Assembly: GCF_010731655.1 (NCBI RefSeq)
Contig: NZ_AP022619.1
Span: 2,604,001 to 2,668,000 of the forward strand
Direction: 5' to 3'
From: Mycobacterium paraseoulense
GTDB taxonomy: Bacteria > Actinomycetota > Actinomycetes > Mycobacteriales > Mycobacteriaceae
Length of the DNA stretch: 64,000 nt
The notes beneath the pieces were generated by a model. The model searched no databases and was not told the origin of the DNA. It worked only from the letters and a program-made list of their open reading frames with translations. How positions within the stretch are numbered: position 1 is the first letter of the stretch; every line of letters begins with the position of its first letter. This document shows, piece after piece, positions 1-64,000 of the stretch. Made by a program: the position numbers and the translations under genes.

Positions 1-627
1 GATCGTCGCCACGACCTGGGTGGCCGCCGCGGTCATCACCCCCGCGTCGACGAGCTTGCGCATTTTGGGCGCCAGCGCGGCGGTCTCGGGGCTGTCACCG
101 CGAAGCAGCAGCCGACGGATCGCGTGGCGAACGATCACGACGTCATGCCGCGACAACAGCGGCGAATCCAGGATCATCGCCCGCACCCGGCCCGGATGGC
201 GCACGCCGAAACCGGACGCGATGTAGGTGCCGTACGACGCGCCGTAGATGACGGCCGAGTCGACATGGGCGTCGTCGAGCACGGCGGCGATGTCATCGAC
301 GACCTGGTTCACCGTGATCGCCTCGGGGGGCAGATCCTCGCCGGAGTCGTCGTGGCGCGACATGCCCACTCCGCGGTGCTCGATCATGATGACGTCCAGG
401 CCGGCAGCGGCCGCGCGACACCGCAGTCCCTTGTACATCTGCACCGACGCCACCCCAGGACCACCCGGGATGATGACCAGCGGGTGTGCCGACTTCCGGC
501 CGGTGCGCACGTAGTACAGATCGAACTCTTCCGTGCTATCCGGCGAGACCGGCCGGCGCACGGGTCGCACACCGGGCAGTGCCGCGAGCTTCTCCTGCGC
601 CCGGCGACGTTTCGCATTCATCGTCAT
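1..627 (-). CDS. Alpha/beta hydrolase, partial (3' end outside window)
   Basis: The minus-strand frame is open from ATG at 627 to the window edge, giving 209 codons with no stop. It shows the serine-hydrolase layout: an oxyanion-type PGGPG at residues 54-58 and the nucleophile elbow GASYG at 129-133 (Ser131). The catalytic Asp and His would lie in the missing part. PGGPG followed by GxSxG is typical of the proline iminopeptidase / TAP-type branch, so a peptidase or esterase acting on small substrates is possible; the substrate cannot be read here. A second ATG at 621 is an alternative start. The N-terminus is basic with no signal peptide, so it is probably cytosolic. It lies about 100 bp downstream of the SbcC-like gene on the same strand and could share its transcript. 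The family call is firm; the precise activity is open. Confidence 0.8.
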   Translation of the reverse strand, partial: MTMNAKRRRAQEKLAALPGVRPVRRPVSPDSTEEFDLYYVRTGRKSAHPLVIIPGGPGVASVQMYKGLRCRAAAAGLDVIMIEHRGVGMSRHDDSGEDLPPEAITVNQVVDDIAAVLDDAHVDSAVIYGASYGTYIASGFGVRHPGRVRAMILDSPLLSRHDVVIVRHAIRRLLLRGDSPETAALAPKMRKLVDAGVMTAAATQVVATI

Positions 628-725
628 CTGTGTCGGCCCACCATGATCCCATTCTGCCGGGACCGCCGGCGGGCACCGTCGCAGCGGTCCACCCGAGGCG
701 TTCGACGCAGCTCAACGCGTTGGCG

Positions 726-3347
726 CTAGGCGCTCAGGTCGATGCGGTGCGCGCCCTTGACGCCGTCGTACCGGTCGGGGCTGCAGGTGAGCACGATCAC
801 CTGCCCGTGCGCGCCCACTGTGTCGAATACCTCGCCCATCTTGGCCAACCGGTCGGGATCGGTGAAGCCGAGCGCGTCGTCGACCACCACCGGAACGGCG
901 TCCTCCTTGGCGACCAGGGCGGCGCCGGCCAGCCGCGCCAGGATGGCGAGTTGCTCCTTCGCCCCGCCCGACAGTGATTCGTAGGGCACCGTGACGCCGT
1001 CGAGCGTGCGGCTGCGAATGCAGAGGTCGCTGTCGATGTCGACCTCGAACGTGGGCCCGAACACCGGCCGGCCGAGCCGTTGCAGCTCCGCGCGGTAGGG
1101 CTCGACGTAGCGCTGCCGGGTGGTGTCGCGGTGGCGTGTCATCACCGCGCGCAGCAACCGCGCGGCCCGGGCCCGGCTGCCGACCCGGATGTGCTCGCTG
1201 ACGGCGTGCTCGCGCTCGGTTTCCGCGGCGTCGAGCTTGCCTTGGCGGCCCTCGCTGCCGAACACCGAGAGTTCGATGGTGATCTCGCGCAACGCGCGGG
1301 CCGCCTCCTCGTAGCGCTCGCGCAATTCCTCGGTTTCCTTCGTGGCAGCGGCTAATTCGTCGTGCACGGCATCAGGCCTGGCCGCCGCCAGTCTGTCGGC
1401 CAGTTCGGCGTGACGACGTTGCGCGGCCCGCGCCGCCTGCTGCGCGGTATCCGCCAACGACGCGAGATCGTCATCGCCGGCCGACGCCCGTTCTTCGGTC
1501 AGCCGGTCGTTGGCCGCTGTGAGTTCGCTGCGTTGAGTCTCCAGGGTGTTCTGCAGAACTGTTGCGCGGGTGGCCAACTCGGTGAGCCGAGTGGCGGCAG
1601 CGGTGGCGTCCCGGCGGCGGTCGTCGCAATCGGCCACCGCGGCCAGGCGAGCCGTCTCGATCGTATCGAGGTCGGCGCGCGCGGCGTCGATGTCGATAGC
1701 GTGGAACTCCACCCCGGCCGGCTGCCCAGCACGAAGCTGCGTGAGCCGCAACCGCAGCTGGTCGATCTCTTCGTCACCGCACAAGCCGGCCAGGGTGGCG
1801 CTCAGCTGGTCGCGGCTGCCCTGCAGTTCGCGGCGACGCTGGTCGGCGGACCGGGCGGCGGCCAGGTCAACGACCCCACCAGCGGCCAACGCCGCCGCCA
1901 GATCTTCTTGTGCCGCAGCGTGTTTTGCGTGAATGTCGAGCGTCGTCGCGCCTGGAGTGATCCGCGCTGTCAGGACGCCGGGGACCTCGACCGTGGTGGG
2001 TCCCGTGGTGGTAATCGACCAGGTTCGACCCTCGGCCAACGACACCCGTTGGTCGCCGATCGAGAGCTCCACGTCCGCGGCGGCGGTGAACTCGACTGCC
2101 GTGGACGTCGACGCCAACTGGTCGCCGATGCGATCGACCGCGACGGCGCCGTCCTCGATTCGTCGCAATAGCTGCTCGGTGACGGCGATCTCGCGGAGTT
2201 CTGCGCACACCCGGTCGCGGTCCCGCTGGATGGCCTCGATCTTGGTCAATCGGGCGCTCAACCGGTCAGCCTCCTCGCGGTCGGCCAGCTGCACGACGGC
2301 GCGGCGGGCGGATTCCGCGCGGCGGTGCAGCTCCGCGAGGGCCTCGGTGGCTTCCCGGGCCGCCAGTTCGGCGGCCTCGGCTTCGACATTCGCGGCCGCG
2401 CGCGCCGTGGCGGCTTCTTGCGCCTGCGTCTCGGCGGCCGCGACACCGGCTGCGCGGACGTCGATTTCGGCGAGAAGTTGCAGACGTGAGTGGTGAGCGG
2501 TTGCCGCCGCGGCGCTCGTCGCCTCCGCGGCGGCGGCGATCAACTCGGCCTCGCGCGCCTGGCCCGTCAGTTCGTCGATCCTTTCCACGGCCTCTCGCGC
2601 GGCGGCAAGCCGGGGGCGGGCGGCGATGCGCCGCTGCGACAACTCGGCCACCCGTTCCGTCAGGACGGCGTGCCGACACACCCGCTCGTCGACCTCGGCG
2701 ACCGCCGCCGCGCACTCCGCGACCGCGGCCTCCGCGTCGGCCAGCCGGGCGATCGCCGCGGCCCATTCGCCCGTCGGACGGCCGGTCGCGGTGAAGTAGC
2801 GTCCGTATTCGGCGTCGATTCGTTCGATGAGCAGCGGTTCGGCGCCGGACAGCGCCCCGGTGTCGCCGGCCGCGACGTCGAGCGCGCGCGACAGTGCGTC
2901 ACAGCCCGACAGATCCACCGCGGCGGTCGACGCCGCTTGCAGCACCCGCTGGGCATGCCACAGGTCGCTGTCCACCGTCTCGGCCAGCATCGCGCGGACA
3001 CGTTCGTGCGCCTCGTCGCCGGTGAGCTGCTCGCGGTGCGGCGCCTGAATCGTCAGCTCGGTTTCGCACTTCTTGTGGAACCGCTTGCGGTAGACGAATC
3101 GATAAGGGCCGCAGCTTAATTCGGCGCTCACCTCGGAGCCGACGTCGCTGTTGGTGGGTTTGACCTGCTTGACTTCCTTCTTCGTCGAGCGGTCCCTGGA
3201 CTCCAGTAACAGGTCCAGCGCTTCGATCATGGACGACTTGCCGATCTCGTTGGCGCCGCACACCACCACGACACCGTGGTCGGGAAACTCTATCTCGCGG
3301 TGCGCGATGCCCCGATAATTCTTCAGGATCAGGCGGTGCAGCTTCAC
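726..3347 (-). CDS. SbcC/Rad50-like SMC-type ATPase (Rv1278-like)
   Basis: This 873-residue protein has an N-terminal ABC-type P-loop (GANEIGKSS, residues 31-39), a long Ala/Glu/Arg-rich central part typical of coiled coils, and a C-terminal signature LSGGAKEQL followed by a Walker B-like VVVDDALGF. That order is the SMC/Rad50/SbcC plan, in which two ATPase heads join across the coiled coil and work with an Mre11-like nuclease at DNA ends. Length agrees with M. tuberculosis Rv1278 (about 875 aa). I chose GTG at 3347 because the protein there begins [12 protein letters not shown], the usual Rad50 N-terminus, and GTGA overlaps the upstream nuclease stop by 4 bp. A longer open frame runs to 3734 but is low-complexity and lies over the partner gene. 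Walker B ends DD where most ABC ATPases have DE, a conservative change. Probable role: DNA end processing or repair. Confidence 0.85.
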   Translation of the reverse strand: MKLHRLILKNYRGIAHREIEFPDHGVVVVCGANEIGKSSMIEALDLLLESRDRSTKKEVKQVKPTNSDVGSEVSAELSCGPYRFVYRKRFHKKCETELTIQAPHREQLTGDEAHERVRAMLAETVDSDLWHAQRVLQAASTAAVDLSGCDALSRALDVAAGDTGALSGAEPLLIERIDAEYGRYFTATGRPTGEWAAAIARLADAEAAVAECAAAVAEVDERVCRHAVLTERVAELSQRRIAARPRLAAAREAVERIDELTGQAREAELIAAAAEATSAAAATAHHSRLQLLAEIDVRAAGVAAAETQAQEAATARAAANVEAEAAELAAREATEALAELHRRAESARRAVVQLADREEADRLSARLTKIEAIQRDRDRVCAELREIAVTEQLLRRIEDGAVAVDRIGDQLASTSTAVEFTAAADVELSIGDQRVSLAEGRTWSITTTGPTTVEVPGVLTARITPGATTLDIHAKHAAAQEDLAAALAAGGVVDLAAARSADQRRRELQGSRDQLSATLAGLCGDEEIDQLRLRLTQLRAGQPAGVEFHAIDIDAARADLDTIETARLAAVADCDDRRRDATAAATRLTELATRATVLQNTLETQRSELTAANDRLTEERASAGDDDLASLADTAQQAARAAQRRHAELADRLAAARPDAVHDELAAATKETEELRERYEEAARALREITIELSVFGSEGRQGKLDAAETEREHAVSEHIRVGSRARAARLLRAVMTRHRDTTRQRYVEPYRAELQRLGRPVFGPTFEVDIDSDLCIRSRTLDGVTVPYESLSGGAKEQLAILARLAGAALVAKEDAVPVVVDDALGFTDPDRLAKMGEVFDTVGAHGQVIVLTCSPDRYDGVKGAHRIDLSA

Positions 3348-4495
3348 GCGGCGCCCCGATCGGTGAGCCGCAGCAGCAAGGCCAGTGCCGCCTGCGCGTC
3401 GACTGCGGTCTCGGAGTCCCCCTCGCGCGCGGTCGCCACCAACTCGTCGACCGCCGCCGCGGCGAAACCCCCGATACCGAGATCGCTGAATTCGCCGTCG
3501 GCGGGGATGACCGCCAGGTCGGTGTGGCGTTCCCACAAGCCGAGCCACGCGTACAACCGCGCGTACTTGTCCAGGCAGGCGTCCAGCGCGGCGCGGTCGG
3601 TGACCGTCAGCGATCCGGTGAGCGCCAACCGCACCACGGTGCGGTCCTTGTCGGTCATCAGGTCCAGGTTCACGTCGAGGTCGGCGATGTCGCGCCGGGT
3701 GTCGACTTGTCGATGCAACGTGACGAACCGCCAACGGCCCACGCGCCGCGATTCCACCGTCGCCGGGCGGGCCGGGTCGGTTTCGTCGATGTCGACGACG
3801 AGGACGTGACCGGGGTCCGATTCCACGTCGTCGAAGTTGGTGACTTCCGGCGCCCCCGAATACCAGACGCGGCCGCTGTCGCCCACGAGGGTGCGAGAAT
3901 GCTTGTCCCCCAATGCCACGTAGTGCACCGCGCCGGACGCCAGCGCGTCATCGACCGCGGCAAGCCGAATCAGGGAAGGCTTGTCGCGGTCGGGGTCCAG
4001 GGCGTCGACCCCGCCGTGCCCGACCAGGATCCGGGTGACCGGCTCAGGAGTCAGCTTCTCGAGGACGTCGGCGACCAGGTCGGTGGTCGGGGCTTTGGAT
4101 CGCCATGGCGCGGCGACGATCTCCAGCCCGGGCCTCACCTGATGGATGCCGGCCTGGTCGAGCACCACCACGTTGTCGGGGCGTTCGGCGGTGAACAGCG
4201 CGCTGGTGTAGACGGACGACGCGTCCAGTGGATCGTGGTTGCCCGGCAGCAGGTAGACCGGAATTCCGATGGCGCGCATGGCTTCCAAGGATTGCCCGAC
4301 AACCCGCGGGGGAAGTTGATTGTGTTCGAACACGTCACCACACACGACGACGAACTCGGCACCCACCTCCGTCGCCAGCGCTCCCAGGCCGGCCACCGCG
4401 TCGCGCCGGGCCGCGGAGTAGCGCGGCTGGGCGTCGCCGGCGAGGAAGTGCCGGGTCATGCCGAGCTGCCAGTCCGCGGTGTGCAGGAATCGCAT
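3344..4495 (-). CDS. SbcD/Mre11-like metallophosphoesterase (Rv1277-like)
   Basis: This 383-residue protein carries calcineurin-type phosphoesterase motifs: HTADWQ at residues 5-10, [19 protein letters not shown] and ALGDKHS. These bind two metals in SbcD/Mre11 nucleases. Its gene overlaps the SbcC-like ATPase gene by 4 bp (GTGA), so translation is probably coupled and the two proteins likely form one nuclease-ATPase complex for double-strand end processing. The start at 4495 is supported by a strong ribosome site (AAGGGGG about 8 nt upstream). Motif I is D-W-Q, whereas canonical SbcD/Mre11 has D-x-H, so one metal ligand appears replaced. This divergent subfamily is conserved in mycobacteria as Rv1277 (about 417 aa). 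The nuclease activity itself is inferred. Confidence 0.85.
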
Positions 4496-4666
4496 GTCGG
4501 CGGCCCCCTTTCGAAGCGTGTGGTTACCAGGGCATTGCGAGCTTAAGTCCGCACACCGACAAGACGCGGGACCTCGGTCGGCAGGTCTCCGAGCGGCTAC
4601 TTTGCGGCTTTTTTTCGAGTGTGCATCTGTGGCGATCTGGCGGCGGTTTTTGTCGGTGGGGGTGGC

Positions 4667-4672
4667 TAGTTT
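4667..4672 (+). promoter_or_regulatory. -10 box TAGTTT, leaderless start of the DUF222/HNH gene
   Basis: TAGTTT fits the mycobacterial TANNNT -10 pattern and is followed by exactly 7 nt before ATG at 4680, placing +1 at the start codon. The remaining 4496-4666 bp, between this gene and the divergent nuclease, holds a T7 run at about 4610-4616 and nothing else I recognise. Confidence 0.5.
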
Positions 4673-4679
4673 CGGGGTC

Positions 4680-6059
4680 ATGAATTCGGGTGGCAATGAC
4701 GAGGTCGACGCGGTGTTCGACGACCTTGATGCGGTCTTGGCCCGCGCTCGCGCGTTGCCGGTCGACGCGATGAACATTCGGCAACAGCTGGCGATGCTGG
4801 AGCGCTGCGAAAAGGTGCGCCGCCAACTGCCGGCCCTCGAGCATCCGCTGATCAACTCCCTGGCCCGCCAAGCCACCCCCGAGGAGTTGGGCGGCACCGT
4901 GTCGCATGCGATCGCCGAGGCCACGTTGATCAGCCGCGCCGAGGCGTCGCGGCGGGTGCGGGAGGCCACCGATTTGGGGCCGCGGCACGGGCTCACCGGT
5001 GAACCGCTGGCGCCGACGCTGCCGGCCACCGCGGCCGCCCAGCGCGCCGGCACGCTGGGTGCCGGGCAGGTGGCGGTGATCCGCCGGTTCTTTCACCAGC
5101 TGCCCGGCTGGGTCGACGCCGCCACCCGCCAGACGGTCGAGGCCGACCTGGCCGCTCACGGAACGCGGTATCGCCCCGAACAACTCGCCGCGCTCGCCGA
5201 CCACGTGGCCGACTGCCTCAACCCCGACGGCACCTACACCGACGACGACCGCGCCCGCCGCCGCGGCCTCGCGTTGGGCAAACAAGGCCCCGACGGCATG
5301 TCCGAACTGCGCGGCCTGCTCACCCCCGAGGCCCGCGCCACCCTGGAGGCGGTACTGGCCAAGCTGGCCGCTCCCGGCATGTGCAACCCCCTCGATGACA
5401 CCCCGTGCGTGGACGGGGCCCCCACCCAGGAGGCCATCGACCGCGACGCCCGCAGCGCCGCCCAACGCAACCACGACGGACTACTGGCGGCCTCACGTGC
5501 GCTACTGGCCTCGGGGAAACTCGGCCAGCACAACGGTCTACCGGCCTCCATCGTCGTCACCACCACGCTGCAAGACCTGCAGGCCGCCGCCGGCACCGGA
5601 ATAACCGGCGGCGGCACCCGCCTGCCCATCAGCGACGTCATCCGCCTGGCCCGCCACGCCCACCACTACCTGGCCGTCTTCGACAACGCCAAGCCTTTGG
5701 CGCTGTACCACACCAAACGGCTAGCCTGTCCCGGGCAGCGAATTGTCCTCTACGCCAAGGACCGCGGCTGCACCGCACCCGGATGCACCGTGCCCGGCTA
5801 CCTCTGCGAGGTCCACCACGTCACCGACTACGCGCAATCCCGCCGCACCGACATCACCGGCCTCACCTTCGCCTGCGGACCCCACCACCGCATGCTCAAA
5901 CCCGACGGCTGGACCACCCGCAAGGACGCCAACGGTGACACCGAATGGATCCCACCCCCACATCTGGACCGCCGCCAACCCCGCACCAACCCCTACCACC
6001 ACCCCGAAAAACTCCTACCCGACGGCCACGACGACGACGATGACGACGACGCGGCATAG
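4680..6059 (+). CDS. 13E12 repeat family protein (DUF222 + HNH endonuclease)
   Basis: This 459-residue protein has an N-terminal DUF222 region (about residues 1-330; [18 protein letters not shown] and a long helical part) and a C-terminal HNH nuclease domain with [15 protein letters not shown] and [13 protein letters not shown]. This is the REP13E12 family, multicopy in M. tuberculosis, where one copy is the target of prophage phiRv1. The protein ends in an acidic Asp run encoded by GAC/GAT repeats. ATG 4680 is preferred because of the TAGTTT box 7 nt upstream. M. tuberculosis has no such gene between Rv1277 and Rv1276c, so it is an accessory insertion. The reading frame is intact, so an active endonuclease is possible, but the biological role of the family is unknown. 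Confidence 0.85.
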
Positions 6060-6063
6060 GGGT

Positions 6064-6069
6064 TAACGT
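6064..6069 (+). promoter_or_regulatory. -10 box TAACGT, leaderless start of the SixA-like gene
   Basis: TAACGT matches TANNNT; 7 nt separate it from GTG at 6077, so this GTG would be both +1 and the start codon. It argues against the slightly longer GTG start at 6068, which lies inside the box. Confidence 0.5.
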
Positions 6070-6076
6070 GGCTGCC

Positions 6077-6577
6077 GTGAAAGATCAGCGCACGTTGCTG
6101 TTGATGCGTCACGCCAAATCCGACTACCCGCCCGGGGTCGCCGACCACGATCGGCCGCTGGCACCCCGCGGCATCAAGCAAGCCGGGCTCGCCGGTGATT
6201 GGCTGCGCGCCGACGCCCCGGCCATCGACGCCGTGCTGTGCTCGACCGCGACCCGTGCGCGGCAGACGTTGGCCAACACGGGCATTGACGCTCCGGTGCG
6301 GTACAGCGAGCGGCTCTACGGCGCCACACCCGGCACCATGATCGAGGAAATCAACGCGGTCGGCGAGGAAGTCGAAACGCTGCTTGTCGTCGGCCACGAG
6401 CCGACGATGTCTGCCCTGGCCCTCGGCCTGGCCGGCAGGGGCACCGATGCGGCTACGGCCGAACGGATTTCGGCCAAGTTCCCGACGTCTGCGATCGCCG
6501 TGCTGACCGTCCCGTCCGGATGGAAGGATCTCGAACTCGGTCGCGCCGAGCTGATCGGGTTCGAGGTGCCGCGCTGA
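6077..6577 (+). CDS. SixA-like phosphohistidine phosphatase (Rv1276c-like)
   Basis: This 166-residue histidine-phosphatase superfamily protein begins with the catalytic LLLMRHAKSD motif (Arg-His near residues 10-11). CSTATRARQT and VVGHEPT follow, the latter providing the second catalytic His. Short proteins of this type resemble E. coli SixA, which removes phosphate from phosphohistidine; the mycobacterial substrate is not known. GTG 6077 is chosen over GTG 6068 because it matches the Rv1276c N-terminus (short residues before RTLLLMRH) and sits 7 nt after TAACGT. The gene follows the 13E12 insertion by 17 bp and converges with lprC, whose stop is 9 bp away. Probably cytosolic. Confidence 0.85.
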   Translation: MKDQRTLLLMRHAKSDYPPGVADHDRPLAPRGIKQAGLAGDWLRADAPAIDAVLCSTATRARQTLANTGIDAPVRYSERLYGATPGTMIEEINAVGEEVETLLVVGHEPTMSALALGLAGRGTDAATAERISAKFPTSAIAVLTVPSGWKDLELGRAELIGFEVPR

Positions 6578-6586
6578 TTGATTGCG

Positions 6587-7129
6587 CTACGAGTTGGTGG
6601 CCAGCGTCAGCTCCATCAGCTTGAGGGCCTGACCGCAGGCATCGATGCCCGGCGCCTGGGGGTTGACCCACCACCCGACCACGCCGGCCGCGTCGCTGGC
6701 CACTCCGCAGGCGCCGTTCGGGTCGTCCGGGCGCATCACGATCGAATCGATCCCGGCGATGTTCCGCGTCTCGACCTTGTACTTCAGGAAGTCGGCGACC
6801 TTGCGTTCGTTGCTGAGGCTGCCCTGCTCGAACCAGAACCGGGTGATGTCGATCAGCCCGGCGGGGTTGGCGGCCTGCCACCGGCAGATGGCGCCGACGA
6901 ACGTGCTCTGAATGTCGAGCGGGTCGGCGCCCACCGTCTTGGCCAGGATGTCACTGGTCAGTACCTCGCACTCCTTGAGCAGGTTCGGATACTGCTGTTG
7001 GGAGTTGTTGTTGCGGGTGGGCCCGCCCGCCTTGATGGCGGTACCCCCGATCGACCTCGAACATCCGGTCACCACCAGCAGGGCGGCGATGAGGACGGCA
7101 ACGACGGCGCGGGCGCTACTTCTGGTCAT
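6587..7129 (-). CDS. lprC: Lipoprotein LprC
   Basis: This 180-residue lipoprotein has a signal peptide (basic MTRSSAR, then a hydrophobic stretch) and lipobox VTGC, so it is lipidated at that Cys and anchored on the outer face of the cytoplasmic membrane. The mature part has two conserved Cys (CEV, ICRW) in the DUF3558 style. Length equals M. tuberculosis LprC (180 aa). Its ATG overlaps the lprB stop (ATGA), so the two lipoproteins are translationally coupled and may act together. A longer frame to 7216 only adds the end of lprB read out of frame. The function of LprC is unknown. Confidence 0.85.
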   Translation of the reverse strand: MTRSSARAVVAVLIAALLVVTGCSRSIGGTAIKAGGPTRNNNSQQQYPNLLKECEVLTSDILAKTVGADPLDIQSTFVGAICRWQAANPAGLIDITRFWFEQGSLSNERKVADFLKYKVETRNIAGIDSIVMRPDDPNGACGVASDAAGVVGWWVNPQAPGIDACGQALKLMELTLATNS

Positions 7130-7683
7130 TTGGAGTTCGCAATCGACTGACGCGCCAATTCTTTGGCTATGTCGCATGGCGGCGGGAACGGCTTTTGGCT
7201 GAAGCTGATCGACCATTCGAAGAAGTCGTCCTGGAATTGGATGCCCACCTCGCAGAGCGAGTCACCCAGGTTCGGCTCGTTGCCGATGGCGATGAATCCG
7301 CTGTGTCCGTCGATGTTGATGTCGTCGACGCTAGCGCGCGACAGTTCTTCGGTCTTGCGCTCACGCCCGATCGGGCTGCCGCGATACCAGGAAAAGGAAA
7401 AGTGCGGACCGAGGATGCCGCCGCCCGCCAGCCACTGGCAGCCGACGGAGTTCCGGGCGGTGTTGATCAGACCGGTCACCTTGGTCAGCTCGGCCACCGT
7501 CTGATCGCTGACGCCGCCGCATTGGGGGAACATCGGCCCGTGGTGGCCCTCCGAGTTGCCCGGCGCCGACGAGGACGTCGCTCCCGGTTTGTTGCCGCCG
7601 GAATCAGAGCACGCCGCGACCACGGGGGCCAGGATCATCAAGGCCGACGCCGCGACGGCCAGCGCCCTTGAATTACGCCGCAC
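7126..7683 (-). CDS. lprB: Lipoprotein LprB
   Basis: This 185-residue DUF3558-type lipoprotein has signal peptide VRRNSRALAVAAS and a lipobox ending AAC. The mature part contains FPQCGG, VGCQW and a well conserved GPHFSFSWYRGSP stretch nearly identical to M. tuberculosis LprB, also 185 aa. GTG 7683 is chosen from that match and a purine-rich AGCAGGG upstream; an in-frame GTG at 7722 is the alternative. A TACAGT box at 7728-7733 could promote the lprB-lprC transcript with a leader of about 40 nt. It is the first gene of the pair and overlaps lprC by 4 bp. Function unknown; location is the cell envelope. Confidence 0.85.
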   Translation of the reverse strand: MRRNSRALAVAASALMILAPVVAACSDSGGNKPGATSSSAPGNSEGHHGPMFPQCGGVSDQTVAELTKVTGLINTARNSVGCQWLAGGGILGPHFSFSWYRGSPIGRERKTEELSRASVDDINIDGHSGFIAIGNEPNLGDSLCEVGIQFQDDFFEWSISFSQKPFPPPCDIAKELARQSIANSK

Positions 7684-7819
7684 CGCTACCCTGCTCTTGC
7701 TCAGCCTGCTCCCGGTCCACACGATGCACTGTAGCGGCAGCTCAGCGGGTCAACCACCGACGCGCCTGAGCAGGCGTTTCAGTTGCGCTGGTCGATGCGC
7801 GGTGTGCGAGAGTTACCAG

Positions 7820-9577
7820 ATGCTCCTGGCACTGCTGCGCCAGTACATCCGGCCGTACCGACGGCTGGTCGCGGTGCTGATGGTGCTTCAGGGCATCAGC
7901 ACGCTCGCGTCGCTGTACCTGCCGACGGTCAACGCCGCGATCATCGACGAGGGCGTCGCCAAGGGCGACACGGCCACCATCGTCCGGCTCGGCATGGTGA
8001 TGCTCTCGGTCACCGGGCTGCAGGTGTTTTGCGCGGTCGGGGCGGTCTACTTCGGGTCGCGGACCGGGATGGGCTTCGGTCGCGACCTGCGCGCGGCGAT
8101 GTTCGAACACGTCACCACCTTCTCCGAGCATGAGACCGCCCGCTTCGGCGCGCCCACGCTGTTGACGCGCACCACCAACGACGTCCGCCAGATCCAATAC
8201 CTGGTTCAGATATCGAGCACCGTGCTGGTCACCGCGCCCATCATGTGCATCGGCGGGATCTTGATGGCCATCCACCAGGAGGCCGCGCTGACCTGGCTGC
8301 TCCTGGTCAGCGTTCCCATCATGGCGTTGACCAACTACTGGGTGATGTCGCACATGCTGCCCCTGTTCCGCAGGATGCAAGGCCTGATCGACGGCATCAA
8401 CCGGGTCATGCGCGACCAGTTGTCCGGCGTGCGCGTCGTCCGGGCGTTCGCCCGCGAAGCTTATGAGCGCGACCGATTCGCCCGCGCCAACGCCGCGCTG
8501 TCGCACACCGCGCTGACCGCAGGCAACTGGCAAGCGGTGATGCTGCCGGTGACCACGCTGACCGTGAACGTGTCCAGCGTCGCGCTGATCTGGTTCGGCG
8601 GGTTGCGCATCGATCGGGGCCAGATGCAGGTCGGCTCGCTGACCGCTTTCCTGGCCTACTTCACCCAGATCCTTATGGCGGTGCTGATGGCGACGATGAC
8701 ACTGGTGGTGTTGCCGCGAGCGTCTGTGTGCGCCGAACGGATCTCGGAGGTGCTGTCCACCCCGGCCGCGGTAACCGATCCGCAGCGACCGGTCTTCCCG
8801 CCCGGCGGGATCGCCGGGGTGGTGCGTTTGGAGGGCGCGACATTCACCTATCCGGGCGCCGATCGCCCTGTGCTGCAGGATATTTCATTCACCGCACGGC
8901 CCGGCACCACCACGGCCATCGTTGGCAGCACCGGGTCGGGCAAGTCGACGCTGGTGTCATTGATCTGCCGGCTTTACGACGTAACCGGCGGCGCCGTCCT
9001 GGTCGACGACGTCGACGTCCGCGATTACCACACCGAGCGACTCTGGTCCGCGATCGGGCTGGTACCCCAGCGCGGCTATCTGTTCTCCGGCACCGTGGCC
9101 GACAACCTGCGCTACGGCAAGGCGGACGCGACAGACGACGAGATGTGGGAAGCGTTGCGGGTGGCCGACGCCGACGGATTCGTCCGCGCGCACGACGACG
9201 GGCTGCGGATGCGGGTGGCCCAGGGCGGCATCAACTTCTCCGGCGGTCAGCGGCAACGACTGGCGATCGCCCGGGCGGTGATCCGCCGCCCCGCCATCTA
9301 CCTCTTCGACGACTCGTTCGGCGCGCTCGACGTGCACACCGACGCGCGGGTCCGCGCGTCGCTACAACAGATGGCGGGCGCAACCACGGTCATCCTTGTC
9401 ACCCAGCGGGTCTCGACCGCCGCCCGGGCCGACCAGGTGATCGTCGTCGACAACGGCAGACTGGTGGGCACCGGCACGCACGAATCGCTGCTCTCCGACT
9501 GCCCCACTTATGCGGAGTTCGCCGACTCTCAGTCGGTGAGCGCCGTGCGATCTGGTCAATTCGGCGGCGCGCCATGA
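7820..9577 (+). CDS. ABC exporter half-transporter, degenerate-site subunit (Rv1273c-like)
   Basis: This 585-residue type IV ABC exporter has six membrane helices (about residues 1-310) and a nucleotide-binding domain with Walker [10 protein letters not shown], signature FSGGQRQR and Walker [12 protein letters not shown]. The catalytic Glu after Walker B is Asp, as in the non-hydrolysing half of heterodimeric exporters such as TM287. It overlaps the next gene by 4 bp (ATGA), so both halves are made together and should pair. ATG 7820 gives [15 protein letters not shown], matching the length of Rv1273c (about 582 aa); the frame is open further upstream but lies over the lprB promoter region. 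The transported substrate is unknown; lipid or drug export is plausible. Confidence 0.9.
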
Positions 9578-11472
9578 CCGTCGCGGCCACTCGTGGTGCG
9601 ACCCCGGTACCGGCCGGACGGTCCCGCGACTTCTGGGGATCGGCCATCCGGCTGGTGAAACGGCTTGCACCGCAACGGCGGCTGAGCATCGCGGTGATCA
9701 GCCTCGGCATCGCCGGGACGGTTATCGGGGTCATCGTCCCGCGCATCCTCGGCCACGCCACGGATCTGTTGTTCAACGGCGTCATCGGGCGGCAGCTCCC
9801 CGCGGGCATCACCAAGGCGCAGGCCGTTGCCGCCGCCCGGGCGCGGGGAGACAACACCTTCGCCGACCTCCTGTCGGGAATGGGTGTGGTGCCCGGCAAG
9901 GGCGTCGACTTCGGTGCGGTGGCACGAACGCTGGCGCTCGCGCTGGCCCTGTATCTGGTTTCGGCGCTGCTGATTTGGGCGCAAGCACGGCTGCTCAACG
10001 TCACCGTGCAACGCACGATGGTCTCGCTGCGTTCCGATGTCGAGGACAAGATCCACCGGCTGCCGCTGTCCTACTTCGACGGGCGCCAGCGGGGTGAGCT
10101 GTTGAGCCGGGTGACCAACGACATCGACAACGTGCAGTCGTCGCTGTCGATGACCATCACCCAGCTGGTGACCTCGATCCTGACCGTGGTCGCCGTGCTG
10201 GCGATGATGGTGTCCATCTCGCCGCTGCTGGCCCTGATCACCGTGGCGACGGTGCCGCTGACCCTGCTGGCCACGCGCGCGATCGCGCGGCGCGCACAGC
10301 GCCTGTTCGTAGCGCAATGGACGAGCATCGGTCGGCTCAACGCCCACATCGAGGAGACCTACAGCGGCTTCACGGTGGTCAAGACGTTCGGCCACCAGGC
10401 CGCGGCGCGCGCAAAGTTTCGCGACTGCAACCGCGACGTGTACGGGGCGAGTTTCGGCGCTCAGTTCTTCTCCGGCCTCGTGGCGCCGGCGACGGCGTTC
10501 ATCGGCAACCTCGGCTACGTGGCCGTCGCCGTGCTGGGCGGACTGCAGGTGGCCAGCGGCCACATCACCCTCGGCGGCATCCAGGCCTTCATCCAGTACG
10601 TCCGGCAGTTCAACGCCCCCCTCAGCCAGGTGGCCGGGATGTACAACACCCTGCAGTCCGGGGTGGCCAGCGCGGAGCGGGTGTTCGAACTGCTCGACGA
10701 GCCCGAGGAATCGCCGGATCCCCAGCCCGCCCTCCCGCTGCCCGACCGAGGCCCGGGCGGACGGGTGGAGTTCCAGCACGTGAGCTTCGGTTACCGCCCG
10801 CACACGCCGGTGATCCACGACCTGTCGATGTTGGCCGAGCCGGGGACCACGGTGGCGATCGTCGGCCCAACGGGGGCCGGCAAGACCACGCTGGTGAACC
10901 TGCTCATGCGGTTCTACGACGTCGACTCCGGCCGGATCCTGGTCGACGGCATCGACATCACCACCGTGAGCAGGCAGTCGCTGCGGTCGCGGATCGGCAT
11001 GGTCCTGCAGGACACCTGGCTCTTCGACGGGACGATCGCGCAGAACATCGCCTACGGGAGGCCCGAGGCGAGCGCGGACGAGGTGGTGCAAGCCGCCAAG
11101 GCGGCGTACGTCGACCGGTTTGTGCACACTCTGCCGGCCGGCTACCAGACGCGCGTCAGCGGTGGCGGCGGCAACATCAGTGCCGGCGAAAAGCAACTCA
11201 TTACCATCGCGCGCGCGTTCCTTGCCAGGCCGCGGCTGTTGATCCTCGACGAGGCGACCAGCTCGGTCGACACCCGCACCGAGGCGCTCATCGCCCGCGC
11301 CATGTCGGAGCTGCGCCGGGATCGCACGAGTTTCATTATCGCGCATCGGCTTTCGACGATCAGAGACGCAGACCGGATCGTCGTGGTCGAAGCCGGCCGG
11401 ATCGTCGAACAAGGCAGTCACACCGAGCTGCTGGCCCGGCGGGGCGCCTACTACGCCATGACAAGGGCGTAG
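9574..11472 (+). CDS. ABC exporter half-transporter, catalytic subunit (Rv1272c-like)
   Basis: This 632-residue partner of the preceding half-transporter has an N-terminal membrane domain with a long loop after the first helix, then an ATPase with Walker [10 protein letters not shown], Walker [13 protein letters not shown] (catalytic Glu present) and the H-loop IIAHRLST. Its own signature motif is altered (ISAGEKQ rather than LSGGQ), so the two composite ATP sites of the heterodimer are unequal. ATG 9574 overlaps the previous stop. Rv1272c is about 631 aa, the same size, and is reported to bind and move long-chain fatty acids, a possible role here. Plasma membrane. Confidence 0.9.
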
Positions 11473-11488
11473 CCCGAGATCACCGGGC
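11472..11488 (+). terminator. Weak hairpin after the ABC pair
   Basis: GCCCG and CGGGC (5 bp arms, 7-nt loop) start at the stop codon of the second ABC gene. There is no T-run. It may only weakly separate this transcript from embR. The rest of 11489-11651 shows no recognisable element. Confidence 0.25.
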
Positions 11489-11651
11489 GGCGCTCCGCTC
11501 CAATCGTGCGGCGGGAAAGGCGTTTCGGTCGCACTATTCGCGGGTTGTCATCGAATCCGCCGGGGTTGCCATCACAATGGCAGCACAATGGCAAGGTAGT
11601 GGCGTTCGTTGTTGCGTCGGCGGGTGCGGAGGACCGGAAGGACCAATAAGC

Positions 11652-12794
11652 GTGGTGGACAAACGTCTCGAACTCGCTCTGCTCGGGCCGTTGGAGATGA
11701 GCGTTGACGGCACTCTGGTGGGCCTGGGCACCCCCAAACAGCGAGCGGTACTGGCCATGCTGCTGATGAACCGCAACAGTCCGGTCGCCGTCGACCGGCT
11801 CATCACGGCCCTGTGGGACGACGAGCCCCCGTCCGGGGCACGGGCCAGCATTCATTCCTACGTGTCCAACCTTCGTAAGCTGCTCAGCACCGCCGGCATC
11901 GACCCGCGGGGCGTGTTGGCCGCGGCGCCGCCGGGATACCGGCTCAATATCACCGAAAGTGACTGCGATATAGGGCGATTCATTGCCGAGAAGACCGCGG
12001 GCGTGCACGCGGCCGCCGCCGGAAGATTCGAAGAGGCCAGCCGGCACCTGACGGCCGCGCTGGCGGAATGGCGCGGTCCGGTGCTCGAGGACCTCCGCGA
12101 ATTCCAATTCGTCGACACGTACGCCACCTCGCTCGTCGAGGAAAAGGTTCTGGTCCACGGCGCCAAGGCGGAAGCCGAAATCGCCTGCGGGCGTGCGTCC
12201 ACCGTGATCACCGAACTGGAGGCGCTGACCGCCGAACACCCCTACCGGGAGCCGTTATGGGCCCAGTTGATCACTGCCTACTACGTCACCGACCGGCAGT
12301 CCGACGCGTTGGCGGCCTACCGTCGCGTCAAAACCACACTGGCCGAAGACCTGGGCATCGATCCGGGGCCGACGCTGCGGTCGCTCAACGAGCAAATCCT
12401 GCGCCAGGAACCGCTGGACGTGAAGCGAAGTGCGAAGACCGCCGCCGTCGACACGGTCACCGTGCTCGAACAGCACACCATGGTATCCGGGCAGCAGGCC
12501 ATCGCTTATCTGCACGAGGCGTCAGGACGCAGCTACCCGCTGCGGGCGGCGGCGACCCGGATCGGGCGGCTCGGTGACAACGACATCGTCCTGGACAGCC
12601 CCAAAGTCAGCCGCCACCATGCCGTCATCGTCGACACGGGCACCAGCTTCATCATCAACGACCTACGGTCGTCCAATGGGGTCCACGTGCAACACGAGCG
12701 AATCCGGTCCGCCGCCACGCTCCGCGACGGCGACCACGTCCGTATCTGTGACCACGAGTTCACCTTCCAGATCGCCGCGGACGACGAAAGCTAG
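11652..12794 (+). CDS. embR: EmbR, SARP-type transcription regulator with FHA domain
   Basis: This 380-residue protein has three domains: an OmpR-like winged helix (about 1-95), a bacterial transcriptional activation domain of TPR-like helices (about 100-250) and a C-terminal forkhead-associated domain (about 285-375) with RIGRLGDNDI, SRHHAVI and SSNGVHV. EmbR of M. tuberculosis (388 aa) activates embCAB arabinosyltransferase genes and binds phosphorylated PknH through its FHA domain. The kinase gene is the next gene here, so the pair is preserved. GTG 11652 (or GTG 11655) is supported by GGAAGGA about 10 nt upstream; a longer frame begins in unrelated low-complexity sequence. Cytosolic DNA-binding protein. 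Confidence 0.95.
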   Translation: MVDKRLELALLGPLEMSVDGTLVGLGTPKQRAVLAMLLMNRNSPVAVDRLITALWDDEPPSGARASIHSYVSNLRKLLSTAGIDPRGVLAAAPPGYRLNITESDCDIGRFIAEKTAGVHAAAAGRFEEASRHLTAALAEWRGPVLEDLREFQFVDTYATSLVEEKVLVHGAKAEAEIACGRASTVITELEALTAEHPYREPLWAQLITAYYVTDRQSDALAAYRRVKTTLAEDLGIDPGPTLRSLNEQILRQEPLDVKRSAKTAAVDTVTVLEQHTMVSGQQAIAYLHEASGRSYPLRAAATRIGRLGDNDIVLDSPKVSRHHAVIVDTGTSFIINDLRSSNGVHVQHERIRSAATLRDGDHVRICDHEFTFQIAADDES

Positions 12795-12949
12795 CCACAC
12801 CGTCGCCCGGGTAAATCGCGTGATTGTCATGCGTCGGGCCGGGTGGGGGCTTACGGTCATGGTTGCTGGGTCAGGGGGTTGCGGCCGCCCGGTGGGCCCG
12901 GCGATTGTTGGGTGTCGGCGGTGTGGTGGTTGGGTGTGAAGGATCGGCG

Positions 12950-14698
12950 ATGAGTGATGAGCAGGTCTCGCGGGCGGGGTCGGATTTTGGGCCCTATCAC
13001 CTAAAACGGCTGCTGGGCCGCGGTGGAATGGGCGAGGTCTACGAGGCCGAGCACACCGTCAAGGAGTGGACGGTGGCGGTCAAGCTGCTCTCGGAGACCT
13101 TCAGCAAGGACCCGGTGTTTCGGGAGCGGATGAAACGCGAAGCCCGCACCGCCGGTCGTTTGCAGGAGCCCCATGTGGTGCCCATCCACGACTACGGCGA
13201 AATCGACGGGCAGATGTTCTTGGAGATGCGCCTGATCGAGGGCACCGACTTGGACGGCGTACTCAAACGCTTTGGCCCGCTGGCCCCGCCGCGCGCGGTG
13301 GCCATCATCACCCAGATCGCCTCGGCGCTCGATGCCGCCCATGCCGCCGGGGTGATGCACCGTGACGTCAAACCGCAAAACATTCTGCTGACCCGCGACG
13401 ACTTCGCCTATCTGGTCGACTTCGGCATCGCCAGCGCCACCACCGACGAAAAGCTGACCCAGTTGGGCACCGCCGTGGGGACCTGGAAATACATGGCCCC
13501 GGAACGGTTTTCCAACGCCGAAGTCACCTACCGCGCCGACATCTACGCCCTGGCCTGCGTGCTCTACGAATGCCTCACCGGATCCCCGCCCTACACATCC
13601 AGCAGCGCGGGCGCGCTGGTCACCGCCCACACCATGAATCCCATTCCCCACCCCAGCGCGCTGCGTCCCGGGATTCCCAAGGGCTTCGATGCGGTGATCG
13701 CCCGCGGCATGGCCAAAAAACCCGAGGACCGCTACGCCAGCGCCGGCGACCTGGCCCTGGCCGCCCACGACGCACTCAGCGACCCCGACCAAGACCACGC
13801 CGCCACCATCTTGCGCCGCAGCCAAGAAGCCACCTTGCCGGGCACCGTCATGGCGCCTCCCCCCACACCGCCGCCGCCGGCACAGGATTTGACACCTAAC
13901 CCCGCGCTCGGCTCGACGCCGGCACCCGCGCAGAGCGCTCCCACGTGGCGGCCCGACAGCGGCCCCATCCCGGCGGCCGGCCCACCCCCCACCACACCGC
14001 CCTATTACCAAGCCGCCAACCCCAATTGGGGCGGCCCGCCACCCCAATTCGGCGGCCCGGCGTGGAACCAGCCGCCCCGCAAAGGACGCAACCCCTGGCC
14101 GATCATCGCCGGCGTCGCCGCGTTGGTGGTAGTCGTCGCGCTGGCCGCCGTCGGCATCGCGATAGTCATGGGAGGCGACGACAACAATCCGCAGGCCAAC
14201 CGCACCTCCACCACGTCGAGCACCACCAGGCCCAGCACCACCACAACAACCACCCGGGCCGCCAACCCGCAGAGCAAGCTGCTCGCCCTGCTGCCCGCCG
14301 GATATCCCAGCGGCGCTTGCACGCCCGCGACGCCGAAGTCGAACAGCATCTGGGTGAACGCCCTGGCCATGGTCGACTGCGATCAGAACACCAATCAGGG
14401 CGGCCCGTCTCGGGCCGTCTACGGACTGTTCGCCGATCAGGACACGCTGAAGAAGGCATTCGATGACGACGTGGGCGCTGTGCAACTGATGAACTGCCCG
14501 GGAGCGGGGGCGTCACCGGACGGCTGGCACCACGACAGCACGCCGACCGTGACCGCCGGAATGATCGCGTGCGGGACCTACAAGAACCACCCCAACGTGA
14601 TCTGGACCAATGAGGCCAGGCTCATGCTGTGCGACGTCTACGGGGATCCCCCCGCCCTCGAAGACCTGCACACATGGTGGACCAACTACGGCGGCTGA
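12950..14698 (+). CDS. pknH: Transmembrane Ser/Thr protein kinase PknH
   Basis: This 582-residue kinase has its catalytic domain at about 15-280: glycine loop GRGGMGEVY (23-31), Lys45, HRDVKPQN with Asp139, DFG 157-159 and activation-loop Thr170 and Thr174, matching the autophosphorylation sites known in PknH. A Pro-rich juxtamembrane region (about 290-380) leads to one membrane helix (about 385-410), a Thr/Ser-rich stalk and an extracellular PknH-type sensor domain with four or more Cys. It phosphorylates EmbR in M. tuberculosis. ATG 12950 has GAAGGA 6 nt upstream. It is about 45 residues shorter than M. tuberculosis PknH (626 aa), mainly in the Pro-rich linker. The 155 bp gap to embR holds GC-rich sequence without a clear promoter, so co-transcription is likely. 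Confidence 0.93.
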   Translation: MSDEQVSRAGSDFGPYHLKRLLGRGGMGEVYEAEHTVKEWTVAVKLLSETFSKDPVFRERMKREARTAGRLQEPHVVPIHDYGEIDGQMFLEMRLIEGTDLDGVLKRFGPLAPPRAVAIITQIASALDAAHAAGVMHRDVKPQNILLTRDDFAYLVDFGIASATTDEKLTQLGTAVGTWKYMAPERFSNAEVTYRADIYALACVLYECLTGSPPYTSSSAGALVTAHTMNPIPHPSALRPGIPKGFDAVIARGMAKKPEDRYASAGDLALAAHDALSDPDQDHAATILRRSQEATLPGTVMAPPPTPPPPAQDLTPNPALGSTPAPAQSAPTWRPDSGPIPAAGPPPTTPPYYQAANPNWGGPPPQFGGPAWNQPPRKGRNPWPIIAGVAALVVVVALAAVGIAIVMGGDDNNPQANRTSTTSSTTRPSTTTTTTRAANPQSKLLALLPAGYPSGACTPATPKSNSIWVNALAMVDCDQNTNQGGPSRAVYGLFADQDTLKKAFDDDVGAVQLMNCPGAGASPDGWHHDSTPTVTAGMIACGTYKNHPNVIWTNEARLMLCDVYGDPPALEDLHTWWTNYGG

Positions 14699-14719
14699 GC
14701 GCCGGCCGAACCCCAACGC

Positions 14720-14757
14720 GGCCAACGCGTCTAATCAGCGCGACGAAGGCGTTGGCC
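14720..14757. terminator. Bidirectional hairpin between pknH and abmR
   Basis: GGCCAACGC (14720-14728) and GCGTTGGCC (14749-14757) form a perfect 9-bp inverted repeat with a 20-nt loop exactly between two convergent genes. It has no U-tract, which is common for mycobacterial terminators. Confidence 0.5.
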
Positions 14758-15338
14758 TACGACTGAAGGTCCGGACCCTCCGCGCGTAGGTCGTCGACGG
14801 CCGACATCGCGCTGCGCAACTTGGCCAGCCATTCCTCGGCATGTTCACCGACCAGCTTGACCGACCACGCGAGCGCGTCGGCGCGGGACCGGGCGACGCC
14901 GGCGTCGACCAGCGTGTCGAGTACCTGCCGTTCCGGTTGCTTCAGGCGCGTCATCACCGGCACCGCGATGTGAGTGAACAGGATTCGCTCTACGCCAGAC
15001 TTCGAGCCGACCTCCACGCCCCAGGAAACCTTGCGCCCGTAGCGATCCTGTGCCTCATCGGCGATATGCATTCGCTCGGAACGGGTTTCCTCCCGGAACC
15101 GGGAAGCGCGTCCTTCCGCGCGAGCGTCGGTCTCCTGCTCCGAGCCCTGCGGTTCGGGCAGCCGTCCGATGACGGTGATTTCTTCGCGGTCGACGATGAC
15201 CGTCGGGTCGCCGTCGAACCAGTTTTCGGGCAGGCGCCCCGCGAACCATTCCGCGGCGTCACTGGCGTCGGGTTGCTGGGCTTGCTGCCAGCCGCCGGGG
15301 CGGCCGTAGCGCCGGCCGTGTGCGTGATGCGATTTCAT
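14757..15338 (-). CDS. abmR: AbmR, ATP-binding regulator of sRNA mcr11 (Rv1265-like)
   Basis: This 193-residue protein is closely similar to Rv1265, named AbmR for ATP-binding mcr11 regulator, which binds DNA and activates the divergent sRNA mcr11. Recognisable parts are EWFAGRLPENWFDGDPTVIVDREEITVIGRLP in pieces, the RYGRKVSWG stretch and the C-terminal TRLKQPERQVLDTLVDAGVARSR helical segment, which looks like a helix-turn-helix or ribbon-helix element. ATG 15338 directly follows an AT-rich stretch; TAATCA lies 7 nt upstream, an imperfect leaderless -10. It is followed by a hairpin and convergent pknH. The upstream adenylyl cyclase gene is on the same strand, as in M. tuberculosis. The ATP-binding role is taken from the orthologue. 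Confidence 0.85.
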   Translation of the reverse strand: MKSHHAHGRRYGRPGGWQQAQQPDASDAAEWFAGRLPENWFDGDPTVIVDREEITVIGRLPEPQGSEQETDARAEGRASRFREETRSERMHIADEAQDRYGRKVSWGVEVGSKSGVERILFTHIAVPVMTRLKQPERQVLDTLVDAGVARSRADALAWSVKLVGEHAEEWLAKLRSAMSAVDDLRAEGPDLQS

Positions 15339-15369
15339 AATTACATGATTACACCGTTACAAGCCTGAT

Positions 15370-15525
15370 GGGACGGCGTTCACCCGTGGCGAACGCCGGC
15401 CGGGCGGCGGGAGGTGCGTCGTGGACGTCAACGGCGCGACGGCCCGCCCGCCCGCGCACCCGGAAAAGGTGCGTTTAAGTGCGGAGAACCCGTTGATATG
15501 GGTTGTTCGACGTTGTATTTTTGGT
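15370..15525 (+). ncRNA. mcr11: Probable location of sRNA Mcr11 (boundaries approximate)
   Basis: In M. tuberculosis the sRNA Mcr11 lies between Rv1264 and Rv1265, divergent from Rv1265/abmR and running towards the end of Rv1264. The same 323-bp gap (15339-15661) is kept here with the same gene orientations, and I find no protein gene in it. On the plus strand a hairpin AACCC-N8-GGGTT (15487-15504) is followed at 15518-15522 by TTTTT, the only U-run, which could be the 3' end. The 5' end is a guess about 30 nt from abmR. I cannot compare bases with the published RNA, so this is placement by synteny only. The rest of the gap (15526-15661) shows nothing recognisable. Confidence 0.4.
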
Positions 15526-15661
15526 AGCGAAGCAGGCCCGGAAACGACCAATTCCAAGCGCCGGAAGTCAGGGTAGAAGACCGGCCGCGTAGGACCCGCG
15601 CATGACGGAGTCCAACGCCCCCAGAGTCGTCCGGGCCTGCCCATGTCCGCCGGACTTCGAC

Positions 15662-16780
15662 TCAGTCGCCGCCGTCGCCCCGGCGGATACGGAAGAGTTT
15701 GACCTCGTTCTTGATGCCTTTGAGGCGGCGCGCACCGGCGTACGACCCGCTGAACTCGCCGGTGTCGGCGATGTTCTCCCAGACAGAATCGGCCGCCAGC
15801 ACGGTCCCCGGCCGCGCCACGCCGGTAACCCGGCTCGCGACGTTGACCGGGCTGCCGAACCAGTCGCCCGCCCGGCTGACCGCCATGCCGGAAGCCAGGC
15901 CCGCCCGCAGGCGTGGAAAGTCGTTGTCGGTGTCGACGGCGTCCACCAGCTTCACCACCACGTCGAGCAAGGGCAGCGGCTCGGGGCACACGAACATCAC
16001 CGCGTCGCCGATCGTCTTGATGAACCGCACGGGCGGCACGGTGATGTCGCGAGCCAGGTGCGCCAGGCGGTTGGCCAGATGCCCCAGCTCCTCCGCCGAC
16101 ACCGCCTCACCGATCCGCGTGAAGCCGACGAGGTCGGCGAACGCGACGGTGATGTGGCGCGCGCCCGGCAACGGTTTGCCTGCGGCGCGCTCCGCGGCGT
16201 TGACCGCCTCGGTCTCCATCATGTGGCGCAGCTGCATGAACAGCATCTGCTGGATCATCGGGCCGAGTTCGGGCGCGATTTCGCCGACCAGCGCCTTTGA
16301 CGCCTTGGCGATTTCGAGCTCCGTGGCCCCCGGCCGCATGATCGCCGACAGCGCGGTATAGCGCATGACCTCGGCTGCGCGTGATAGCCCTTCGGCGAGC
16401 ACCCGGACCACGAGCACGACTTGCTCGGGGTCCAGGCCCAGCTCGACGAAGCGCTGGGCGTAGGCGGCGGCTTCGCCGTCAGCGCGCATGTGCACGACGG
16501 CGTCGGGATCCTCCACCCGGGCCAGACCGATCGCGCGCTGCAGGCGTTGCAACAGTGCCAGGTCGATGCCGTGGGTCTCGCTGATCTCCCGGGCGGACAC
16601 GTAGGTACCGTCGTCACCGATGAGGTGGCGGGTGGCCAGCAAGAGTGGCGGATTGGTGGCCCTGATCTCTTCGGCGGTGATGCCCTGCTCGAGCAGCCAC
16701 TCCACCAATTCCGCTCGCTCGGTGCGTGCGCTGCCCTCGAGTCCGTCGAGCAGGTCCTCGTCCACTTCGCCAACGTACAA
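15662..16780 (-). CDS. Class III adenylyl cyclase with autoinhibitory N-domain (Rv1264-like)
   Basis: This protein of about 372 residues has an all-helical N-terminal regulatory domain (about 1-200) and a class III cyclase domain (about 205-370). Catalytic residues are present: metal ligands Asp216 and Asp259, adenine-selecting Lys255, and Asn313 and Arg317 for the transition state. In Rv1264 (397 aa) the N-domain inhibits at neutral pH and acid pH activates, so it acts as a pH sensor producing cAMP. The start is uncertain: TTG 16780 or GTG 16765 are the only in-frame options, and no ribosome site is clear. The first codons lie against a repeat-derived sequence (16781-16870) that also keeps the frame open, so the native start may have been altered. 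Cytosolic, possibly membrane-associated. Confidence 0.9.
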
Positions 16781-16870
16781 CGCGCGTCGATCGCGAGCGC
16801 GGCGCAGCCGGGCGACGCGGGTCGGCGCCGATCGCTGCGTCGATCGCGAGCGCGGCGTGAGGTCATCATC
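16781..16870. repeat. Degenerate copies of the 56-58 bp dispersed repeat
   Basis: About 1.4 copies of the family described at 63179: GTCGATCGCGAGCGCGGCG occurs at 16786-16804 and again from about 16839, with AGCCGGGCGACGCGGGTC between. Read on the minus strand it follows the 63179 unit closely over GACCCGC, CGCCCGGCT, CGCCGCGCT and GCGATCG. It sits between the adenylyl cyclase start and the divergent glycosylase start. Confidence 0.6.
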
Positions 16871-16877
16871 TGAAGTG

Positions 16878-17372
16878 ATGAGCGCACCATTGCTGCGGGG
16901 ATTCCCGCCGGTCGTCGACGAGAACGCCAGGGTGTTGATCCTGGGTTCGTTTCCGAGCGCGCAGTCGCTGGCGGTTGGCCAGTATTACGGCAATCCGCGA
17001 AATGCGTTCTGGGCGATCACCGCCGAACTGTTCGGGTTCGACGCGGCGGCGCCCTACGAAAACCGGCTGGCCGCGCTGCAATCGGTGGGCGTAGCCCTCT
17101 GGGACGTGTTGCGCGCATGCCGCCGCCCCGGCAGCGCGGACTCGGCAATCGAACCGAAGAGCTTGGTGGTCAACGATTTCGGTGAACTGTTCGCGCGATA
17201 CCCGACGATCACGCGGGTGTACTTCAACGGCGCCAAGGCCGCCGAGCTGTACCGCAGGCTCGCCGAGGCCGACGAGCGGGTGGAATACCGGCGGCTCCCG
17301 TCGACGAGCCCAGCCCACGCCGTCGGGCGGGGCGCCAAGCTGGCCGCCTGGCGAGTCATCTGTTCCTCATGA
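16878..17372 (+). CDS. DNA-deoxyinosine glycosylase-type protein (uracil-DNA glycosylase superfamily)
   Basis: This 164-residue protein has the small single-domain glycosylase pattern: [13 protein letters not shown] near the start, [11 protein letters not shown] as the nucleotide-binding motif, [11 protein letters not shown], and LPSTSPAHA near the end. This is the pattern of the DNA-deoxyinosine (hypoxanthine)/mismatch uracil glycosylase family, which removes deaminated bases for base-excision repair. ATG 16878 (GTG 16875 directly before it) is the natural start; the open frame upstream runs through the divergent cyclase region. I do not recall this gene at the M. tuberculosis locus, so it appears to be an extra gene. 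It converges with amiB2, overlapping it by 6 bp at the 3' ends. Cytosolic. Confidence 0.75.
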
Positions 17373-18770
17373 CACCGGCGGTCGCCGGTGCGCCCACGGC
17401 CTGGCGGATTCGATCTGCGCGGCCAACGACAACAGCGTCGCTTCCGCGAACGGCCGGCCCACCAGCTGCACGGCGATCGGCAGGCCGTCGCCGTCGAAAT
17501 CCCATGGCACGGCCGCGGCGGGCTGCCCGGTCAGGTTCCACACCTGCTGGTAGGGCACCCGCTGCGCCACCGCCAGCAGCGTCCATACCGCGCCGCGGCG
17601 TTGGTAGGCACCGATGCGCGAGGGCCCGGTCGCGTTGCCCGGCGTGACGACGACGTCGACGTCGTCGAAGATCGACTGAATCCGGGCGTTGACCGCGGCC
17701 TCGGCCTCGCGGAGGGCAACCATCCGGCGGTCGGAGAACAGTGAACCGGCGCGCGCCAGGTTGCGGGTGCGCGCTTCGAGACGGTCGGGATGGGCCAGCG
17801 CGTCGGCGTCGTCGCTGATACCCCGCAGGTAGCGGGGCAGGTAGTTGGTCATGATGGCCGACGGCGGATAGTCGGGGTCGGCGGTGATCACGTCGTGGCC
17901 CAGGTCGCGCAGCAACGCGCCGGCTTGCTCGACCGCGGTGAGCTGCTCCTTGCCGATCCTGACGGGCAGCGGGGTTGGGACCTTGGTGCTCAAGGCGATT
18001 CGCAGGCGCCCGGGCGCACGCGTCGCCGCCGCCGCGAACTCGCCCTCGGGCCCCGGCACGGTGGAGGTCGCATCGAGGAACAGCGCGGCGTCCAGCACGG
18101 ACCGGGCCAGCGGTCCGTTGACGCTCAGCCCATGCCACGCGTCGTCGTGGGGCTCCAGCGACACCCGATCCCGCTGGGGTTTGACACCGAACAGCCCGCA
18201 CCAGATCGCCGGGATGCGAATCGAGCCGCCGCCGTCGGATCCCAGCGCCAGCGGAGCCAGGCCGGCGGCCACCGCGGCGGCGCTGCCGCCACTGCTTCCG
18301 CCCGGGGTGCGCGTGAGGTTCCAGGGGTTGCGGGTGGCACCGAACGCCAGCGACTCGGTGTAGGGAAACATCATCAGCTCGGGCACGTTGGTCTTGCCGA
18401 GGATGACGGCGCCCGCGGCGCGCAGCCGGCGGACCACCTCCGCGTCGGATGTCGCCGCGGGCCGGTGTCCGCCGCTGCCGTATGTCGTCACCTCGCCGGC
18501 GACGTCGACGTCGTCTTTGATCGCGATCGGCACCCCGAGGAGCGGGAGCCGCTCGCCCGCGTCGAGGCGGTCCTGCGCGACCGCCGCCTCGTAGCGCGCG
18601 CTGTCGGAGAGCACCACGCGGTAGCACCGCAGCTGGCTGTCCAGTCGCGCGATCCGCTCGAGGTAGATCTCGAGCAACTCCGGCGCGGTCAGTTCGCCGT
18701 CGGCCAGCATCCGCACCTGAGCGGCCGCGCCGGCATAAGCCACATCGCGGGCCACGTCGCGAGCGTCCAC
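17367..18770 (-). CDS. amiB2: Amidase AmiB2 (amidase signature family)
   Basis: This 467-residue amidase-signature enzyme hydrolyses a carboxamide to acid and ammonia. The Ser-cisSer-Lys triad is visible: Lys85 in PIAIKDDVD, cis-Ser159/160 in TPGGSSGGS and nucleophile Ser183 in GSDGGGSIR. M. tuberculosis AmiB2 (Rv1263, 462 aa) is very similar throughout. I chose GTG 18770 because the frame upstream overlaps the HIT promoter, and because TACGCT (18777-18782 on the minus strand) stands 6 nt before it, a leaderless arrangement. The physiological substrate is unknown. It is divergent from the HIT gene with only 37 bp between start codons, so the two promoters overlap. Confidence 0.9.
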   Translation of the reverse strand: MDARDVARDVAYAGAAAQVRMLADGELTAPELLEIYLERIARLDSQLRCYRVVLSDSARYEAAVAQDRLDAGERLPLLGVPIAIKDDVDVAGEVTTYGSGGHRPAATSDAEVVRRLRAAGAVILGKTNVPELMMFPYTESLAFGATRNPWNLTRTPGGSSGGSAAAVAAGLAPLALGSDGGGSIRIPAIWCGLFGVKPQRDRVSLEPHDDAWHGLSVNGPLARSVLDAALFLDATSTVPGPEGEFAAAATRAPGRLRIALSTKVPTPLPVRIGKEQLTAVEQAGALLRDLGHDVITADPDYPPSAIMTNYLPRYLRGISDDADALAHPDRLEARTRNLARAGSLFSDRRMVALREAEAAVNARIQSIFDDVDVVVTPGNATGPSRIGAYQRRGAVWTLLAVAQRVPYQQVWNLTGQPAAAVPWDFDGDGLPIAVQLVGRPFAEATLLSLAAQIESARPWAHRRPPVS

Positions 18771-18776
18771 TGCGGC

Positions 18777-18782
18777 AGCGTA
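18777..18782 (-). promoter_or_regulatory. -10 box TACGCT, leaderless start of amiB2
   Basis: On the minus strand TACGCT matches TANNNT and is followed by 6 nt before GTG 18770. It lies back-to-back with the HIT-gene box at 18795. Confidence 0.45.
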
Positions 18783-18794
18783 TCCCCCGGCCAG

Positions 18795-18800
18795 TACCGT
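18795..18800 (+). promoter_or_regulatory. -10 box TACCGT, leaderless start of the HIT gene
   Basis: TACCGT then exactly 7 nt then ATG 18808. This favours ATG 18808 over an in-frame GTG at 18799 that lies inside the box. Confidence 0.5.
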
Positions 18801-18807
18801 GGGCGAC

Positions 18808-19236
18808 ATGTCCTGCGTGTTCTGTGCGATCGTCGCCGGGGAGGCCCCGGCCATCCGGATCTATGAAGACGACGACTTTGTGGCCATCCTCGACATCCGC
18901 CCGTTCACCCGCGGCCACACCCTGGTCGTCCCCAAACGCCACAGCGTGGATCTCACCGATACCCCAGCGGAAACGCTGGCCGGGATGGTCACCATCGGTC
19001 AACGGATCGCCCGCGCCGCCCGCTCGACGGAGTTGGCCGACGCGACCAACATCGCCATCAACGACGGCCGCGCCGCCTTCCAGACGGTGTTCCATATCCA
19101 CCTGCACGTGCTGCCCCGGCGCAACGGCGACAAGCTTTCCGTCGCCAAGGGGATGCTGCTGCGGCGCGACCCCGACCGCGAGGCCACCGCGCAAATACTG
19201 CGCTCGGCACTGGCCCGCATCGACGCCAGCCAGTAA
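18808..19236 (+). CDS. HIT family nucleotide hydrolase (Rv1262c-like)
   Basis: This 142-residue histidine-triad protein has its active site at FHIHLHVLP (His96-x-His98-x-His100), and an N-terminal CVFC pair plus His45 that can bind zinc. HIT proteins cleave nucleoside 5'-phosphoramidates or related adenylates through a His nucleophile; the exact substrate here is unknown. Size agrees with Rv1262c (144 aa). The DDN-like gene follows 10 bp later, so the two are probably co-transcribed. Cytosolic. Confidence 0.9.
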   Translation: MSCVFCAIVAGEAPAIRIYEDDDFVAILDIRPFTRGHTLVVPKRHSVDLTDTPAETLAGMVTIGQRIARAARSTELADATNIAINDGRAAFQTVFHIHLHVLPRRNGDKLSVAKGMLLRRDPDREATAQILRSALARIDASQ

Positions 19237-19246
19237 TACTGGGCCG

Positions 19247-19693
19247 ATGGCACTTCCGTCCTGGGTCGAGCAGCGGCTGCTGCCCCCGATGCTGCGCGTG
19301 CACGACACCGTCTACCGCAAGACGAACGGCTGGATCGGTCATCGCTTGCTGGTGATGCCCAGCCTGCTGCTGCACACCGTGGGCGCCAAGACCGGGCAGC
19401 CCCGTACCGCGGCGCTCACCTATGCGCGCGATGGAGACGACTACCTGATCGTCGCCTCCAAAGGAGGCGACCCCCGCGCACCCGGCTGGTACCACAACCT
19501 GCGGAAGAACCCGGACGTTGAAATCAACGTCGGCCCAAAGCGTTTCGCGGTGACCGCCCGCCCCGTGCTGCCCGATGACGCCGATTACTCGCGGCTGTGG
19601 CAGATCGTCAACACGAACAACGGCGATCGATACACGGCTTACCAGAAGAAGACGTCGCGGCCGATTCCCGTCGTGGTACTCAGGCGGCGTTGA
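19247..19693 (+). CDS. F420-dependent nitroreductase/quinone reductase family protein (Rv1261c-like)
   Basis: This 148-residue DDN-family protein has a split beta-barrel fold with the typical HTVGAKTGQPRTAALTY segment, VASKGGDPRAPGWYHNL and NPDVEINVG. These bind the deazaflavin cofactor F420. Family members reduce quinones or nitroaromatics; DDN itself activates pretomanid. Rv1261c (149 aa) is the positional match. ATG 19247 is 10 bp after the HIT stop. A TAATAC box 7 nt upstream could allow independent leaderless transcription but is imperfect. Two hairpins follow the gene (19707-19758). Probably membrane-associated cytosolic enzyme. Confidence 0.85.
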   Translation: MALPSWVEQRLLPPMLRVHDTVYRKTNGWIGHRLLVMPSLLLHTVGAKTGQPRTAALTYARDGDDYLIVASKGGDPRAPGWYHNLRKNPDVEINVGPKRFAVTARPVLPDDADYSRLWQIVNTNNGDRYTAYQKKTSRPIPVVVLRRR

Positions 19694-19706
19694 CCCTGAA
19701 CCCGGC

Positions 19707-19758
19707 GTGGAGGTTTATTCTCCACTAGCGCGGTGAACTTCTCGACAGCTCACCGCGC
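19707..19758 (+). terminator. Two consecutive hairpins after the DDN-like gene
   Basis: GTGGAG-N7-CTCCAC (19707-19725) is followed at once by GCGCGGTGA-N13-TCACCGCGC (19728-19758), a perfect 9-bp stem. Together they probably end the HIT/DDN-like transcript; the second could instead be an operator for the GGDEF/EAL gene, which starts 24 bp further on. Confidence 0.5.
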
Positions 19759-19782
19759 GGCGCTACATCGGCTGGAGTGGGC

Positions 19783-22700
19783 ATGAGACCCTGGGCGGGC
19801 AACCCGTGGTGGCGATTAAGGCTGCCCCCGCGTCTCGGTTGGCTCGTCCTCGGCGCATATGGTTTGGCGGCCGCGTTGGTGGTCGCGTCGTCGATCGGCG
19901 GCTGGGAGGGCGCGTACGCGACCCGGCCGGCCGACGAAGTCGCGTTGGCGGGCTGCCTGCTGGTCGGGGCGGGATGTGCGGGCTACGCGGCGCGCTCCGC
20001 GACGGGTCGGCACCGGGGCGGATGGGTTGCAATGGTGACGGCCCAGCTGGGCTGGGCCGCGGGCGAGGTCATCTGGGCCGTTTATGACGTGCGTCCGGGA
20101 CTGGCCCACGCCACCCATCCCGCGGCCGCCGAGATCGTCTTGTTGCTCTGGCCGTTCGGCGCCTTCGCGTCGCTGGTGCTGTTGTCACGGTTCTCCCGCC
20201 ACAGCCCACGCCGACTGGTGCTCGACGGCCTCATCGTGGCGACGTCGCTGTTCGTCGTGTCGTGGGTCTTCGTCCTCGACAAACAACTGCGCGAGGACAG
20301 CGGCTCCCGGGCGACCACCGTCGCTGAAGTCTTCAACGACGTCCTCCTGCTGACGACCGCGATCCTCATGCTGTCCCGGGTGCGTCGCGGCGACCCGCCG
20401 AGCCGCAACCTGCTGTCCGGCGGCGTGGTGACGATCAGCGTGGCCGACATCGCGATGGTGTTCAAGAGCGGGATCGGCAGCTATCAGGTGAGCGGTCTCG
20501 TGGACCTGGGCAGAGTGGCCGGGCTGGGCATGATCGCGCTGGCAGCGCTGTCCAGCGTCTACGAGGTCGCGGCGCCGGCCTCGCGCAACGACGAAATGCT
20601 GTCACGGACCCGGCTGTGGCTGCCGTACCTTCCGCTGGTGGTCGCCGCCGCGGTCGGGTTGGGCCACGCGGTGGGCTTGATGGCGCACGGCCCGCTAGTC
20701 GTCGCGTTGGGGATCCTCGTAGCCGCGGTGCTCGTGCGTCAGTTCGTCATGTTGATGGAGAACCAGAGCCTGCTGTCCGAGGTCGCCCGGGAAGCGTTCC
20801 GCGACAGTCTGACGGGGCTGGCCAACCGGGCGTACTTCCTCGATCGCCTGGAACAGGCCGTCGCCCGGCAGAGCTGCGACATCGCCCCCATAGCGGTGTT
20901 GTGCCTCGACCTTGACAACTTCAAATCGGTCAACGACGCCCTCGGTCACCCCGCGGGTGACGAACTGCTGGTCCGGGTGGCAGGGCGGCTCACCGCCGCC
21001 CTGGGCGACAAGTGCGTCACCGCGCGCCTGGGCGGCGACGAATTCGCCGTGCTCCTCGAGGGTCCCGTCGAGGAGTCGCACGCGGCGGCACATCGGGTCC
21101 TCGAGGCGTTCGACGCCCCGATCGTGGTCGACGGTGTTCCCGTACCGGTGCGACCGAGTGTCGGGTTCACGGTGGCCACCGTCGCGTCGGACTGCACCGT
21201 CGAGCAGCTCCTCCGGCACGCCGACCTGGCCATGTACACCGCCAAACGCGAAGGCGGCCAATGCGTTCGCAGCTTCGTGCCCGATTTGCCGCTCTCCTAC
21301 TCGCTGTCGGCCGCTCCGGCGCCCGGGCCGGCTCCCGCGGCGGTGGCGGCCGCCGAGACGAGCGCCGAGCCCATGCGCAGGCGGGTCACCGACGTCGGCA
21401 CGTCACGACCGGCGCCTCCGCAGGACGGTATCGACGGCGTCCGGTGGCCCCCGGCGCCGATCCGGATCGCTTTGGCTGTCTTGATTTTCGGCGTGGTCGC
21501 CTTCGCGGCGACCAGCCTCCTCTTCCCGCATGCCAGCCACAGCGTGTTCTTCGCCAAATCCCTGTACTCGGCGTTGAACCTGCTGGCGGCCGCGCTGATC
21601 GCCGTTCGCGCACACCGCCTCAAGGCCGACCGGATTGCATGGTCTCTGATCGCGGCAGGCATGGCATTCTCGGCGCTCGGTGACGTCGTTTACGCGTTGT
21701 GGGTGCCGAACGCTCACTCGCCATCGGTTGCCGATCCCGAATACCTGGCGTTCTATCCGTTCGTCTATGCCGGGATGCTGCTGCTGATGCGATCACACCT
21801 CAAGCGGGTGCCGGTGCCGATCCGCCTCGATTCCCTGGTGTGCGCGTTGGCCGTCGCCGCGCTGGCCGCGGCGCTGCGGGCCGGGCCCATGCACACCGCC
21901 GCGGAACGGACGCCCGCGACCGTGCTGGTGGGTCTGGTCTACCCGTGGGGCGACCTGGTGCTGCTGGCCCTGGCCGTCGGCATGCTGCCAATCGTCGGAT
22001 GGCGCAGGGAGTTTCGCTGGGGCTTCCTGGTCGTCGGGTTGATTGGCTTCGCGGTCGCGGACACGGCGTACCTCTTCCAGACATCGGCCGGCTCATACCG
22101 GGTAGGCACTACGCTGGACGCGCTCTGGCCGGCTTCGTCGCTGCTGGTGGCGATGGCCAGCTGGGCCCGGGGATCGTCGGCGGCACCGGCGACGCGGCGC
22201 GGGCTGGACTCCTACGCGGTGCCGGTGACGTGCACCGTGGTGGCACTCGGCGTCGCGATCCTGGGCCACCATTCACGGCTCGCCTCGACGCTCGCCGCGC
22301 TGAGCCTGGTCGCGGTCGCAGCGCGATTCTCGGTGACCTTCCGGGATGTCAGTCTGCTGGCCGAAAGCCACAAGCAGGCCATGACCGACAAATTGACCAC
22401 CCTGCCCAATCGGCGGTCGTTGGCGACTGCGCTGACCGCGCTCTCGGCTTCCGACCAACCGGTCGGAACGTCGTCGCGTCGCGCTCTGCTGCTGCTGAGT
22501 CTCCCCAGGCTGCGGGAGATCAACGACTCGGTCGGTCGCCACTTTGCCGATGAGCTGCTGTGGCGCGTCGCAAACCGGCTCGCGCACAACGTGCGTCGCG
22601 ACGATCTGCTCGCGCGGGTGAGCGACGAGGAGTTCGCGATCCTGCTCGGTGAGGGCTCCGATCTCGTCGCCGCGCGCGCCCAAGCGGGGCGGTTGCTCGA

Positions 22701-23706
22701 AGGGATCAGCATCCCGTTCGAGCTGGACGCGATCAGCGTGCAGGTCGAGGCCTGCGTCGCCATTGCGCTCTATCCCGACCATTGCGACCATCCGCAGGAG
22801 CTGCTGAATCGCGCCGAGGCGACGATCCCGTACGCCAAGTCGGCCCTCAGCAAAATCGCGGTGTACGAGGCCGGCTTCGAGCTGGATCGCGACCATGACC
22901 CCAACCTCGTCCGCGAGCTGCGCGCGGCGCTGATCGACGGCGACGAGTTGACGGTGCATTACCAGCCGAAGGTCAACGCGAGCGACGGCAGCGTCCACAG
23001 CGTCGAGGCGCTGCTGCGCTGGCAACATCCCGCCCGCGGGTTGCTGCTGCCGGAGGAGTTCCTGGCGGCCGCCGAACGTTCCGGTTTGATGCGCACCTTG
23101 GCCCATCGCACCATCAACCTCACACTCGAACAGATCCGGTCCTGGCGCGACGAAGGCATTGCGATGAGCGTCGCGGTGAACCTGTCGACGACGAACCTGC
23201 TCGACCTCGACCTCGCGGTCACCATCGAGCGGTTGCTGCGCAACCACGGGTTGCCCCCCGACGCGCTGATCATCGAGATCACCGAGGGCGCACTGGTCGA
23301 CTCGGAGCGCTCCCGCAACACCGTGGCCGCCCTGCAGCTCCTCGGCGTGCGCATCTCGCTGGACGACTACGGCACCGGATGGTCGTCGCTGGCCCGCCTG
23401 CAGGACGTCTCGGTCGACGAGCTCAAACTGGACCGGCGATTCGTCGCGCGGCTGGCTCAGGACCCCCGATCGGTCGCCATCGTGCAATCGACCGTGGATT
23501 TGGCGCAGAACCTCGGCGCCGACCTCGTCGCCGAGGGGGTCGAGGACGAGGCCACCCTGAGCGCACTGCGGCGTTACGGCTGCACCATCACCCAGGGGTT
23601 CGTGCACAGCCCGCCGTTGCCGCCGGACGAACTGCGGCGCTGGATCACCGACCGGCGCGCGATCGCCGGCCCCGTCGATTCCCAACGCTCGGCCGTGACG
23701 GACTGA
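19783..23706 (+). CDS. Membrane GGDEF-(degenerate GGDEF)-EAL c-di-GMP signalling protein
   Basis: This 1307-residue protein consists of two tandem units. Unit 1 has about ten membrane helices (1-325) and a diguanylate cyclase domain with DSLTGLANR and intact GGDEF at 417-421; no RxxD inhibitory site is seen before it. After a Pro/Ala linker, unit 2 has about ten more helices (560-860), a GGDEF-like domain with DKLTTLPNRRSL but SDEEF at 947-951 instead of GGDEF, and an EAL phosphodiesterase domain: EALLRW from Glu1075, EITEGAL, DDYGTG, EGVED and QGFVHSPP. The EAL domain looks catalytically complete, so one protein may both make and destroy c-di-GMP, controlled by membrane inputs. ATG 19783 has GGAG 8 nt upstream; GTG 19777 is the alternative. 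M. tuberculosis has no such gene here. Confidence 0.9.
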   Translation: MRPWAGNPWWRLRLPPRLGWLVLGAYGLAAALVVASSIGGWEGAYATRPADEVALAGCLLVGAGCAGYAARSATGRHRGGWVAMVTAQLGWAAGEVIWAVYDVRPGLAHATHPAAAEIVLLLWPFGAFASLVLLSRFSRHSPRRLVLDGLIVATSLFVVSWVFVLDKQLREDSGSRATTVAEVFNDVLLLTTAILMLSRVRRGDPPSRNLLSGGVVTISVADIAMVFKSGIGSYQVSGLVDLGRVAGLGMIALAALSSVYEVAAPASRNDEMLSRTRLWLPYLPLVVAAAVGLGHAVGLMAHGPLVVALGILVAAVLVRQFVMLMENQSLLSEVAREAFRDSLTGLANRAYFLDRLEQAVARQSCDIAPIAVLCLDLDNFKSVNDALGHPAGDELLVRVAGRLTAALGDKCVTARLGGDEFAVLLEGPVEESHAAAHRVLEAFDAPIVVDGVPVPVRPSVGFTVATVASDCTVEQLLRHADLAMYTAKREGGQCVRSFVPDLPLSYSLSAAPAPGPAPAAVAAAETSAEPMRRRVTDVGTSRPAPPQDGIDGVRWPPAPIRIALAVLIFGVVAFAATSLLFPHASHSVFFAKSLYSALNLLAAALIAVRAHRLKADRIAWSLIAAGMAFSALGDVVYALWVPNAHSPSVADPEYLAFYPFVYAGMLLLMRSHLKRVPVPIRLDSLVCALAVAALAAALRAGPMHTAAERTPATVLVGLVYPWGDLVLLALAVGMLPIVGWRREFRWGFLVVGLIGFAVADTAYLFQTSAGSYRVGTTLDALWPASSLLVAMASWARGSSAAPATRRGLDSYAVPVTCTVVALGVAILGHHSRLASTLAALSLVAVAARFSVTFRDVSLLAESHKQAMTDKLTTLPNRRSLATALTALSASDQPVGTSSRRALLLLSLPRLREINDSVGRHFADELLWRVANRLAHNVRRDDLLARVSDEEFAILLGEGSDLVAARAQAGRLLEGISIPFELDAISVQVEACVAIALYPDHCDHPQELLNRAEATIPYAKSALSKIAVYEAGFELDRDHDPNLVRELRAALIDGDELTVHYQPKVNASDGSVHSVEALLRWQHPARGLLLPEEFLAAAERSGLMRTLAHRTINLTLEQIRSWRDEGIAMSVAVNLSTTNLLDLDLAVTIERLLRNHGLPPDALIIEITEGALVDSERSRNTVAALQLLGVRISLDDYGTGWSSLARLQDVSVDELKLDRRFVARLAQDPRSVAIVQSTVDLAQNLGADLVAEGVEDEATLSALRRYGCTITQGFVHSPPLPPDELRRWITDRRAIAGPVDSQRSAVTD

Positions 23707-23710
23707 CCGG

Positions 23711-24742
23711 TCAGAACAACTCCTTGGCGAGCAGCTCCAGGGTCGCCACCCGCGCCGGCCCGGTGGCCGGGAGCGTGCCGCGGCGGGCCGAGGCCACCGG
23801 GTTGACCATCACCTCGTCGACCTCGAACCGTTGCGCAAGTGCCCGCAACTGCTCGGCGGCCTCGACGGGCGTGCCGAGGACCGCTCGTCGCAGCCCGCTC
23901 TGAACGATGCCCTGCTGCTGCGGCGTCAACTGCGCGCCTTCGGCCTCCTCGACCAGCGGCACCGGCCCCAGGGGCTCTCCGGTGCGCAGCTTCGCCATCA
24001 TCTGCAGATTGGGCAGCATCAATGCCGTTGCCTCATCGCGTGTTTCGGCCACGGCGGCGTTCACCGTCAGGAATGTCACGGGCTCGGCGGCCACGGCGCT
24101 CGGCTTGAATCGGGAGCGATACAGCTCGAGCGCCTCTTCGGTCCCGTTGCCGGAGAAGTGATGTGCGAACACGTACGGCAGCCCCTTGGCGGCGGCCAGG
24201 TGCGCCGAGTACATCGACGAGCCCAACAGCCACAGGCGCGGTTCGCCGGCGGCCGCCGGGGTGGCCTTGAGCCGGTAGTCCCCCGACCGCAGCGGCACCA
24301 CCACGCCGCGGGGGCTCATCAGCGCGGCCACGTCGTCGAGGTATTCGGGGAAATTCTCGATGTCACGGTCGTCGCGGCCGCCACGCAGCGCGTAGGAGGT
24401 CACCGGGTCGGACCCGGGCGCCCGGCCGATGCCGAGGTCGATGCGCCCCGGCGCGGCGGCTTCCAGCAGCGCGAACTGCTCGGCCACCGCCAGCGGCGCG
24501 TGGTTGGGCAGCATCACCCCGCCCGACCCGAGCCGCAGCTGCGACGTCTGCGCGGCCAGGTAGGCGATCAGGACCGGCGGGCTGGTGGCGCCGACGGACG
24601 GCATGTTGTGATGCTCGGCGACCCAGTAGCGCGTGAAACCCAGCCGATCAGCGGCCTGCGCCAGCTGCACGGTCGCCGCGAGCGCGTCGCCGGTCGTCTG
24701 ATCCGTACGCACCGGGACGAGATCAAGGACGGAAAGACGCAC
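23711..24742 (-). CDS. Luciferase-like (LLM class) flavin-dependent monooxygenase
   Basis: This 343-residue TIM-barrel oxidoreductase of the bacterial luciferase family has N-terminal LSVLDLVPVR, then YWVAEHHNMPSVG, LRLGSGGVMLPNHAPL and RIDLGIGRAPGSDP, all typical of the MsnO8-type group. It would use reduced FMN or F420 to oxidise a small organic substrate, which cannot be predicted. GTG 24742 is supported by GGGAGG about 14 nt upstream and by homology of the first residues. It converges with the GGDEF/EAL gene (4 bp apart) and lies 46 bp after the FAD oxidoreductase on the same strand, so udgB, the FAD oxidoreductase and this gene may form one operon. I do not recall it at the M. tuberculosis locus. 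Confidence 0.85.
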   Translation of the reverse strand: MRLSVLDLVPVRTDQTTGDALAATVQLAQAADRLGFTRYWVAEHHNMPSVGATSPPVLIAYLAAQTSQLRLGSGGVMLPNHAPLAVAEQFALLEAAAPGRIDLGIGRAPGSDPVTSYALRGGRDDRDIENFPEYLDDVAALMSPRGVVVPLRSGDYRLKATPAAAGEPRLWLLGSSMYSAHLAAAKGLPYVFAHHFSGNGTEEALELYRSRFKPSAVAAEPVTFLTVNAAVAETRDEATALMLPNLQMMAKLRTGEPLGPVPLVEEAEGAQLTPQQQGIVQSGLRRAVLGTPVEAAEQLRALAQRFEVDEVMVNPVASARRGTLPATGPARVATLELLAKELF

Positions 24743-24788
24743 GTTCGCGTCAACGCCTCCCGGCGCGCGAACGTTCCCGGGCGCGGCG

Positions 24789-25919
24789 TCAGTAGTCCTT
24801 CAGCGTGATCGAGCTGACGATGCGGTCGAAGACCTCCTGCGGGATCGGCGCCCCGCCCGGAATGTTGTCGACGACCAGCCATTGATTGCGCTTGACGTAG
24901 TCGTTGAACTCCTTGTGGTAGTTCGCGAAACCGGCTTCGTAGTCGACCGTCCCGTCCCCGGAAGCCGCCGCGAGCTCGCCGGCCAGGATGTAGGCACCCA
25001 GCAGGGCCACGCTCGTGCCCTGGCCCGACAGCGGCGAGCAGCAATATCCGGCGTCGCCGACCAGCGCCACCCTGCCCTTCGACCAGCGATCCATCTTGAT
25101 CTGCGACATCTCGTCGAAGTAGAAATCCGGGGCGTCGCGCATGTATCCCAACAGCTGCGGACGGACCCACCCGTCGTCGGCCATCCGCCGTTCCAGCTCG
25201 GCGAACTGCGCCTCGGTGTCGCGGTAGTCGATCCGCAGATCGGCGTCCATGAAACCGAGCATGGCCCGGGCCTCGGTGTTGTTGCGGGCGCTGTAGACGC
25301 CGGCCATGGAGGAATCGCCGTAGTGCCAGGTCTGCCAGTAGTCCAAATCCAGGAAATTGGGGACCGTGAAGATCGCCGCGTGCGTGCCCAGCCTCTCGAT
25401 GAATTGCTCCTCGGGGCCGAACACCAACCGGCGCACGTTGGAGTGCAATCCGTCGGCGCCGATGACCAAGTCGAAGCTGCGTGCGGGGGCACGTTCGAAG
25501 GTCACGTTGACGGCAGCGCCGTCGTCGTCCACGCCGGTGATGGTGTCATCGAAGATGTACTCGGCCGTCCATTGGCTTGCGCCGTACAGCAATTCGATGA
25601 GGTCGTCGCGCAACAGCTCGATGTCGGGGCTGTCGATGGGCCCGGCGGTGGGCGTCGACTCGGTGTCGCGGGACAGCTCGTTGCCGTCCCGGTCGACGAC
25701 GGAGGCGCCGCGGATTTGGGTCTTGCGTTTCTGGGCGGCGGCCAGCAGCCCCATCCGTTCCAGCACTCCGAGCGCCGGCCCGCGCACGTCGATGGCCTGG
25801 CCGCCCGGCCGCGGCCCGGGGTGCCGTTCCACCACGGTGACCGAATAGCCGTGCCGTCCAAGCCAATAAGCCGCCGTCGTACCGGCCACGCTGGCGCCGG
25901 AAATCAGAACGTCAGTCAC
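24789..25919 (-). CDS. FAD-dependent oxidoreductase (Rv1260-like)
   Basis: This 376-residue group A flavoprotein monooxygenase-like protein has the N-terminal FAD motif [19 protein letters not shown], a conserved Arg/Asp segment [15 protein letters not shown] (DG motif) and [22 protein letters not shown] (GD motif). Such enzymes hydroxylate aromatic or polyketide-type compounds with NAD(P)H and oxygen. Rv1260 (about 372 aa) is the counterpart. GTG 25919 overlaps the udgB stop by 4 bp (GTGA), so translation is coupled to UdgB, a surprising partner for a repair enzyme. Cytosolic. Substrate unknown. Confidence 0.88.
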
Positions 25920-26728
25920 TTAATCCCTGCCAGCCTTTTTGCATCACGGAAAACGTCGTCGAGCATTGCTGGTGTCAACCTACCGGTAAACATGTTTTGC
26001 TGGCTCGGGTGGTAGCAGCCGAGTAACCGCACGCCAGGTGCGAATTGCGCGACGACGCCGTGGCCGAACCGCGGCTTGCGCATCGCGGACGCGCCCGGCA
26101 GCCGCAGCGCGATTTGCCAGGCGAATCCGCCCAACGCCACGATCGTGCGCACATGCTCTGATACCAGCCGCCATTCGGCCTGAAGCCAGGGCCAGCAGGT
26201 GTCGCGCTCCGCCGGCGTCGGGGCGTTGGCCGGGGGCGCGCACCGCACCGGCGCCACGATGCGAACCTTATTGGCCCGCAGGCCATCCGCGGCATCCACG
26301 CTGGTGGGTTGGTTCACCAGCCCGGCCCGGTGCAGCGCGGCATAAAGCTGATCGCCGGACCGGTCGCCGGTGAACATGCGTCCGGTGCGGTTGGCGCCGT
26401 GCGCGGCGGGCGCCAACCCGACGATCAGCAGCCGGGGTCGCTCCGACCCCCAGCCCGGCACCGGCCGGCCCCAATACGGCTGGTCGGCGAAGGCGCGGCG
26501 CTTGAGGACGGCGACGTCCTCGCGCCAGTCGACCAGCCGCGGGCAGGCCCGGCAGACGCTGACCAGGGCGTCGAGTTCGGGGAGCGACGCGGCGTGGGCC
26601 GCCAGCTCGGCGACCCGTGCGGCGTCGGCGGCCACCTCGGTCCGGGCGGTCGCCGGGTCGCCGGGCCATCCGGTGCCGGGAACCACCGGTGAATCGAAGG
26701 GCTGACCGGTACGAGGGTGGACGAGCAC
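25916..26728 (-). CDS. udgB: Type 5 uracil-DNA glycosylase UdgB (Rv1259-like)
   Basis: This 270-residue iron-sulphur uracil-DNA glycosylase has Cys ligands in [11 protein letters not shown] and RCAPPANAP...RDTCWPW. The catalytic-region motif [23 protein letters not shown] is split by [10 protein letters not shown], and [15 protein letters not shown] near the end is the DNA-intercalating HPS motif. UdgB removes uracil, hypoxanthine and ethenocytosine from DNA. M. tuberculosis Rv1259 is 299 aa; GTG 26728 gives a slightly shorter N-terminus, and no further in-frame start with a ribosome site is evident. It is divergent from tap. The window therefore has two uracil-glycosylase-superfamily proteins. 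Confidence 0.9.
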
Positions 26729-26772
26729 AAGAACATCCTGCAGTCAGCCGCGAGGCAACGACTGAACGCCCC

Positions 26773-26811
26773 GAATATTCAGTGGTCGGGCCGTGGATCA
26801 GCGGCTAAATT
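26773..26811 (+). promoter_or_regulatory. Promoter candidate of tap (AT-rich element, weak -35, TAAATT)
   Basis: TAAATT (26806-26811) fits TANNNT. A weak -35 TGGTCG lies 17 nt upstream (26783-26788), directly preceded by the AT-rich GAATATTCAG. An AT-rich block next to a weak -35 is the layout of WhiB7-dependent promoters, and tap belongs to the WhiB7 regulon in M. tuberculosis. Assignment to WhiB7 is inference. Confidence 0.4.
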
Positions 26812-26826
26812 CTCCCCGGGATACCC

Positions 26827-28080
26827 ATGAGCCACACGAGCCGAGGCCCGGCGCTGCTGATCCTGTCCGCCACACTGATGGCGACGACGGGTACCGGCGT
26901 CTCGATCATCGCGTTCCCCTGGCTCGCGTTGCAGCACCACGACCGCGCCCGCGACGCGTCGGTCGTGGCCGCCGCGATGACGCTGCCCCTCGTGCTCTCT
27001 ACGCTGGTCGCCGGCACCGCGGTCGACTTCGTCGGGCGGCGGCGGGTGTCGCTGGTCTCCGATTCGCTGTCGTGCGCGGCGGTGGCCGCCGTGCCGCTGG
27101 CCGCCCGCCTGTTCGGCGTGGATGCCATCAGCGTCGTCATGCTGGCCGTGCTGGCCTTCTGTGCGGCCGCTTTCGATCCGGCGGGGATGACGGCGCGCCA
27201 GTCGATGCTGCCGGAGGCCGCCGCGCGCGCGGGCTGGTCGTTGGACCGCACCAACAGCCTCTACGAGGTCGTGCTCAACCTCGGGTTCATGGTCGGCCCG
27301 GGCATCGGCGGCTTGATGATCGCCACGGTTGGCGGCGTCAACACGATGTGGTTCACGGCGGGTTGTTTCGGGTTGTCCCTCTTGGCCATTGGGGCGCTGC
27401 GCCTCGAGGGTGCCGGAAAGCCTCAGCAGGCGGCCCGCCCGGAAGGCCTGGTGTCCGGCGTCGTCGAGGGGCTGCGGTTCGTGTGGAAGCTGCGGGTGCT
27501 CCGAACGCTCGGCCTGATCGACCTGGCCGTGACCGCGCTTTACCTGCCGATGGAAAGCGTGCTGTTCCCAAAGTATTTCGCCGACCGGCACCAGCCCGCC
27601 GAGCTGGGTTGGGCGTTGATGGCGCTCGCGGTCGGCGGCGTGGCGGGTGCGCTCGGCTACGCGGTGCTCTCGAAACACACCCGGCGGCGTACGGCCGTGC
27701 TGACGGCGACCCTCACCTTCGGCGCCGCGACGGTCGGCATCGCCTTCCTGCCGTCGCTGCCGGTGATCCTGCTGCTCTGCGGGGTGACCGGCCTGGTATA
27801 CGGGCCGATCCAGCCCATCTACAACTACGTCATGCAGACCCGGGCGCCGCACCATCTGCGCGGCCGCGTGGTCGGAGTGATGGCGGGGCTGACCTACGCC
27901 GCGGGGCCGTTGGGCTTGCTGGTGGCCGGTCCGCTCACCGATGCCGCCGGATTGCAGGTCACCTTCCTGGCGTTGGCGGTGCCGATCCTGGTGATCGGGC
28001 TGGTTGCCACCAGGTTGCCGTCGCTGCGGGAACTGGACCGCGCGCCGGCGTTCGAGACGAGCCAGGAATCGCCGCTGTGA
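26827..28080 (+). CDS. tap: Tap multidrug efflux pump (MFS), Rv1258c-like
   Basis: This 417-residue major facilitator protein has about 12 membrane helices. The motif-A equivalent DFVGRRRVSLVSD follows helix 2. Strong similarity to M. tuberculosis Tap (Rv1258c, 419 aa) runs the full length, for example GMTARQSMLPEAAARAGWS, LYLPMESVLFPKYF and YGPIQPIYNYV. Tap uses proton motive force to export tetracycline, aminoglycosides and other drugs and contributes to intrinsic resistance and macrophage-induced tolerance. ATG 26827 is the first good start after the TAAATT box. It is divergent from udgB and converges with the SHOCT gene 1 bp away. Plasma membrane. Confidence 0.92.
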   Translation: MSHTSRGPALLILSATLMATTGTGVSIIAFPWLALQHHDRARDASVVAAAMTLPLVLSTLVAGTAVDFVGRRRVSLVSDSLSCAAVAAVPLAARLFGVDAISVVMLAVLAFCAAAFDPAGMTARQSMLPEAAARAGWSLDRTNSLYEVVLNLGFMVGPGIGGLMIATVGGVNTMWFTAGCFGLSLLAIGALRLEGAGKPQQAARPEGLVSGVVEGLRFVWKLRVLRTLGLIDLAVTALYLPMESVLFPKYFADRHQPAELGWALMALAVGGVAGALGYAVLSKHTRRRTAVLTATLTFGAATVGIAFLPSLPVILLLCGVTGLVYGPIQPIYNYVMQTRAPHHLRGRVVGVMAGLTYAAGPLGLLVAGPLTDAAGLQVTFLALAVPILVIGLVATRLPSLRELDRAPAFETSQESPL

Positions 28081-28081
28081 T

Positions 28082-28696
28082 TCACTCGCCGAGAATCTTG
28101 CGCTTTTGCTGCTCGAATTCCTCGTCGGTGAGCAGACCGCGGTCCTTCAGCGCCGCCAGCCTCTCGAGGCGATCGACGGGGTCCGCCGCATGTTGGGTTT
28201 GCGCCGCCTGCACCGCGCCGAGCGCCTGCTGCTGGATCTCGGCCCCGCGCCGCATCATCTCCTGGCGGAATGCGGTGGGATCGGCAATGGCCTGGCGGAT
28301 GACGTCGGTCATCGGCATGCCCATCACCTGAGCGCCCGCCAGGTCGGGGCGGGCCGCGGTCACGGCCTCGATCGCCACGTCGGCCGTGTCCGCCGGCCGA
28401 GGGTCGATTTGCACGCGGCTGTGGTCCTTCGGGTCGTAGAGCACCGGCAGCCGCGTGCCCGGACGAGGTTGACTCAGCTGAGGGAGCAGCGCGTTGACAT
28501 TGACCTCGAACGGCGGTTCGGCATCGGGCGTGACGCGCAGCAGCAGCTTCCAGCGAACCTCGGTGTTGTTCACCAGATTCGGGTTGCCGAGGGTGACCGA
28601 AATCGCCGACTGCTCGGCGGCGAGGACGTCCGCAAACGCGCGGACGCCGACCTTGCTGAGGGCTCTGCGTCCAAACACGCTGCTCAACCCCTTCAC
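28082..28696 (-). CDS. SHOCT-domain protein of unknown function
   Basis: This 204-residue protein is unknown apart from its C-terminus. The last 30 residues (DRLERLAALKDRGLLTDEEFEQQKRKILG in pieces) are a SHOCT domain, a short two-helix module found at the ends of many bacterial proteins and thought to mediate oligomerisation. The middle part has a beta-rich segment (SAISVTLGN, VRWKLLLRVTP, RLPVLYDPKDHSRVQIDP) like mycobacterial SHOCT proteins that act as cytosolic or envelope-associated scaffolds. I chose GTG 28696, at VKGLSSVFGRRAL; the frame stays open to 28807 but would overlap the divergent oxidase promoter. Not recalled at this position in M. tuberculosis. Confidence 0.75.
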   Translation of the reverse strand: MKGLSSVFGRRALSKVGVRAFADVLAAEQSAISVTLGNPNLVNNTEVRWKLLLRVTPDAEPPFEVNVNALLPQLSQPRPGTRLPVLYDPKDHSRVQIDPRPADTADVAIEAVTAARPDLAGAQVMGMPMTDVIRQAIADPTAFRQEMMRRGAEIQQQALGAVQAAQTQHAADPVDRLERLAALKDRGLLTDEEFEQQKRKILGE

Positions 28697-28736
28697 CCGT
28701 CGAGGATCGCTCAACTGTACAGCGCTGATGGGTCCG

Positions 28737-28742
28737 TAGGAT
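28737..28742 (+). promoter_or_regulatory. -10 box TAGGAT, leaderless start of the FAD-linked oxidase
   Basis: TAGGAT (TANNNT) with a 6-nt spacer to GTG 28749. Confidence 0.45.
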
Positions 28743-28748
28743 CGGGTC

Positions 28749-30116
28749 GTGAATGCTGATGTCCTGGCCGAGCTGGTTGCCGGTCTGCCCGACGGGATGG
28801 TCGTCACCGACCCGACCGTGACCGAGGGCTACCGTCAGGACCGCGCCTTCGACCCGTCGGCCGGCAAACCCTTGGCCGTGGTCCGGCCGCGGTGCACCGA
28901 AGACGTGCAGACCGTGTTGCGGTGGGCCACCACCCACCGGGTCCCGGTGGTGACCCGGGGAGCCGGTAGCGGTCTGTCGGGCGGGGCGACGGCGCTGGAC
29001 AACGGCATCGTGCTGTCGACGGAGAAGATGCGTGACATCACCGTCGACCCGGTCACCCGCACCGCGGTATGTCAGCCCGGTCTGTTCAACGCCGAGGTCA
29101 AGAAGGCGGTCGCCGAGCACGGCCTGTGGTATCCCCCGGATCCGTCGTCGTTCGAGATCTGCAGCATCGGCGGCAACATCGCCACCAACGCCGGCGGGCT
29201 GTGTTGCGTCAAGTACGGCGTCACCACCGACTACGTGCTGGGCATGCAGGTGGTGTTGGCCGACGGCACGGCGGTCCGGCTCGGCGGGCCGCGGCTCAAG
29301 GACGTCGCGGGTCTGTCGCTGACCAAGCTGTTCGTCGGCAGCGAAGGCACGCTGGGCGTGGTCACCGAGGTCACGCTGCGGCTGGTGCCCAAGCAGAACG
29401 CGTCCAGCGTGGTGGTGGCGTCGTTCGCGTCGGTGGAGGCGGCCGTGGACGCGGTGCTCGGGGTTACCGCGCGGCTTCGCCCGTCGATGCTGGAGTTCAT
29501 GGACTCGGTGGCCATCAACGCCGTCGAGGACACGTTGCGCATGGACCTGGACCGCGGGGCGGCGGCCATGCTGGTGGCCGGCAGCGACGAGCGTGGCCGG
29601 GCCGGCAGCGAGGACGCCGAGATCATGGCCGCGGTGTTCGCGGAAAGCGGTGCGACGGAAGTGTTTTCGACCGACGATCCCGACGAGGGCGAGGCGTTCG
29701 TCGCCGCCCGCCGGTTCTGCATCCCCGCGGTCGAAGCCAAGGGATCGCTCCTACTCGAGGACGTCGGGGTGCCGCTGCCGGCGCTGGGCCGGCTCGTCAC
29801 CGGCATCGCGCACATCGCCGCGGAGCGCGACCTCACGATTTCGGTGATCGCCCACGCCGGTGACGGCAACACCCACCCGTTGATCGTCTACGACCCCGCG
29901 GACCCCGCAATGACCGAGCGCGCCCATCTCGCGTTCGGCGAGATCATGGACCTCGCCGTCGGCCTCGGCGGCACGATCACCGGCGAGCACGGCGTCGGCC
30001 GGTTGAAGCGGCCGTGGCTGGCCGGCTACCTCGGACCGGAGGTGATGGATCTCAACAGGCGCATCAAGCAGGCGCTCGACCCGCAGGGCATCCTCAACCC
30101 GGGAGCGGGCATCTAG
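28749..30116 (+). CDS. FAD-linked oxidase, GlcD/D-lactate dehydrogenase type (Rv1257c-like)
   Basis: This 455-residue VAO-family flavoenzyme has an N-terminal FAD-binding PCMH domain with VVTRGAGSGLSGGA, PPDPSS and GGNIATNAGG, and a C-terminal FAD-oxidase domain ending GGTITGEHGVGRLKRP, characteristic of glycolate oxidase subunit GlcD and D-lactate/2-hydroxyacid dehydrogenases. It probably oxidises a 2-hydroxyacid to the 2-oxoacid and passes electrons to the respiratory chain. Rv1257c (455 aa) matches in length. GTG 28749 lies 6 nt after TAGGAT. cyp130 follows 41 bp later with its own promoter. Confidence 0.88.
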   Translation: MNADVLAELVAGLPDGMVVTDPTVTEGYRQDRAFDPSAGKPLAVVRPRCTEDVQTVLRWATTHRVPVVTRGAGSGLSGGATALDNGIVLSTEKMRDITVDPVTRTAVCQPGLFNAEVKKAVAEHGLWYPPDPSSFEICSIGGNIATNAGGLCCVKYGVTTDYVLGMQVVLADGTAVRLGGPRLKDVAGLSLTKLFVGSEGTLGVVTEVTLRLVPKQNASSVVVASFASVEAAVDAVLGVTARLRPSMLEFMDSVAINAVEDTLRMDLDRGAAAMLVAGSDERGRAGSEDAEIMAAVFAESGATEVFSTDDPDEGEAFVAARRFCIPAVEAKGSLLLEDVGVPLPALGRLVTGIAHIAAERDLTISVIAHAGDGNTHPLIVYDPADPAMTERAHLAFGEIMDLAVGLGGTITGEHGVGRLKRPWLAGYLGPEVMDLNRRIKQALDPQGILNPGAGI

Positions 30117-30122
30117 CCGGCG

Positions 30123-30151
30123 TTGACATATCATCCCGATTGTCGTACCAA
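30123..30151 (+). promoter_or_regulatory. Promoter of cyp130: TTGACA-N17-TACCAA
   Basis: A perfect -35 hexamer TTGACA (30123-30128) is 17 nt from TACCAA (30146-30151), giving +1 at about the ATG (30158). The arrangement is unusually strong for this GC-rich window and abuts a palindrome. Confidence 0.6.
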
Positions 30152-30177
30152 TGAGACATGAGTGCGGTTATGTCTCA
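30152..30177. promoter_or_regulatory. Palindrome over the cyp130 start, candidate TetR operator
   Basis: TGAGACAT (30152-30159), 10 nt, ATGTCTCA (30170-30177): perfect 8-bp arms centred just after the start codon. The TetR gene directly downstream of cyp130 is the obvious candidate ligand; binding would block initiation. The assignment is inferred. Confidence 0.55.
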
Positions 30178-31411
30178 CAATGCACCGGTCGCGTTCGAAC
30201 TGGCCACCGCCGACAGCTGGCCGGATCCGTGGCCGATGTACCGCGCGCTTCGCGACCACGATCCGGTGCACCACGTCGTCCCGGCCAAACGGCCCGAGCG
30301 CGACTACTACGTGCTGTCCCGGCACGCCGACGTCTGGGCCGCGGCGCGCGACCACGAGACGTTCTCCTCCGCACAGGGGCTGACCGTCAACTACGGCGAC
30401 CTGGAAATGATTGGGCTGCAAGATAATCCACCGATGGTGATGCAGGACCCGCCGGTACACACCGAGTTTCGCAAGCTGGTGTCACGCGGCTTCACGCCAC
30501 GACAGGTGGAGGCGGTGGAACCCAAGGTCCGCGAATTCGTCGTCGAGCGGGTCGAGCGGCTGCGTGCCGACGGTGGCGGCGACATCGTCACCGAGCTGTT
30601 CAAGCCGTTGCCTTCGATGGTCGTCGCCCATTACCTCGGGGTCCCCGAAGCGGATCGGGCGCAATTCGACGGATGGACGGACGTCATCGTCGCGGCGAAC
30701 ACCGCCGAGGGCGGCCTGGAAGCTGGATTAACCGGGGCGCTGGAAACGGTGGGTGAGGCGGTCGGGTCGATGATGGCCTACTTCACCGGCTTGATCGAGC
30801 GCCGCCGAACCGAGCCCGAGGACGACACCATCTCGCATCTGGTGGCCGCGGGGGTGGGCGCCGACGGCGATATCGCCGGCACCCTGTCGGTGCTGGCGTT
30901 CACGTTCACCATGGTCACCGGCGGCAACGACACCACCACCGGAATGCTCGGCGGCTCAATGCCTTTGCTGCATCACCACCTTGACCAGCGGCGGCTGCTG
31001 GTCGACGATCCGGGGCTGATTCCCGACGCGGTCGAGGAGCTGCTCCGGCTGACCTCGCCGGTGCAGGGACTGGCCCGCACGGCCACCCGCGACGTCACGA
31101 TCGGCGACACCACCATCCCCGCCGGGCGCAAAGTGTTACTGCTGTACGGGTCGGCCAACCGAGACGAGCGCCAATACGGCCCGGACGCCGGTGATCTCGA
31201 CGTCACCCGGCGCCCGCGCAACATCATGACCTTCAGCCAGGGCGCCCACCATTGCCTGGGCGCGGCGGCTGCGCGGATGCAATCCCGCGTCGCCCTGACC
31301 GAACTACTCACCCGCTGCCCGGATTTCGAGATCGACGAGTCCGCGATCGTCTGGTCGGGCGGCAGTTACGTGCGGCGCCCGCTGTCGGTACCTATTCGGG
31401 TGAAGTCCTGA
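30158..31411 (+). CDS. cyp130: Cytochrome P450 CYP130
   Basis: This 417-residue P450 has the I-helix proton-delivery motif GGNDTTT, the ExxR pair in VEELLRLTSP and the heme-binding loop FSQGAHHCLG, whose Cys is the axial iron ligand. It is nearly identical in plan to M. tuberculosis CYP130 (Rv1256c, 405 aa), sharing the N-terminus SVMSH and WPMYRALRDHDPVHHV. It is about 12 residues longer, in the F/G region (ANTAEGGLEAGL), which could alter substrate access. CYP130 binds azoles and N-demethylates dextromethorphan-like compounds in vitro; its natural substrate is unknown. Its stop overlaps the TetR start (TGATG). Cytosolic; needs ferredoxin partners encoded elsewhere. Confidence 0.93.
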   Translation: MSAVMSHNAPVAFELATADSWPDPWPMYRALRDHDPVHHVVPAKRPERDYYVLSRHADVWAAARDHETFSSAQGLTVNYGDLEMIGLQDNPPMVMQDPPVHTEFRKLVSRGFTPRQVEAVEPKVREFVVERVERLRADGGGDIVTELFKPLPSMVVAHYLGVPEADRAQFDGWTDVIVAANTAEGGLEAGLTGALETVGEAVGSMMAYFTGLIERRRTEPEDDTISHLVAAGVGADGDIAGTLSVLAFTFTMVTGGNDTTTGMLGGSMPLLHHHLDQRRLLVDDPGLIPDAVEELLRLTSPVQGLARTATRDVTIGDTTIPAGRKVLLLYGSANRDERQYGPDAGDLDVTRRPRNIMTFSQGAHHCLGAAAARMQSRVALTELLTRCPDFEIDESAIVWSGGSYVRRPLSVPIRVKS

Positions 31412-31989
31412 TGCCGAACGACTGGCTGGGCGCGCACCGCACCGAGGCGGCCGCAGACCGGATCCTCGACGCCGCCGAGCGGCTCTACACCGAACGTGAC
31501 CAGGCTTCGATCGGCATGAACGACATCGCCAGGGCCGCAGGGTGTTCCCGTGCGACGCTGTACCGGTACTTCGAGAACCGCGAGGCGTTGCGGACCGCCT
31601 ACGTGCACCGCGAAGCCCGACGGCTCAGCCGCGCGATCAAAGAGCAGATCGGCGGCATCGACGATCCCCGGGAACGCCTTGTCGCGAGCATCGCCGCGAC
31701 GCTGCGGATGGTTCGCGGCAGCCGCGCGTTGGCGTCGTGGTTCGCCATCACCCGGCCCCCGATCGGCGCCGAGGTGGCCGGGCAGTCCGAGGTCATCACC
31801 GCCCTGGCCGCCGCGTTCATCGGCTCGCTCGGGCCGGAAGACCCCGCCATCGTGGAGCGCCGGGCGCGCTGGGTGGTGCGAGTGATCACATCGCTGCTGC
31901 AGTTCCCCGGTCGAGACGACGCCGACGAGCGAGCGATGATCGAAGAGTTCGTCGTCCCGATCGTGACGCCGGTGCCCGCCCGCGGCTAG
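31411..31989 (+). CDS. TetR-family regulator (Rv1255c-like)
   Basis: This 192-residue regulator has a helix-turn-helix at about residues 30-55 (GMNDIARAAGCSRATLYRYFENREAL), typical TetR, and an all-helical ligand-binding domain. ATG 31411 shares its first base with the cyp130 stop, so both are made from one message; autoregulation of cyp130-tetR is likely. The palindrome at 30152-30177 is its likely operator. Rv1255c is about 202 aa. The inducing ligand may be the P450 substrate or product, which is inference. It converges with the acyltransferase gene; the 38-bp gap contains only a short GC-rich sequence. Confidence 0.88.
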   Translation: MPNDWLGAHRTEAAADRILDAAERLYTERDQASIGMNDIARAAGCSRATLYRYFENREALRTAYVHREARRLSRAIKEQIGGIDDPRERLVASIAATLRMVRGSRALASWFAITRPPIGAEVAGQSEVITALAAAFIGSLGPEDPAIVERRARWVVRVITSLLQFPGRDDADERAMIEEFVVPIVTPVPARG

Positions 31990-32027
31990 GCGCGCCTCGC
32001 CGTCGTCACACCCGCCGCGCGAACGGC

Positions 32028-33167
32028 TCAGGTCCGCACGCGGGTGAAGCGGTGCAGCAGCCAGGCCAGCGGGATGGTCAGCACCATCGTTGCCAGGAAC
32101 AGGTTCAGCATCGAGCCGGTGTAGACGTGCGCGCGCACGATGTAGACCATGGCGAACTCCATGGTGATCAGGTGGATCAGAAAGATCTCGTAGGAGATCT
32201 CGCCGAGCCACACCATCGGCCGGGTCGCCAGCAGCCGCCAGTACCAGCCCTGGTCGCCCAGGGCCAGCGGCGCCACCGCGAGCGCGGCGATCACCGCGTA
32301 GAAGCAGGTCTTGAACAGCGCCTCGCTCAACGTCGCCGGCGATGTCGTGGGTGCACCGGCGATGGGAGTGGAGACGATGAAATAGCAGACGACGGCCAGC
32401 GGGATGGCCACGAAGGCGTAGCCGCGCACGCCCATCGCCTGCAGGACGGCCAGCAACATCCCGGCGAGGAACCACGCCAGGTAGGTGGGCAGCCACAGCC
32501 GCGCGCCGTCGGGAAACCAGTGGTCGGTGTGCACGAGGACCAGCCAGGCCGGGCTGATCAGGGTCAACCCCGCCAGCGCTCCCAGCAGCAGCCTCGGCTG
32601 CCAGCGCCGGCGGCAGACCAGCACCAACAGCACGTATGCCAGCAGCGGGAGCAGCACGTAAAACGAGGCCTCCACGGCCAGGCTCCACATCTGGGTCAGG
32701 CCCTGATGCAGGTATTTACCCAGGTAGCCGTTGCAGTAGATCTGCGTCAGCGTCAGGTTGCGCACCAGCCCGAGCCACGTGTGCCCGGGATTGGGTCCGG
32801 CCTCTCGAAAGTGATACAGCACGTAGGCGAACAACACAGTGATGACGTAGGCCGGCATGATGCGCCGAACCCGATGCCACGCATAGCGACTCAGCGACGG
32901 CGGCGGCGCGCCGGTGGCGGCGGATTTCAGCCACGGGCGGAACAGCAGGAAACCGGACAGCACGAAGAAGATCGGCACGCCGATCTCCATGCGGGAGCCG
33001 ACCAGGCCCCAATAACCGTGGGTGTACTTGCCGGTGGTGTAGGCCGCGTGCGTGCCGACGACGAGGAGGGCGGCGACGGCGCGTATTCCGGTCAGCGACG
33101 CAACCCGGTCGACGTGGGCGGTCTGCTCCAGTCCGCCCTGGGCGTCTTGTTCTTCGGACAGGGTCAT
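32028..33167 (-). CDS. Membrane acyltransferase, family 3 (Rv1254-like)
   Basis: This 379-residue integral membrane protein has about ten helices. It begins SLTGIRAVAALLVVGTHA, where the Arg and the last His are the conserved catalytic-region residues of acyltransferase family 3, followed by FFVLSGFLLFRPW. Such proteins transfer acetyl or longer acyl groups to sugars, glycolipids or peptidoglycan at the outer membrane face; the acceptor is unknown. Rv1254 (383 aa) is the match. ATG 33167 overlaps the deaD stop (ATGA), so it is the second gene of a deaD operon. Confidence 0.88.
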   Translation of the reverse strand: MTLSEEQDAQGGLEQTAHVDRVASLTGIRAVAALLVVGTHAAYTTGKYTHGYWGLVGSRMEIGVPIFFVLSGFLLFRPWLKSAATGAPPPSLSRYAWHRVRRIMPAYVITVLFAYVLYHFREAGPNPGHTWLGLVRNLTLTQIYCNGYLGKYLHQGLTQMWSLAVEASFYVLLPLLAYVLLVLVCRRRWQPRLLLGALAGLTLISPAWLVLVHTDHWFPDGARLWLPTYLAWFLAGMLLAVLQAMGVRGYAFVAIPLAVVCYFIVSTPIAGAPTTSPATLSEALFKTCFYAVIAALAVAPLALGDQGWYWRLLATRPMVWLGEISYEIFLIHLITMEFAMVYIVRAHVYTGSMLNLFLATMVLTIPLAWLLHRFTRVRT

Positions 33168-34864
33168 CCGGTGTGTTTCCTGCGCGGCTTCCCGCCGTCC
33201 CGGCTGCGCGGCTTGCTCGCCGACCGGTCCGGCTGAAGGTTGATCAGCACCCCCGAAATGCGGGTGCGCTCGAGCTTCTTCAGGGTCGACGGGGACAGCT
33301 TGGCGGGCAATTCCACCAGCGAGAAGTCCGGGCCGATCGCGATGTGACCGAAGTCGCTGCGATGCAGGCCGCCCTCGTTGGCGATGGCGCCGACGATCGC
33401 GCCCGGGCCGACCTTGTGCCGCTTGCCCACCGCGATGCGGTATGTGGCGAGTGGCCTTGTTTGCCTTGACTTTTCGGCACGCTCGCGCTGCTCGGCCGTC
33501 CGCTCGCGGCGTTCGCGTGGCGGCTCGGGCGCCATCAGGAACTCTTCGCCGTCGCGGGAATGCAGCGCCAGCGCCGCCGCTATGTCGGCCAGCGGGACGT
33601 CGTGCTCGCGTTCATAGTCCTGCACCAGCTTGCGGAACAGGTCGATGCCCGGACGGCCCAGCGCGGCGGTGATGGAGTCGGCGAACTTCGCCACCCGCTG
33701 GGCGTTGACGTCCTCCACGGTGGGCAGCTCGGCCTCGGTGAGCGTTTGGCGCGTCGCCTTTTCGATCGCCTTGAGCAGGTGGCGCTCCCGCGGGGAAACG
33801 AACAGCAGGGCGGTCCCCGAACGCCCGGCCCGGCCGGTGCGGCCGATGCGATGCACGTAGGACTCCGTGTCGTGCGGGATGTCGTAGTTGAGCACGTGCG
33901 ATATGCGCTCCACGTCGAGCCCCCGCGCGGCCACGTCGGTGGCGACCAGGATGTCGATGCCGCCGTCCTTGAGCGCGGCGACGGTCCGCTCGCGCTGGCC
34001 CTGTGGGATGTCGCCGTTGATGGCGGCCGCGGAAAAGCCTCGCGCCCTGAGCTTTTCCGCAACTTCCTCGGTGGCCTGCTTGGTGCGCACGAAGACGATC
34101 ATCGCCTCGAACGGCTCCACTTCCAGGACGCGGGTCAGCGCGTCCATCTTGCGCGGGCCGGCGACCTGAATGTAGCGCTGCGAAATGTTCTCCGCCGTGG
34201 CGGTTTTGGCCTTGGAGGTGACCTCGAACGGGTCGTGCAGGTACTTGGTGGTGAGCTTGCGGATCGCCGGCGGCATGGTCGCCGAGAAGAGGGCAACCTG
34301 CTTGTACTCGGGGGTGTCGGCCAGGATGCGTTCGACGTCTTCGGCGAAGCCCATGGTGAGCATCTCGTCGGCCTCGTCGAGCACCAGGTAGTCAACCCGC
34401 GACAGGTCCAGGGTGCCGCGCTCGAGGTGGTCGATGACCCGGCCGGGGGTGCCGACCACCACATGGGCGCCGCGTCTCAGCCCGGCCAGCTGCACGCTGT
34501 AGGAGGAGCCGCCGTAGATCGGCAGCACGTTGATCTTCGGCAGATGGGCGCCGTAGCGGCTGAACGCCTCGGCCACCTGCAGGGCCAGCTCCCGGGTGGG
34601 GGCCAGCACCAGCGCCTGGGTCGCGGTGCTGGTGACGTCGATCTTGGACAGGATCGGGATCGCGAACGCCGCCGTCTTGCCCGTGCCGGTCTGCGCCAGC
34701 CCGACGACGTCCGAGCCCGCCATCAGCGCCGGGATCGTCGCGGCCTGGATGCCCGTCGGTGACTCGTAGCCGACGTCGGCGATCGCCCGCAGAACCGAGG
34801 GGTGGATCTGCAGGTCGGCAAAGGTCGGAGAGGCAGCCTCAGGAGAGCTGTCCGGGAGGTTCAT
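33164..34864 (-). CDS. deaD: DEAD-box RNA helicase DeaD/CsdA
   Basis: This 566-residue ATP-dependent RNA helicase has the Q-motif region TGIQAATIP, motif I AQTGTGKTAAF, Ia PTRELALQ, II DEAD (LVLDEADEML), III SAT, V and VI HRIGRTGRAGR, then a C-terminal DbpA-like RNA-binding domain (VGAIANEGGL...IGPDFSLVELP) and a basic tail. It unwinds structured RNA, with roles in ribosome assembly and cold adaptation, and associates with the RNA-degradation machinery in mycobacteria. Rv1253 is 563 aa. ATG 34864 is preceded by TAGACT 8 nt upstream, and the promoter region further up is replaced by a tandem repeat array. Confidence 0.93.
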   Translation of the reverse strand: MNLPDSSPEAASPTFADLQIHPSVLRAIADVGYESPTGIQAATIPALMAGSDVVGLAQTGTGKTAAFAIPILSKIDVTSTATQALVLAPTRELALQVAEAFSRYGAHLPKINVLPIYGGSSYSVQLAGLRRGAHVVVGTPGRVIDHLERGTLDLSRVDYLVLDEADEMLTMGFAEDVERILADTPEYKQVALFSATMPPAIRKLTTKYLHDPFEVTSKAKTATAENISQRYIQVAGPRKMDALTRVLEVEPFEAMIVFVRTKQATEEVAEKLRARGFSAAAINGDIPQGQRERTVAALKDGGIDILVATDVAARGLDVERISHVLNYDIPHDTESYVHRIGRTGRAGRSGTALLFVSPRERHLLKAIEKATRQTLTEAELPTVEDVNAQRVAKFADSITAALGRPGIDLFRKLVQDYEREHDVPLADIAAALALHSRDGEEFLMAPEPPRERRERTAEQRERAEKSRQTRPLATYRIAVGKRHKVGPGAIVGAIANEGGLHRSDFGHIAIGPDFSLVELPAKLSPSTLKKLERTRISGVLINLQPDRSASKPRSRDGGKPRRKHTG

Positions 34865-34872
34865 CGCCCAGG

Positions 34873-34878
34873 AGTCTA
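34873..34878 (-). promoter_or_regulatory. -10 box TAGACT of deaD, next to the repeat array
   Basis: On the minus strand TAGACT lies 8 nt before ATG 34864. The first repeat unit begins at 34881, so the whole -35 region of this promoter is repeat DNA. Confidence 0.45.
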
Positions 34879-34880
34879 GT

Positions 34881-35126
34881 GGTGATCGCGAGCTCAGCGG
34901 TGCTGAGCGCTGCGGGTCACCACCATGCAGGCCCGCGGTGATCGCGAGCTCAGCGGTGCTGAGCGCTGCGGGTCACCACCATGCAGGCGCGCGGTGATCG
35001 CGAGCTCAGCGGTGCTGAGCGCTGCGGGTCACCACCATGCAGGCCCGCGGTGATCGCGAGCTCAGCGGTACTGAGCGCTGCGGGTCACCACCATGCAGGC
35101 CCGCGGTGATCGCGAGCTCAGCGGTG
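34881..35126. repeat. 56-bp tandem repeat array, 4 full copies plus 22 bp
   Basis: Units begin at 34881, 34937, 34993 and 35049; a partial fifth runs 35105-35126. They are identical except for C to G in the GCGCGC end of unit 2 and G to A in the stem of unit 4 (CGGTACTG). Each unit contains GCTCAGC-GGT-GCTGAGC, a perfect 7-bp hairpin, flanked by GGTGA and TCACC that extend it imperfectly. The array fills the divergent gap between deaD and lprE. No spacer diversity, so not CRISPR. The unit is related to the repeats at 63179 and 16781. Confidence 0.95.
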
Positions 35127-35168
35127 CGTGCCCGGCCACGCCTCTCGCACCCGCGCGCGCGATGACGG

Positions 35169-35174
35169 TACGGT
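35169..35174 (+). promoter_or_regulatory. -10 box TACGGT near the lprE start
   Basis: TACGGT followed by 7 nt and GTG 35182. It suggests a leaderless lprE starting at 35182, three codons after the start chosen by homology. Confidence 0.4.
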
Positions 35175-35772
35175 GCCCGATGTGTCATCGCCACCCCGCC
35201 GTACCGAGCGGCTGGCCGGCTCGGCCGCTGCCGCGTTGATCGCTATGACGTTGACCGGCTGTGGGTCGGGAGACTCCACGGTCGCGAAGACGCCGCAGGC
35301 TACGACCACTACCGACACGCCGTCCATCACCGCGCCGGCCCAGCCCTCCGTCGCCGCCGCGCCGCCGGGCGGCAGCGCCGCGCCGGCCGACCCGTGCGCG
35401 GTCAACCTCGCCGCGCCCACCATCGCGAAGGTGGTCTCCGAGCTGCCGCGCGACCCGCGCAGCCAGCAAGGCTGGAACCCCGAGCCGCTGGCCGGCAACT
35501 ACAACCAGTGCGCCCAGCTGTCGGCGGTGATCATCAAGGCCAACACCAACGCCGTCAACCCCACCACCCGCGCGGTGCTGTTCCACCTCGGGCAGTTCAT
35601 CCCGCAGGGGGTTCCCGACACCTATGGGTTCAACGGCGTCGACGCGGCGCAGACCACCGGCGACACCGTGGCGTTGACCTACCCCAGCGGCATCAACGGG
35701 TTGACCACCGATGTGCGGTTCCACTGGAACGGCAACGGCGTGGAGCTGATCGGTAACGCCCCGGGCCACTAG
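35173..35772 (+). CDS. lprE: Lipoprotein LprE
   Basis: This 199-residue lipoprotein has a signal peptide and lipobox LTGC, followed by a Thr/Pro/Ala-rich linker and the LppP/LprE domain (DPCAVNLAAPTIAKVV, DPRSQQGWNPEPLAGNYNQCAQL, LFHLGQFIPQGVPDTYGF), with one Cys pair. M. tuberculosis LprE (Rv1252c, 202 aa) has been linked to survival in macrophages. GTG 35173 aligns with the annotated M. tuberculosis start; GTG 35182 is favoured by a TACGGT box 7 nt before it. The gene begins 46 bp after the repeat array and is divergent from deaD. Outer face of the cell membrane. Confidence 0.88.
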   Translation: MPDVSSPPRRTERLAGSAAAALIAMTLTGCGSGDSTVAKTPQATTTTDTPSITAPAQPSVAAAPPGGSAAPADPCAVNLAAPTIAKVVSELPRDPRSQQGWNPEPLAGNYNQCAQLSAVIIKANTNAVNPTTRAVLFHLGQFIPQGVPDTYGFNGVDAAQTTGDTVALTYPSGINGLTTDVRFHWNGNGVELIGNAPGH

Positions 35773-35824
35773 GCCCACCGGCGACACCGCGTTTCCGTCG
35801 GTCCCCTCCCCTACAGTTGCTGCT

Positions 35825-38800
35825 GTGTTCGTCACCGGCGACAGCATCGTGTACAGCGCGTCGGATCTCGCCGCGGCGGCCCGGTGCGAGTACGCACTGC
35901 TGCGGGATTTCGACGCGAAGCTGGGCCGGGGCCCCGCCGCCGCGACCGAGGACGACCTCCTCGCACGGACCGCTGCCCTCGGAAACGAACACGAGCGACG
36001 CGAACTGGACCGGCTGCGCGACGAGTTCGGCGACGGCGTCGCGGTCATCGGCCGCCCGGCCTACACGCTGGCCGGCCTCGCGGCGGCCGCCGAGGCGACC
36101 CGGCGCGCCATGGCCGGCGGCGCGCCCGCGATTTATCAGGCCGCCATGTTCGACGGCCGCTTCGTCGGCTTCGCCGACTTCCTGGTGCGCGAGGACGACC
36201 GGTACCGGGTGATCGACACCAAGCTGGCCCGATCGGCCAACGTGACCGCGCTGTTGCAGCTGGCCGCCTACGCCGACGCGCTGGACGCCTCGGGTGTGCC
36301 GGTGGCGCCCGAGGCCGAACTGCACCTGGGCGACGGGACGGCCGCCCGCTACCGCGTCCGCGACCTGGTTCCGGTCTACCGCGCGCAGCGCGTGCGGCTG
36401 CAGCGGCTCCTCGACGAGCACCACGCCGGCCGCGCCCCGGTCCGCTGGGACGACGAGCGTGTAAGCGCCTGTTTCCGTTGTGCGTTGTGCACCGAGCAGG
36501 TGCGCGCCTCCGACGACCTGCTGCTGGTCGCGGGGATGCGAGTGGGCCAGCGGGACAAGCTGATCGACGCCGGCATCACCACGGTGCCCGAGCTGGCCCG
36601 GCATACCGGCCCCGTGCCGGACCTTTCGCCCGGAGCGGTCGGCAAGCTGACCGCCCAGGCGAGACTTCAAGTCCGCCAACGTGAAAGCGGCACGCCACTT
36701 TTCGAGATCGTCGATCCGCAGCCGCTGACGCTGCTGCCCGAGCCCGACCCGGGCGATCTGTTCTTCGACTTCGAGGGCGACCCGCTGTGGACGCTCGACG
36801 GGCGGGAATGGGGTCTGGAATACCTGTTCGGCGTCCTGGAAGCCGGGCCGTCCGGCACGTTTCGCCCGTTGTGGGCGCACAACCGGGTGGACGAACGCAA
36901 GGCCCTCGCCGATTTCCTGGCGATGGTCGCCAAGCGCCGCAGACGCCGGCCGAACATGCACATCTACCATTACGCGCCGTATGAAAAGACGGCGTTGCTG
37001 CGGCTCGCCGGCCGCTACGGCGTCGGCGAGGACCAGGTCGACGAACTGCTGCGCAGCGGAACGCTCGTCGACCTCTACCCCTTGGTGCGCAAGAGCATTC
37101 GCGTGGGCGCGGAGTCGTTCAGTCTCAAGGCACTCGAGCCGCTCTACATGGGAGCGCAGCTGCGGGCCGGTGACGTCACGACGGCCACCGGTTCGATCAC
37201 CTCCTACGCCCGGTACTGCGAACTGCGGGCCGACGGCCGCAGCGACGAGGCCGCGTCCGTGCTCAAGGAGATCGAGGACTACAACCACTACGATTGCCGC
37301 TCGACCCAGGAACTGCGGAACTGGTTGATGTTGCGCGCCTACGAATCCGGGGTCCTGCCGATCGGCGCCCAGCCGGTGCGGGGCGGCAACACCGTCGAGG
37401 ACCGTGACCGGCTCGCGGCGACGTTGTCGAGGTCCACCGGTGACGCCGCCGCCGGCGGGCGCACGCCCGAGCAGACGGCCGTGGCGCTGCTGGCCGCGGC
37501 GCGCGGCTACCACCGGCGCGAGGACAAACCGTTCTGGTGGGCACACTTCGACCGGTTGAACTTCCCCGTCGAGGAGTGGGCGGACGACACCGACGTCTTC
37601 ATCGCCGAGCACGCGTCGGTCAGCGTCGACTGGAACATCCCGCCCCGCGCCCGCAAGCCGCAGCGGCGGGTGCGGCTGCGCGGCGAGCTGGCGCGCGGCG
37701 AACTGATGAGCGACGTCTTCGCGCTCTACGACCCCCCGGCACCACCCGGCATGTCCGACGATCCCGACCGGCGGGCCGCCGGACGCGCCACGGTGATCGA
37801 GGCCGACGATCCGGCGCTGCCCACCGAGGTGACCATCGTTGAGCGAGTGGGCAACGACGGCAAGCCATTTCACCAACTCCCATTCGCCCTCACCCCGGGC
37901 CCGCCGATTCCGACGACCGCGCTGCGGGAGTCGATCGAAGCCACCGCCACCGCCGTCGCGGCCGGCCTGCCGCGGCTTCCCCGCAGCGCCGTCGTCGACA
38001 TCCTGCTGCGCCGCGCGCCCCGCACCCGAAGCGGCAACGGGCTGCCGCGTGGCGCCGACACCGCAGCCGACATCACCGCCGCACTGCTGGACCTGGACTC
38101 GTCGTACCTGGCGGTACACGGGCCGCCGGGCACCGGCAAGACGCACACCGCCGCCCGCGTCGTCCAGCGGTTGGCGACCGAGCATGGCTGGCGCATCGGC
38201 GTGGTGGCGCAATCGCATGCCACCGTGGAGAACCTCTTGGACTGCGTCGTCGACACCGGGCTGGACCCGGCGCGGGTCGCAAAGAAACGCAACGAGCACG
38301 GCGCCCCACGCTGGCGAGAGATCGACGGCAGCGCTTACGCCCCGTTCATCGCCGACACCGCGGGCTGCGTGGTGGGCGGCACGGCATGGGATTTCGCCAA
38401 CGCCAACCGGATACCCCCGGACAGCCTCGACCTGTTGGTGATCGACGAGGCGGGCCAGTTCTGCTTGGCCAACACCATCGCGGTCGCGCCGGCGGCCGCC
38501 AACCTGTTGTTGCTCGGCGACCCCCAGCAGCTGCCGCAGGTCAGCCAGGGAACCCATCCCGACCCGGTCGACACCTCGGCGCTCGACTGGCTGGTGGACG
38601 GTCAGCGCACCCTGCCGGACCAACGCGGCTACTTCCTGGACCGCTCGTACCGCATGCATCCGGCGGTCTGCGCCGCGGTCTCCGCGCTGTCCTACGAAGG
38701 CAGGCTGCATTCCCACGAATGCAGCGCCGCCCGACGGCTGTCCGGATACCCGCCCGGCGTTCAGACGCTTACCGTCGGGCACCACGGCAACTCGACCGAG

Positions 38801-39232
38801 AGCCCGGAAGAGGCCGACGCGATCGCCGCCGAGATCGATCGGCTGCTGGGCGCGTCGTGGACGGACGAACACGGCACGCGGCCCCTGACCGCATCCGACG
38901 TGTTGGTGCTGGCGCCCTACAACGCCCAGGTGGCACTGTTGCGTCAACGGTTGACCGTCGCCGGGCTCGGCGGAATCCGGGTCGGCACGGTCGACAAGTT
39001 CCAGGGCGGGCAGGCGCCGGTCGTGTTCATGTCGATGACGGCCTCCTCCGCCGACGTGGTACCGCGCGGAATCTCGTTTCTGCTCAACAGGAATCGGCTC
39101 AATGTCGCCATCAGCCGGGCCCAGTATGCGACCGTCATCGTGCGCTCGGCGTCACTGACCGAATACCTGCCCAGCACGCCCGCGGGCCTGATCGACTTGG
39201 GCGCGTTCCTGGCGCTGACGGAGCCGGTCTGA
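35825..39232 (+). CDS. RecB-like nuclease / RNase H-like / superfamily 1 helicase fusion (Rv1251c-like)
   Basis: This 1135-residue protein has three parts. The N-terminal domain (about 1-230) is a PD-(D/E)xK nuclease of the TM0106/Cas4 type, with VGFADFLV, VIDTKLAR and a four-Cys set Cys21, Cys216, Cys219, Cys222 (C...CxxCxxC), the [4Fe-4S] pattern of Cas4 and AddB. A middle domain starting FFDFEGDPL (about 300-520) looks RNase H-like. The C-terminal half is a DNA2/UPF1-type helicase: Walker A GPPGTGKT 766-773, LLVIDEAGQ, GDPQQLPQV, DRSYRMHP, GTVDKFQGGQ and NVAISRA. It resembles Rv1251c (1139 aa). Processing of DNA or RNA-DNA ends is the likely role. GTG 35825 is 52 bp after lprE. Confidence 0.88.
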   Translation: MFVTGDSIVYSASDLAAAARCEYALLRDFDAKLGRGPAAATEDDLLARTAALGNEHERRELDRLRDEFGDGVAVIGRPAYTLAGLAAAAEATRRAMAGGAPAIYQAAMFDGRFVGFADFLVREDDRYRVIDTKLARSANVTALLQLAAYADALDASGVPVAPEAELHLGDGTAARYRVRDLVPVYRAQRVRLQRLLDEHHAGRAPVRWDDERVSACFRCALCTEQVRASDDLLLVAGMRVGQRDKLIDAGITTVPELARHTGPVPDLSPGAVGKLTAQARLQVRQRESGTPLFEIVDPQPLTLLPEPDPGDLFFDFEGDPLWTLDGREWGLEYLFGVLEAGPSGTFRPLWAHNRVDERKALADFLAMVAKRRRRRPNMHIYHYAPYEKTALLRLAGRYGVGEDQVDELLRSGTLVDLYPLVRKSIRVGAESFSLKALEPLYMGAQLRAGDVTTATGSITSYARYCELRADGRSDEAASVLKEIEDYNHYDCRSTQELRNWLMLRAYESGVLPIGAQPVRGGNTVEDRDRLAATLSRSTGDAAAGGRTPEQTAVALLAAARGYHRREDKPFWWAHFDRLNFPVEEWADDTDVFIAEHASVSVDWNIPPRARKPQRRVRLRGELARGELMSDVFALYDPPAPPGMSDDPDRRAAGRATVIEADDPALPTEVTIVERVGNDGKPFHQLPFALTPGPPIPTTALRESIEATATAVAAGLPRLPRSAVVDILLRRAPRTRSGNGLPRGADTAADITAALLDLDSSYLAVHGPPGTGKTHTAARVVQRLATEHGWRIGVVAQSHATVENLLDCVVDTGLDPARVAKKRNEHGAPRWREIDGSAYAPFIADTAGCVVGGTAWDFANANRIPPDSLDLLVIDEAGQFCLANTIAVAPAAANLLLLGDPQQLPQVSQGTHPDPVDTSALDWLVDGQRTLPDQRGYFLDRSYRMHPAVCAAVSALSYEGRLHSHECSAARRLSGYPPGVQTLTVGHHGNSTESPEEADAIAAEIDRLLGASWTDEHGTRPLTASDVLVLAPYNAQVALLRQRLTVAGLGGIRVGTVDKFQGGQAPVVFMSMTASSADVVPRGISFLLNRNRLNVAISRAQYATVIVRSASLTEYLPSTPAGLIDLGAFLALTEPV

Positions 39233-39239
39233 CCGTAGC

Positions 39240-39261
39240 CCGGCCCACGCCTAGGGGCCGG
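39240..39261. terminator. Bidirectional hairpin between convergent helicase and MFS genes
   Basis: CCGGCCC (39240-39246) and GGGCCGG (39255-39261) form a perfect 7-bp stem with an 8-nt loop that contains the MFS stop codon. Confidence 0.45.
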
Positions 39262-41233
39262 ACGAATGGCGGCCGTAGCCGGTCGGGTTGTCGTCGGGAT
39301 CGCGGCGGTGGCGCTGACCTCGCGTCGAACCGTCGGGCGGCCGTTCCGCGGGAGGCGCCGCCCGGTCGCTCGGGGCAGATCGGTAGGCGCGTGCCGACGG
39401 CTCGGTGACCGGACGGAAGCGCTGACGGGCGTCGACATGAGAGCCGTTGTGCGCGAACCCAATTGGTCCGCCATGCGGAACGGGGTCGTCGCGCGGACTG
39501 GTCCGCACATCGGCGGGCGCTCGGCGCGTGCGGAAGACCCGGTCGGCTGGCGGCTCGGCGCGGCTTTCGGCACCGTACGCCGCGCGCGGTGGGGCCACGG
39601 CTTCGTGTTCGGGTCCGCGCACGAGGATGCACTCGACGTAGTCGTCGTCGTCGTAGTCGTCGTCGAACATGTCGCCCGCTTCGGGCGGACCGCCGGCCGC
39701 GGCCGGCGATGCGAAGCCCACCAGGAACAGGGCGGCCACGATCCCGAACAGTGCGATGAACGCGGGCAGCAGCACGGATTGCGACATGGCGGCCGCGAAC
39801 GGGTCGCGCAGGAATTCGGGCAGTTGCAGCGTGGCCGTCCCCTCGCCGCCGGGGCCGGCGGACGGCTGCGAGGACATCTCGGCGCCGATTCGCGCCGTCA
39901 TGAACGCGGCCATGCCGGCGCTTCCGAGCACCGCGCCGAGCTGGCGGACGGAGTTGTACACGGCCGATCCCGCGCCGGCCAGGCGTGGTGGCAGGTTGCG
40001 CGTCGCGGTGGCGGTCAGCGGCGACCACACGAACGCCATCCCGACGCCCGTCGCGAAGAACGGCAGCACCAGCCGCCAGATCGGCGTCGCCGGCGACATC
40101 TCGAAGGTGAGCCAGGTCAGCGCGATCGCCAGCACCGAGAATCCGAAGCCTAGGACCGGCCGGGGGTGGTATCTGTCCACCATCCGGCCGACGAACGGAG
40201 CGAACACGCCGTTGGCGACCGCCATCGGCGCGATCAGCAGGGCCGAACGCGTCGGCGACAGCCCGCAGACGGCCTGCGCGTAGAACGTCAGGGGCAGCAT
40301 CATCGCGGTCGCCGCGAACGAGACGATGGCCACCCCGACGTTGCACAGGCCGAAGTCGCGGTCGCCGAAGATCGCCAGGGGAATCAGCGGCTCGTCGGTG
40401 TTCATCGACTGCCAGAACACGAACACCGTCATGAACCCGATGCCGGCGACGATCATCGCCCAGATCCAGGGTTCCCAGTGCGCGGCCTGGCCCTGTTGCA
40501 GTCCGAACACGATCAGGAACATTCCCACCCCGGACAGCGCGACGCCGACCAGGTCGAACCGGTGCGACTGGGTGGGCAACACCGGGACGAGCCAGTACGC
40601 CAGCGCGAGCCCCAGCACGCCGATCGGGACGTTGACGAAGAAGATCCACTGCCATCCCAGCCCGTCGACCAGCACGCCGCCGGCCAGCGGCCCTACCAGG
40701 CTGGCCACCCCCGCGGTGGCGCCCCACAGGCTCACGGCGACGCCCCGCCGCTCCGGCGGGAAGATCCGGGTGATGGTCGACAAGGTCTGCGGGGTGAGCA
40801 CCCCGGCGCCGACGCCCTGGACGACTCGGGCGGCGATCAGCATGGCGGCGCTGCCCGACAGCCCACACCACACCGACGCGACGGTGAACACCACCAGACC
40901 GATCAGGTAGAGGTTCTTGGGGCCGAATCGGTCACCGAGTCGCCCGGCCACCAGCAACACGACCGCGTAACCGAGCAGGTAGGCGCTGGTCACCCAGACC
41001 ACCGTGTCGTAGCCGATGTGCAGCCTGGTCATGATCGTCGGGTTTGCGATGGCGACGATGGTCGAGTCGACCATGATCATGAAGAAGCCGATCATCATCG
41101 CCCAGAGCGCGTTCCAGGGCTTCTGCGACTGCGGCGAGTTCTGGGTGAGCAGGTTCCAGCGGTTGGCGACGTGAGCTGGGTCCGGCGCCGCGCGCCGGGC
41201 TCCCCCGGACGACGGAGGCGTCGCCGTGGTCAT
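39251..41233 (-). CDS. EmrB/QacA-type drug transporter, MFS (Rv1250-like)
   Basis: This 660-residue major facilitator of the DHA2 (14-helix) group has motif D1/A regions [13 protein letters not shown] and [11 protein letters not shown], motif [30 protein letters not shown], and a run of helices to about residue 515. The remaining 140 residues are a charged cytoplasmic tail, an Asp/Tyr block (DDDYDDDDY) followed by Arg/Pro-rich low-complexity sequence. Rv1250 is about 579 aa, so the tail is longer here. DHA2 pumps expel drugs, dyes or lipids using proton flux; the substrate is unknown. ATG 41233 has GAGGTGGG about 5 nt upstream. It is divergent from the next gene across 216 bp. Confidence 0.88.
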
Positions 41234-41414
41234 CTACCCACCTCGTTTCCGCTCCCGACGCTGCGTGGCCGCGCGGCGCCTGGTCGACCGGCCCGCCCGT
41301 CACGACGTCCAGCCTGCATTATTGCCGCTGCGGCGATCGGGGGCAGGCACGGACCCGATCCCGGGTACACCAGGCGAAGGTTCGTGTTCGGTCGGTGTTC
41401 GGGTGCGGGCGCGT

Positions 41415-41420
41415 TAGCCT
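41415..41420 (+). promoter_or_regulatory. -10 box TAGCCT before the Rv1249c-like gene
   Basis: TAGCCT (TANNNT) 29 nt before ATG 41450, leaving a short leader with AGGAGAGG as ribosome site. Confidence 0.4.
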
Positions 41421-41449
41421 GGTAAGACGCCATTTGCAGGAGAGGCAAG

Positions 41450-42226
41450 ATGCGGGCCCGACGGAAGCGGTCTTCGAACCGGTTTTTCAGCATGTCGCAC
41501 GCGGATCATGCGCCGCCCACCGACGGCACGCCCAAGGCGTCCGCACGGGCATTGGCGCAGGTCATCGAGCGAAGTTCGCGGATCCAGGGCCCGGCGGCCG
41601 AGGCGTATGTGGCCCGCCTGCGCAACGCGCACCCGAACAGCAGCCCCGCCGACATCCTGGCCAAGCTGCGGAAACGCTACGTCGGCATCGTGACTGCCAG
41701 CGGCATGGCGGTGGGCGCGGCGGCGACCATCCCCGGCATCGGCACGTTGAGCGCGCTGTCCGCCGCCGCGGCGGAGACGGTGACGTTCCTGGAGGCCACC
41801 GCGTTCTTCGTGCTGGCCGTCGCCGTGGTGCACGACATCCCCGCCGACCACCGCGAACGGCGCCGGGCTCTGGTGCTCTCGGTGCTGGTCGGCGACAACA
41901 GCAAGGAGACGGTCGCCCAGCTCTTCGGCCCGGCCCGCACCAACGGCGGCTGGATCTCCGAGACCGTGGCCGCCGTGCCGCTGTCGTCGATGTCCCTGCT
42001 GAACTCGCGGTTGCTCAAGTCGTGGGTCAAGCGGTACACGCTGCGACGCGGCGTCCTGATGTTCGGCAAGCTGCTGCCGGTGGGCATCGGCATCGTCGTC
42101 GGGGCCGTCGGCAACTATTTCGCCGGCAAGAAGATCATCCGCAACGCCGACCGGGCGTTCGGCACGCCGCCGGCGCGCTGGCCACGCGCGCTGCACCTGG
42201 TGCCGCCGTTCCCCGAAGCCGGCTGA
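41450..42226 (+). CDS. Conserved membrane protein (Rv1249c-like)
   Basis: This 258-residue protein has two hydrophobic segments near residues 75-110 (VTASGMAVGAAATIPGIGT and VTFLEATAFFVLAVAVVH) and one near 205-225 (GKLLPVGIGIVVGAVGNYFAG), so it is probably an integral membrane protein with a basic N-terminus inside. Rv1249c (262 aa) is the counterpart and is also of unknown function. ATG 41450 is supported by AGGAGAGG 5 nt upstream. No enzymatic motif is visible. It precedes kgd by 192 bp; kgd has its own promoter signals, so a functional link is not implied. Confidence 0.8.
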   Translation: MRARRKRSSNRFFSMSHADHAPPTDGTPKASARALAQVIERSSRIQGPAAEAYVARLRNAHPNSSPADILAKLRKRYVGIVTASGMAVGAAATIPGIGTLSALSAAAAETVTFLEATAFFVLAVAVVHDIPADHRERRRALVLSVLVGDNSKETVAQLFGPARTNGGWISETVAAVPLSSMSLLNSRLLKSWVKRYTLRRGVLMFGKLLPVGIGIVVGAVGNYFAGKKIIRNADRAFGTPPARWPRALHLVPPFPEAG

Positions 42227-42279
42227 CGGGCGGCGGTCCCTGCCACCCCCGTCTCCCTGGCGAATCGCTGGCGAAAGGT

Positions 42280-42285
42280 TAGCCT
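42280..42285 (+). promoter_or_regulatory. -10 box TAGCCT before kgd
   Basis: TAGCCT (TANNNT) 133 nt before the kgd GTG, implying a leader of roughly 125 nt that contains an inverted repeat. Confidence 0.35.
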
Positions 42286-42303
42286 TTATAGGGCGGAAAC
42301 GTT

Positions 42304-42334
42304 GAGCACCGGCATTGATGTGAGGTGCTCCACA
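42304..42334. promoter_or_regulatory. Inverted repeat and CRP-like site in the kgd leader
   Basis: GAGCACC (42304-42310) and GGTGCTC (42324-42330) form a 7-bp inverted repeat with a 13-nt gap. Overlapping it, 42319-42334 reads TGTGA-N6-CCACA, one mismatch from the mycobacterial CRP consensus TGTGA-N6-TCACA. Downstream of the -10, binding there would repress. Either reading is a candidate only. Confidence 0.35.
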
Positions 42335-42418
42335 CTCCGCGATCGACAAACGCACAGGCGCTGCGCACCAGCTGCTTAAAGCGCTTGCAGGACAGAGGAA
42401 TTGAGGCGAACGGCGGTC

Positions 42419-45400
42419 GTGAGCAACATAAGTTCACCATTCGGGCAAAACGAGTGGCTGGTCGAGGAGATGTACCGCAAGTTCCGCGACGACCCCTCGT
42501 CGGTCGATCCGAGCTGGCATGAGTTCCTGGTCGACTACAACCCCGAGCCGACCGGCGAATCACCCTCGAGCGCGGCGGGCACCGGTGATGGCCGGGCCGC
42601 GCCCAGCGCCCCGCAGGCGCCGCCCGCGCCGGTCGCCCCGCCGCCCACGCAGACCGCGGCGCCCGCCCAGCCCGCCGCCGGCAACGGCGCCGCCGGCGCC
42701 CCCACGGCGGCCCCGGCCAGACCCAAGGCCCCGACTCCGCCACCGGCCGAAGGCGACGAGCTGCAAACCCTGCGCGGCGCCGCGGCCGCCGTCGTCAAGA
42801 ACATGTCCGCCTCGCTGGATGTCCCGACCGCCACCAGCGTCCGCGCCGTACCGGCCAAGCTGCTCATCGACAACCGGATCGTCATCAACAACCAGCTCAA
42901 GCGCACCCGCGGCGGCAAGATCTCCTTCACCCACCTGCTGGGCTACGCACTGGTGCAGGCGATCAAGCAGTTCCCGAACATGAATCGGCACTACGCCGAG
43001 ATCGACGGCAAACCGACCGCGGTCACCCCGGCGCACACCAACCTCGGCCTGGCCATCGACCTACAGGGCAAGGACGGCAAGCGTTCCCTGGTGGTGGCCG
43101 GCATCAAGGCCTGCGAAACCATGCGGTTCGCGCAGTTCGTCACCGCGTACGAGGACATCGTCCGGCGGGCCAGGGACGGCAAGCTGACCGCCGAAGACTT
43201 TGCGGGAGTGACGATTTCGCTGACCAACCCGGGCACCATCGGCACCGTGCACTCGGTGCCGCGGCTGATGAGCGGCCAGGGCGCCATCATCGGTGTCGGC
43301 GCCATGGAGTACCCCGCCGAGTTCCAGGGCGCCAGCGAGGAACGCATCGCCGAGCTCGGGATCGGCAAGCTGATCACGCTGACCTCGACGTACGACCACC
43401 GGATCATCCAGGGCGCGGAATCCGGCGACTTCCTGCGCACCATCCACGAGATGCTGCTGTCGGACGCGTTCTGGGACGACATCTTCCGCGAACTGGGCAA
43501 CCCGTACCTGCCGGTGCGGTGGAGCACCGACAACCCGGACTCGATCGTCGACAAGAACGCCCGGGTGATGGAGTTGATCGCGGCCTACCGCAACCGCGGC
43601 CACCTGATGGCCGACATCGACCCGCTGCGGATGGACGGCAGCCGGTTCCGCAGCCACCCCGACCTCGAGATTCTCAACCACGGCCTGACGCTGTGGGACC
43701 TCGACCGGGTGTTCAAGGTCAACGGCTTCGCCGGTTGCGAGTACAAGAAGCTGCGCGACGTGCTGGGCCTGTTGCGCGACGCCTACTGCCGGCACATCGG
43801 GGTGGAATACACCCACATCCTCGAGCCCACGCAACAGGAGTGGCTGCAGCAGCGAGTCGAGACCAAACACGTCAAGCCGACGGTGGCCGAGCAGAAGTTC
43901 ATCCTGAGCAAGCTGAATGCCGCCGAGGCCTTCGAGACCTTCCTGCAGACCAAATACGTTGGCCAAAAACGTTTTTCGCTCGAGGGTGCGGAAAGCGTGA
44001 TCCCGATGATGGACGCGGCCATCGACCAGTGCGCCGAGCACGGCCTCGACGAGGTGGTCATCGCGATGCCACACCGCGGGCGGCTCAACGTGCTGGCCAA
44101 CATCGTCGGCAAGCCGTACTCGCAGATCTTCAGCGAGTTCGAGGGCAACCTCAATCCGTCGCAGGCCCATGGCTCCGGTGACGTCAAGTACCACCTCGGC
44201 GCCACCGGCGTCTACCTGCAGATGTTCGGCGACAACGACATTCAGGTGTCGTTGACCGCCAACCCGTCGCACCTCGAAGCCGTGGACCCGGTGCTCGAGG
44301 GCCTGGTCCGGGCCAAGCAGGACCTGCTCAACCGCGGCGCCCACGACGACGGCGACGAGAAGGCCTTCTCGGTGGTGCCGATGATGCTGCACGGTGACGC
44401 CGCGTTCGCCGGCCAGGGCATCGTCGCCGAGACGCTGAACATGGCGGACCTACCCGGTTACCGGGTCGGCGGCACCATCCACATCATCGTCAACAACCAG
44501 ATCGGATTCACTACCGCGCCGGAGTATTCGCGATCCAGCGAATACTGCACCGACGTCGCCAAGATGATCGGGGCGCCGATCTTCCACGTCAACGGCGACG
44601 ACCCGGAGGCGTGCGTATGGGTGGCACAGCTGGCCGTGGACTTCCGGCAGAAGTTCAAGAAGGACGTCATCATCGACATGTTGTGCTACCGCAAGCGTGG
44701 CCACAACGAAGGCGATGACCCGTCGATGACCAACCCCGCCATGTACGACGTCGTGGACACCAAGCGCGGGGTCCGCAAGAGCTACACCGAAGCCCTGATC
44801 GGCCGCGGCGACATCTCCCTGAAGGAGGCCGAGGACGCGCTGCGCGACTACCAGGGCCAGCTGGAGCGGGTGTTCAACGAGGTCCGGGACCTGGAGAAGC
44901 ACGGCGTGCAGCCCAGCGCATCGGTCGAGGCCGACCAGATGCTTCCCGCGGGCCTGTCCACGGCGGTGGACAAGGCGTTGCTGTCCCGGATCGGGGACGC
45001 GTTCCTCGCCCTGCCCGAGGGCTTCACCGCGCACCCGCGGGTGCAGCCGGTGCTGGAAAAGCGCCGGGAGATGGCCTACGAAGGCAAGATCGACTGGGCC
45101 TTCGGCGAGCTGCTGGCCCTGGGTTCGCTGGTCGCCGAGGGCAAACTGGTCCGGCTGTCGGGCCAGGACACCCGGCGTGGCACCTTCTCCCAGCGGCACT
45201 CGGTGATCATCGACCGCCACACCGGCGAAGAGTTCACCCCGCTGCAGCTGCTCGCGACCAACCCCGACGGCACCCCCACCGGCGGCAAGTTCCTGGTGTA
45301 TGACTCACCGCTGTCGGAGTACGCCGCCGTCGGTTTCGAATACGGCTACACCGTGGGCAATCCGGACGCCCTGGTGCTGTGGGAGGCGCAGTTCGGCGAC

Positions 45401-46147
45401 TTCGTCAACGGCGCCCAGTCGATCATCGACGAGTTCATCAGCTCGGGTGAGGCCAAGTGGGGCCAGCTGTCCAACGTGGTGCTGTTGCTGCCGCACGGCC
45501 ACGAAGGTCAGGGCCCCGACCACACCTCGGGCCGCATCGAGCGCTTCCTGCAGCTGTGGGCGGAGGGTTCGATGACGATCGCGATGCCCTCGACGCCGTC
45601 CAACTATTTCCACCTGTTGCGCAGGCACGCCCTCGACGGCGTGCAGCGGCCGCTGATCGTCTTCACGCCGAAGTCGATGCTGCGCAACAAGGCCGCCGTC
45701 AGCGACGTCAGGGACTTCACCGAGATCAAGTTCCGCTCGGTGCTCGAAGAGCCGACCTACGAAGACGGCATCGGGGACCGCGGCAAGGTCAGGCGGATCC
45801 TGCTGACCAGCGGGAAGATCTACTACGAGCTGGTCGCGCGCAAGGCCAAGGACAACCGCGACGACGTCGCGATCGTGCGCATCGAGCAACTCGCCCCGCT
45901 GCCCAAGCGCCGGCTCAACGAGACGCTGGACCGCTACCCCAGCGTCGAGGAGTTCTTCTGGGTACAGGAGGAGCCGGCCAATCAGGGCGCGTGGCCGCGG
46001 TTCGGCCTAGAGCTGCCGGAGCTGTTGCCCGACAAGCTGACCGGGCTCAAGCGGATCTCGCGCCGCGCCATGTCCGCCCCGTCGTCCGGCTCGTCGAAGG
46101 TGCACGCGGTCGAGCAGCAGGAGATCCTCGACACGGCGTTCCGCTGA
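42419..46147 (+). CDS. kgd: Multifunctional alpha-ketoglutarate metabolic enzyme Kgd
   Basis: This 1242-residue thiamine-diphosphate enzyme, Rv1248c-like (1231 aa), starts with the E1 binding segment [20 protein letters not shown] and a Pro/Ala-rich linker (about 45-110). An E2-type succinyltransferase domain without a lipoyl arm follows (about 115-360; catalytic His327 in YDHRIIQGA), then the E1o domain (about 370-1240) with [22 protein letters not shown] and HNEGDDPS for ThDP binding. It decarboxylates 2-oxoglutarate, acts as 2-hydroxy-3-oxoadipate synthase and serves as E1 of 2-oxoglutarate dehydrogenase; GarA inhibits it in mycobacteria. The GTG at 42419 matches the known N-terminus; six codons upstream are also open. 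Cytosolic, central carbon metabolism, sharing the window with mdh and malic enzyme. Confidence 0.96.
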
Positions 46148-46191
46148 TCGCATTGCCCCACCCGCCGATATCAGGGACCCCCGGTACCGGC

Positions 46192-46197
46192 TAGCCT
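46192..46197 (+). promoter_or_regulatory. -10 box TAGCCT of the first SDR gene
   Basis: TAGCCT (TANNNT) 33 nt before ATG 46231. The same box occurs at the same distance before the paralogous next gene. Confidence 0.4.
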
Positions 46198-46230
46198 CGA
46201 CGTAAACGGGGCCGACAAGGAAGGGTGCTC

Positions 46231-47058
46231 ATGCAAGGGTTCGCCGGCAAGGTCGCCGTGGTGACGGGCGCGGGTTCGGGTATCGGGCGGGCGCTGGCCG
46301 TCGAGCTGGCCCGCTCGGGCGCCAAGGTTGCCATCAGCGACGTCGACGTCGAGGGCCTCGCCGAGACCGAGGCCCAGCTGAAGGCGATCGGAGCCGAGGT
46401 CAAGGCCGACCGCCTCGACGTGACCGAGCGTGAGGCGTTTCTGGCCTACGCCGACGCGGTCCGCGAGCACTTCGGCAAGGTGAACCAGGTCTACAACAAC
46501 GCGGGCATCGCCTTCACCGGCGACGTCGAGGTCAGCCAGTTCAAGGACATCGAACGGGTGATGGACGTCGACTTCTGGGGCGTGGTCAACGGCACCAAGG
46601 CGTTCCTTCCCCACCTCATCGCGTCCGGCGACGGGCACGTCATCAACGTCTCCAGCGTGTTCGGGCTTTTCGCCGTGCCCGGGCAGGCGGCCTACAACTC
46701 GGCCAAGTTCGCGGTCCGGGGCTTCACCGAGGCGCTGCGACAGGAGATGGCCGCAACCGGCCGCCCGGTCGCGGTGACCACGGTGCACCCCGGCGGCATC
46801 AAAACCGCGATCGCCCGCAACGCCACCGCCGCCGAGGGGCTCGACCAGGCCCAGCTGGCCAGCCTGTTCGACAAACGGCTGGCCAAGACCAGCCCCCAAC
46901 GAGCCGCGCAGATCATCCTGGAGGCGGTGCGCAAGAAGAAGGCCCGGGTGCTGGTCGGCACGGACGCCAAGGTGCTGGACGCCTTGGTGCGGTTGACGGG
47001 GCCCGGATATCAGCAGCTGTTCGGGCCCGTCATGGGCCGGTTGATGCCCAAGCAGTGA
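46231..47058 (+). CDS. Short-chain dehydrogenase/reductase (Rv1245c-like), copy 1
   Basis: This 275-residue classical SDR has a Rossmann fold with TGAGSGIG cofactor motif at about residues 12-19, NNAG, INVSS (catalytic Ser) and YNSAKFA (Tyr and Lys of the catalytic set). It would oxidise or reduce an alcohol/ketone with NAD(P). The acidic residue of SDVD after strand 2 hints at NAD(H). Rv1245c (276 aa) is equally close to both copies. ATG 46231 has AAGGAAGGG 7 nt upstream; GTG 46225 is an alternative. Substrate unknown. Confidence 0.9.
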   Translation: MQGFAGKVAVVTGAGSGIGRALAVELARSGAKVAISDVDVEGLAETEAQLKAIGAEVKADRLDVTEREAFLAYADAVREHFGKVNQVYNNAGIAFTGDVEVSQFKDIERVMDVDFWGVVNGTKAFLPHLIASGDGHVINVSSVFGLFAVPGQAAYNSAKFAVRGFTEALRQEMAATGRPVAVTTVHPGGIKTAIARNATAAEGLDQAQLASLFDKRLAKTSPQRAAQIILEAVRKKKARVLVGTDAKVLDALVRLTGPGYQQLFGPVMGRLMPKQ

Positions 47059-47090
47059 GGGAATTCATAGCGTTGCTCGCCGGCACCCGA

Positions 47091-47096
47091 TAGCCT
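47091..47096 (+). promoter_or_regulatory. -10 box TAGCCT of the second SDR gene
   Basis: TAGCCT 31 nt before ATG 47128, in the 69-bp gap between the two SDR copies. Confidence 0.4.
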
Positions 47097-47127
47097 GGCG
47101 CAGCACGCCGCCACGAGGGAGTACCGC

Positions 47128-47979
47128 ATGCATGGGTTTGCCGGCAAGGTTGCCGTGGTGACCGGCGCGGGTTCGGGAATCGGCCAGGCGTTGGCCCTCG
47201 AACTCGCCCGCGCGGGTGCCAAACTGGCGATCAGCGACGTGGACACCGCGGGGCTGGCGGAAACCGAGGCCCAGCTGAAGGCCATCGGCGCAGCGGTCAA
47301 AGCCGATCGCCTCGACGTCACCGAGCGCGAGGAGTTCCTGGCCTACGCCGACGCCGTCCGCGAGCACTTCGGCAAGGTGAACCAGGTCTACAACAACGCG
47401 GGCATCACGTTCGTCGGGTCCATCGAAGACAGCCAATTCAAGGACATCGAACGGGTGATGGACGTGGACTACTGGGGCGTCGTCAACGGCACCAAGGCGT
47501 TCCTCCCGCACCTGATCGCCTCCGGCGACGGCCACATCATCAACATCTCGAGCGCGCTCGGCCTGTTCTCGGCGCCCGGGCAGGCGGCGTACGTGTCGGC
47601 CAAGTTCGCCGTCCGGGGCTTCACCGAGGCGCTGCGGCTGGAGATGGTGCGGGCCGGCCACCCGGTGCGGGTGACGACGGTCCACCCCGGCGGCGTGAAG
47701 ACGGGCTTTGCCCGCAACGCCATCTTCGCCGACGGGCTCGACCAGGATGGCCTGGCGGAACTGTTCGAGGAACAACAGGCCAAGACCACACCGCAACGGG
47801 CGGCCCAGGTCATCGTCGCGGGCGTGCGCAGAAACAAGGCTCGCGTGCTGGTCGGGCCCGACGTCAAGGCCATGGATCTGGTGGTGCGGCTGACGGGTTC
47901 GGAACCCGAGCGGCTACTGGGCGGGCCCGTCATGAGTCGGGTGAAGGGCGTAGTGACGCGGTTGCTGCCGAAACGCTAG
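47128..47979 (+). CDS. Short-chain dehydrogenase/reductase, tandem paralogue of copy 1
   Basis: This 283-residue SDR is roughly 75-80% identical by eye to the preceding gene, with long identical blocks such as AEVKADRLDVTER-like and QFKDIERVMDVD. Motifs: TGAGSGIG, NNAG, INISS, YVSAKFA. The main differences are at the active-site lid (SALGLFSAPGQAAYVS versus SVFGLFAVPGQAAYNS) and the C-terminus, longer here (VKGVVTRLLPKR), so substrate preference may differ. GAGGGAG precedes the ATG by 6 nt. It is probably the product of a local duplication; M. tuberculosis has one copy at this site as I recall. Converges with lpqZ 4 bp away. Confidence 0.9.
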   Translation: MHGFAGKVAVVTGAGSGIGQALALELARAGAKLAISDVDTAGLAETEAQLKAIGAAVKADRLDVTEREEFLAYADAVREHFGKVNQVYNNAGITFVGSIEDSQFKDIERVMDVDYWGVVNGTKAFLPHLIASGDGHIINISSALGLFSAPGQAAYVSAKFAVRGFTEALRLEMVRAGHPVRVTTVHPGGVKTGFARNAIFADGLDQDGLAELFEEQQAKTTPQRAAQVIVAGVRRNKARVLVGPDVKAMDLVVRLTGSEPERLLGGPVMSRVKGVVTRLLPKR

Positions 47980-47983
47980 ACGC

Positions 47984-48853
47984 TCAACGGCCCAGCGGGT
48001 GCTCCGCCAACCACCCGCCGGCCACCGCCTGCGCATCGGCTCCAGCGGCCACCTGCCGCCGCATGTCGACCAGGGCCGCGGTGTCCAGCACTCCGGCGAC
48101 TTCGTTGATCGCCAGCAGTTGCCGATCGCTCAGCGCGTTACGCCGATACAGCGGCACCACGTTCTCGGCCCGGATCAGGGCAGGCTTGCCGTCGGCCAGC
48201 GCGACCAGGTCGGCGGGCAGGCCGGGGTCGGCGGTGCTCGTCCACCCCGCCGTCAGCTGCCCGGCCCGCACCGCGGCGAACATCGTTGTCTCGTCCGGGA
48301 ATTCGCGCGGTACGGGAAGCCGGCACGTACCGACCGTCGACGGGGCCGGACGCCCGGTGACGGCGCCGACGGCCACGCCGGCGCAATGCTTGGGCAGCGT
48401 GCTCAGGTCCGCGCTCACGTCGCTGCCACCCCACGACTTGGCCGTCGAGCCCGTCACCAGCAGCACGGGCTTGTCTTCCGCGGCCGTCGTGTAGTCACCC
48501 GCGGCGACCCCCTCGGGGAGCGCGGCCACCATCGCGCGGTACACCTCCGCGTCGGACATCGCCACCGCGCCGGGCTGCAGGCTCTGCAGCGTGCGGCCGG
48601 TCAAGGCCGGGACGACGGTGAACGCGCCCGAGTCCAGGCGGGCCATCGGATCGTCGGCGGTCTCGGCGCGCGCCGCGAAACCGTAGGAGCGCAAGGCGGC
48701 CACGTACACACCGGCCAGCAGCGTCGACTCGGGATCCGCCGCGGAGCCGACCGCCAGTTCCGGACGGGCGCGGTGGTCGCCGCTGTCGGTGCCGCAGCCG
48801 GCCACAATCAGTAAGGCGGCGAGCAGCGACGCCGCCAGACAGCCGTTTCTCAC
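47984..48853 (-). CDS. lpqZ: Lipoprotein LpqZ, OpuAC-like substrate-binding protein
   Basis: This 289-residue lipoprotein has signal VRNGCLAASLLAALLIVAGC, with lipobox VAGC near residue 20. The mature part resembles the glycine-betaine-type (OpuAC) substrate-binding fold: ELAVGSAADPESTLLAGVYVAALRS at the start and WTSTADPGLPADLVALADGK later. It probably binds a small solute at the cell surface, but no permease gene is adjacent. Rv1244 (286 aa) is the match. GTG 48853 overlaps the stop of the malic enzyme gene by 4 bp (GTGA), so the two are co-translated, an unexpected pairing. Confidence 0.87.
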   Translation of the reverse strand: MRNGCLAASLLAALLIVAGCGTDSGDHRARPELAVGSAADPESTLLAGVYVAALRSYGFAARAETADDPMARLDSGAFTVVPALTGRTLQSLQPGAVAMSDAEVYRAMVAALPEGVAAGDYTTAAEDKPVLLVTGSTAKSWGGSDVSADLSTLPKHCAGVAVGAVTGRPAPSTVGTCRLPVPREFPDETTMFAAVRAGQLTAGWTSTADPGLPADLVALADGKPALIRAENVVPLYRRNALSDRQLLAINEVAGVLDTAALVDMRRQVAAGADAQAVAGGWLAEHPLGR

Positions 48854-50049
48854 CCCGCGATGTCGGCGGGGTCGGCGGCCAGGGCCACCGCCGTGGCGAC
48901 CGCGTCCCCGACGCGCAAGTCCAGCGGGCTGGGCACGATCCGGTCGAACGCCAGGTCATCACTGACGACCGAGAAGATCGCTTCGGCCGCGGCAACCATC
49001 ATCTTTTCGGTGATCCGGCGCGCCCCGGCGTCGAGCGCCCCACGGAACACGCCGGGGAAGGCCAACACGTTGTTGATCTGGTTCGGGAAGTCGCTGCGGC
49101 CGGTGGCCACCACCGCCGCATATCGGGCCGCGACCTGAGGGTGGATCTCCGGGTCGGGATTGGACAGCGCGAAAACGATCCCATCGGGCGCCATCGTCGC
49201 GATCATCTCCTCGGGCACCACGCCACCCGATACCCCGAGAAACAGGTCGGCGCCGCGCAGCGCCTCCGCCATGCTGCCCGTGAGACCGTCCGGGTTGGTG
49301 CGCTGGGCCAACACGCTTTTCACACTGTTCATGTCGTCGCGCCCGGCGTGCAGAATCCCACGCGAGTCAAGCACGGTGATGTCGGAAACACCCATCGCCA
49401 GAAGGAGATTCGTGCACGCCACGCCCGCGGCGCCCGCGCCGGAAACCACCACCCGCAGCGACGTCATGTCCCGGCCGAGCAACTTGGTGGCACCCATCAG
49501 CGCGGCCAGTGCGACGATCGCCGTGCCGTGTTGGTCGTCGTGCATCACGGGGCAGTCCAGCGCTTCGATGACCCGGCGCTCGATCTCGAAACAGCGGGGC
49601 GCGGAAATGTCCTCGAGGTTGACGGCGCCGAACGTCGGGCGCAGACGCACCAGGGTTTCGACGATCTCGTCGGGGTCCTTGGTGTCCAGCACGATCGGGA
49701 TCGCGTTCAGCCCGCCGTACGCCCGGAACAGCGCGCACTTGCCCTCCATCACCGGCAGCGAGGCCGCGGGGCCGATGTCACCCAGGCCCAGCACAGCGCT
49801 GCCGTCGCTGACGACGGCGACCAGCCGGTTCGCCCACGTATAGCGGGCGGCCTGGGTCGGATCGGCGGCGATCGCCCGGCTGACCTGCGCCACGCCCGGG
49901 GTATAGGCGATCGACAGGGCGCGCCGGGTGTCGACCGGGGCCGTCGGGCCTACGGAAAGCTTGCCGCCTACGTGTGCCTCGAAGATCTCCGCGTCGGTGA
50001 TCGCGCTGTGTTCCGCGAGCGTCTGTATCGATTCAACCAATTCGGACAC
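48850..50049 (-). CDS. NAD(P)-dependent malic enzyme (short form)
   Basis: This 399-residue malic enzyme interconverts malate with pyruvate and CO2. Motifs: AYTPGVAQV (catalytic Tyr), MEGKCALF (Lys), NLEDISAPRCFEIE (metal ligands), MHDDQHGTA and the nucleotide-binding VVSGAGAAGVAC. It lacks the C-terminal phosphotransacetylase domain of long bacterial forms. The mycobacterial Mez of M. tuberculosis (Rv2332) is a different, longer type, and its locus is elsewhere. GTG 50049 has TACCCT 7 nt upstream, a leaderless start. With mdh 70 bp upstream on the same strand it forms a malate-handling pair. It occupies the position where M. tuberculosis carries vapBC33 and a PE_PGRS gene. Confidence 0.9.
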   Translation of the reverse strand: MSELVESIQTLAEHSAITDAEIFEAHVGGKLSVGPTAPVDTRRALSIAYTPGVAQVSRAIAADPTQAARYTWANRLVAVVSDGSAVLGLGDIGPAASLPVMEGKCALFRAYGGLNAIPIVLDTKDPDEIVETLVRLRPTFGAVNLEDISAPRCFEIERRVIEALDCPVMHDDQHGTAIVALAALMGATKLLGRDMTSLRVVVSGAGAAGVACTNLLLAMGVSDITVLDSRGILHAGRDDMNSVKSVLAQRTNPDGLTGSMAEALRGADLFLGVSGGVVPEEMIATMAPDGIVFALSNPDPEIHPQVAARYAAVVATGRSDFPNQINNVLAFPGVFRGALDAGARRITEKMMVAAAEAIFSVVSDDLAFDRIVPSPLDLRVGDAVATAVALAADPADIAG

Positions 50050-50056
50050 GCGCTTC

Positions 50057-50062
50057 AGGGTA
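50057..50062 (-). promoter_or_regulatory. -10 box TACCCT, leaderless start of malic enzyme
   Basis: TACCCT on the minus strand, then exactly 7 nt, then GTG 50049. Independent transcription from mdh is suggested, although the genes are only 70 bp apart. Confidence 0.45.
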
Positions 50063-50119
50063 CTGACTACCCATTAGTAGGCCTAATTGGTGACGTGCGT
50101 CTCAGTGCCGCCCGGTAGA

Positions 50120-51109
50120 TCAGATGAGGCCGAGCTCGGTGACCGCCTTGCGCTCGTCGACCAGCTCGGCGGTCGTCTTGTCGATCCGGCCGCGCGAGAA
50201 GTCATCGACCTCGAGACCCTGGACGATCGACCAGTCACCGTCCTTGGTGGTCACCGGGAACGACGACACGATTCCCTCCGGCACGCCGTACGAGCCGTCG
50301 GAGAAGACCGCCATGGAAACCCAGTCGCCCTCCGGGCTGCCCAGCAGCCAGGATCGGGCGGCGTCGATGGTCGCCGACGCGGCGGAGGCGGCCGAGGATG
50401 CGCCGCGCGCGTCGATGATCGCCGCACCGCGCTTGGCGACGGTCGGGATGAAGTCGTTCTCGATCCAGTTCTGGTCGTTGACCACCTCGGCGGCGTTCTT
50501 GCCGCCGATCTCGGCGTGGAAGATGTCGGGGTATTGGGTGGCCGAGTGGTTGCCCCAGATGGTCATCTTCTTGATGTCGGTGACCTTGGCGCCGGTCTTC
50601 TTGGCCAGCTGCGAGATGGCCCGGTTGTGGTCCAGACGGGTCAGCGCCGAGAACCGCTCCTTCGGGATGTCGGGGGCGTTGCTCAGCGCGATCAGCGCGT
50701 TGGTGTTGGCCGGGTTGCCGGTCACGCCGATGCGGACGTCGTCGGCGGCCACCGAGTTCAGGGCCTTGCCCTGCGCGGTGAAGATCGCGCCGTTGGCTTC
50801 CAGCAGGTCGCTGCGCTCCATGCCCGGGCCGCGCGGGCGGGCGCCCACAAGCAGTGCCAGGTTCACACCGTCGAAGATCTTGTTGGGGTCCGCGCCGATT
50901 TCAACGCCCGACAGCAGCGGGAACGCGCAGTCGTCGAGTTCCATCACGACGCCCTCGAGCGCCTTGAGCGCCGGCTCGATCTCGAGCAGACGCAGCTCGA
51001 TCGGGCGGTCGGGGCCCAGCAGCGCACCGCTCGCCAGGCGGAACAACAGGCTGTAGCCGATCTGGCCGGCGGCACCGGTGACGGCAACCTTGAGTGGACT
51101 TGCGCTCAC
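50120..51109 (-). CDS. mdh: Malate dehydrogenase
   Basis: This 329-residue NAD-dependent malate dehydrogenase, the same length as Rv1240, reversibly oxidises malate to oxaloacetate in the TCA cycle. The N-terminal Rossmann motif is [14 protein letters not shown] (residues 9-22), the active-site loop Arg lies in [10 protein letters not shown] and the catalytic His in [15 protein letters not shown] 51109 is supported by AAGGAG 9 nt upstream, one of the best ribosome sites in the window. It is divergent from corA, with a 192-bp gap. Cytosolic. Confidence 0.95.
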
Positions 51110-51301
51110 GTCGAATTACTCCTTGTGGAGATGGTCATGCAGATTCGGTCTCGGCTCGAAACTAGCGCACCGTCCCCGGCGGCCAACCTCCGGTCCATGG
51201 GCCGGGCTCGTCCCACGCGGCCGGATCGTGGCGCTTCGGACAGCCGGGACGCGTAGCATGGAGCACCGCCGGTCAGACCTGCGCAGCGATCGGAGGTGCA
51301 T

Positions 51302-52405
51302 GTGTTCCAGGGTTTCGACGCCTTGCCGGAAGCGCTTCGTCCCCTCGCGCACGAGCCTCGTGCGACGCCTCCAATTCCCCAACCGCAGGCCCCCAACGAC
51401 ACGTTGGTCGACTGCGCTGTCTACACCGAAGGTCACAGGCTGCCCGGGACATTCAGCTACGCCGCGGCGCGCGAAAAGGTGCACCAGATCGAAATGCTCG
51501 GCCACGAGGCGTTCGTGTGGGTCGGCCTGCGCGAACCCGACCACACCGAGATGCAGGAAGTCGCGGACCTTTTCGGGATGCACCCCCTGGCCGTCGAGGA
51601 CGCCGTGTGCGCACACCAGCGGCCGAAACTGGAGCGCTATGACGAGACCCTGTTCCTGGTGCTGAAGACGGTCAACTACGTCCCCCACGAATCGGTGGAC
51701 CAAGCACGCCAGATCGTCGAAACCGGCGAGGTCATGGTCTTCGTCGGGAAAGACTTCGTCGTCACCGTCCGACACGGCGAACACGGAGGGCTGTCGGAGG
51801 TGCGCAAGCGGATGGAGGCCGATCCCGAGCAACTGCGGCTGGGTCCGTACGCGGTGATGCACGCCATCGCGCACGAGGTGGTGAACCACTACCTCGCGGT
51901 CAGTCATCTCATCGAATCGGACATCGACACCATCGAGGAGGTGGCGTTCGCGCCGGGCCGCAAGATCGACGTCGAACCCATCTACCTGCTCAAGCGTGAG
52001 GTCGTCGAACTTCGCCGGTGCGTCAACCCGTTATCCGGCGCGTTCCACCGAATCCAGGTGGAGAACAAGGACCTCATCGCCAAGGAGGTGCGGCGTTACC
52101 TGCGGGACCTCGCCGACCACCATTCCGAGGCCGCCGACCACATCGCCAGCTACGACGACATGCTTAATTCGCTGATCCAGGCGGCACTGGCCCGGGTCGG
52201 GATGCAGCAGAACAACGACATGCGCAAGATGGCGGCCTGGGCCGGTATTTTGGCGGTGCCCACCATGGTCGCCGCCATCTACGGCATGAACTTCCATTTC
52301 ATGCCCGAGTTGAACTGGACGTGGGGATACCCGGGGGTCATGGCTGCGATGACGCTGACCTGCCTGGTGCTGTATTTCCAGTTCCGGCGCAACAATTGGC
52401 TCTAG
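51302..52405 (+). CDS. corA: CorA magnesium/cobalt transport protein
   Basis: This 367-residue CorA has a large cytosolic funnel domain (about 1-300) followed by two C-terminal helices. The selectivity signature YGMNF ends helix 1 and a basic tail closes the protein (FRRNNWL). Pentamers import Mg2+, Co2+ or Ni2+ down the membrane potential. Rv1239c (366 aa) is the match and begins FPGFDALPE; GTG 51302 (VFQGFDALPE) therefore fits best, with GGAGG 6 nt upstream; GTG 51296 adds two residues. Plasma membrane. The 51110-51301 gap shows no regulatory RNA that I can recognise. Confidence 0.93.
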   Translation: MFQGFDALPEALRPLAHEPRATPPIPQPQAPNDTLVDCAVYTEGHRLPGTFSYAAAREKVHQIEMLGHEAFVWVGLREPDHTEMQEVADLFGMHPLAVEDAVCAHQRPKLERYDETLFLVLKTVNYVPHESVDQARQIVETGEVMVFVGKDFVVTVRHGEHGGLSEVRKRMEADPEQLRLGPYAVMHAIAHEVVNHYLAVSHLIESDIDTIEEVAFAPGRKIDVEPIYLLKREVVELRRCVNPLSGAFHRIQVENKDLIAKEVRRYLRDLADHHSEAADHIASYDDMLNSLIQAALARVGMQQNNDMRKMAAWAGILAVPTMVAAIYGMNFHFMPELNWTWGYPGVMAAMTLTCLVLYFQFRRNNWL

Positions 52406-52421
52406 CGCGGCGGTCCATCGG

Positions 52422-53011
52422 TCAATCGGGTTGTGCGGCGGGACGATTGGGGTTCAGCACGTCGACGCCGTCGTTCTGCCACGCCTGCCGCATGGCTTCG
52501 GCGCCTTTCAACCGCACCCAGGCCGCTTCGGTCGCGGTGATGGGCGTGGCCAACAGGAACCGCACCGGGTCACGCGGCGGTTCCAGCGGCAGATCGTCGA
52601 TGTCGCTGGGGCCCAACAACACCGCGGTGAACGGCACCCGTGCACTGGGCCGCGCCCACAGTGGGGAGCCGAGGTCGACCAACGCGTCGGCGGTCAGCAC
52701 CAGACCCTCGACGGCCGGCGTCGCCGCCAGCACCGCGAGGCTGCGGGCGATACCGGTGACCGGCCCCGGATCGCGCAGGCGCAGCACCACTTCGGCGCGC
52801 GGGCCGCGCGTCTGGTCATCGATGATCTGCGCCGGGTCGGTCATCGGATACCGCGAACATCCCAGTGACACGTAATGCACCAACCCGTCGCTCCCGCGGA
52901 GACGCAGCACCTCGATGGGTTCGGTGCCCAGGAAGGTGACGCTCGCCGAATCGCTCTGGACGCCGGCGAAGTGGCGGTGCAGGTGCGCGCGCACCTGATC
53001 CAGGATCGGGG

Positions 53012-53015
<4 letters not shown>
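52422..53015 (-). CDS. Suppressor-of-fused (SUFU) domain protein in the sug operon
   Basis: This 197-residue protein has the bacterial Suppressor-of-fused pattern: [27 protein letters not shown] near residues 32-60 (in pieces), a central [10 protein letters not shown] strand and [18 protein letters not shown]. Bacterial SUFU proteins are of unknown biochemical function and are often found in immunity or toxin-antitoxin contexts. GTG 53015 overlaps the sugC stop by 4 bp (GTGA), so it is translated as the last gene of the trehalose-import operon. In M. tuberculosis sugC is followed directly by convergent corA. No membrane segment; cytosolic. Confidence 0.75.
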
Positions 53016-54184
<1,169 letters not shown>

Positions 54185-54188
54185 CGCG

Positions 54189-55017
54189 CTATCCCTTCAC
54201 CGCGCCAGAGGTCAACCCGGCGATGATTCGTCGTTGGAAGATTAAAACAAAACCGATGATCGGGACCGTGATCACGACGGCACCGGCCGCGATCGATCCG
54301 GTGGGCTCCTCGAATTGTGAACTGCCACCGAAGTTCGCGATGGCCACCGGCGCGGTGATCGCGGCCTTGGTGGCGGTCAGCGAGAGCGCCAGCAGCAGGT
54401 CATTCCAGGCGAAGATGAACACCAGGATGGCCGCTGTCACCACCCCCGGCGCGGCCAGCGGGACGATCACTTTGCGGAACGCCTGCGCGGGTGTGGCGCC
54501 GTCCATTTTGGCGGCCTTCTCCAGATCCCAGGGAATCTCCCGGAAAAACGCCGACAGCGTATAGATGGCAAGCGGCAGAGCGAATGTGATGTAGGGCAGG
54601 ATCAGTCCCGGCCAGGTGTCGAACAGGCCGACGAAGCGTTCGATGTTGAACAGGGGGGTGACCAGCGAGATCGCGGGGAACATGGTGACCAGCAGGGTGG
54701 CGCCGATCATCACCCGCTTGCCGGGAAAGCTCAGCCGCGCGATCGCGTAGGCCGCCATCGCGCCGAGCACCACCGCGATCGCGGTGGTGATCAACCCTAT
54801 GCCGATCGAGTTGACCAGTGCCGAGCTGAACAGGTCGCCGCGGAAGATGCCGCGATAGTTCTCGAAGGATACCGATGACGGAATCAGCTTGCCGTCCTTG
54901 ACCGTTGACGACGGTTTGAGCGAGAGGCTGAGGATCCACAACACCGGAAGAAGTGCGTACACCACCACCACCGTGTCGATCACGGCCCAGGCGGCGGCGC
55001 GCCGCGCGCCCAGCGCT

Positions 55018-55028
<11 letters not shown>
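54189..55028 (-). CDS. sugB: Trehalose ABC importer permease SugB
   Basis: This 279-residue MalG-type permease has six membrane helices and the EAA loop [26 protein letters not shown], which contacts SugC. Residues start [17 protein letters not shown] 55028 overlaps the sugA 3' end by 11 bp. A longer frame to 55094 is part of the sugA region read in another frame. Pairs with SugA to form the channel for trehalose. Rv1237 is 274 aa. Confidence 0.94.
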
Positions 55029-57886
<2,858 letters not shown>

Positions 57887-58045
57887 CGCTGCTCATTCTC
57901 CTCCGCCCGGGCCAACGTCACATCTCGGGGCCTCCCAGCCTATCCAGCGACCGCGCGTCAACCTGCGGAAACAAGCCGAACCCCCCGATGACGCCAGTGC
58001 TGACCCGGGGGCGGTTCGCGGCCCGTCCACCTCCCGCACATCGGC

Positions 58046-58051
58046 TAGGTT
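58046..58051 (+). promoter_or_regulatory. -10 box TAGGTT, leaderless start of the DUF4190 gene
   Basis: TAGGTT, then exactly 7 nt, then ATG 58059. Supports ATG 58059 over an in-frame TTG at 58050. Confidence 0.5.
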
Positions 58052-58058
58052 GAAAACC

Positions 58059-58676
58059 ATGACAGCGCCCGGCGATGGCTTCGGCGAACACGCCAACGAT
58101 GACCAGGCCAAACCGTCCCCGGCCGGCGGCGGGGCGCCCGAGCAGCCAGGGACGCCGTGGGAACCGCCGGCATCGGCGCCGGCACCCGACTACCCGCCGC
58201 CGGCGTATCCGCCGCCGGGCTATCCGGCCGAGTACCACCCCGGTTATGCCGCCCCGTACACCCCGCCCCCGCCCGGGTACGGGCCACCGCCCGGGTACGA
58301 CCAGGCCGCCGGCTATGGCCCGCCGCCGTACCAGCAGGGGCAGCCGCAATTCGGTGGGCCGGCCGGCGGCTACGGGCCGCCGCCCTACCCGGGCGGCTAC
58401 TACCCCGCGCCGGACTACGGGGGCTACGGGCTGCCGAGCGGGGTGAAACCGGGGACGAACAAGCTCGCGATCGCATCGCTCATCTGTTCGTTCACCGGGG
58501 TGTTCTGCTGCTGTCTGGGCTCGATTGTGGCGATTGTGCTCGGCGCGGTCGCGGTTAACCAGATCAAGCGCACCCAGCAAGACGGCTACGGTCTCGCGAT
58601 CGCCGGCATCGTCATAGGCATCGCCACCCTGGTGGTCACCACGATCGTCGTCCTGTTCGCGATGCACTCGCGTTAG
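58059..58676 (+). CDS. Pro/Tyr-rich DUF4190 membrane protein (Rv1233c-like)
   Basis: This 205-residue protein has a long Pro/Gly/Tyr-rich cytoplasmic N-terminus (about 20-130) with repeated YGPPP and PPGY units, then a DUF4190 domain of two membrane helices (about 140-165, CSFTGVFCCCLGSIVAIVLG, and 180-203, IAGIVIGIATLVVTTIVVLF). The FCCC run is notable. Rv1233c is 198 aa. Function unknown; such tails often bind other proteins at the membrane. ATG 58059 is leaderless by the TAGGTT box. Divergent from the lpqY operon. Confidence 0.8.
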   Translation: MTAPGDGFGEHANDDQAKPSPAGGGAPEQPGTPWEPPASAPAPDYPPPAYPPPGYPAEYHPGYAAPYTPPPPGYGPPPGYDQAAGYGPPPYQQGQPQFGGPAGGYGPPPYPGGYYPAPDYGGYGLPSGVKPGTNKLAIASLICSFTGVFCCCLGSIVAIVLGAVAVNQIKRTQQDGYGLAIAGIVIGIATLVVTTIVVLFAMHSR

Positions 58677-58701
58677 CATCAGCCCCTAACGGCGGCAAAC
58701 C

Positions 58702-58729
58702 CCGCCGCCGTCTGCCATCACGGCGGCGG
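58702..58729 (+). terminator. Hairpin after the DUF4190 gene
   Basis: CCGCCGCCG (58702-58710) and CGGCGGCGG (58721-58729) form a perfect 9-bp stem with a 10-nt loop, 25 bp after the stop codon. Confidence 0.5.
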
Positions 58730-58734
58730 CTGCC

Positions 58735-58740
58735 TAGGCT
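58735..58740 (+). promoter_or_regulatory. -10 box TAGGCT, leaderless start of the MgtE_N/CBS gene
   Basis: TAGGCT with a 6-nt spacer to ATG 58747. Confidence 0.45.
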
Positions 58741-58746
58741 TTTCCC

Positions 58747-60054
58747 ATGGCATCGGTCAACAGGGTCTACATCGCCCGGCTCTCGCGGATGTTGGTGCTG
58801 GGTCCGCTCGGCGAGTCCTTCGGCCGGATCCGCGACGTCGTGGTCAGCATCAGCATCGTGCGTCAGCAACCGCGCGTCCTGGGACTGGTCGTCGATCTGG
58901 CGACGCGGCGCAGCGTCTTCATCCCGATGCTCCGGGTCGCCACGATCGAGCCGGAGGCCGTCACGCTCAACACCGGCAGCGTCTCCCTGCGCCACTTCGA
59001 GCAGCGCCCGGGTGAGGTGCTGGCGATCGGTCAGGTGCTCGACACCCAGGTCAGGGTCAACGACCCCGCGCTGCCCGAGCTGGCCGGCCTCGACGTCGTC
59101 GTCACCGACCTGGGTATCGAACAGACCCGCACCCGCGACTGGATGGTGAGCCGCGTCGCCGTGCGCAGCCAACGGCGGCTGGGCCGGCGCGGCCCCGTGC
59201 ACGTGGTGGACTGGCATCACGTGCAGGGCCTGACCCCGTCGGCGCTGGCCCTGCCGGGCCAGGCGGTCGCGGGGCTGCTGGACCAGTTCGAGGGCTGGAA
59301 GGCGGTCGACGTGGCCGACGCCATCCGAGGCCTGCCACCCAAGCGGCGCTACGAGGTGCTCAAAGCGCTCGACGACGACCGGCTCGCCGACGTCTTGCAG
59401 GAGCTGCCCGAGCTGGACCAGGCCGACGTGCTTTCCGAGCTGGGCACCGAACGCTCGGCCGACGTGCTCGAGGAGATGGATCCAGACGATGCCGCCGACC
59501 TGCTGGGCGTGCTCAACCCGACGGACGCCGAGATGCTGCTGACCCGGATGGATCCCGATGATTCGGCCCCGGTGCGGCGGCTGCTGGCACATTCCCCCGA
59601 CACCGCCGGTGGCCTGATGACCTCTGATCCGGTGGTGCTGACGCCCGACACGTCGGTCGCCGAGGCGCTGGCCCGGGTCCGCGACCCCGACCTCACCCCC
59701 GCCCTGTCGTCCATGGTGTTCGTGGCGCGCCCGCCCACGTCCACACCCACCGGCCGCTACCTGGGCTGTGTGCAGCTGCAGCGGCTGCTCCGCGAACCGC
59801 CGGCGGAACTTGTCGGCGGGATCGTCGACACCGACCTGCTCACCCTGACGCCGGAGACGCCGCTGGCTGCGGTGACCCGCTACCTGGCCGCCTACAACCT
59901 GGTGTGCGGACCGGTGCTGGACGACCAGAACCATTTGTTGGGGGCGGTGACGGTGGACGATCTCCTCGATCACCTGTTGCCGCACGACTGGCGGGTGGAC
60001 GTACAGGCGCTCGACGCGACGGGCTGGCTCGAAGAACTGGGAGGATCGCGTTGA
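58747..60054 (+). CDS. MgtE N-domain and CBS-pair protein without channel domain (Rv1232c-like)
   Basis: This 435-residue cytosolic protein has an N-terminal beta-rich PRC-barrel-like part (LGPLGESFGRIRDVV), an MgtE N-terminal superhelical domain (about 180-290; repeating RYEVLKALDDDRLADVLQELPELDQADVL units) and two CBS modules (about 290-420; DPVVLTPDTSVAEAL and LLTLTPETPLAAVT). MgtE uses these domains to gate a Mg2+ channel, but the five channel helices are absent. Rv1232c is 435 aa. It may sense Mg2+ or adenosine ligands; the partner could be the next protein, which overlaps it by 4 bp. Confidence 0.86.
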   Translation: MASVNRVYIARLSRMLVLGPLGESFGRIRDVVVSISIVRQQPRVLGLVVDLATRRSVFIPMLRVATIEPEAVTLNTGSVSLRHFEQRPGEVLAIGQVLDTQVRVNDPALPELAGLDVVVTDLGIEQTRTRDWMVSRVAVRSQRRLGRRGPVHVVDWHHVQGLTPSALALPGQAVAGLLDQFEGWKAVDVADAIRGLPPKRRYEVLKALDDDRLADVLQELPELDQADVLSELGTERSADVLEEMDPDDAADLLGVLNPTDAEMLLTRMDPDDSAPVRRLLAHSPDTAGGLMTSDPVVLTPDTSVAEALARVRDPDLTPALSSMVFVARPPTSTPTGRYLGCVQLQRLLREPPAELVGGIVDTDLLTLTPETPLAAVTRYLAAYNLVCGPVLDDQNHLLGAVTVDDLLDHLLPHDWRVDVQALDATGWLEELGGSR

Positions 60055-60593
60055 GCAGGTCGTCGGCGCCGCGTCGGCTCTACACCCCGCGGACGTCGCG
60101 CAGGTACTCGCCGCGCCTGGATCCCGAGGCCGTCGGCCAGATCACCGAATCCATCGCACGCTTCTTCGGCACCGGCCGCTATCTGCTGGTGCAGACGATC
60201 CTCGTGCTGGCGTGGATCGCGCTGAACCTGTTCGCGGTGCGGCTGCGCTGGGACCCGTATCCCTTCATCTTGCTCAACCTGGCGTTCTCCACGCAGGCCG
60301 CCTATGCGGCGCCGCTGATTCTGCTCGCCCAGAATCGTCAGGAGAATCGGGACCGGGTCGCGCTGGAACAGGATCGCCATCGGGCGGCCCAGACGAAGGC
60401 GGACACCGAGTTCCTGGCCCGCGAACTCGCCGCGGTGCGGCTCGCGGTCGGCGAGGTCGTGACCCGCGAATATCTGCGTCACGAACTCGAAAACCTGCGC
60501 AGCATGCTGGAGAATCTTTCGCCCGATTCCGCTGGCCCCGACGCGGTCCAGGGCGGTGACGGCGGGGACCGCGACCTTAAGAAATCGGGCTGA
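60051..60593 (+). CDS. DUF1003 membrane protein (Rv1231c-like)
   Basis: This 180-residue protein has two membrane helices (about 45-65, LLVQTILVLAWIALNLFAV, and 77-97, FILLNLAFSTQAAYAAPLILL), then a charged helical tail (QNRQENRDRVALEQDRHRA). This is the DUF1003 pattern. Start TTG 60051 overlaps the previous stop (TTGA) and has GGGAGGA 6 nt upstream; it gives the Rv1231c length of 180. With the MgtE_N/CBS partner just upstream, it may form the membrane part of one system, possibly magnesium or cation related (inference). Confidence 0.84.
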   Translation: MSRSSAPRRLYTPRTSRRYSPRLDPEAVGQITESIARFFGTGRYLLVQTILVLAWIALNLFAVRLRWDPYPFILLNLAFSTQAAYAAPLILLAQNRQENRDRVALEQDRHRAAQTKADTEFLARELAAVRLAVGEVVTREYLRHELENLRSMLENLSPDSAGPDAVQGGDGGDRDLKKSG

Positions 60594-60640
60594 GAACCTG
60601 TTCCGACCATTGCGCCACTCTGGTCACAAGAGTTATGTAT

Positions 60641-60656
60641 GGTGATCTAGTTCACG
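60641..60656. promoter_or_regulatory. CRP-like binding site before the transglycosylase-like gene
   Basis: GGTGA-TCTAGT-TCACG contains perfect arms GTGA and TCAC spaced by 6 nt, matching the mycobacterial CRP (Rv3676) consensus TGTGA-N6-TCACA at all core positions. It lies 44 nt before GTG 60700. I recall Rv1230c among proposed CRP targets in M. tuberculosis but cannot verify it here. Confidence 0.6.
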
Positions 60657-60699
60657 GCTGAGAGAGCAGTTGACCAGCTCACACACCTAGGACGGTCGA

Positions 60700-61965
60700 G
60701 TGCGCATTGGGGGAAGCCGGGGTGCACGCCCGGCCGCCGCAGCGGAGCGGCTGAGAGCACTTCAGGTCACACGCTCGCGTGCGTTCGGCGTAGCCACCAT
60801 CGCCCCCTTGGTCTTCGCGGGAGCAGTCAGCGGGGCGGCGCCCTCCCTTCCCGAGAAGCTGCCCCCGGTGCACGCCAACATCGCCCCGGTGGCCGCCGTC
60901 TCCCCATCCGTTCCCGACCTCTCGGGACCGGCCGTCGTCACCGCCGACCGTTCCCCGGTCGCCTTCCACGTCGCCGAGCCCGCCTTGTCGGCGCCACCGC
61001 CGGCAATGATCGTGAATGCACCTGGTGCGCTTGGCATTCCGAGCATCGCACTGGCGGCCTATCGCAGTGCCGAGCAAAAGATGGCCGTGGCCGCCCCGAA
61101 CTGCGGCGTGAGCTGGAACTTGCTGGCCGGGATCGGGCGCATCGAATCGGGCCATGCCGGCGGCGGCGCGGTCGACGCGCGCGGCACTGCGGTCGTCCCG
61201 ATTTACGGCCCCGCGCTGGACGGAACGTTGCCGGGTAACGAGATCATCCTGCAGAGCAGCACCGGCAATCGCCCCACCTACGCCCGCGCGATGGGGCCGA
61301 TGCAGTTCTTGCCCGGCACCTGGGCGCGGTACGCCTCCGACGGCAAAGGCGATGGTGTTGCCGATCCCCAAAACCTTTTCGACGCCACGCTGGCAGCGGC
61401 GCGCTACCTGTGCAGCGGCGGCCTCAACCTCCGCGACCCGTCGCAAGTGATGGCCGCGATCCTTCGCTACAACAACTCAGTGGCGTACGCCCAGAACGTG
61501 CTGGGCTGGGCCTCGGCATACGCCACCGGCGTGGTTCCCGTCGATCTGCCTCCGATGACGGGTCCGCCGCCTCCGCTCGGCGACGCGCACTTGGAGCATC
61601 CCGAGGGACTCGGCCCCAACCTGCCGATGAACGTCAACGGGTTGCCGATGGACGATCCGCTGGCGCGCATGCCGCTGATCGACCTCACCCAACCGCAGAA
61701 TGCCGGTCCACCGCCGATGTTCCCGTGGATGACGCCCGCGCCCCAGCAGGCCCCGGCCCGGCTGCCCGGCTGCACGGTGATCTGCGTCGGCCCCCAGAAC
61801 CCGCCGCCGAATGCCGCACCGCCGTGGGCGCCGCCGCTGGCCCCGCCGCCGTGGGCGCCGCCGATGGCACCGCCGCCACCTCCGGACCCGCAAGCGGCCG
61901 CGCCGCCGGCGGCACCCGCCCAGGCGTCGCCGGCACCCAAACCGGCCGGGCCGGCGAACGGCTGA
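60700..61965 (+). CDS. Lytic-transglycosylase-like secreted or membrane protein (Rv1230c-like)
   Basis: This 421-residue protein has a probable N-terminal signal/anchor (AFGVATIAPLVFAGAVSGAAP, about 27-50). An SLT-type lysozyme-like domain follows (about 115-285), with catalytic-type IGRIESGH (Glu in GRIESGHAG), YARAMGPMQFLPGTW and the C-terminal RYLCSGGLNL and AAILRYNNS. This group (SLT_2, MltB-like) cleaves the peptidoglycan glycan strand. The last 130 residues are Pro/Ala-rich and may anchor to or cross the wall. Rv1230c is 411 aa. A CRP-like site in its promoter links it to cAMP signalling. GTG 60700 starts MRIGGSRGARP. Confidence 0.85.
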   Translation: MRIGGSRGARPAAAAERLRALQVTRSRAFGVATIAPLVFAGAVSGAAPSLPEKLPPVHANIAPVAAVSPSVPDLSGPAVVTADRSPVAFHVAEPALSAPPPAMIVNAPGALGIPSIALAAYRSAEQKMAVAAPNCGVSWNLLAGIGRIESGHAGGGAVDARGTAVVPIYGPALDGTLPGNEIILQSSTGNRPTYARAMGPMQFLPGTWARYASDGKGDGVADPQNLFDATLAAARYLCSGGLNLRDPSQVMAAILRYNNSVAYAQNVLGWASAYATGVVPVDLPPMTGPPPPLGDAHLEHPEGLGPNLPMNVNGLPMDDPLARMPLIDLTQPQNAGPPPMFPWMTPAPQQAPARLPGCTVICVGPQNPPPNAAPPWAPPLAPPPWAPPMAPPPPPDPQAAAPPAAPAQASPAPKPAGPANG

Positions 61966-62033
61966 CCGGCCCGGCGCTGATCCCGGGTCGCCCCCAAGCG
62001 CTGCCATCTCGCTCGCGCCTACACTCGGCGGTG

Positions 62034-63179
62034 ATGTCCCCTCATGACACTGCCGACTTGAGCGCAGCAATCCGCACCGCACTGGGCAAGGTGATCGACC
62101 CCGAACTACGGCGCCCCATCACCGAACTCGGGATGGTCAAGAGCATTGACACCGAGCCCGGCGGCGGCGTGCACGTGGCGATCTATCTGACCACCGCCGC
62201 CTGCCCGAAGAAGACCGAGATCACCGACCGGGTCACCCAGGCCGTCTCCGACGTCCCGGGCACCGGGGCCGTGAAAGTCACCCTGGACGTGATGAACGAC
62301 GAGCAGCGCACCGAACTGCGCAAGCAGTTGCGCGGCGATGCCCGCGAACCGGTCATCCCTTTCGCCCAGCCGAACTCGCTGACGCGGGTCTATGCGGTCG
62401 CCTCCGGCAAGGGCGGGGTGGGGAAGTCCACCGTCACCGTCAACCTGGCCGCCGCGATGGCGGCCCGCGGCCTGTCGGTCGGCGTGCTCGACGCCGATAT
62501 CCACGGCCACTCCATCCCGCGGATGATGGGCACCACCGACCGCCCCACGCAGGTCGAGTCGATGATCCTGCCGCCCATCGCGCATGAGGTGAAGGTCATC
62601 TCCATCGCCCAGTTCACCGAGGGCAACACGCCGGTGGTGTGGCGCGGGCCGATGCTGCACCGGGCGCTGCAGCAATTCTTGGCCGACGTCTACTGGGGTG
62701 ATCTGGACGTGCTGTTGCTGGATCTGCCGCCGGGCACCGGCGACATCGCGATCTCGGTGGCTCAGCTGATCCCCAGCGCCGAGATCTTGGTGGTGACGAC
62801 TCCGCAGCTGGCCGCGGCCGAGGTCGCCGAGCGGGCGGGCAGCATCGCGATGCAAACCCGGCAGCGCATCGCCGGGGTGGTGGAGAACATGTCGGGTCTG
62901 ACCCTCCCCGACGGCTCGACGATGCAGGTGTTCGGCGAGGGCGGCGGCCGGCAGGTGGCCGAACGCCTGTCCCGCGCGGTCGGTGCGGACGTGCCGCTGC
63001 TGGGCCAGATTCCGTTGGACCCCGCGCTGGTGGCCGCCGGCGATTCCGGCACCCCGATTGTGCTCAGCGCCCCCGACTCGCCCGCGGGCAAGGAATTGCG
63101 CAGCGTGGCCGACACCTTGTCATCGCGGCAGCGCGGATTGGCGGGCGTCTCACTCGGGCTCGATCCGACGCGACGCTAG
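62034..63179 (+). CDS. mrp: Mrp/ApbC-family iron-sulphur cluster carrier
   Basis: This 381-residue P-loop protein has an N-terminal MIP18/DUF59 domain (about 1-100, KVIDPELRRPITELGMV) and a C-terminal deviant Walker A VASGKGGVGKSTVTVNL (about 120-136), DADIHGHSIP, DLPPGTGD and ENMSG. Mrp proteins carry or assemble [Fe-S] clusters for target enzymes. Rv1229c is 390 aa. The TACACT box (62020-62025) precedes ATG 62034 by 8 nt; GTG 62031 is possible. Its stop codon TAG uses the first base of a repeat unit at 63179. Cytosolic. Confidence 0.93.
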   Translation: MSPHDTADLSAAIRTALGKVIDPELRRPITELGMVKSIDTEPGGGVHVAIYLTTAACPKKTEITDRVTQAVSDVPGTGAVKVTLDVMNDEQRTELRKQLRGDAREPVIPFAQPNSLTRVYAVASGKGGVGKSTVTVNLAAAMAARGLSVGVLDADIHGHSIPRMMGTTDRPTQVESMILPPIAHEVKVISIAQFTEGNTPVVWRGPMLHRALQQFLADVYWGDLDVLLLDLPPGTGDIAISVAQLIPSAEILVVTTPQLAAAEVAERAGSIAMQTRQRIAGVVENMSGLTLPDGSTMQVFGEGGGRQVAERLSRAVGADVPLLGQIPLDPALVAAGDSGTPIVLSAPDSPAGKELRSVADTLSSRQRGLAGVSLGLDPTRR

Positions 63180-63294
63180 GCCTGATGGTGGCGACCCGCT
63201 TCGCCCGGCTTCGCCGCGCTTGCGATCGCCACGCGAGGCCTGATGGTGGCGACCCGCTTCGCCCGGCTTCGCCGCGCTTGCGATCGCCACGCTA
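63179..63294. repeat. 58-bp direct tandem repeat, two copies
   Basis: Copies at 63179-63236 and 63237-63294 differ only near their end (GCGA versus GCTA). Each begins GGCCTGATGGTGGCGACCCG and ends GCGATCGCCACGC, with GTGGCGA and TCGCCAC forming a 7-bp inverted repeat around a GC-rich core. The array supplies the last base of the mrp stop and, at its right end, the tatB stop (CTA read on the minus strand). It is the only sequence between these convergent genes, and it matches the family at 34881 and 16781. Confidence 0.95.
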
Positions 63295-63699
63295 GGTCGC
63301 GTCGGCGTCGAACGGCGCGGGGCCGGGGCGCCCGCCCGCAGGCGGTACGCCCAGTTGCGGCGGCGACGGCTCCGAAGGCGTGGCCGCAGCGCCGTTGGCC
63401 GGCCGGTCGAAGTTCCCGGTGAGGAAGGAATCGTCGCCGTCGAGCAGGTGCTTGGTCAGGGCGGCGCGCGGCGTCATCCCCCGCAGTCGCTGCAGTTCGC
63501 TGAGCGGAACGCGCAGGTCGTCGAACTCGGGCCCGAGGTCTTCGCGCAGCTGCGTGGTCACCCCGCTGAGGTAATCACGCGCCTGCCGCAGCGCGTCCGA
63601 CGTCCAGCGGATGGCACCGGGAAGCCGCTCGGGGCCGAGCACCACCAGCCCGACCACGACAAGGACCAGGATGTGTTCCCAGCTCAGGCTGCCGAACAT
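63292..63699 (-). CDS. tatB: Twin-arginine translocase subunit TatB
   Basis: This 135-residue protein has an N-terminal membrane helix ([20 protein letters not shown], with Glu8 before it and the hallmark GPERLP), an amphipathic helix (about 25-50) and an acidic to Pro-rich tail. It is part of the Tat receptor complex that exports folded proteins with twin-arginine signals. Rv1224 is 131 aa. ATG 63699 follows the htrA stop with no gap (TAG-ATG). The C-terminal end overlaps a repeat, so tail length may be affected by it. Confidence 0.94.

Positions 63700-64000
<301 letters not shown>

Follow-up and report, generated by a model that had tools for sequence, protein, structure and literature searches.

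The REP/BIME sequences of enterobacteria and MITE-type elements such as NEMIS are short palindromes that occupy intergenic positions in many copies and have no coding capacity. REPs depend on RAYT transposases and are not known to leave a target duplication. The MIRU of mycobacteria is a small-ORF repeat inserted at DTGA stop/start junctions and oriented like the flanking genes. Its M. tuberculosis representatives are given as 46-101 bp in size at 41 loci (PMC3914561); the same species contains the stem-loop families Myt-1, Myt-8, Myt-9, and Myt-11, of 65-92 bp and 33-75 members (PMC2267715), and for BCG Pasteur the deletion of a 79-bp intergenic repeat at 3193555 is reported (PMC9870133, Table 4).

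The window, a 64,000-nucleotide stretch of the Mycobacterium paraseoulense genome, contains three sites of what is probably a hairpin-forming, non-autonomous mobile repeat without coding capacity (Table 1). TRF detects two tandem arrays, (i) 34881-35127, with a period of 56 bp, 4.4 copies, and 97% match, and (ii) 63169-63296, with a period of 58 bp, 2.2 copies, and 95% match; the third site, 16784-16857, comprises a 21-nt exact repeat at a distance of 53 nt, equivalent to one unit and part of another. A first-pass annotation had recorded these repeats with tandem numbers of 4.4, 2, and about 1.4, and both its coordinates and its copy numbers are correct by TRF and exact-repeat search. Its grouping of the three into one dispersed family also holds, the family being tandem-amplified and hairpin-forming, with a presence or absence that varies between related species.

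Table 1. Coordinates of the hairpin units and neighboring features in the window
Feature	Position	Strand	Evidence or remark
Single diverged hairpin unit	16784..16829	-	Pattern; 3 nt upstream of predicted adenylate cyclase start
Incomplete second unit (right half, 21 nt)	16837..16857	-	Exact repeat
Adenylate cyclase gene	15662..16780	-	Ad_Cy_reg + Guanylate_cyc
DNA-deoxyinosine/uracil glycosylase gene, other side of unit	16881..17372	+	TIGR04274, PF03167
Hairpin array, four full units and partial fifth	34879..35127	-	TRF, pattern, exact repeats
Four 46-nt units of deaD array	34879-34924, 34935-34980, 34991-35036, 35047-35092	-	Sequence
TAGACT, probable -10 box of DEAD-box helicase gene	34873..34878	-	Directly abuts 3' end of element
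DeaD-type gene for a DEAD-box RNA helicase, downstream of array	33164..34864	-	Pfam DEAD, Helicase_C, DbpA, DeaD_dimer
mrp/apbC-type Fe-S carrier gene, start approximate	62100..63179	+	Pfam ParA/NUBPL, FeS_assembly_P
Direct repeat GCTAGG, left copy; holds mrp stop TAG (63177-63179)	63175..63180	+	Sequence, ORF end
Two hairpin units, 63187-63232 and 63245-63290; spacer gcgaggcctgat	63187..63290	+	TRF, sequence
Direct repeat GCTAGG, right copy; holds tatB stop (CTA, 63292-63294, minus strand)	63291..63296	+	Sequence, ORF end
tatB gene, convergent with mrp	63292..63699	-	TIGR01410, 74.7 bits, cut-off 56.5

Each unit forms an imperfect palindrome of 46 nt, GGTGGCGACCCGCNNCGCCCGGCTNCGCCGCGCTYGCGATCGCCAC, preceded by a few nucleotides, often GAT, the whole element measuring about 50 nt. 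Tandem copies are separated by a locus-specific spacer, 10 nt long in the deaD array (gggcctgcat or gcgcctgcat), and the array period is mostly 53-58 nt. The earlier consensus turned out to mix element and spacer: GACCCGC and GCGATC are common to all three sites, as had been claimed, but GGCCTG and ATGGTGG occur in two only, GGCCTG being part of the spacer and lying outside the element; the site with only the first two motifs is the 16784 copy, which begins GGCGCCGACCC. The predicted RNA fold reaches -25.4 kcal/mol (z -3.53) for the unit 34935-34980 and -22.9 kcal/mol (z -2.68) for the first mrp-tatB unit, and that of the 16784 unit is not better than its shuffles (z 0.57).

The element ends in terminal inverted repeats of the MITE kind, a 7-bp terminal stem with compensatory change. 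Among 59 different units, both partners have changed in 9 of the 16 pairs of the hairpin (3.2 in shuffles), and the covariation score is 0.161 versus 0.075, neither value being reached in any of 500 shuffles; the underlying alignment leans towards the model structure because it was fitted to it. In the first unit of each M. paraseoulense array, 246 of 273 terminal stem pairs are formed, compared with at most 236 in shuffles. The inner core is nearly invariant across 39 arrays of this genome and 116 further arrays, which come from all 114 loci retrieved by the exact core and are biased towards it. Nested copies occur in the left arm in two relatives (G121 and G017) and in the apical loop at 3068500 of M. 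paraseoulense. No Rfam family matches the three window sites or the repeats of four further loci (L022, L023, L031, and L040).

A degenerate 41-nt core fits all three window sites with 0-1 mismatches, by design, since it was drawn from them; its other matches do not follow from that design. Throughout the M. paraseoulense genome this pattern gives 68 matches versus 0 for the reversed control, which extends the family far beyond three sites and above chance, and a covariance model gives 86 matches at 47 loci. All 16 exact matches of the left-end 16-mer in this genome fall inside known arrays, so that nothing points to a longer autonomous copy, for this one end in this one genome.

Relatives disclose sites with and without the element, 59 of the 60 stretches retrieved having been examined and one (L387) dropped as too long. 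At the rnc-mutM site (genes by Pfam), five of seven congeners are empty, two of them (G010 and G015) reading CTAGATG and three reading otherwise. The filled site reads 'CTAGATctat[E]TAGATG' in M. paraseoulense, [E] standing for the element, with three units in G001 and three recognized units in G023. A second locus is empty in G001, 'CGCTGTGAGGGCTAG', and carries tandem copies in G017 with the spacer TGTGAGGttt and the end TGTGAGGGCTAG; a third reads 'GCTAGTTGACGC' in G017 versus 'CTAGTTGAat[E]TAGTTGAat[E]TAGCAGat[E]TAGTTAACGC' in G001. At a further locus (L237), the element is found in G017, G010, G006, and G015 and is missing in G001, which was the nearest relative in the comparisons at mrp and deaD, so some of the 'empty' sites must be losses, or one spot was hit repeatedly. 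Copy numbers at orthologous sites of M. paraseoulense and G001 are 4 versus 2, 2 versus 1, and 2 versus 3.

The three empty-site comparisons are accompanied by a statistical excess of flanking direct repeats, and both argue for a target-site duplication of 5-6 nt, as in MITEs. Among 155 arrays, direct repeats flank the array over at least 5 nt in 17 (shuffles: mean 2.4, maximum 8), over at least 6 nt in 11 (mean 1.0, maximum 5), and over at least 7 nt in 2 (mean 0.3, maximum 4). Against this, an exact flanking repeat of 5-6 nt is kept in only about one array in ten; none of 91 single-unit arrays has a 7-nt repeat, and some single-copy loci of M. paraseoulense have no flanking repeat. In the 68 multi-copy arrays, the first spacer equals the left flank over at least 6 nt in 35 (shuffles: 0.9, maximum 4), and the last spacer equals the right flank over at least 5 nt in 18 (1.4, maximum 5). 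These sequence comparisons indicate that the element probably inserts with duplication of its target, target and element then being copied in tandem.

We therefore favor, with a probability of about 0.7, a mobile hairpin repeat that inserts with target duplication, grows in tandem on its target, and is served by an enzyme in trans. As the few empty-site comparisons and the statistics suggest, the element would insert where TAG or TAA is present, frequently within CTAG, and duplicate 5-6 nt of target. Because the inserted copy is flanked by two target copies, unequal exchange or slippage between them could give rise to tandem arrays in which the period equals target plus element and each locus has its own target as spacer. 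To define the target as CTAG alone is too strict, since TAA, TAC, and TGG edges are also found. As the element codes for nothing, cutting and joining would be performed by an enzyme encoded elsewhere, possibly recognizing the hairpin or its ends. The first-pass annotation had likewise invoked movement in trans, a view deduced from the absent coding capacity; no transposase is found among the six flanking genes by Pfam/TIGR domain matches, in line with its remark that none is nearby. Insertion at a stop codon or immediately before a -10 box would be tolerated because the gene keeps its stop or its box.

The placement of the arrays bears on this reading. With gene calls from a simple codon-usage caller, whose starts are uncertain, 35 of 40 M. 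paraseoulense arrays are intergenic and five overlap a called gene, so that the earlier 'only between genes or at gene edges' applies to most arrays but not to all. Most arrays lie at the ends of genes or immediately ahead of -10 boxes, and the 3' edge of the element often adjoins a stop codon (TAG or TAA) or the -10 box of a gene that is apparently leaderless. TAG stands exactly at this edge in 14 of 39 M. paraseoulense arrays, against a background of 0.0029 per position, and in 62 of 167 arrays overall, with TAA in 15; the 167 include orthologous regions (L328-L387), whose removal leaves the 155 of the repeat test. TANNNT followed by a start codon lies at the edge in 6 of the 39 arrays and in 7 of the 116 from exact-core loci. 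The helicase gene, apparently leaderless, exemplifies the latter arrangement, its start codon at 34864 lying 8 nt beyond TAGACT. Of 24 congeners, 22 have this hexamer upstream of the gene (21 identified by script and G022 by eye), the remaining two having TAAACT or TAAGCT, and no recognizable unit is present there in 23 of the 24.

The intergenic arrays comprise 14 between convergent, 13 between co-oriented, and 8 between divergent genes, and the convergent share, compared with 10 of 50 neighboring gene pairs of the window (binomial 0.006; Fisher 0.053), is one of the observations that speak for selection keeping the hairpins between convergent genes as modules at RNA 3' ends, either as bidirectional terminators or as stabilizers of RNA, with mobility secondary. 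The compensatory stem changes point the same way, as do other well-folding palindromes at mrp-tatB in four congeners (G006 z -10.6, G023 -4.9, G013 -3.6, and G004 -3.2, against mononucleotide shuffles), that of G006 recurring at a second locus where M. paraseoulense carries the hairpin element. By the same shuffles, G018 (z -1.3) and G001 (z -0.8) do not fold well at mrp-tatB. We nevertheless consider such selection an unlikely primary explanation: no terminator-like site with a T-run is found at the two arrays tested, eight arrays lie between divergent genes and several directly upstream of -10 boxes, and 11 of 24 congeners have an mrp-tatB gap of at most 27 nt without a hairpin element.

The mobile hairpin repeat is also to be distinguished from the MIRU; the senX3-regX3 loci and the alignments speak against identity of the two. 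The first-pass annotation had called the family MIRU-like or REP-like. A REP-like or MITE-like description fits a short, intergenic palindrome in many copies, although the 5-6 nt duplications and the tandem arrays built on the target are unlike REPs; the habit is MIRU-like in size class and tandem arrangement, and perhaps in its stop/start sites, but the senX3-regX3 gap unit of four congeners (L452, L470, L461, and L462) is a different sequence. Moreover, no half-core (up to 6 mismatches) lies within 900 nt of senX3-regX3 in any of the eight loci examined. When the window unit is aligned with senX3-regX3 units, eight alignments score 7-11, versus 28 for the BCG 79-bp unit, and five of the eight rank in the best 1.7-4.6% of 1000 shuffles, so a faint likeness (GACCCGC) may exist. 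Junctions that may be of the MIRU type are one TAGATG (rnc-mutM), a clear stop/start insertion, and one TGTGAGG site (G017); the MIRU orientation rule is not followed, as five of the 13 co-oriented arrays have the orientation of the genes and eight the opposite. Despite the shared size class and tandem habit (PMC3914561) and the use of both repeat kinds in one rep-PCR (PMC10117815), a MIRU of the senX3-regX3 type is thus very improbable. Independent replication slippage of chance GC-rich palindromes, with neither common ancestor nor movement, would suit the near-identical tandem copies within a locus of a GC-rich genome but is refuted by the shared inner core of the 39 and 116 arrays, the lack of matches to the reversed pattern, and the dispersal over unrelated intergenic sites, some without the element in congeners.

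The annotation could not name a described family, and a literature search by sequence pieces and words yields no named family with this consensus; the sequence is nevertheless already in print. Rep-PCR primers 1, 2, 4, and 5 of M. intracellulare carry it (PMC10117815), their best window matches having 1, 0, 2, and 1 mismatches, all within 63184-63233. Each primer is reported to match 31 to 63 loci at 90% identity, and the genes said to hold the source sequences code for a hypothetical protein, an efflux protein, DrrB, LpqB, and RfbE; the accessible text of that paper presents primers only, with no element, hairpin, target site, or family described. Primer 3 of the same set contains the MIRU-type motif GACGATGCAGAGCGAAGCGATG, with 5 mismatches in its best window match. 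The BCG 79-bp unit and the hairpin element have an exact 26-nt core and GATGGTG in common, and their alignment score of 28 compares with a maximum of 18 in 1000 shuffles. The BCG terminal stem, GTGATGA/TCATCAC, is a compensatory variant of that of the hairpin element, and the unit is about 24 nt longer, with a second GC-rich hairpin in the left arm; no such long form appears among the matches listed for one relative (G089). By its coordinates and unit size, the BCG unit is probably ETR-F/VNTR3239. One of the Myt families, likewise small repeated stem-loop sequences of a mycobacterium, might be the same element.

The sequence is thus present in two or more published data sets on typing or variants (PMC10117815, PMC9870133), which do not, in their accessible text, recognize a single element. 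Repeats of this kind underlie the tandem-repeat typing of mycobacteria, and a separate palindromic element that follows an insertion rule of its own, other than the MIRU, would give the variability of such loci a rational basis. Insertion and array change become testable, and the element points to a mobilizing enzyme in a group with pathogens and environmental species. As a speculative extension, a genus-wide class of mobile hairpins of slow-growing mycobacteria may be aimed at gene punctuation (stops and leaderless -10 boxes), recognized as hairpins by an enzyme acting in trans, and kept and swapped as an end-of-gene or promoter-upstream module, the array length tuning neighbors such as the DEAD-box helicase.

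Of 118 genomes searched within the genus, 56 carry the element by model search and the other 62 give no match, with filters stricter than in the M. paraseoulense search; 44 candidates were scored per genome, so counts per genome are lower bounds. None of 76 genomes outside the genus has the element and phage records give no match to it; two of 72,556 plasmid records match, both mycobacterial and with no feature annotated beneath the match. Within the M. paraseoulense chromosome, 1 of 40 arrays and 2 of 47 model loci lie in 0.24-2.38 Mb, a region picked after inspection of the data.

The three repeat sites of the window, placed by the first-pass annotation in one dispersed tandem family, are real, two being recovered by TRF and the third being read as a diverged unit with part of another. 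Once aligned in one orientation the sites display a common core, but among the motifs initially listed as shared, GGCCTG and ATGGTGG occur at only two of the three, GGCCTG being part of the spacer, which varies between loci. The family extends far beyond these sites: in the genome of Mycobacterium paraseoulense (a single contig of 6.09 Mb, of which the window is 2604001-2668000), a degenerate 41-nt core with at most three mismatches gives 68 matches, 33 forward and 35 reverse, versus none for the same pattern read backward as a control. With a covariance model derived from 16 units, the genome yields 86 matches at E ≤0.1 (weakest E 0.09), which correspond to 47 loci after by-eye grouping of neighbours; flanks were taken for the 44 loci outside the window. 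A total of 79 units in 40 arrays fit the 46-nt core GGTGGCGACCCGCNNCGCCCGGCTNCGCCGCGCTYGCGATCGCCAC with at most 13 mismatches. Only one of the 40 arrays lies at 0.24-2.38 Mb, a region comprising 35% of the chromosome and picked post hoc.

Repeat sites and other features of the window
Feature	Position	Strand	Basis
Tandem array, 56 bp x 4.4 copies	34881-35127	-	TRF
Tandem array, 58 bp x 2.2 copies	63169-63296		TRF
One diverged unit and a 21-nt part of another	16784-16829 (diverged unit)	-	
Small RNA ncrMT1302	15542-15648	+	Rfam, 113.4 bits, E 1e-21
Tandem repeat, 27 bp, 2.2 copies, 93% match, within an ORF	61819-61877		

The 46-nt core is a nested imperfect palindrome. Folded singly, four of five units are more stable than their own shuffles (z -2.3 to -3.5), and the fold of the diverged unit at 16784 is no more stable than shuffles (z 0.57). 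Across 59 distinct own-genome units, both sides have changed in 9 of 16 pairs (shuffle mean 3.2, equalled in 0 of 500 shuffles), a covariation that drops sharply when the partner is slid by 1-3 columns and that was measured on an alignment fitted to the model, and thus biased towards structure. An independent count, relying on the ungapped first unit of each array, finds 246 of 273 terminal pairs formed in the own genome (maximum 236 in 2000 shuffles) and 727 of 812 in loci from an exact-core scan of named genomes (shuffle maximum 688), although the pair shuffles overstate certainty somewhat, related rows not being independent. Stem variants recur, including GTGGCGA, GCGGCGA, GCGGTGA, GTGACGG, GTGATGA and others, with 18 distinct left arms among 39 own arrays, and most are paired with a right arm that matches.

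Comparison with congeners (genomes G, fetched stretches L) discloses empty and filled sites. The mrp-tatB gap contains the element in the own genome alone among the 24 loci with the gap in view (own plus 23 congeners, excluding G008, whose mrp lies beyond the stretch), G006, G007, G015 and G023 (L241, L242, L246 and L244) displaying arrays or single units beyond tatB rather than in the gap. The DEAD-box helicase site is occupied in two of 26 loci (own genome and G017), and G001 may preserve a decayed remnant, as seen by eye. A further 14 own loci were compared in 59 stretches from seven congeners; 13 of the stretches contain recognisable units and some others remnants by eye. The insertion structure is visible in three of these comparisons: (i) rnc-mutM, genes named by Pfam, empty in five of seven congeners, with CTAGATG in G010 and G015, where one gene's stop abuts the following gene's start, CTAGTG in G007, and differing sequences in G017 and G006, and filled in the own genome as CTAGAT...[E]TAGATG, where [E] is the unit, in G001 with three units ending in TAGGTG, and in G023 with three recognised units ending in TAGATG; (ii) the L206 locus, with the empty site CGCTGTGAGGGCTAG in G001 and tandem copies in G017 (four recognised; spacer TGTGAGGttt, end TGTGAGGGCTAG); and (iii) the L210 locus, with GCTAGTTGACGC in G017 and three copies in G001 bounded by CTAGTTGA and TAGTTAAC. 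At these compared loci, the copies of a tandem array are separated by the local target sequence with 2-4 nt added.

This structure, seen directly at a few loci, is supported by the statistics of 155 arrays (39 own and 116 from the exact-core scan) against 500 shuffles of the flanks. Direct repeats of at least 5 nt flank 17 arrays (shuffles 2.4, maximum 8), of at least 6 nt 11 arrays (1.0, maximum 5), and of at least 7 nt two arrays (0.3, maximum 4); the excess at the two shorter lengths, with little at the longest, puts the duplication at 5-6 nt, and the small number of arrays involved indicates that a perfect duplication was lost, or never present, in most. Among 68 multi-copy arrays, 18 repeat the last spacer in the right flank over at least 5 nt (shuffles 1.4, maximum 5), and 35 repeat the first spacer in the flank to the left over at least 6 nt (0.9, maximum 4). 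The best reading is a non-autonomous mobile hairpin: insertion would generate a short target duplication, on which the array would grow in tandem, with mobilisation in trans by a putative enzyme. Whereas the family and the hairpin are demonstrated, we infer this enzyme, the succession of steps and any influence on genes.

The element, initially suggested to be MIRU-like or REP-like, resembles MIRUs in habit but differs in sequence from the MIRU-type unit. MIRUs are placed in the senX3-regX3 gap in the accessible parts of PMC4213456 and PMC3599157, and the MIRU3 primer printed in the latter, taken as anchor, matches in 58 of 198 congeners. Four of eight loci inspected contain a unit with motif GACGATGCAGAGC or GATGATGCAGAGC, a different sequence from the window element: the window unit aligns to the senX3-regX3 units with scores of 7-11, three of eight ordinary among shuffles and five within the best 1.7-4.6%, compared with 28 (shuffle maximum 18) for the BCG unit, the 79-bp intergenic deletion reported in the accessible part of PMC9870133. 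The BCG unit includes an exact 26-nt core of the window element, its extra length coming from a second hairpin of ~24 nt. This length difference is accounted for by a hairpin, GC-rich and 24-28 nt long (TCCCCCGCAAGCGGGAGGTGCCCCCA and variants), that is nested within some element copies; it occupies the left arm in G121 (L388), G017 (L381) and the BCG unit, and the apical loop in the own L205 (near 3068500), and is also present without the element in L393. By place and size, the BCG unit is presumably ETR-F. In the accessible part of PMC10117815, primers 1, 2, 4 and 5 derive from the sequence of the window element, unlike primer 3, which derives from a MIRU-type unit; the unnamed M. tuberculosis stem-loop families in that of PMC2267715 are similar in size, and one of them may be this element. 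The literature within reach, which mostly excludes subscription papers, yielded no named element with this consensus.

Of 118 genomes sampled from the genus, the own one among them, 56 contain matches to the element (at least 10 in 51 of the 56) and 62 contain none, per-genome counts being lower bounds. Three of 81 other scanned genomes match; five of the 81 belong to the genus, and none of the 76 outside it matches. The exact-core scan found at least 114 stretches, the 80 matches listed being all mycobacteria by title (Mycobacterium, Mycolicibacter, Mycolicibacterium vulneris), and, to judge by the species names, carriers are probably slow-growing species. Plasmid records gave two matches in 72,556, each of them mycobacterial, and phage records gave none.

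The first-pass placement only between genes or at gene edges holds for 35 of 40 arrays, but five overlap a called gene (simple codon-usage caller); only ~7% of the window is non-coding. The intergenic arrays comprise 14 convergent, 13 co-oriented and 8 divergent cases; with 10 of the window's 50 adjacent gene pairs being convergent, the over-representation of convergent gaps (binomial 0.006, Fisher 0.053) is no more than suggestive. The array edge gives a sharper rule: TAG immediately follows the core in 14 of 39 own arrays (background 0.0029 per position) and TA in 18, and TANNNT with a start codon at most 13 nt on marks the 3' edge in 6 of 39 own and 7 of 116 exact-core-scan arrays. TANNNT followed by a nearby start codon is how the -10 box of leaderless genes is laid out in mycobacteria. 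Upstream of the helicase gene, the hexamer is TAGACT in 22 of 24 congeners (scripted for 21, read by eye in G022), with TAAACT or TAAGCT replacing it in the remaining two, and 10 have exactly CACTAGACT; a recognisable unit is absent there in 23 of the 24, so the edge motif is a property of the target, not of the element.

The element may have a regulatory or end-of-gene role, since (i) other palindromes that fold well lie at the mrp-tatB junction in four other species (G006, G023, G013 and G004; that of G018 failed the folding test), and (ii) the G006 palindrome, unrelated to the element (GCAGACGCNAAATCGC and its reverse complement, ~65 nt), occurs in the mrp-tatB gap (L241) and in L376, both sites with the element in the own genome. 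A terminator-like T-run was absent at the two arrays tested. In the region 16780-16829, the adenylate cyclase gene has its predicted TTG start codon 3 nt away from the diverged unit, and its 5' end may therefore have been redefined by the repeat. The 27-bp tandem repeat bears no relation to the family, and ncrMT1302 is located just beyond the adenylate cyclase gene, at its 3' end.
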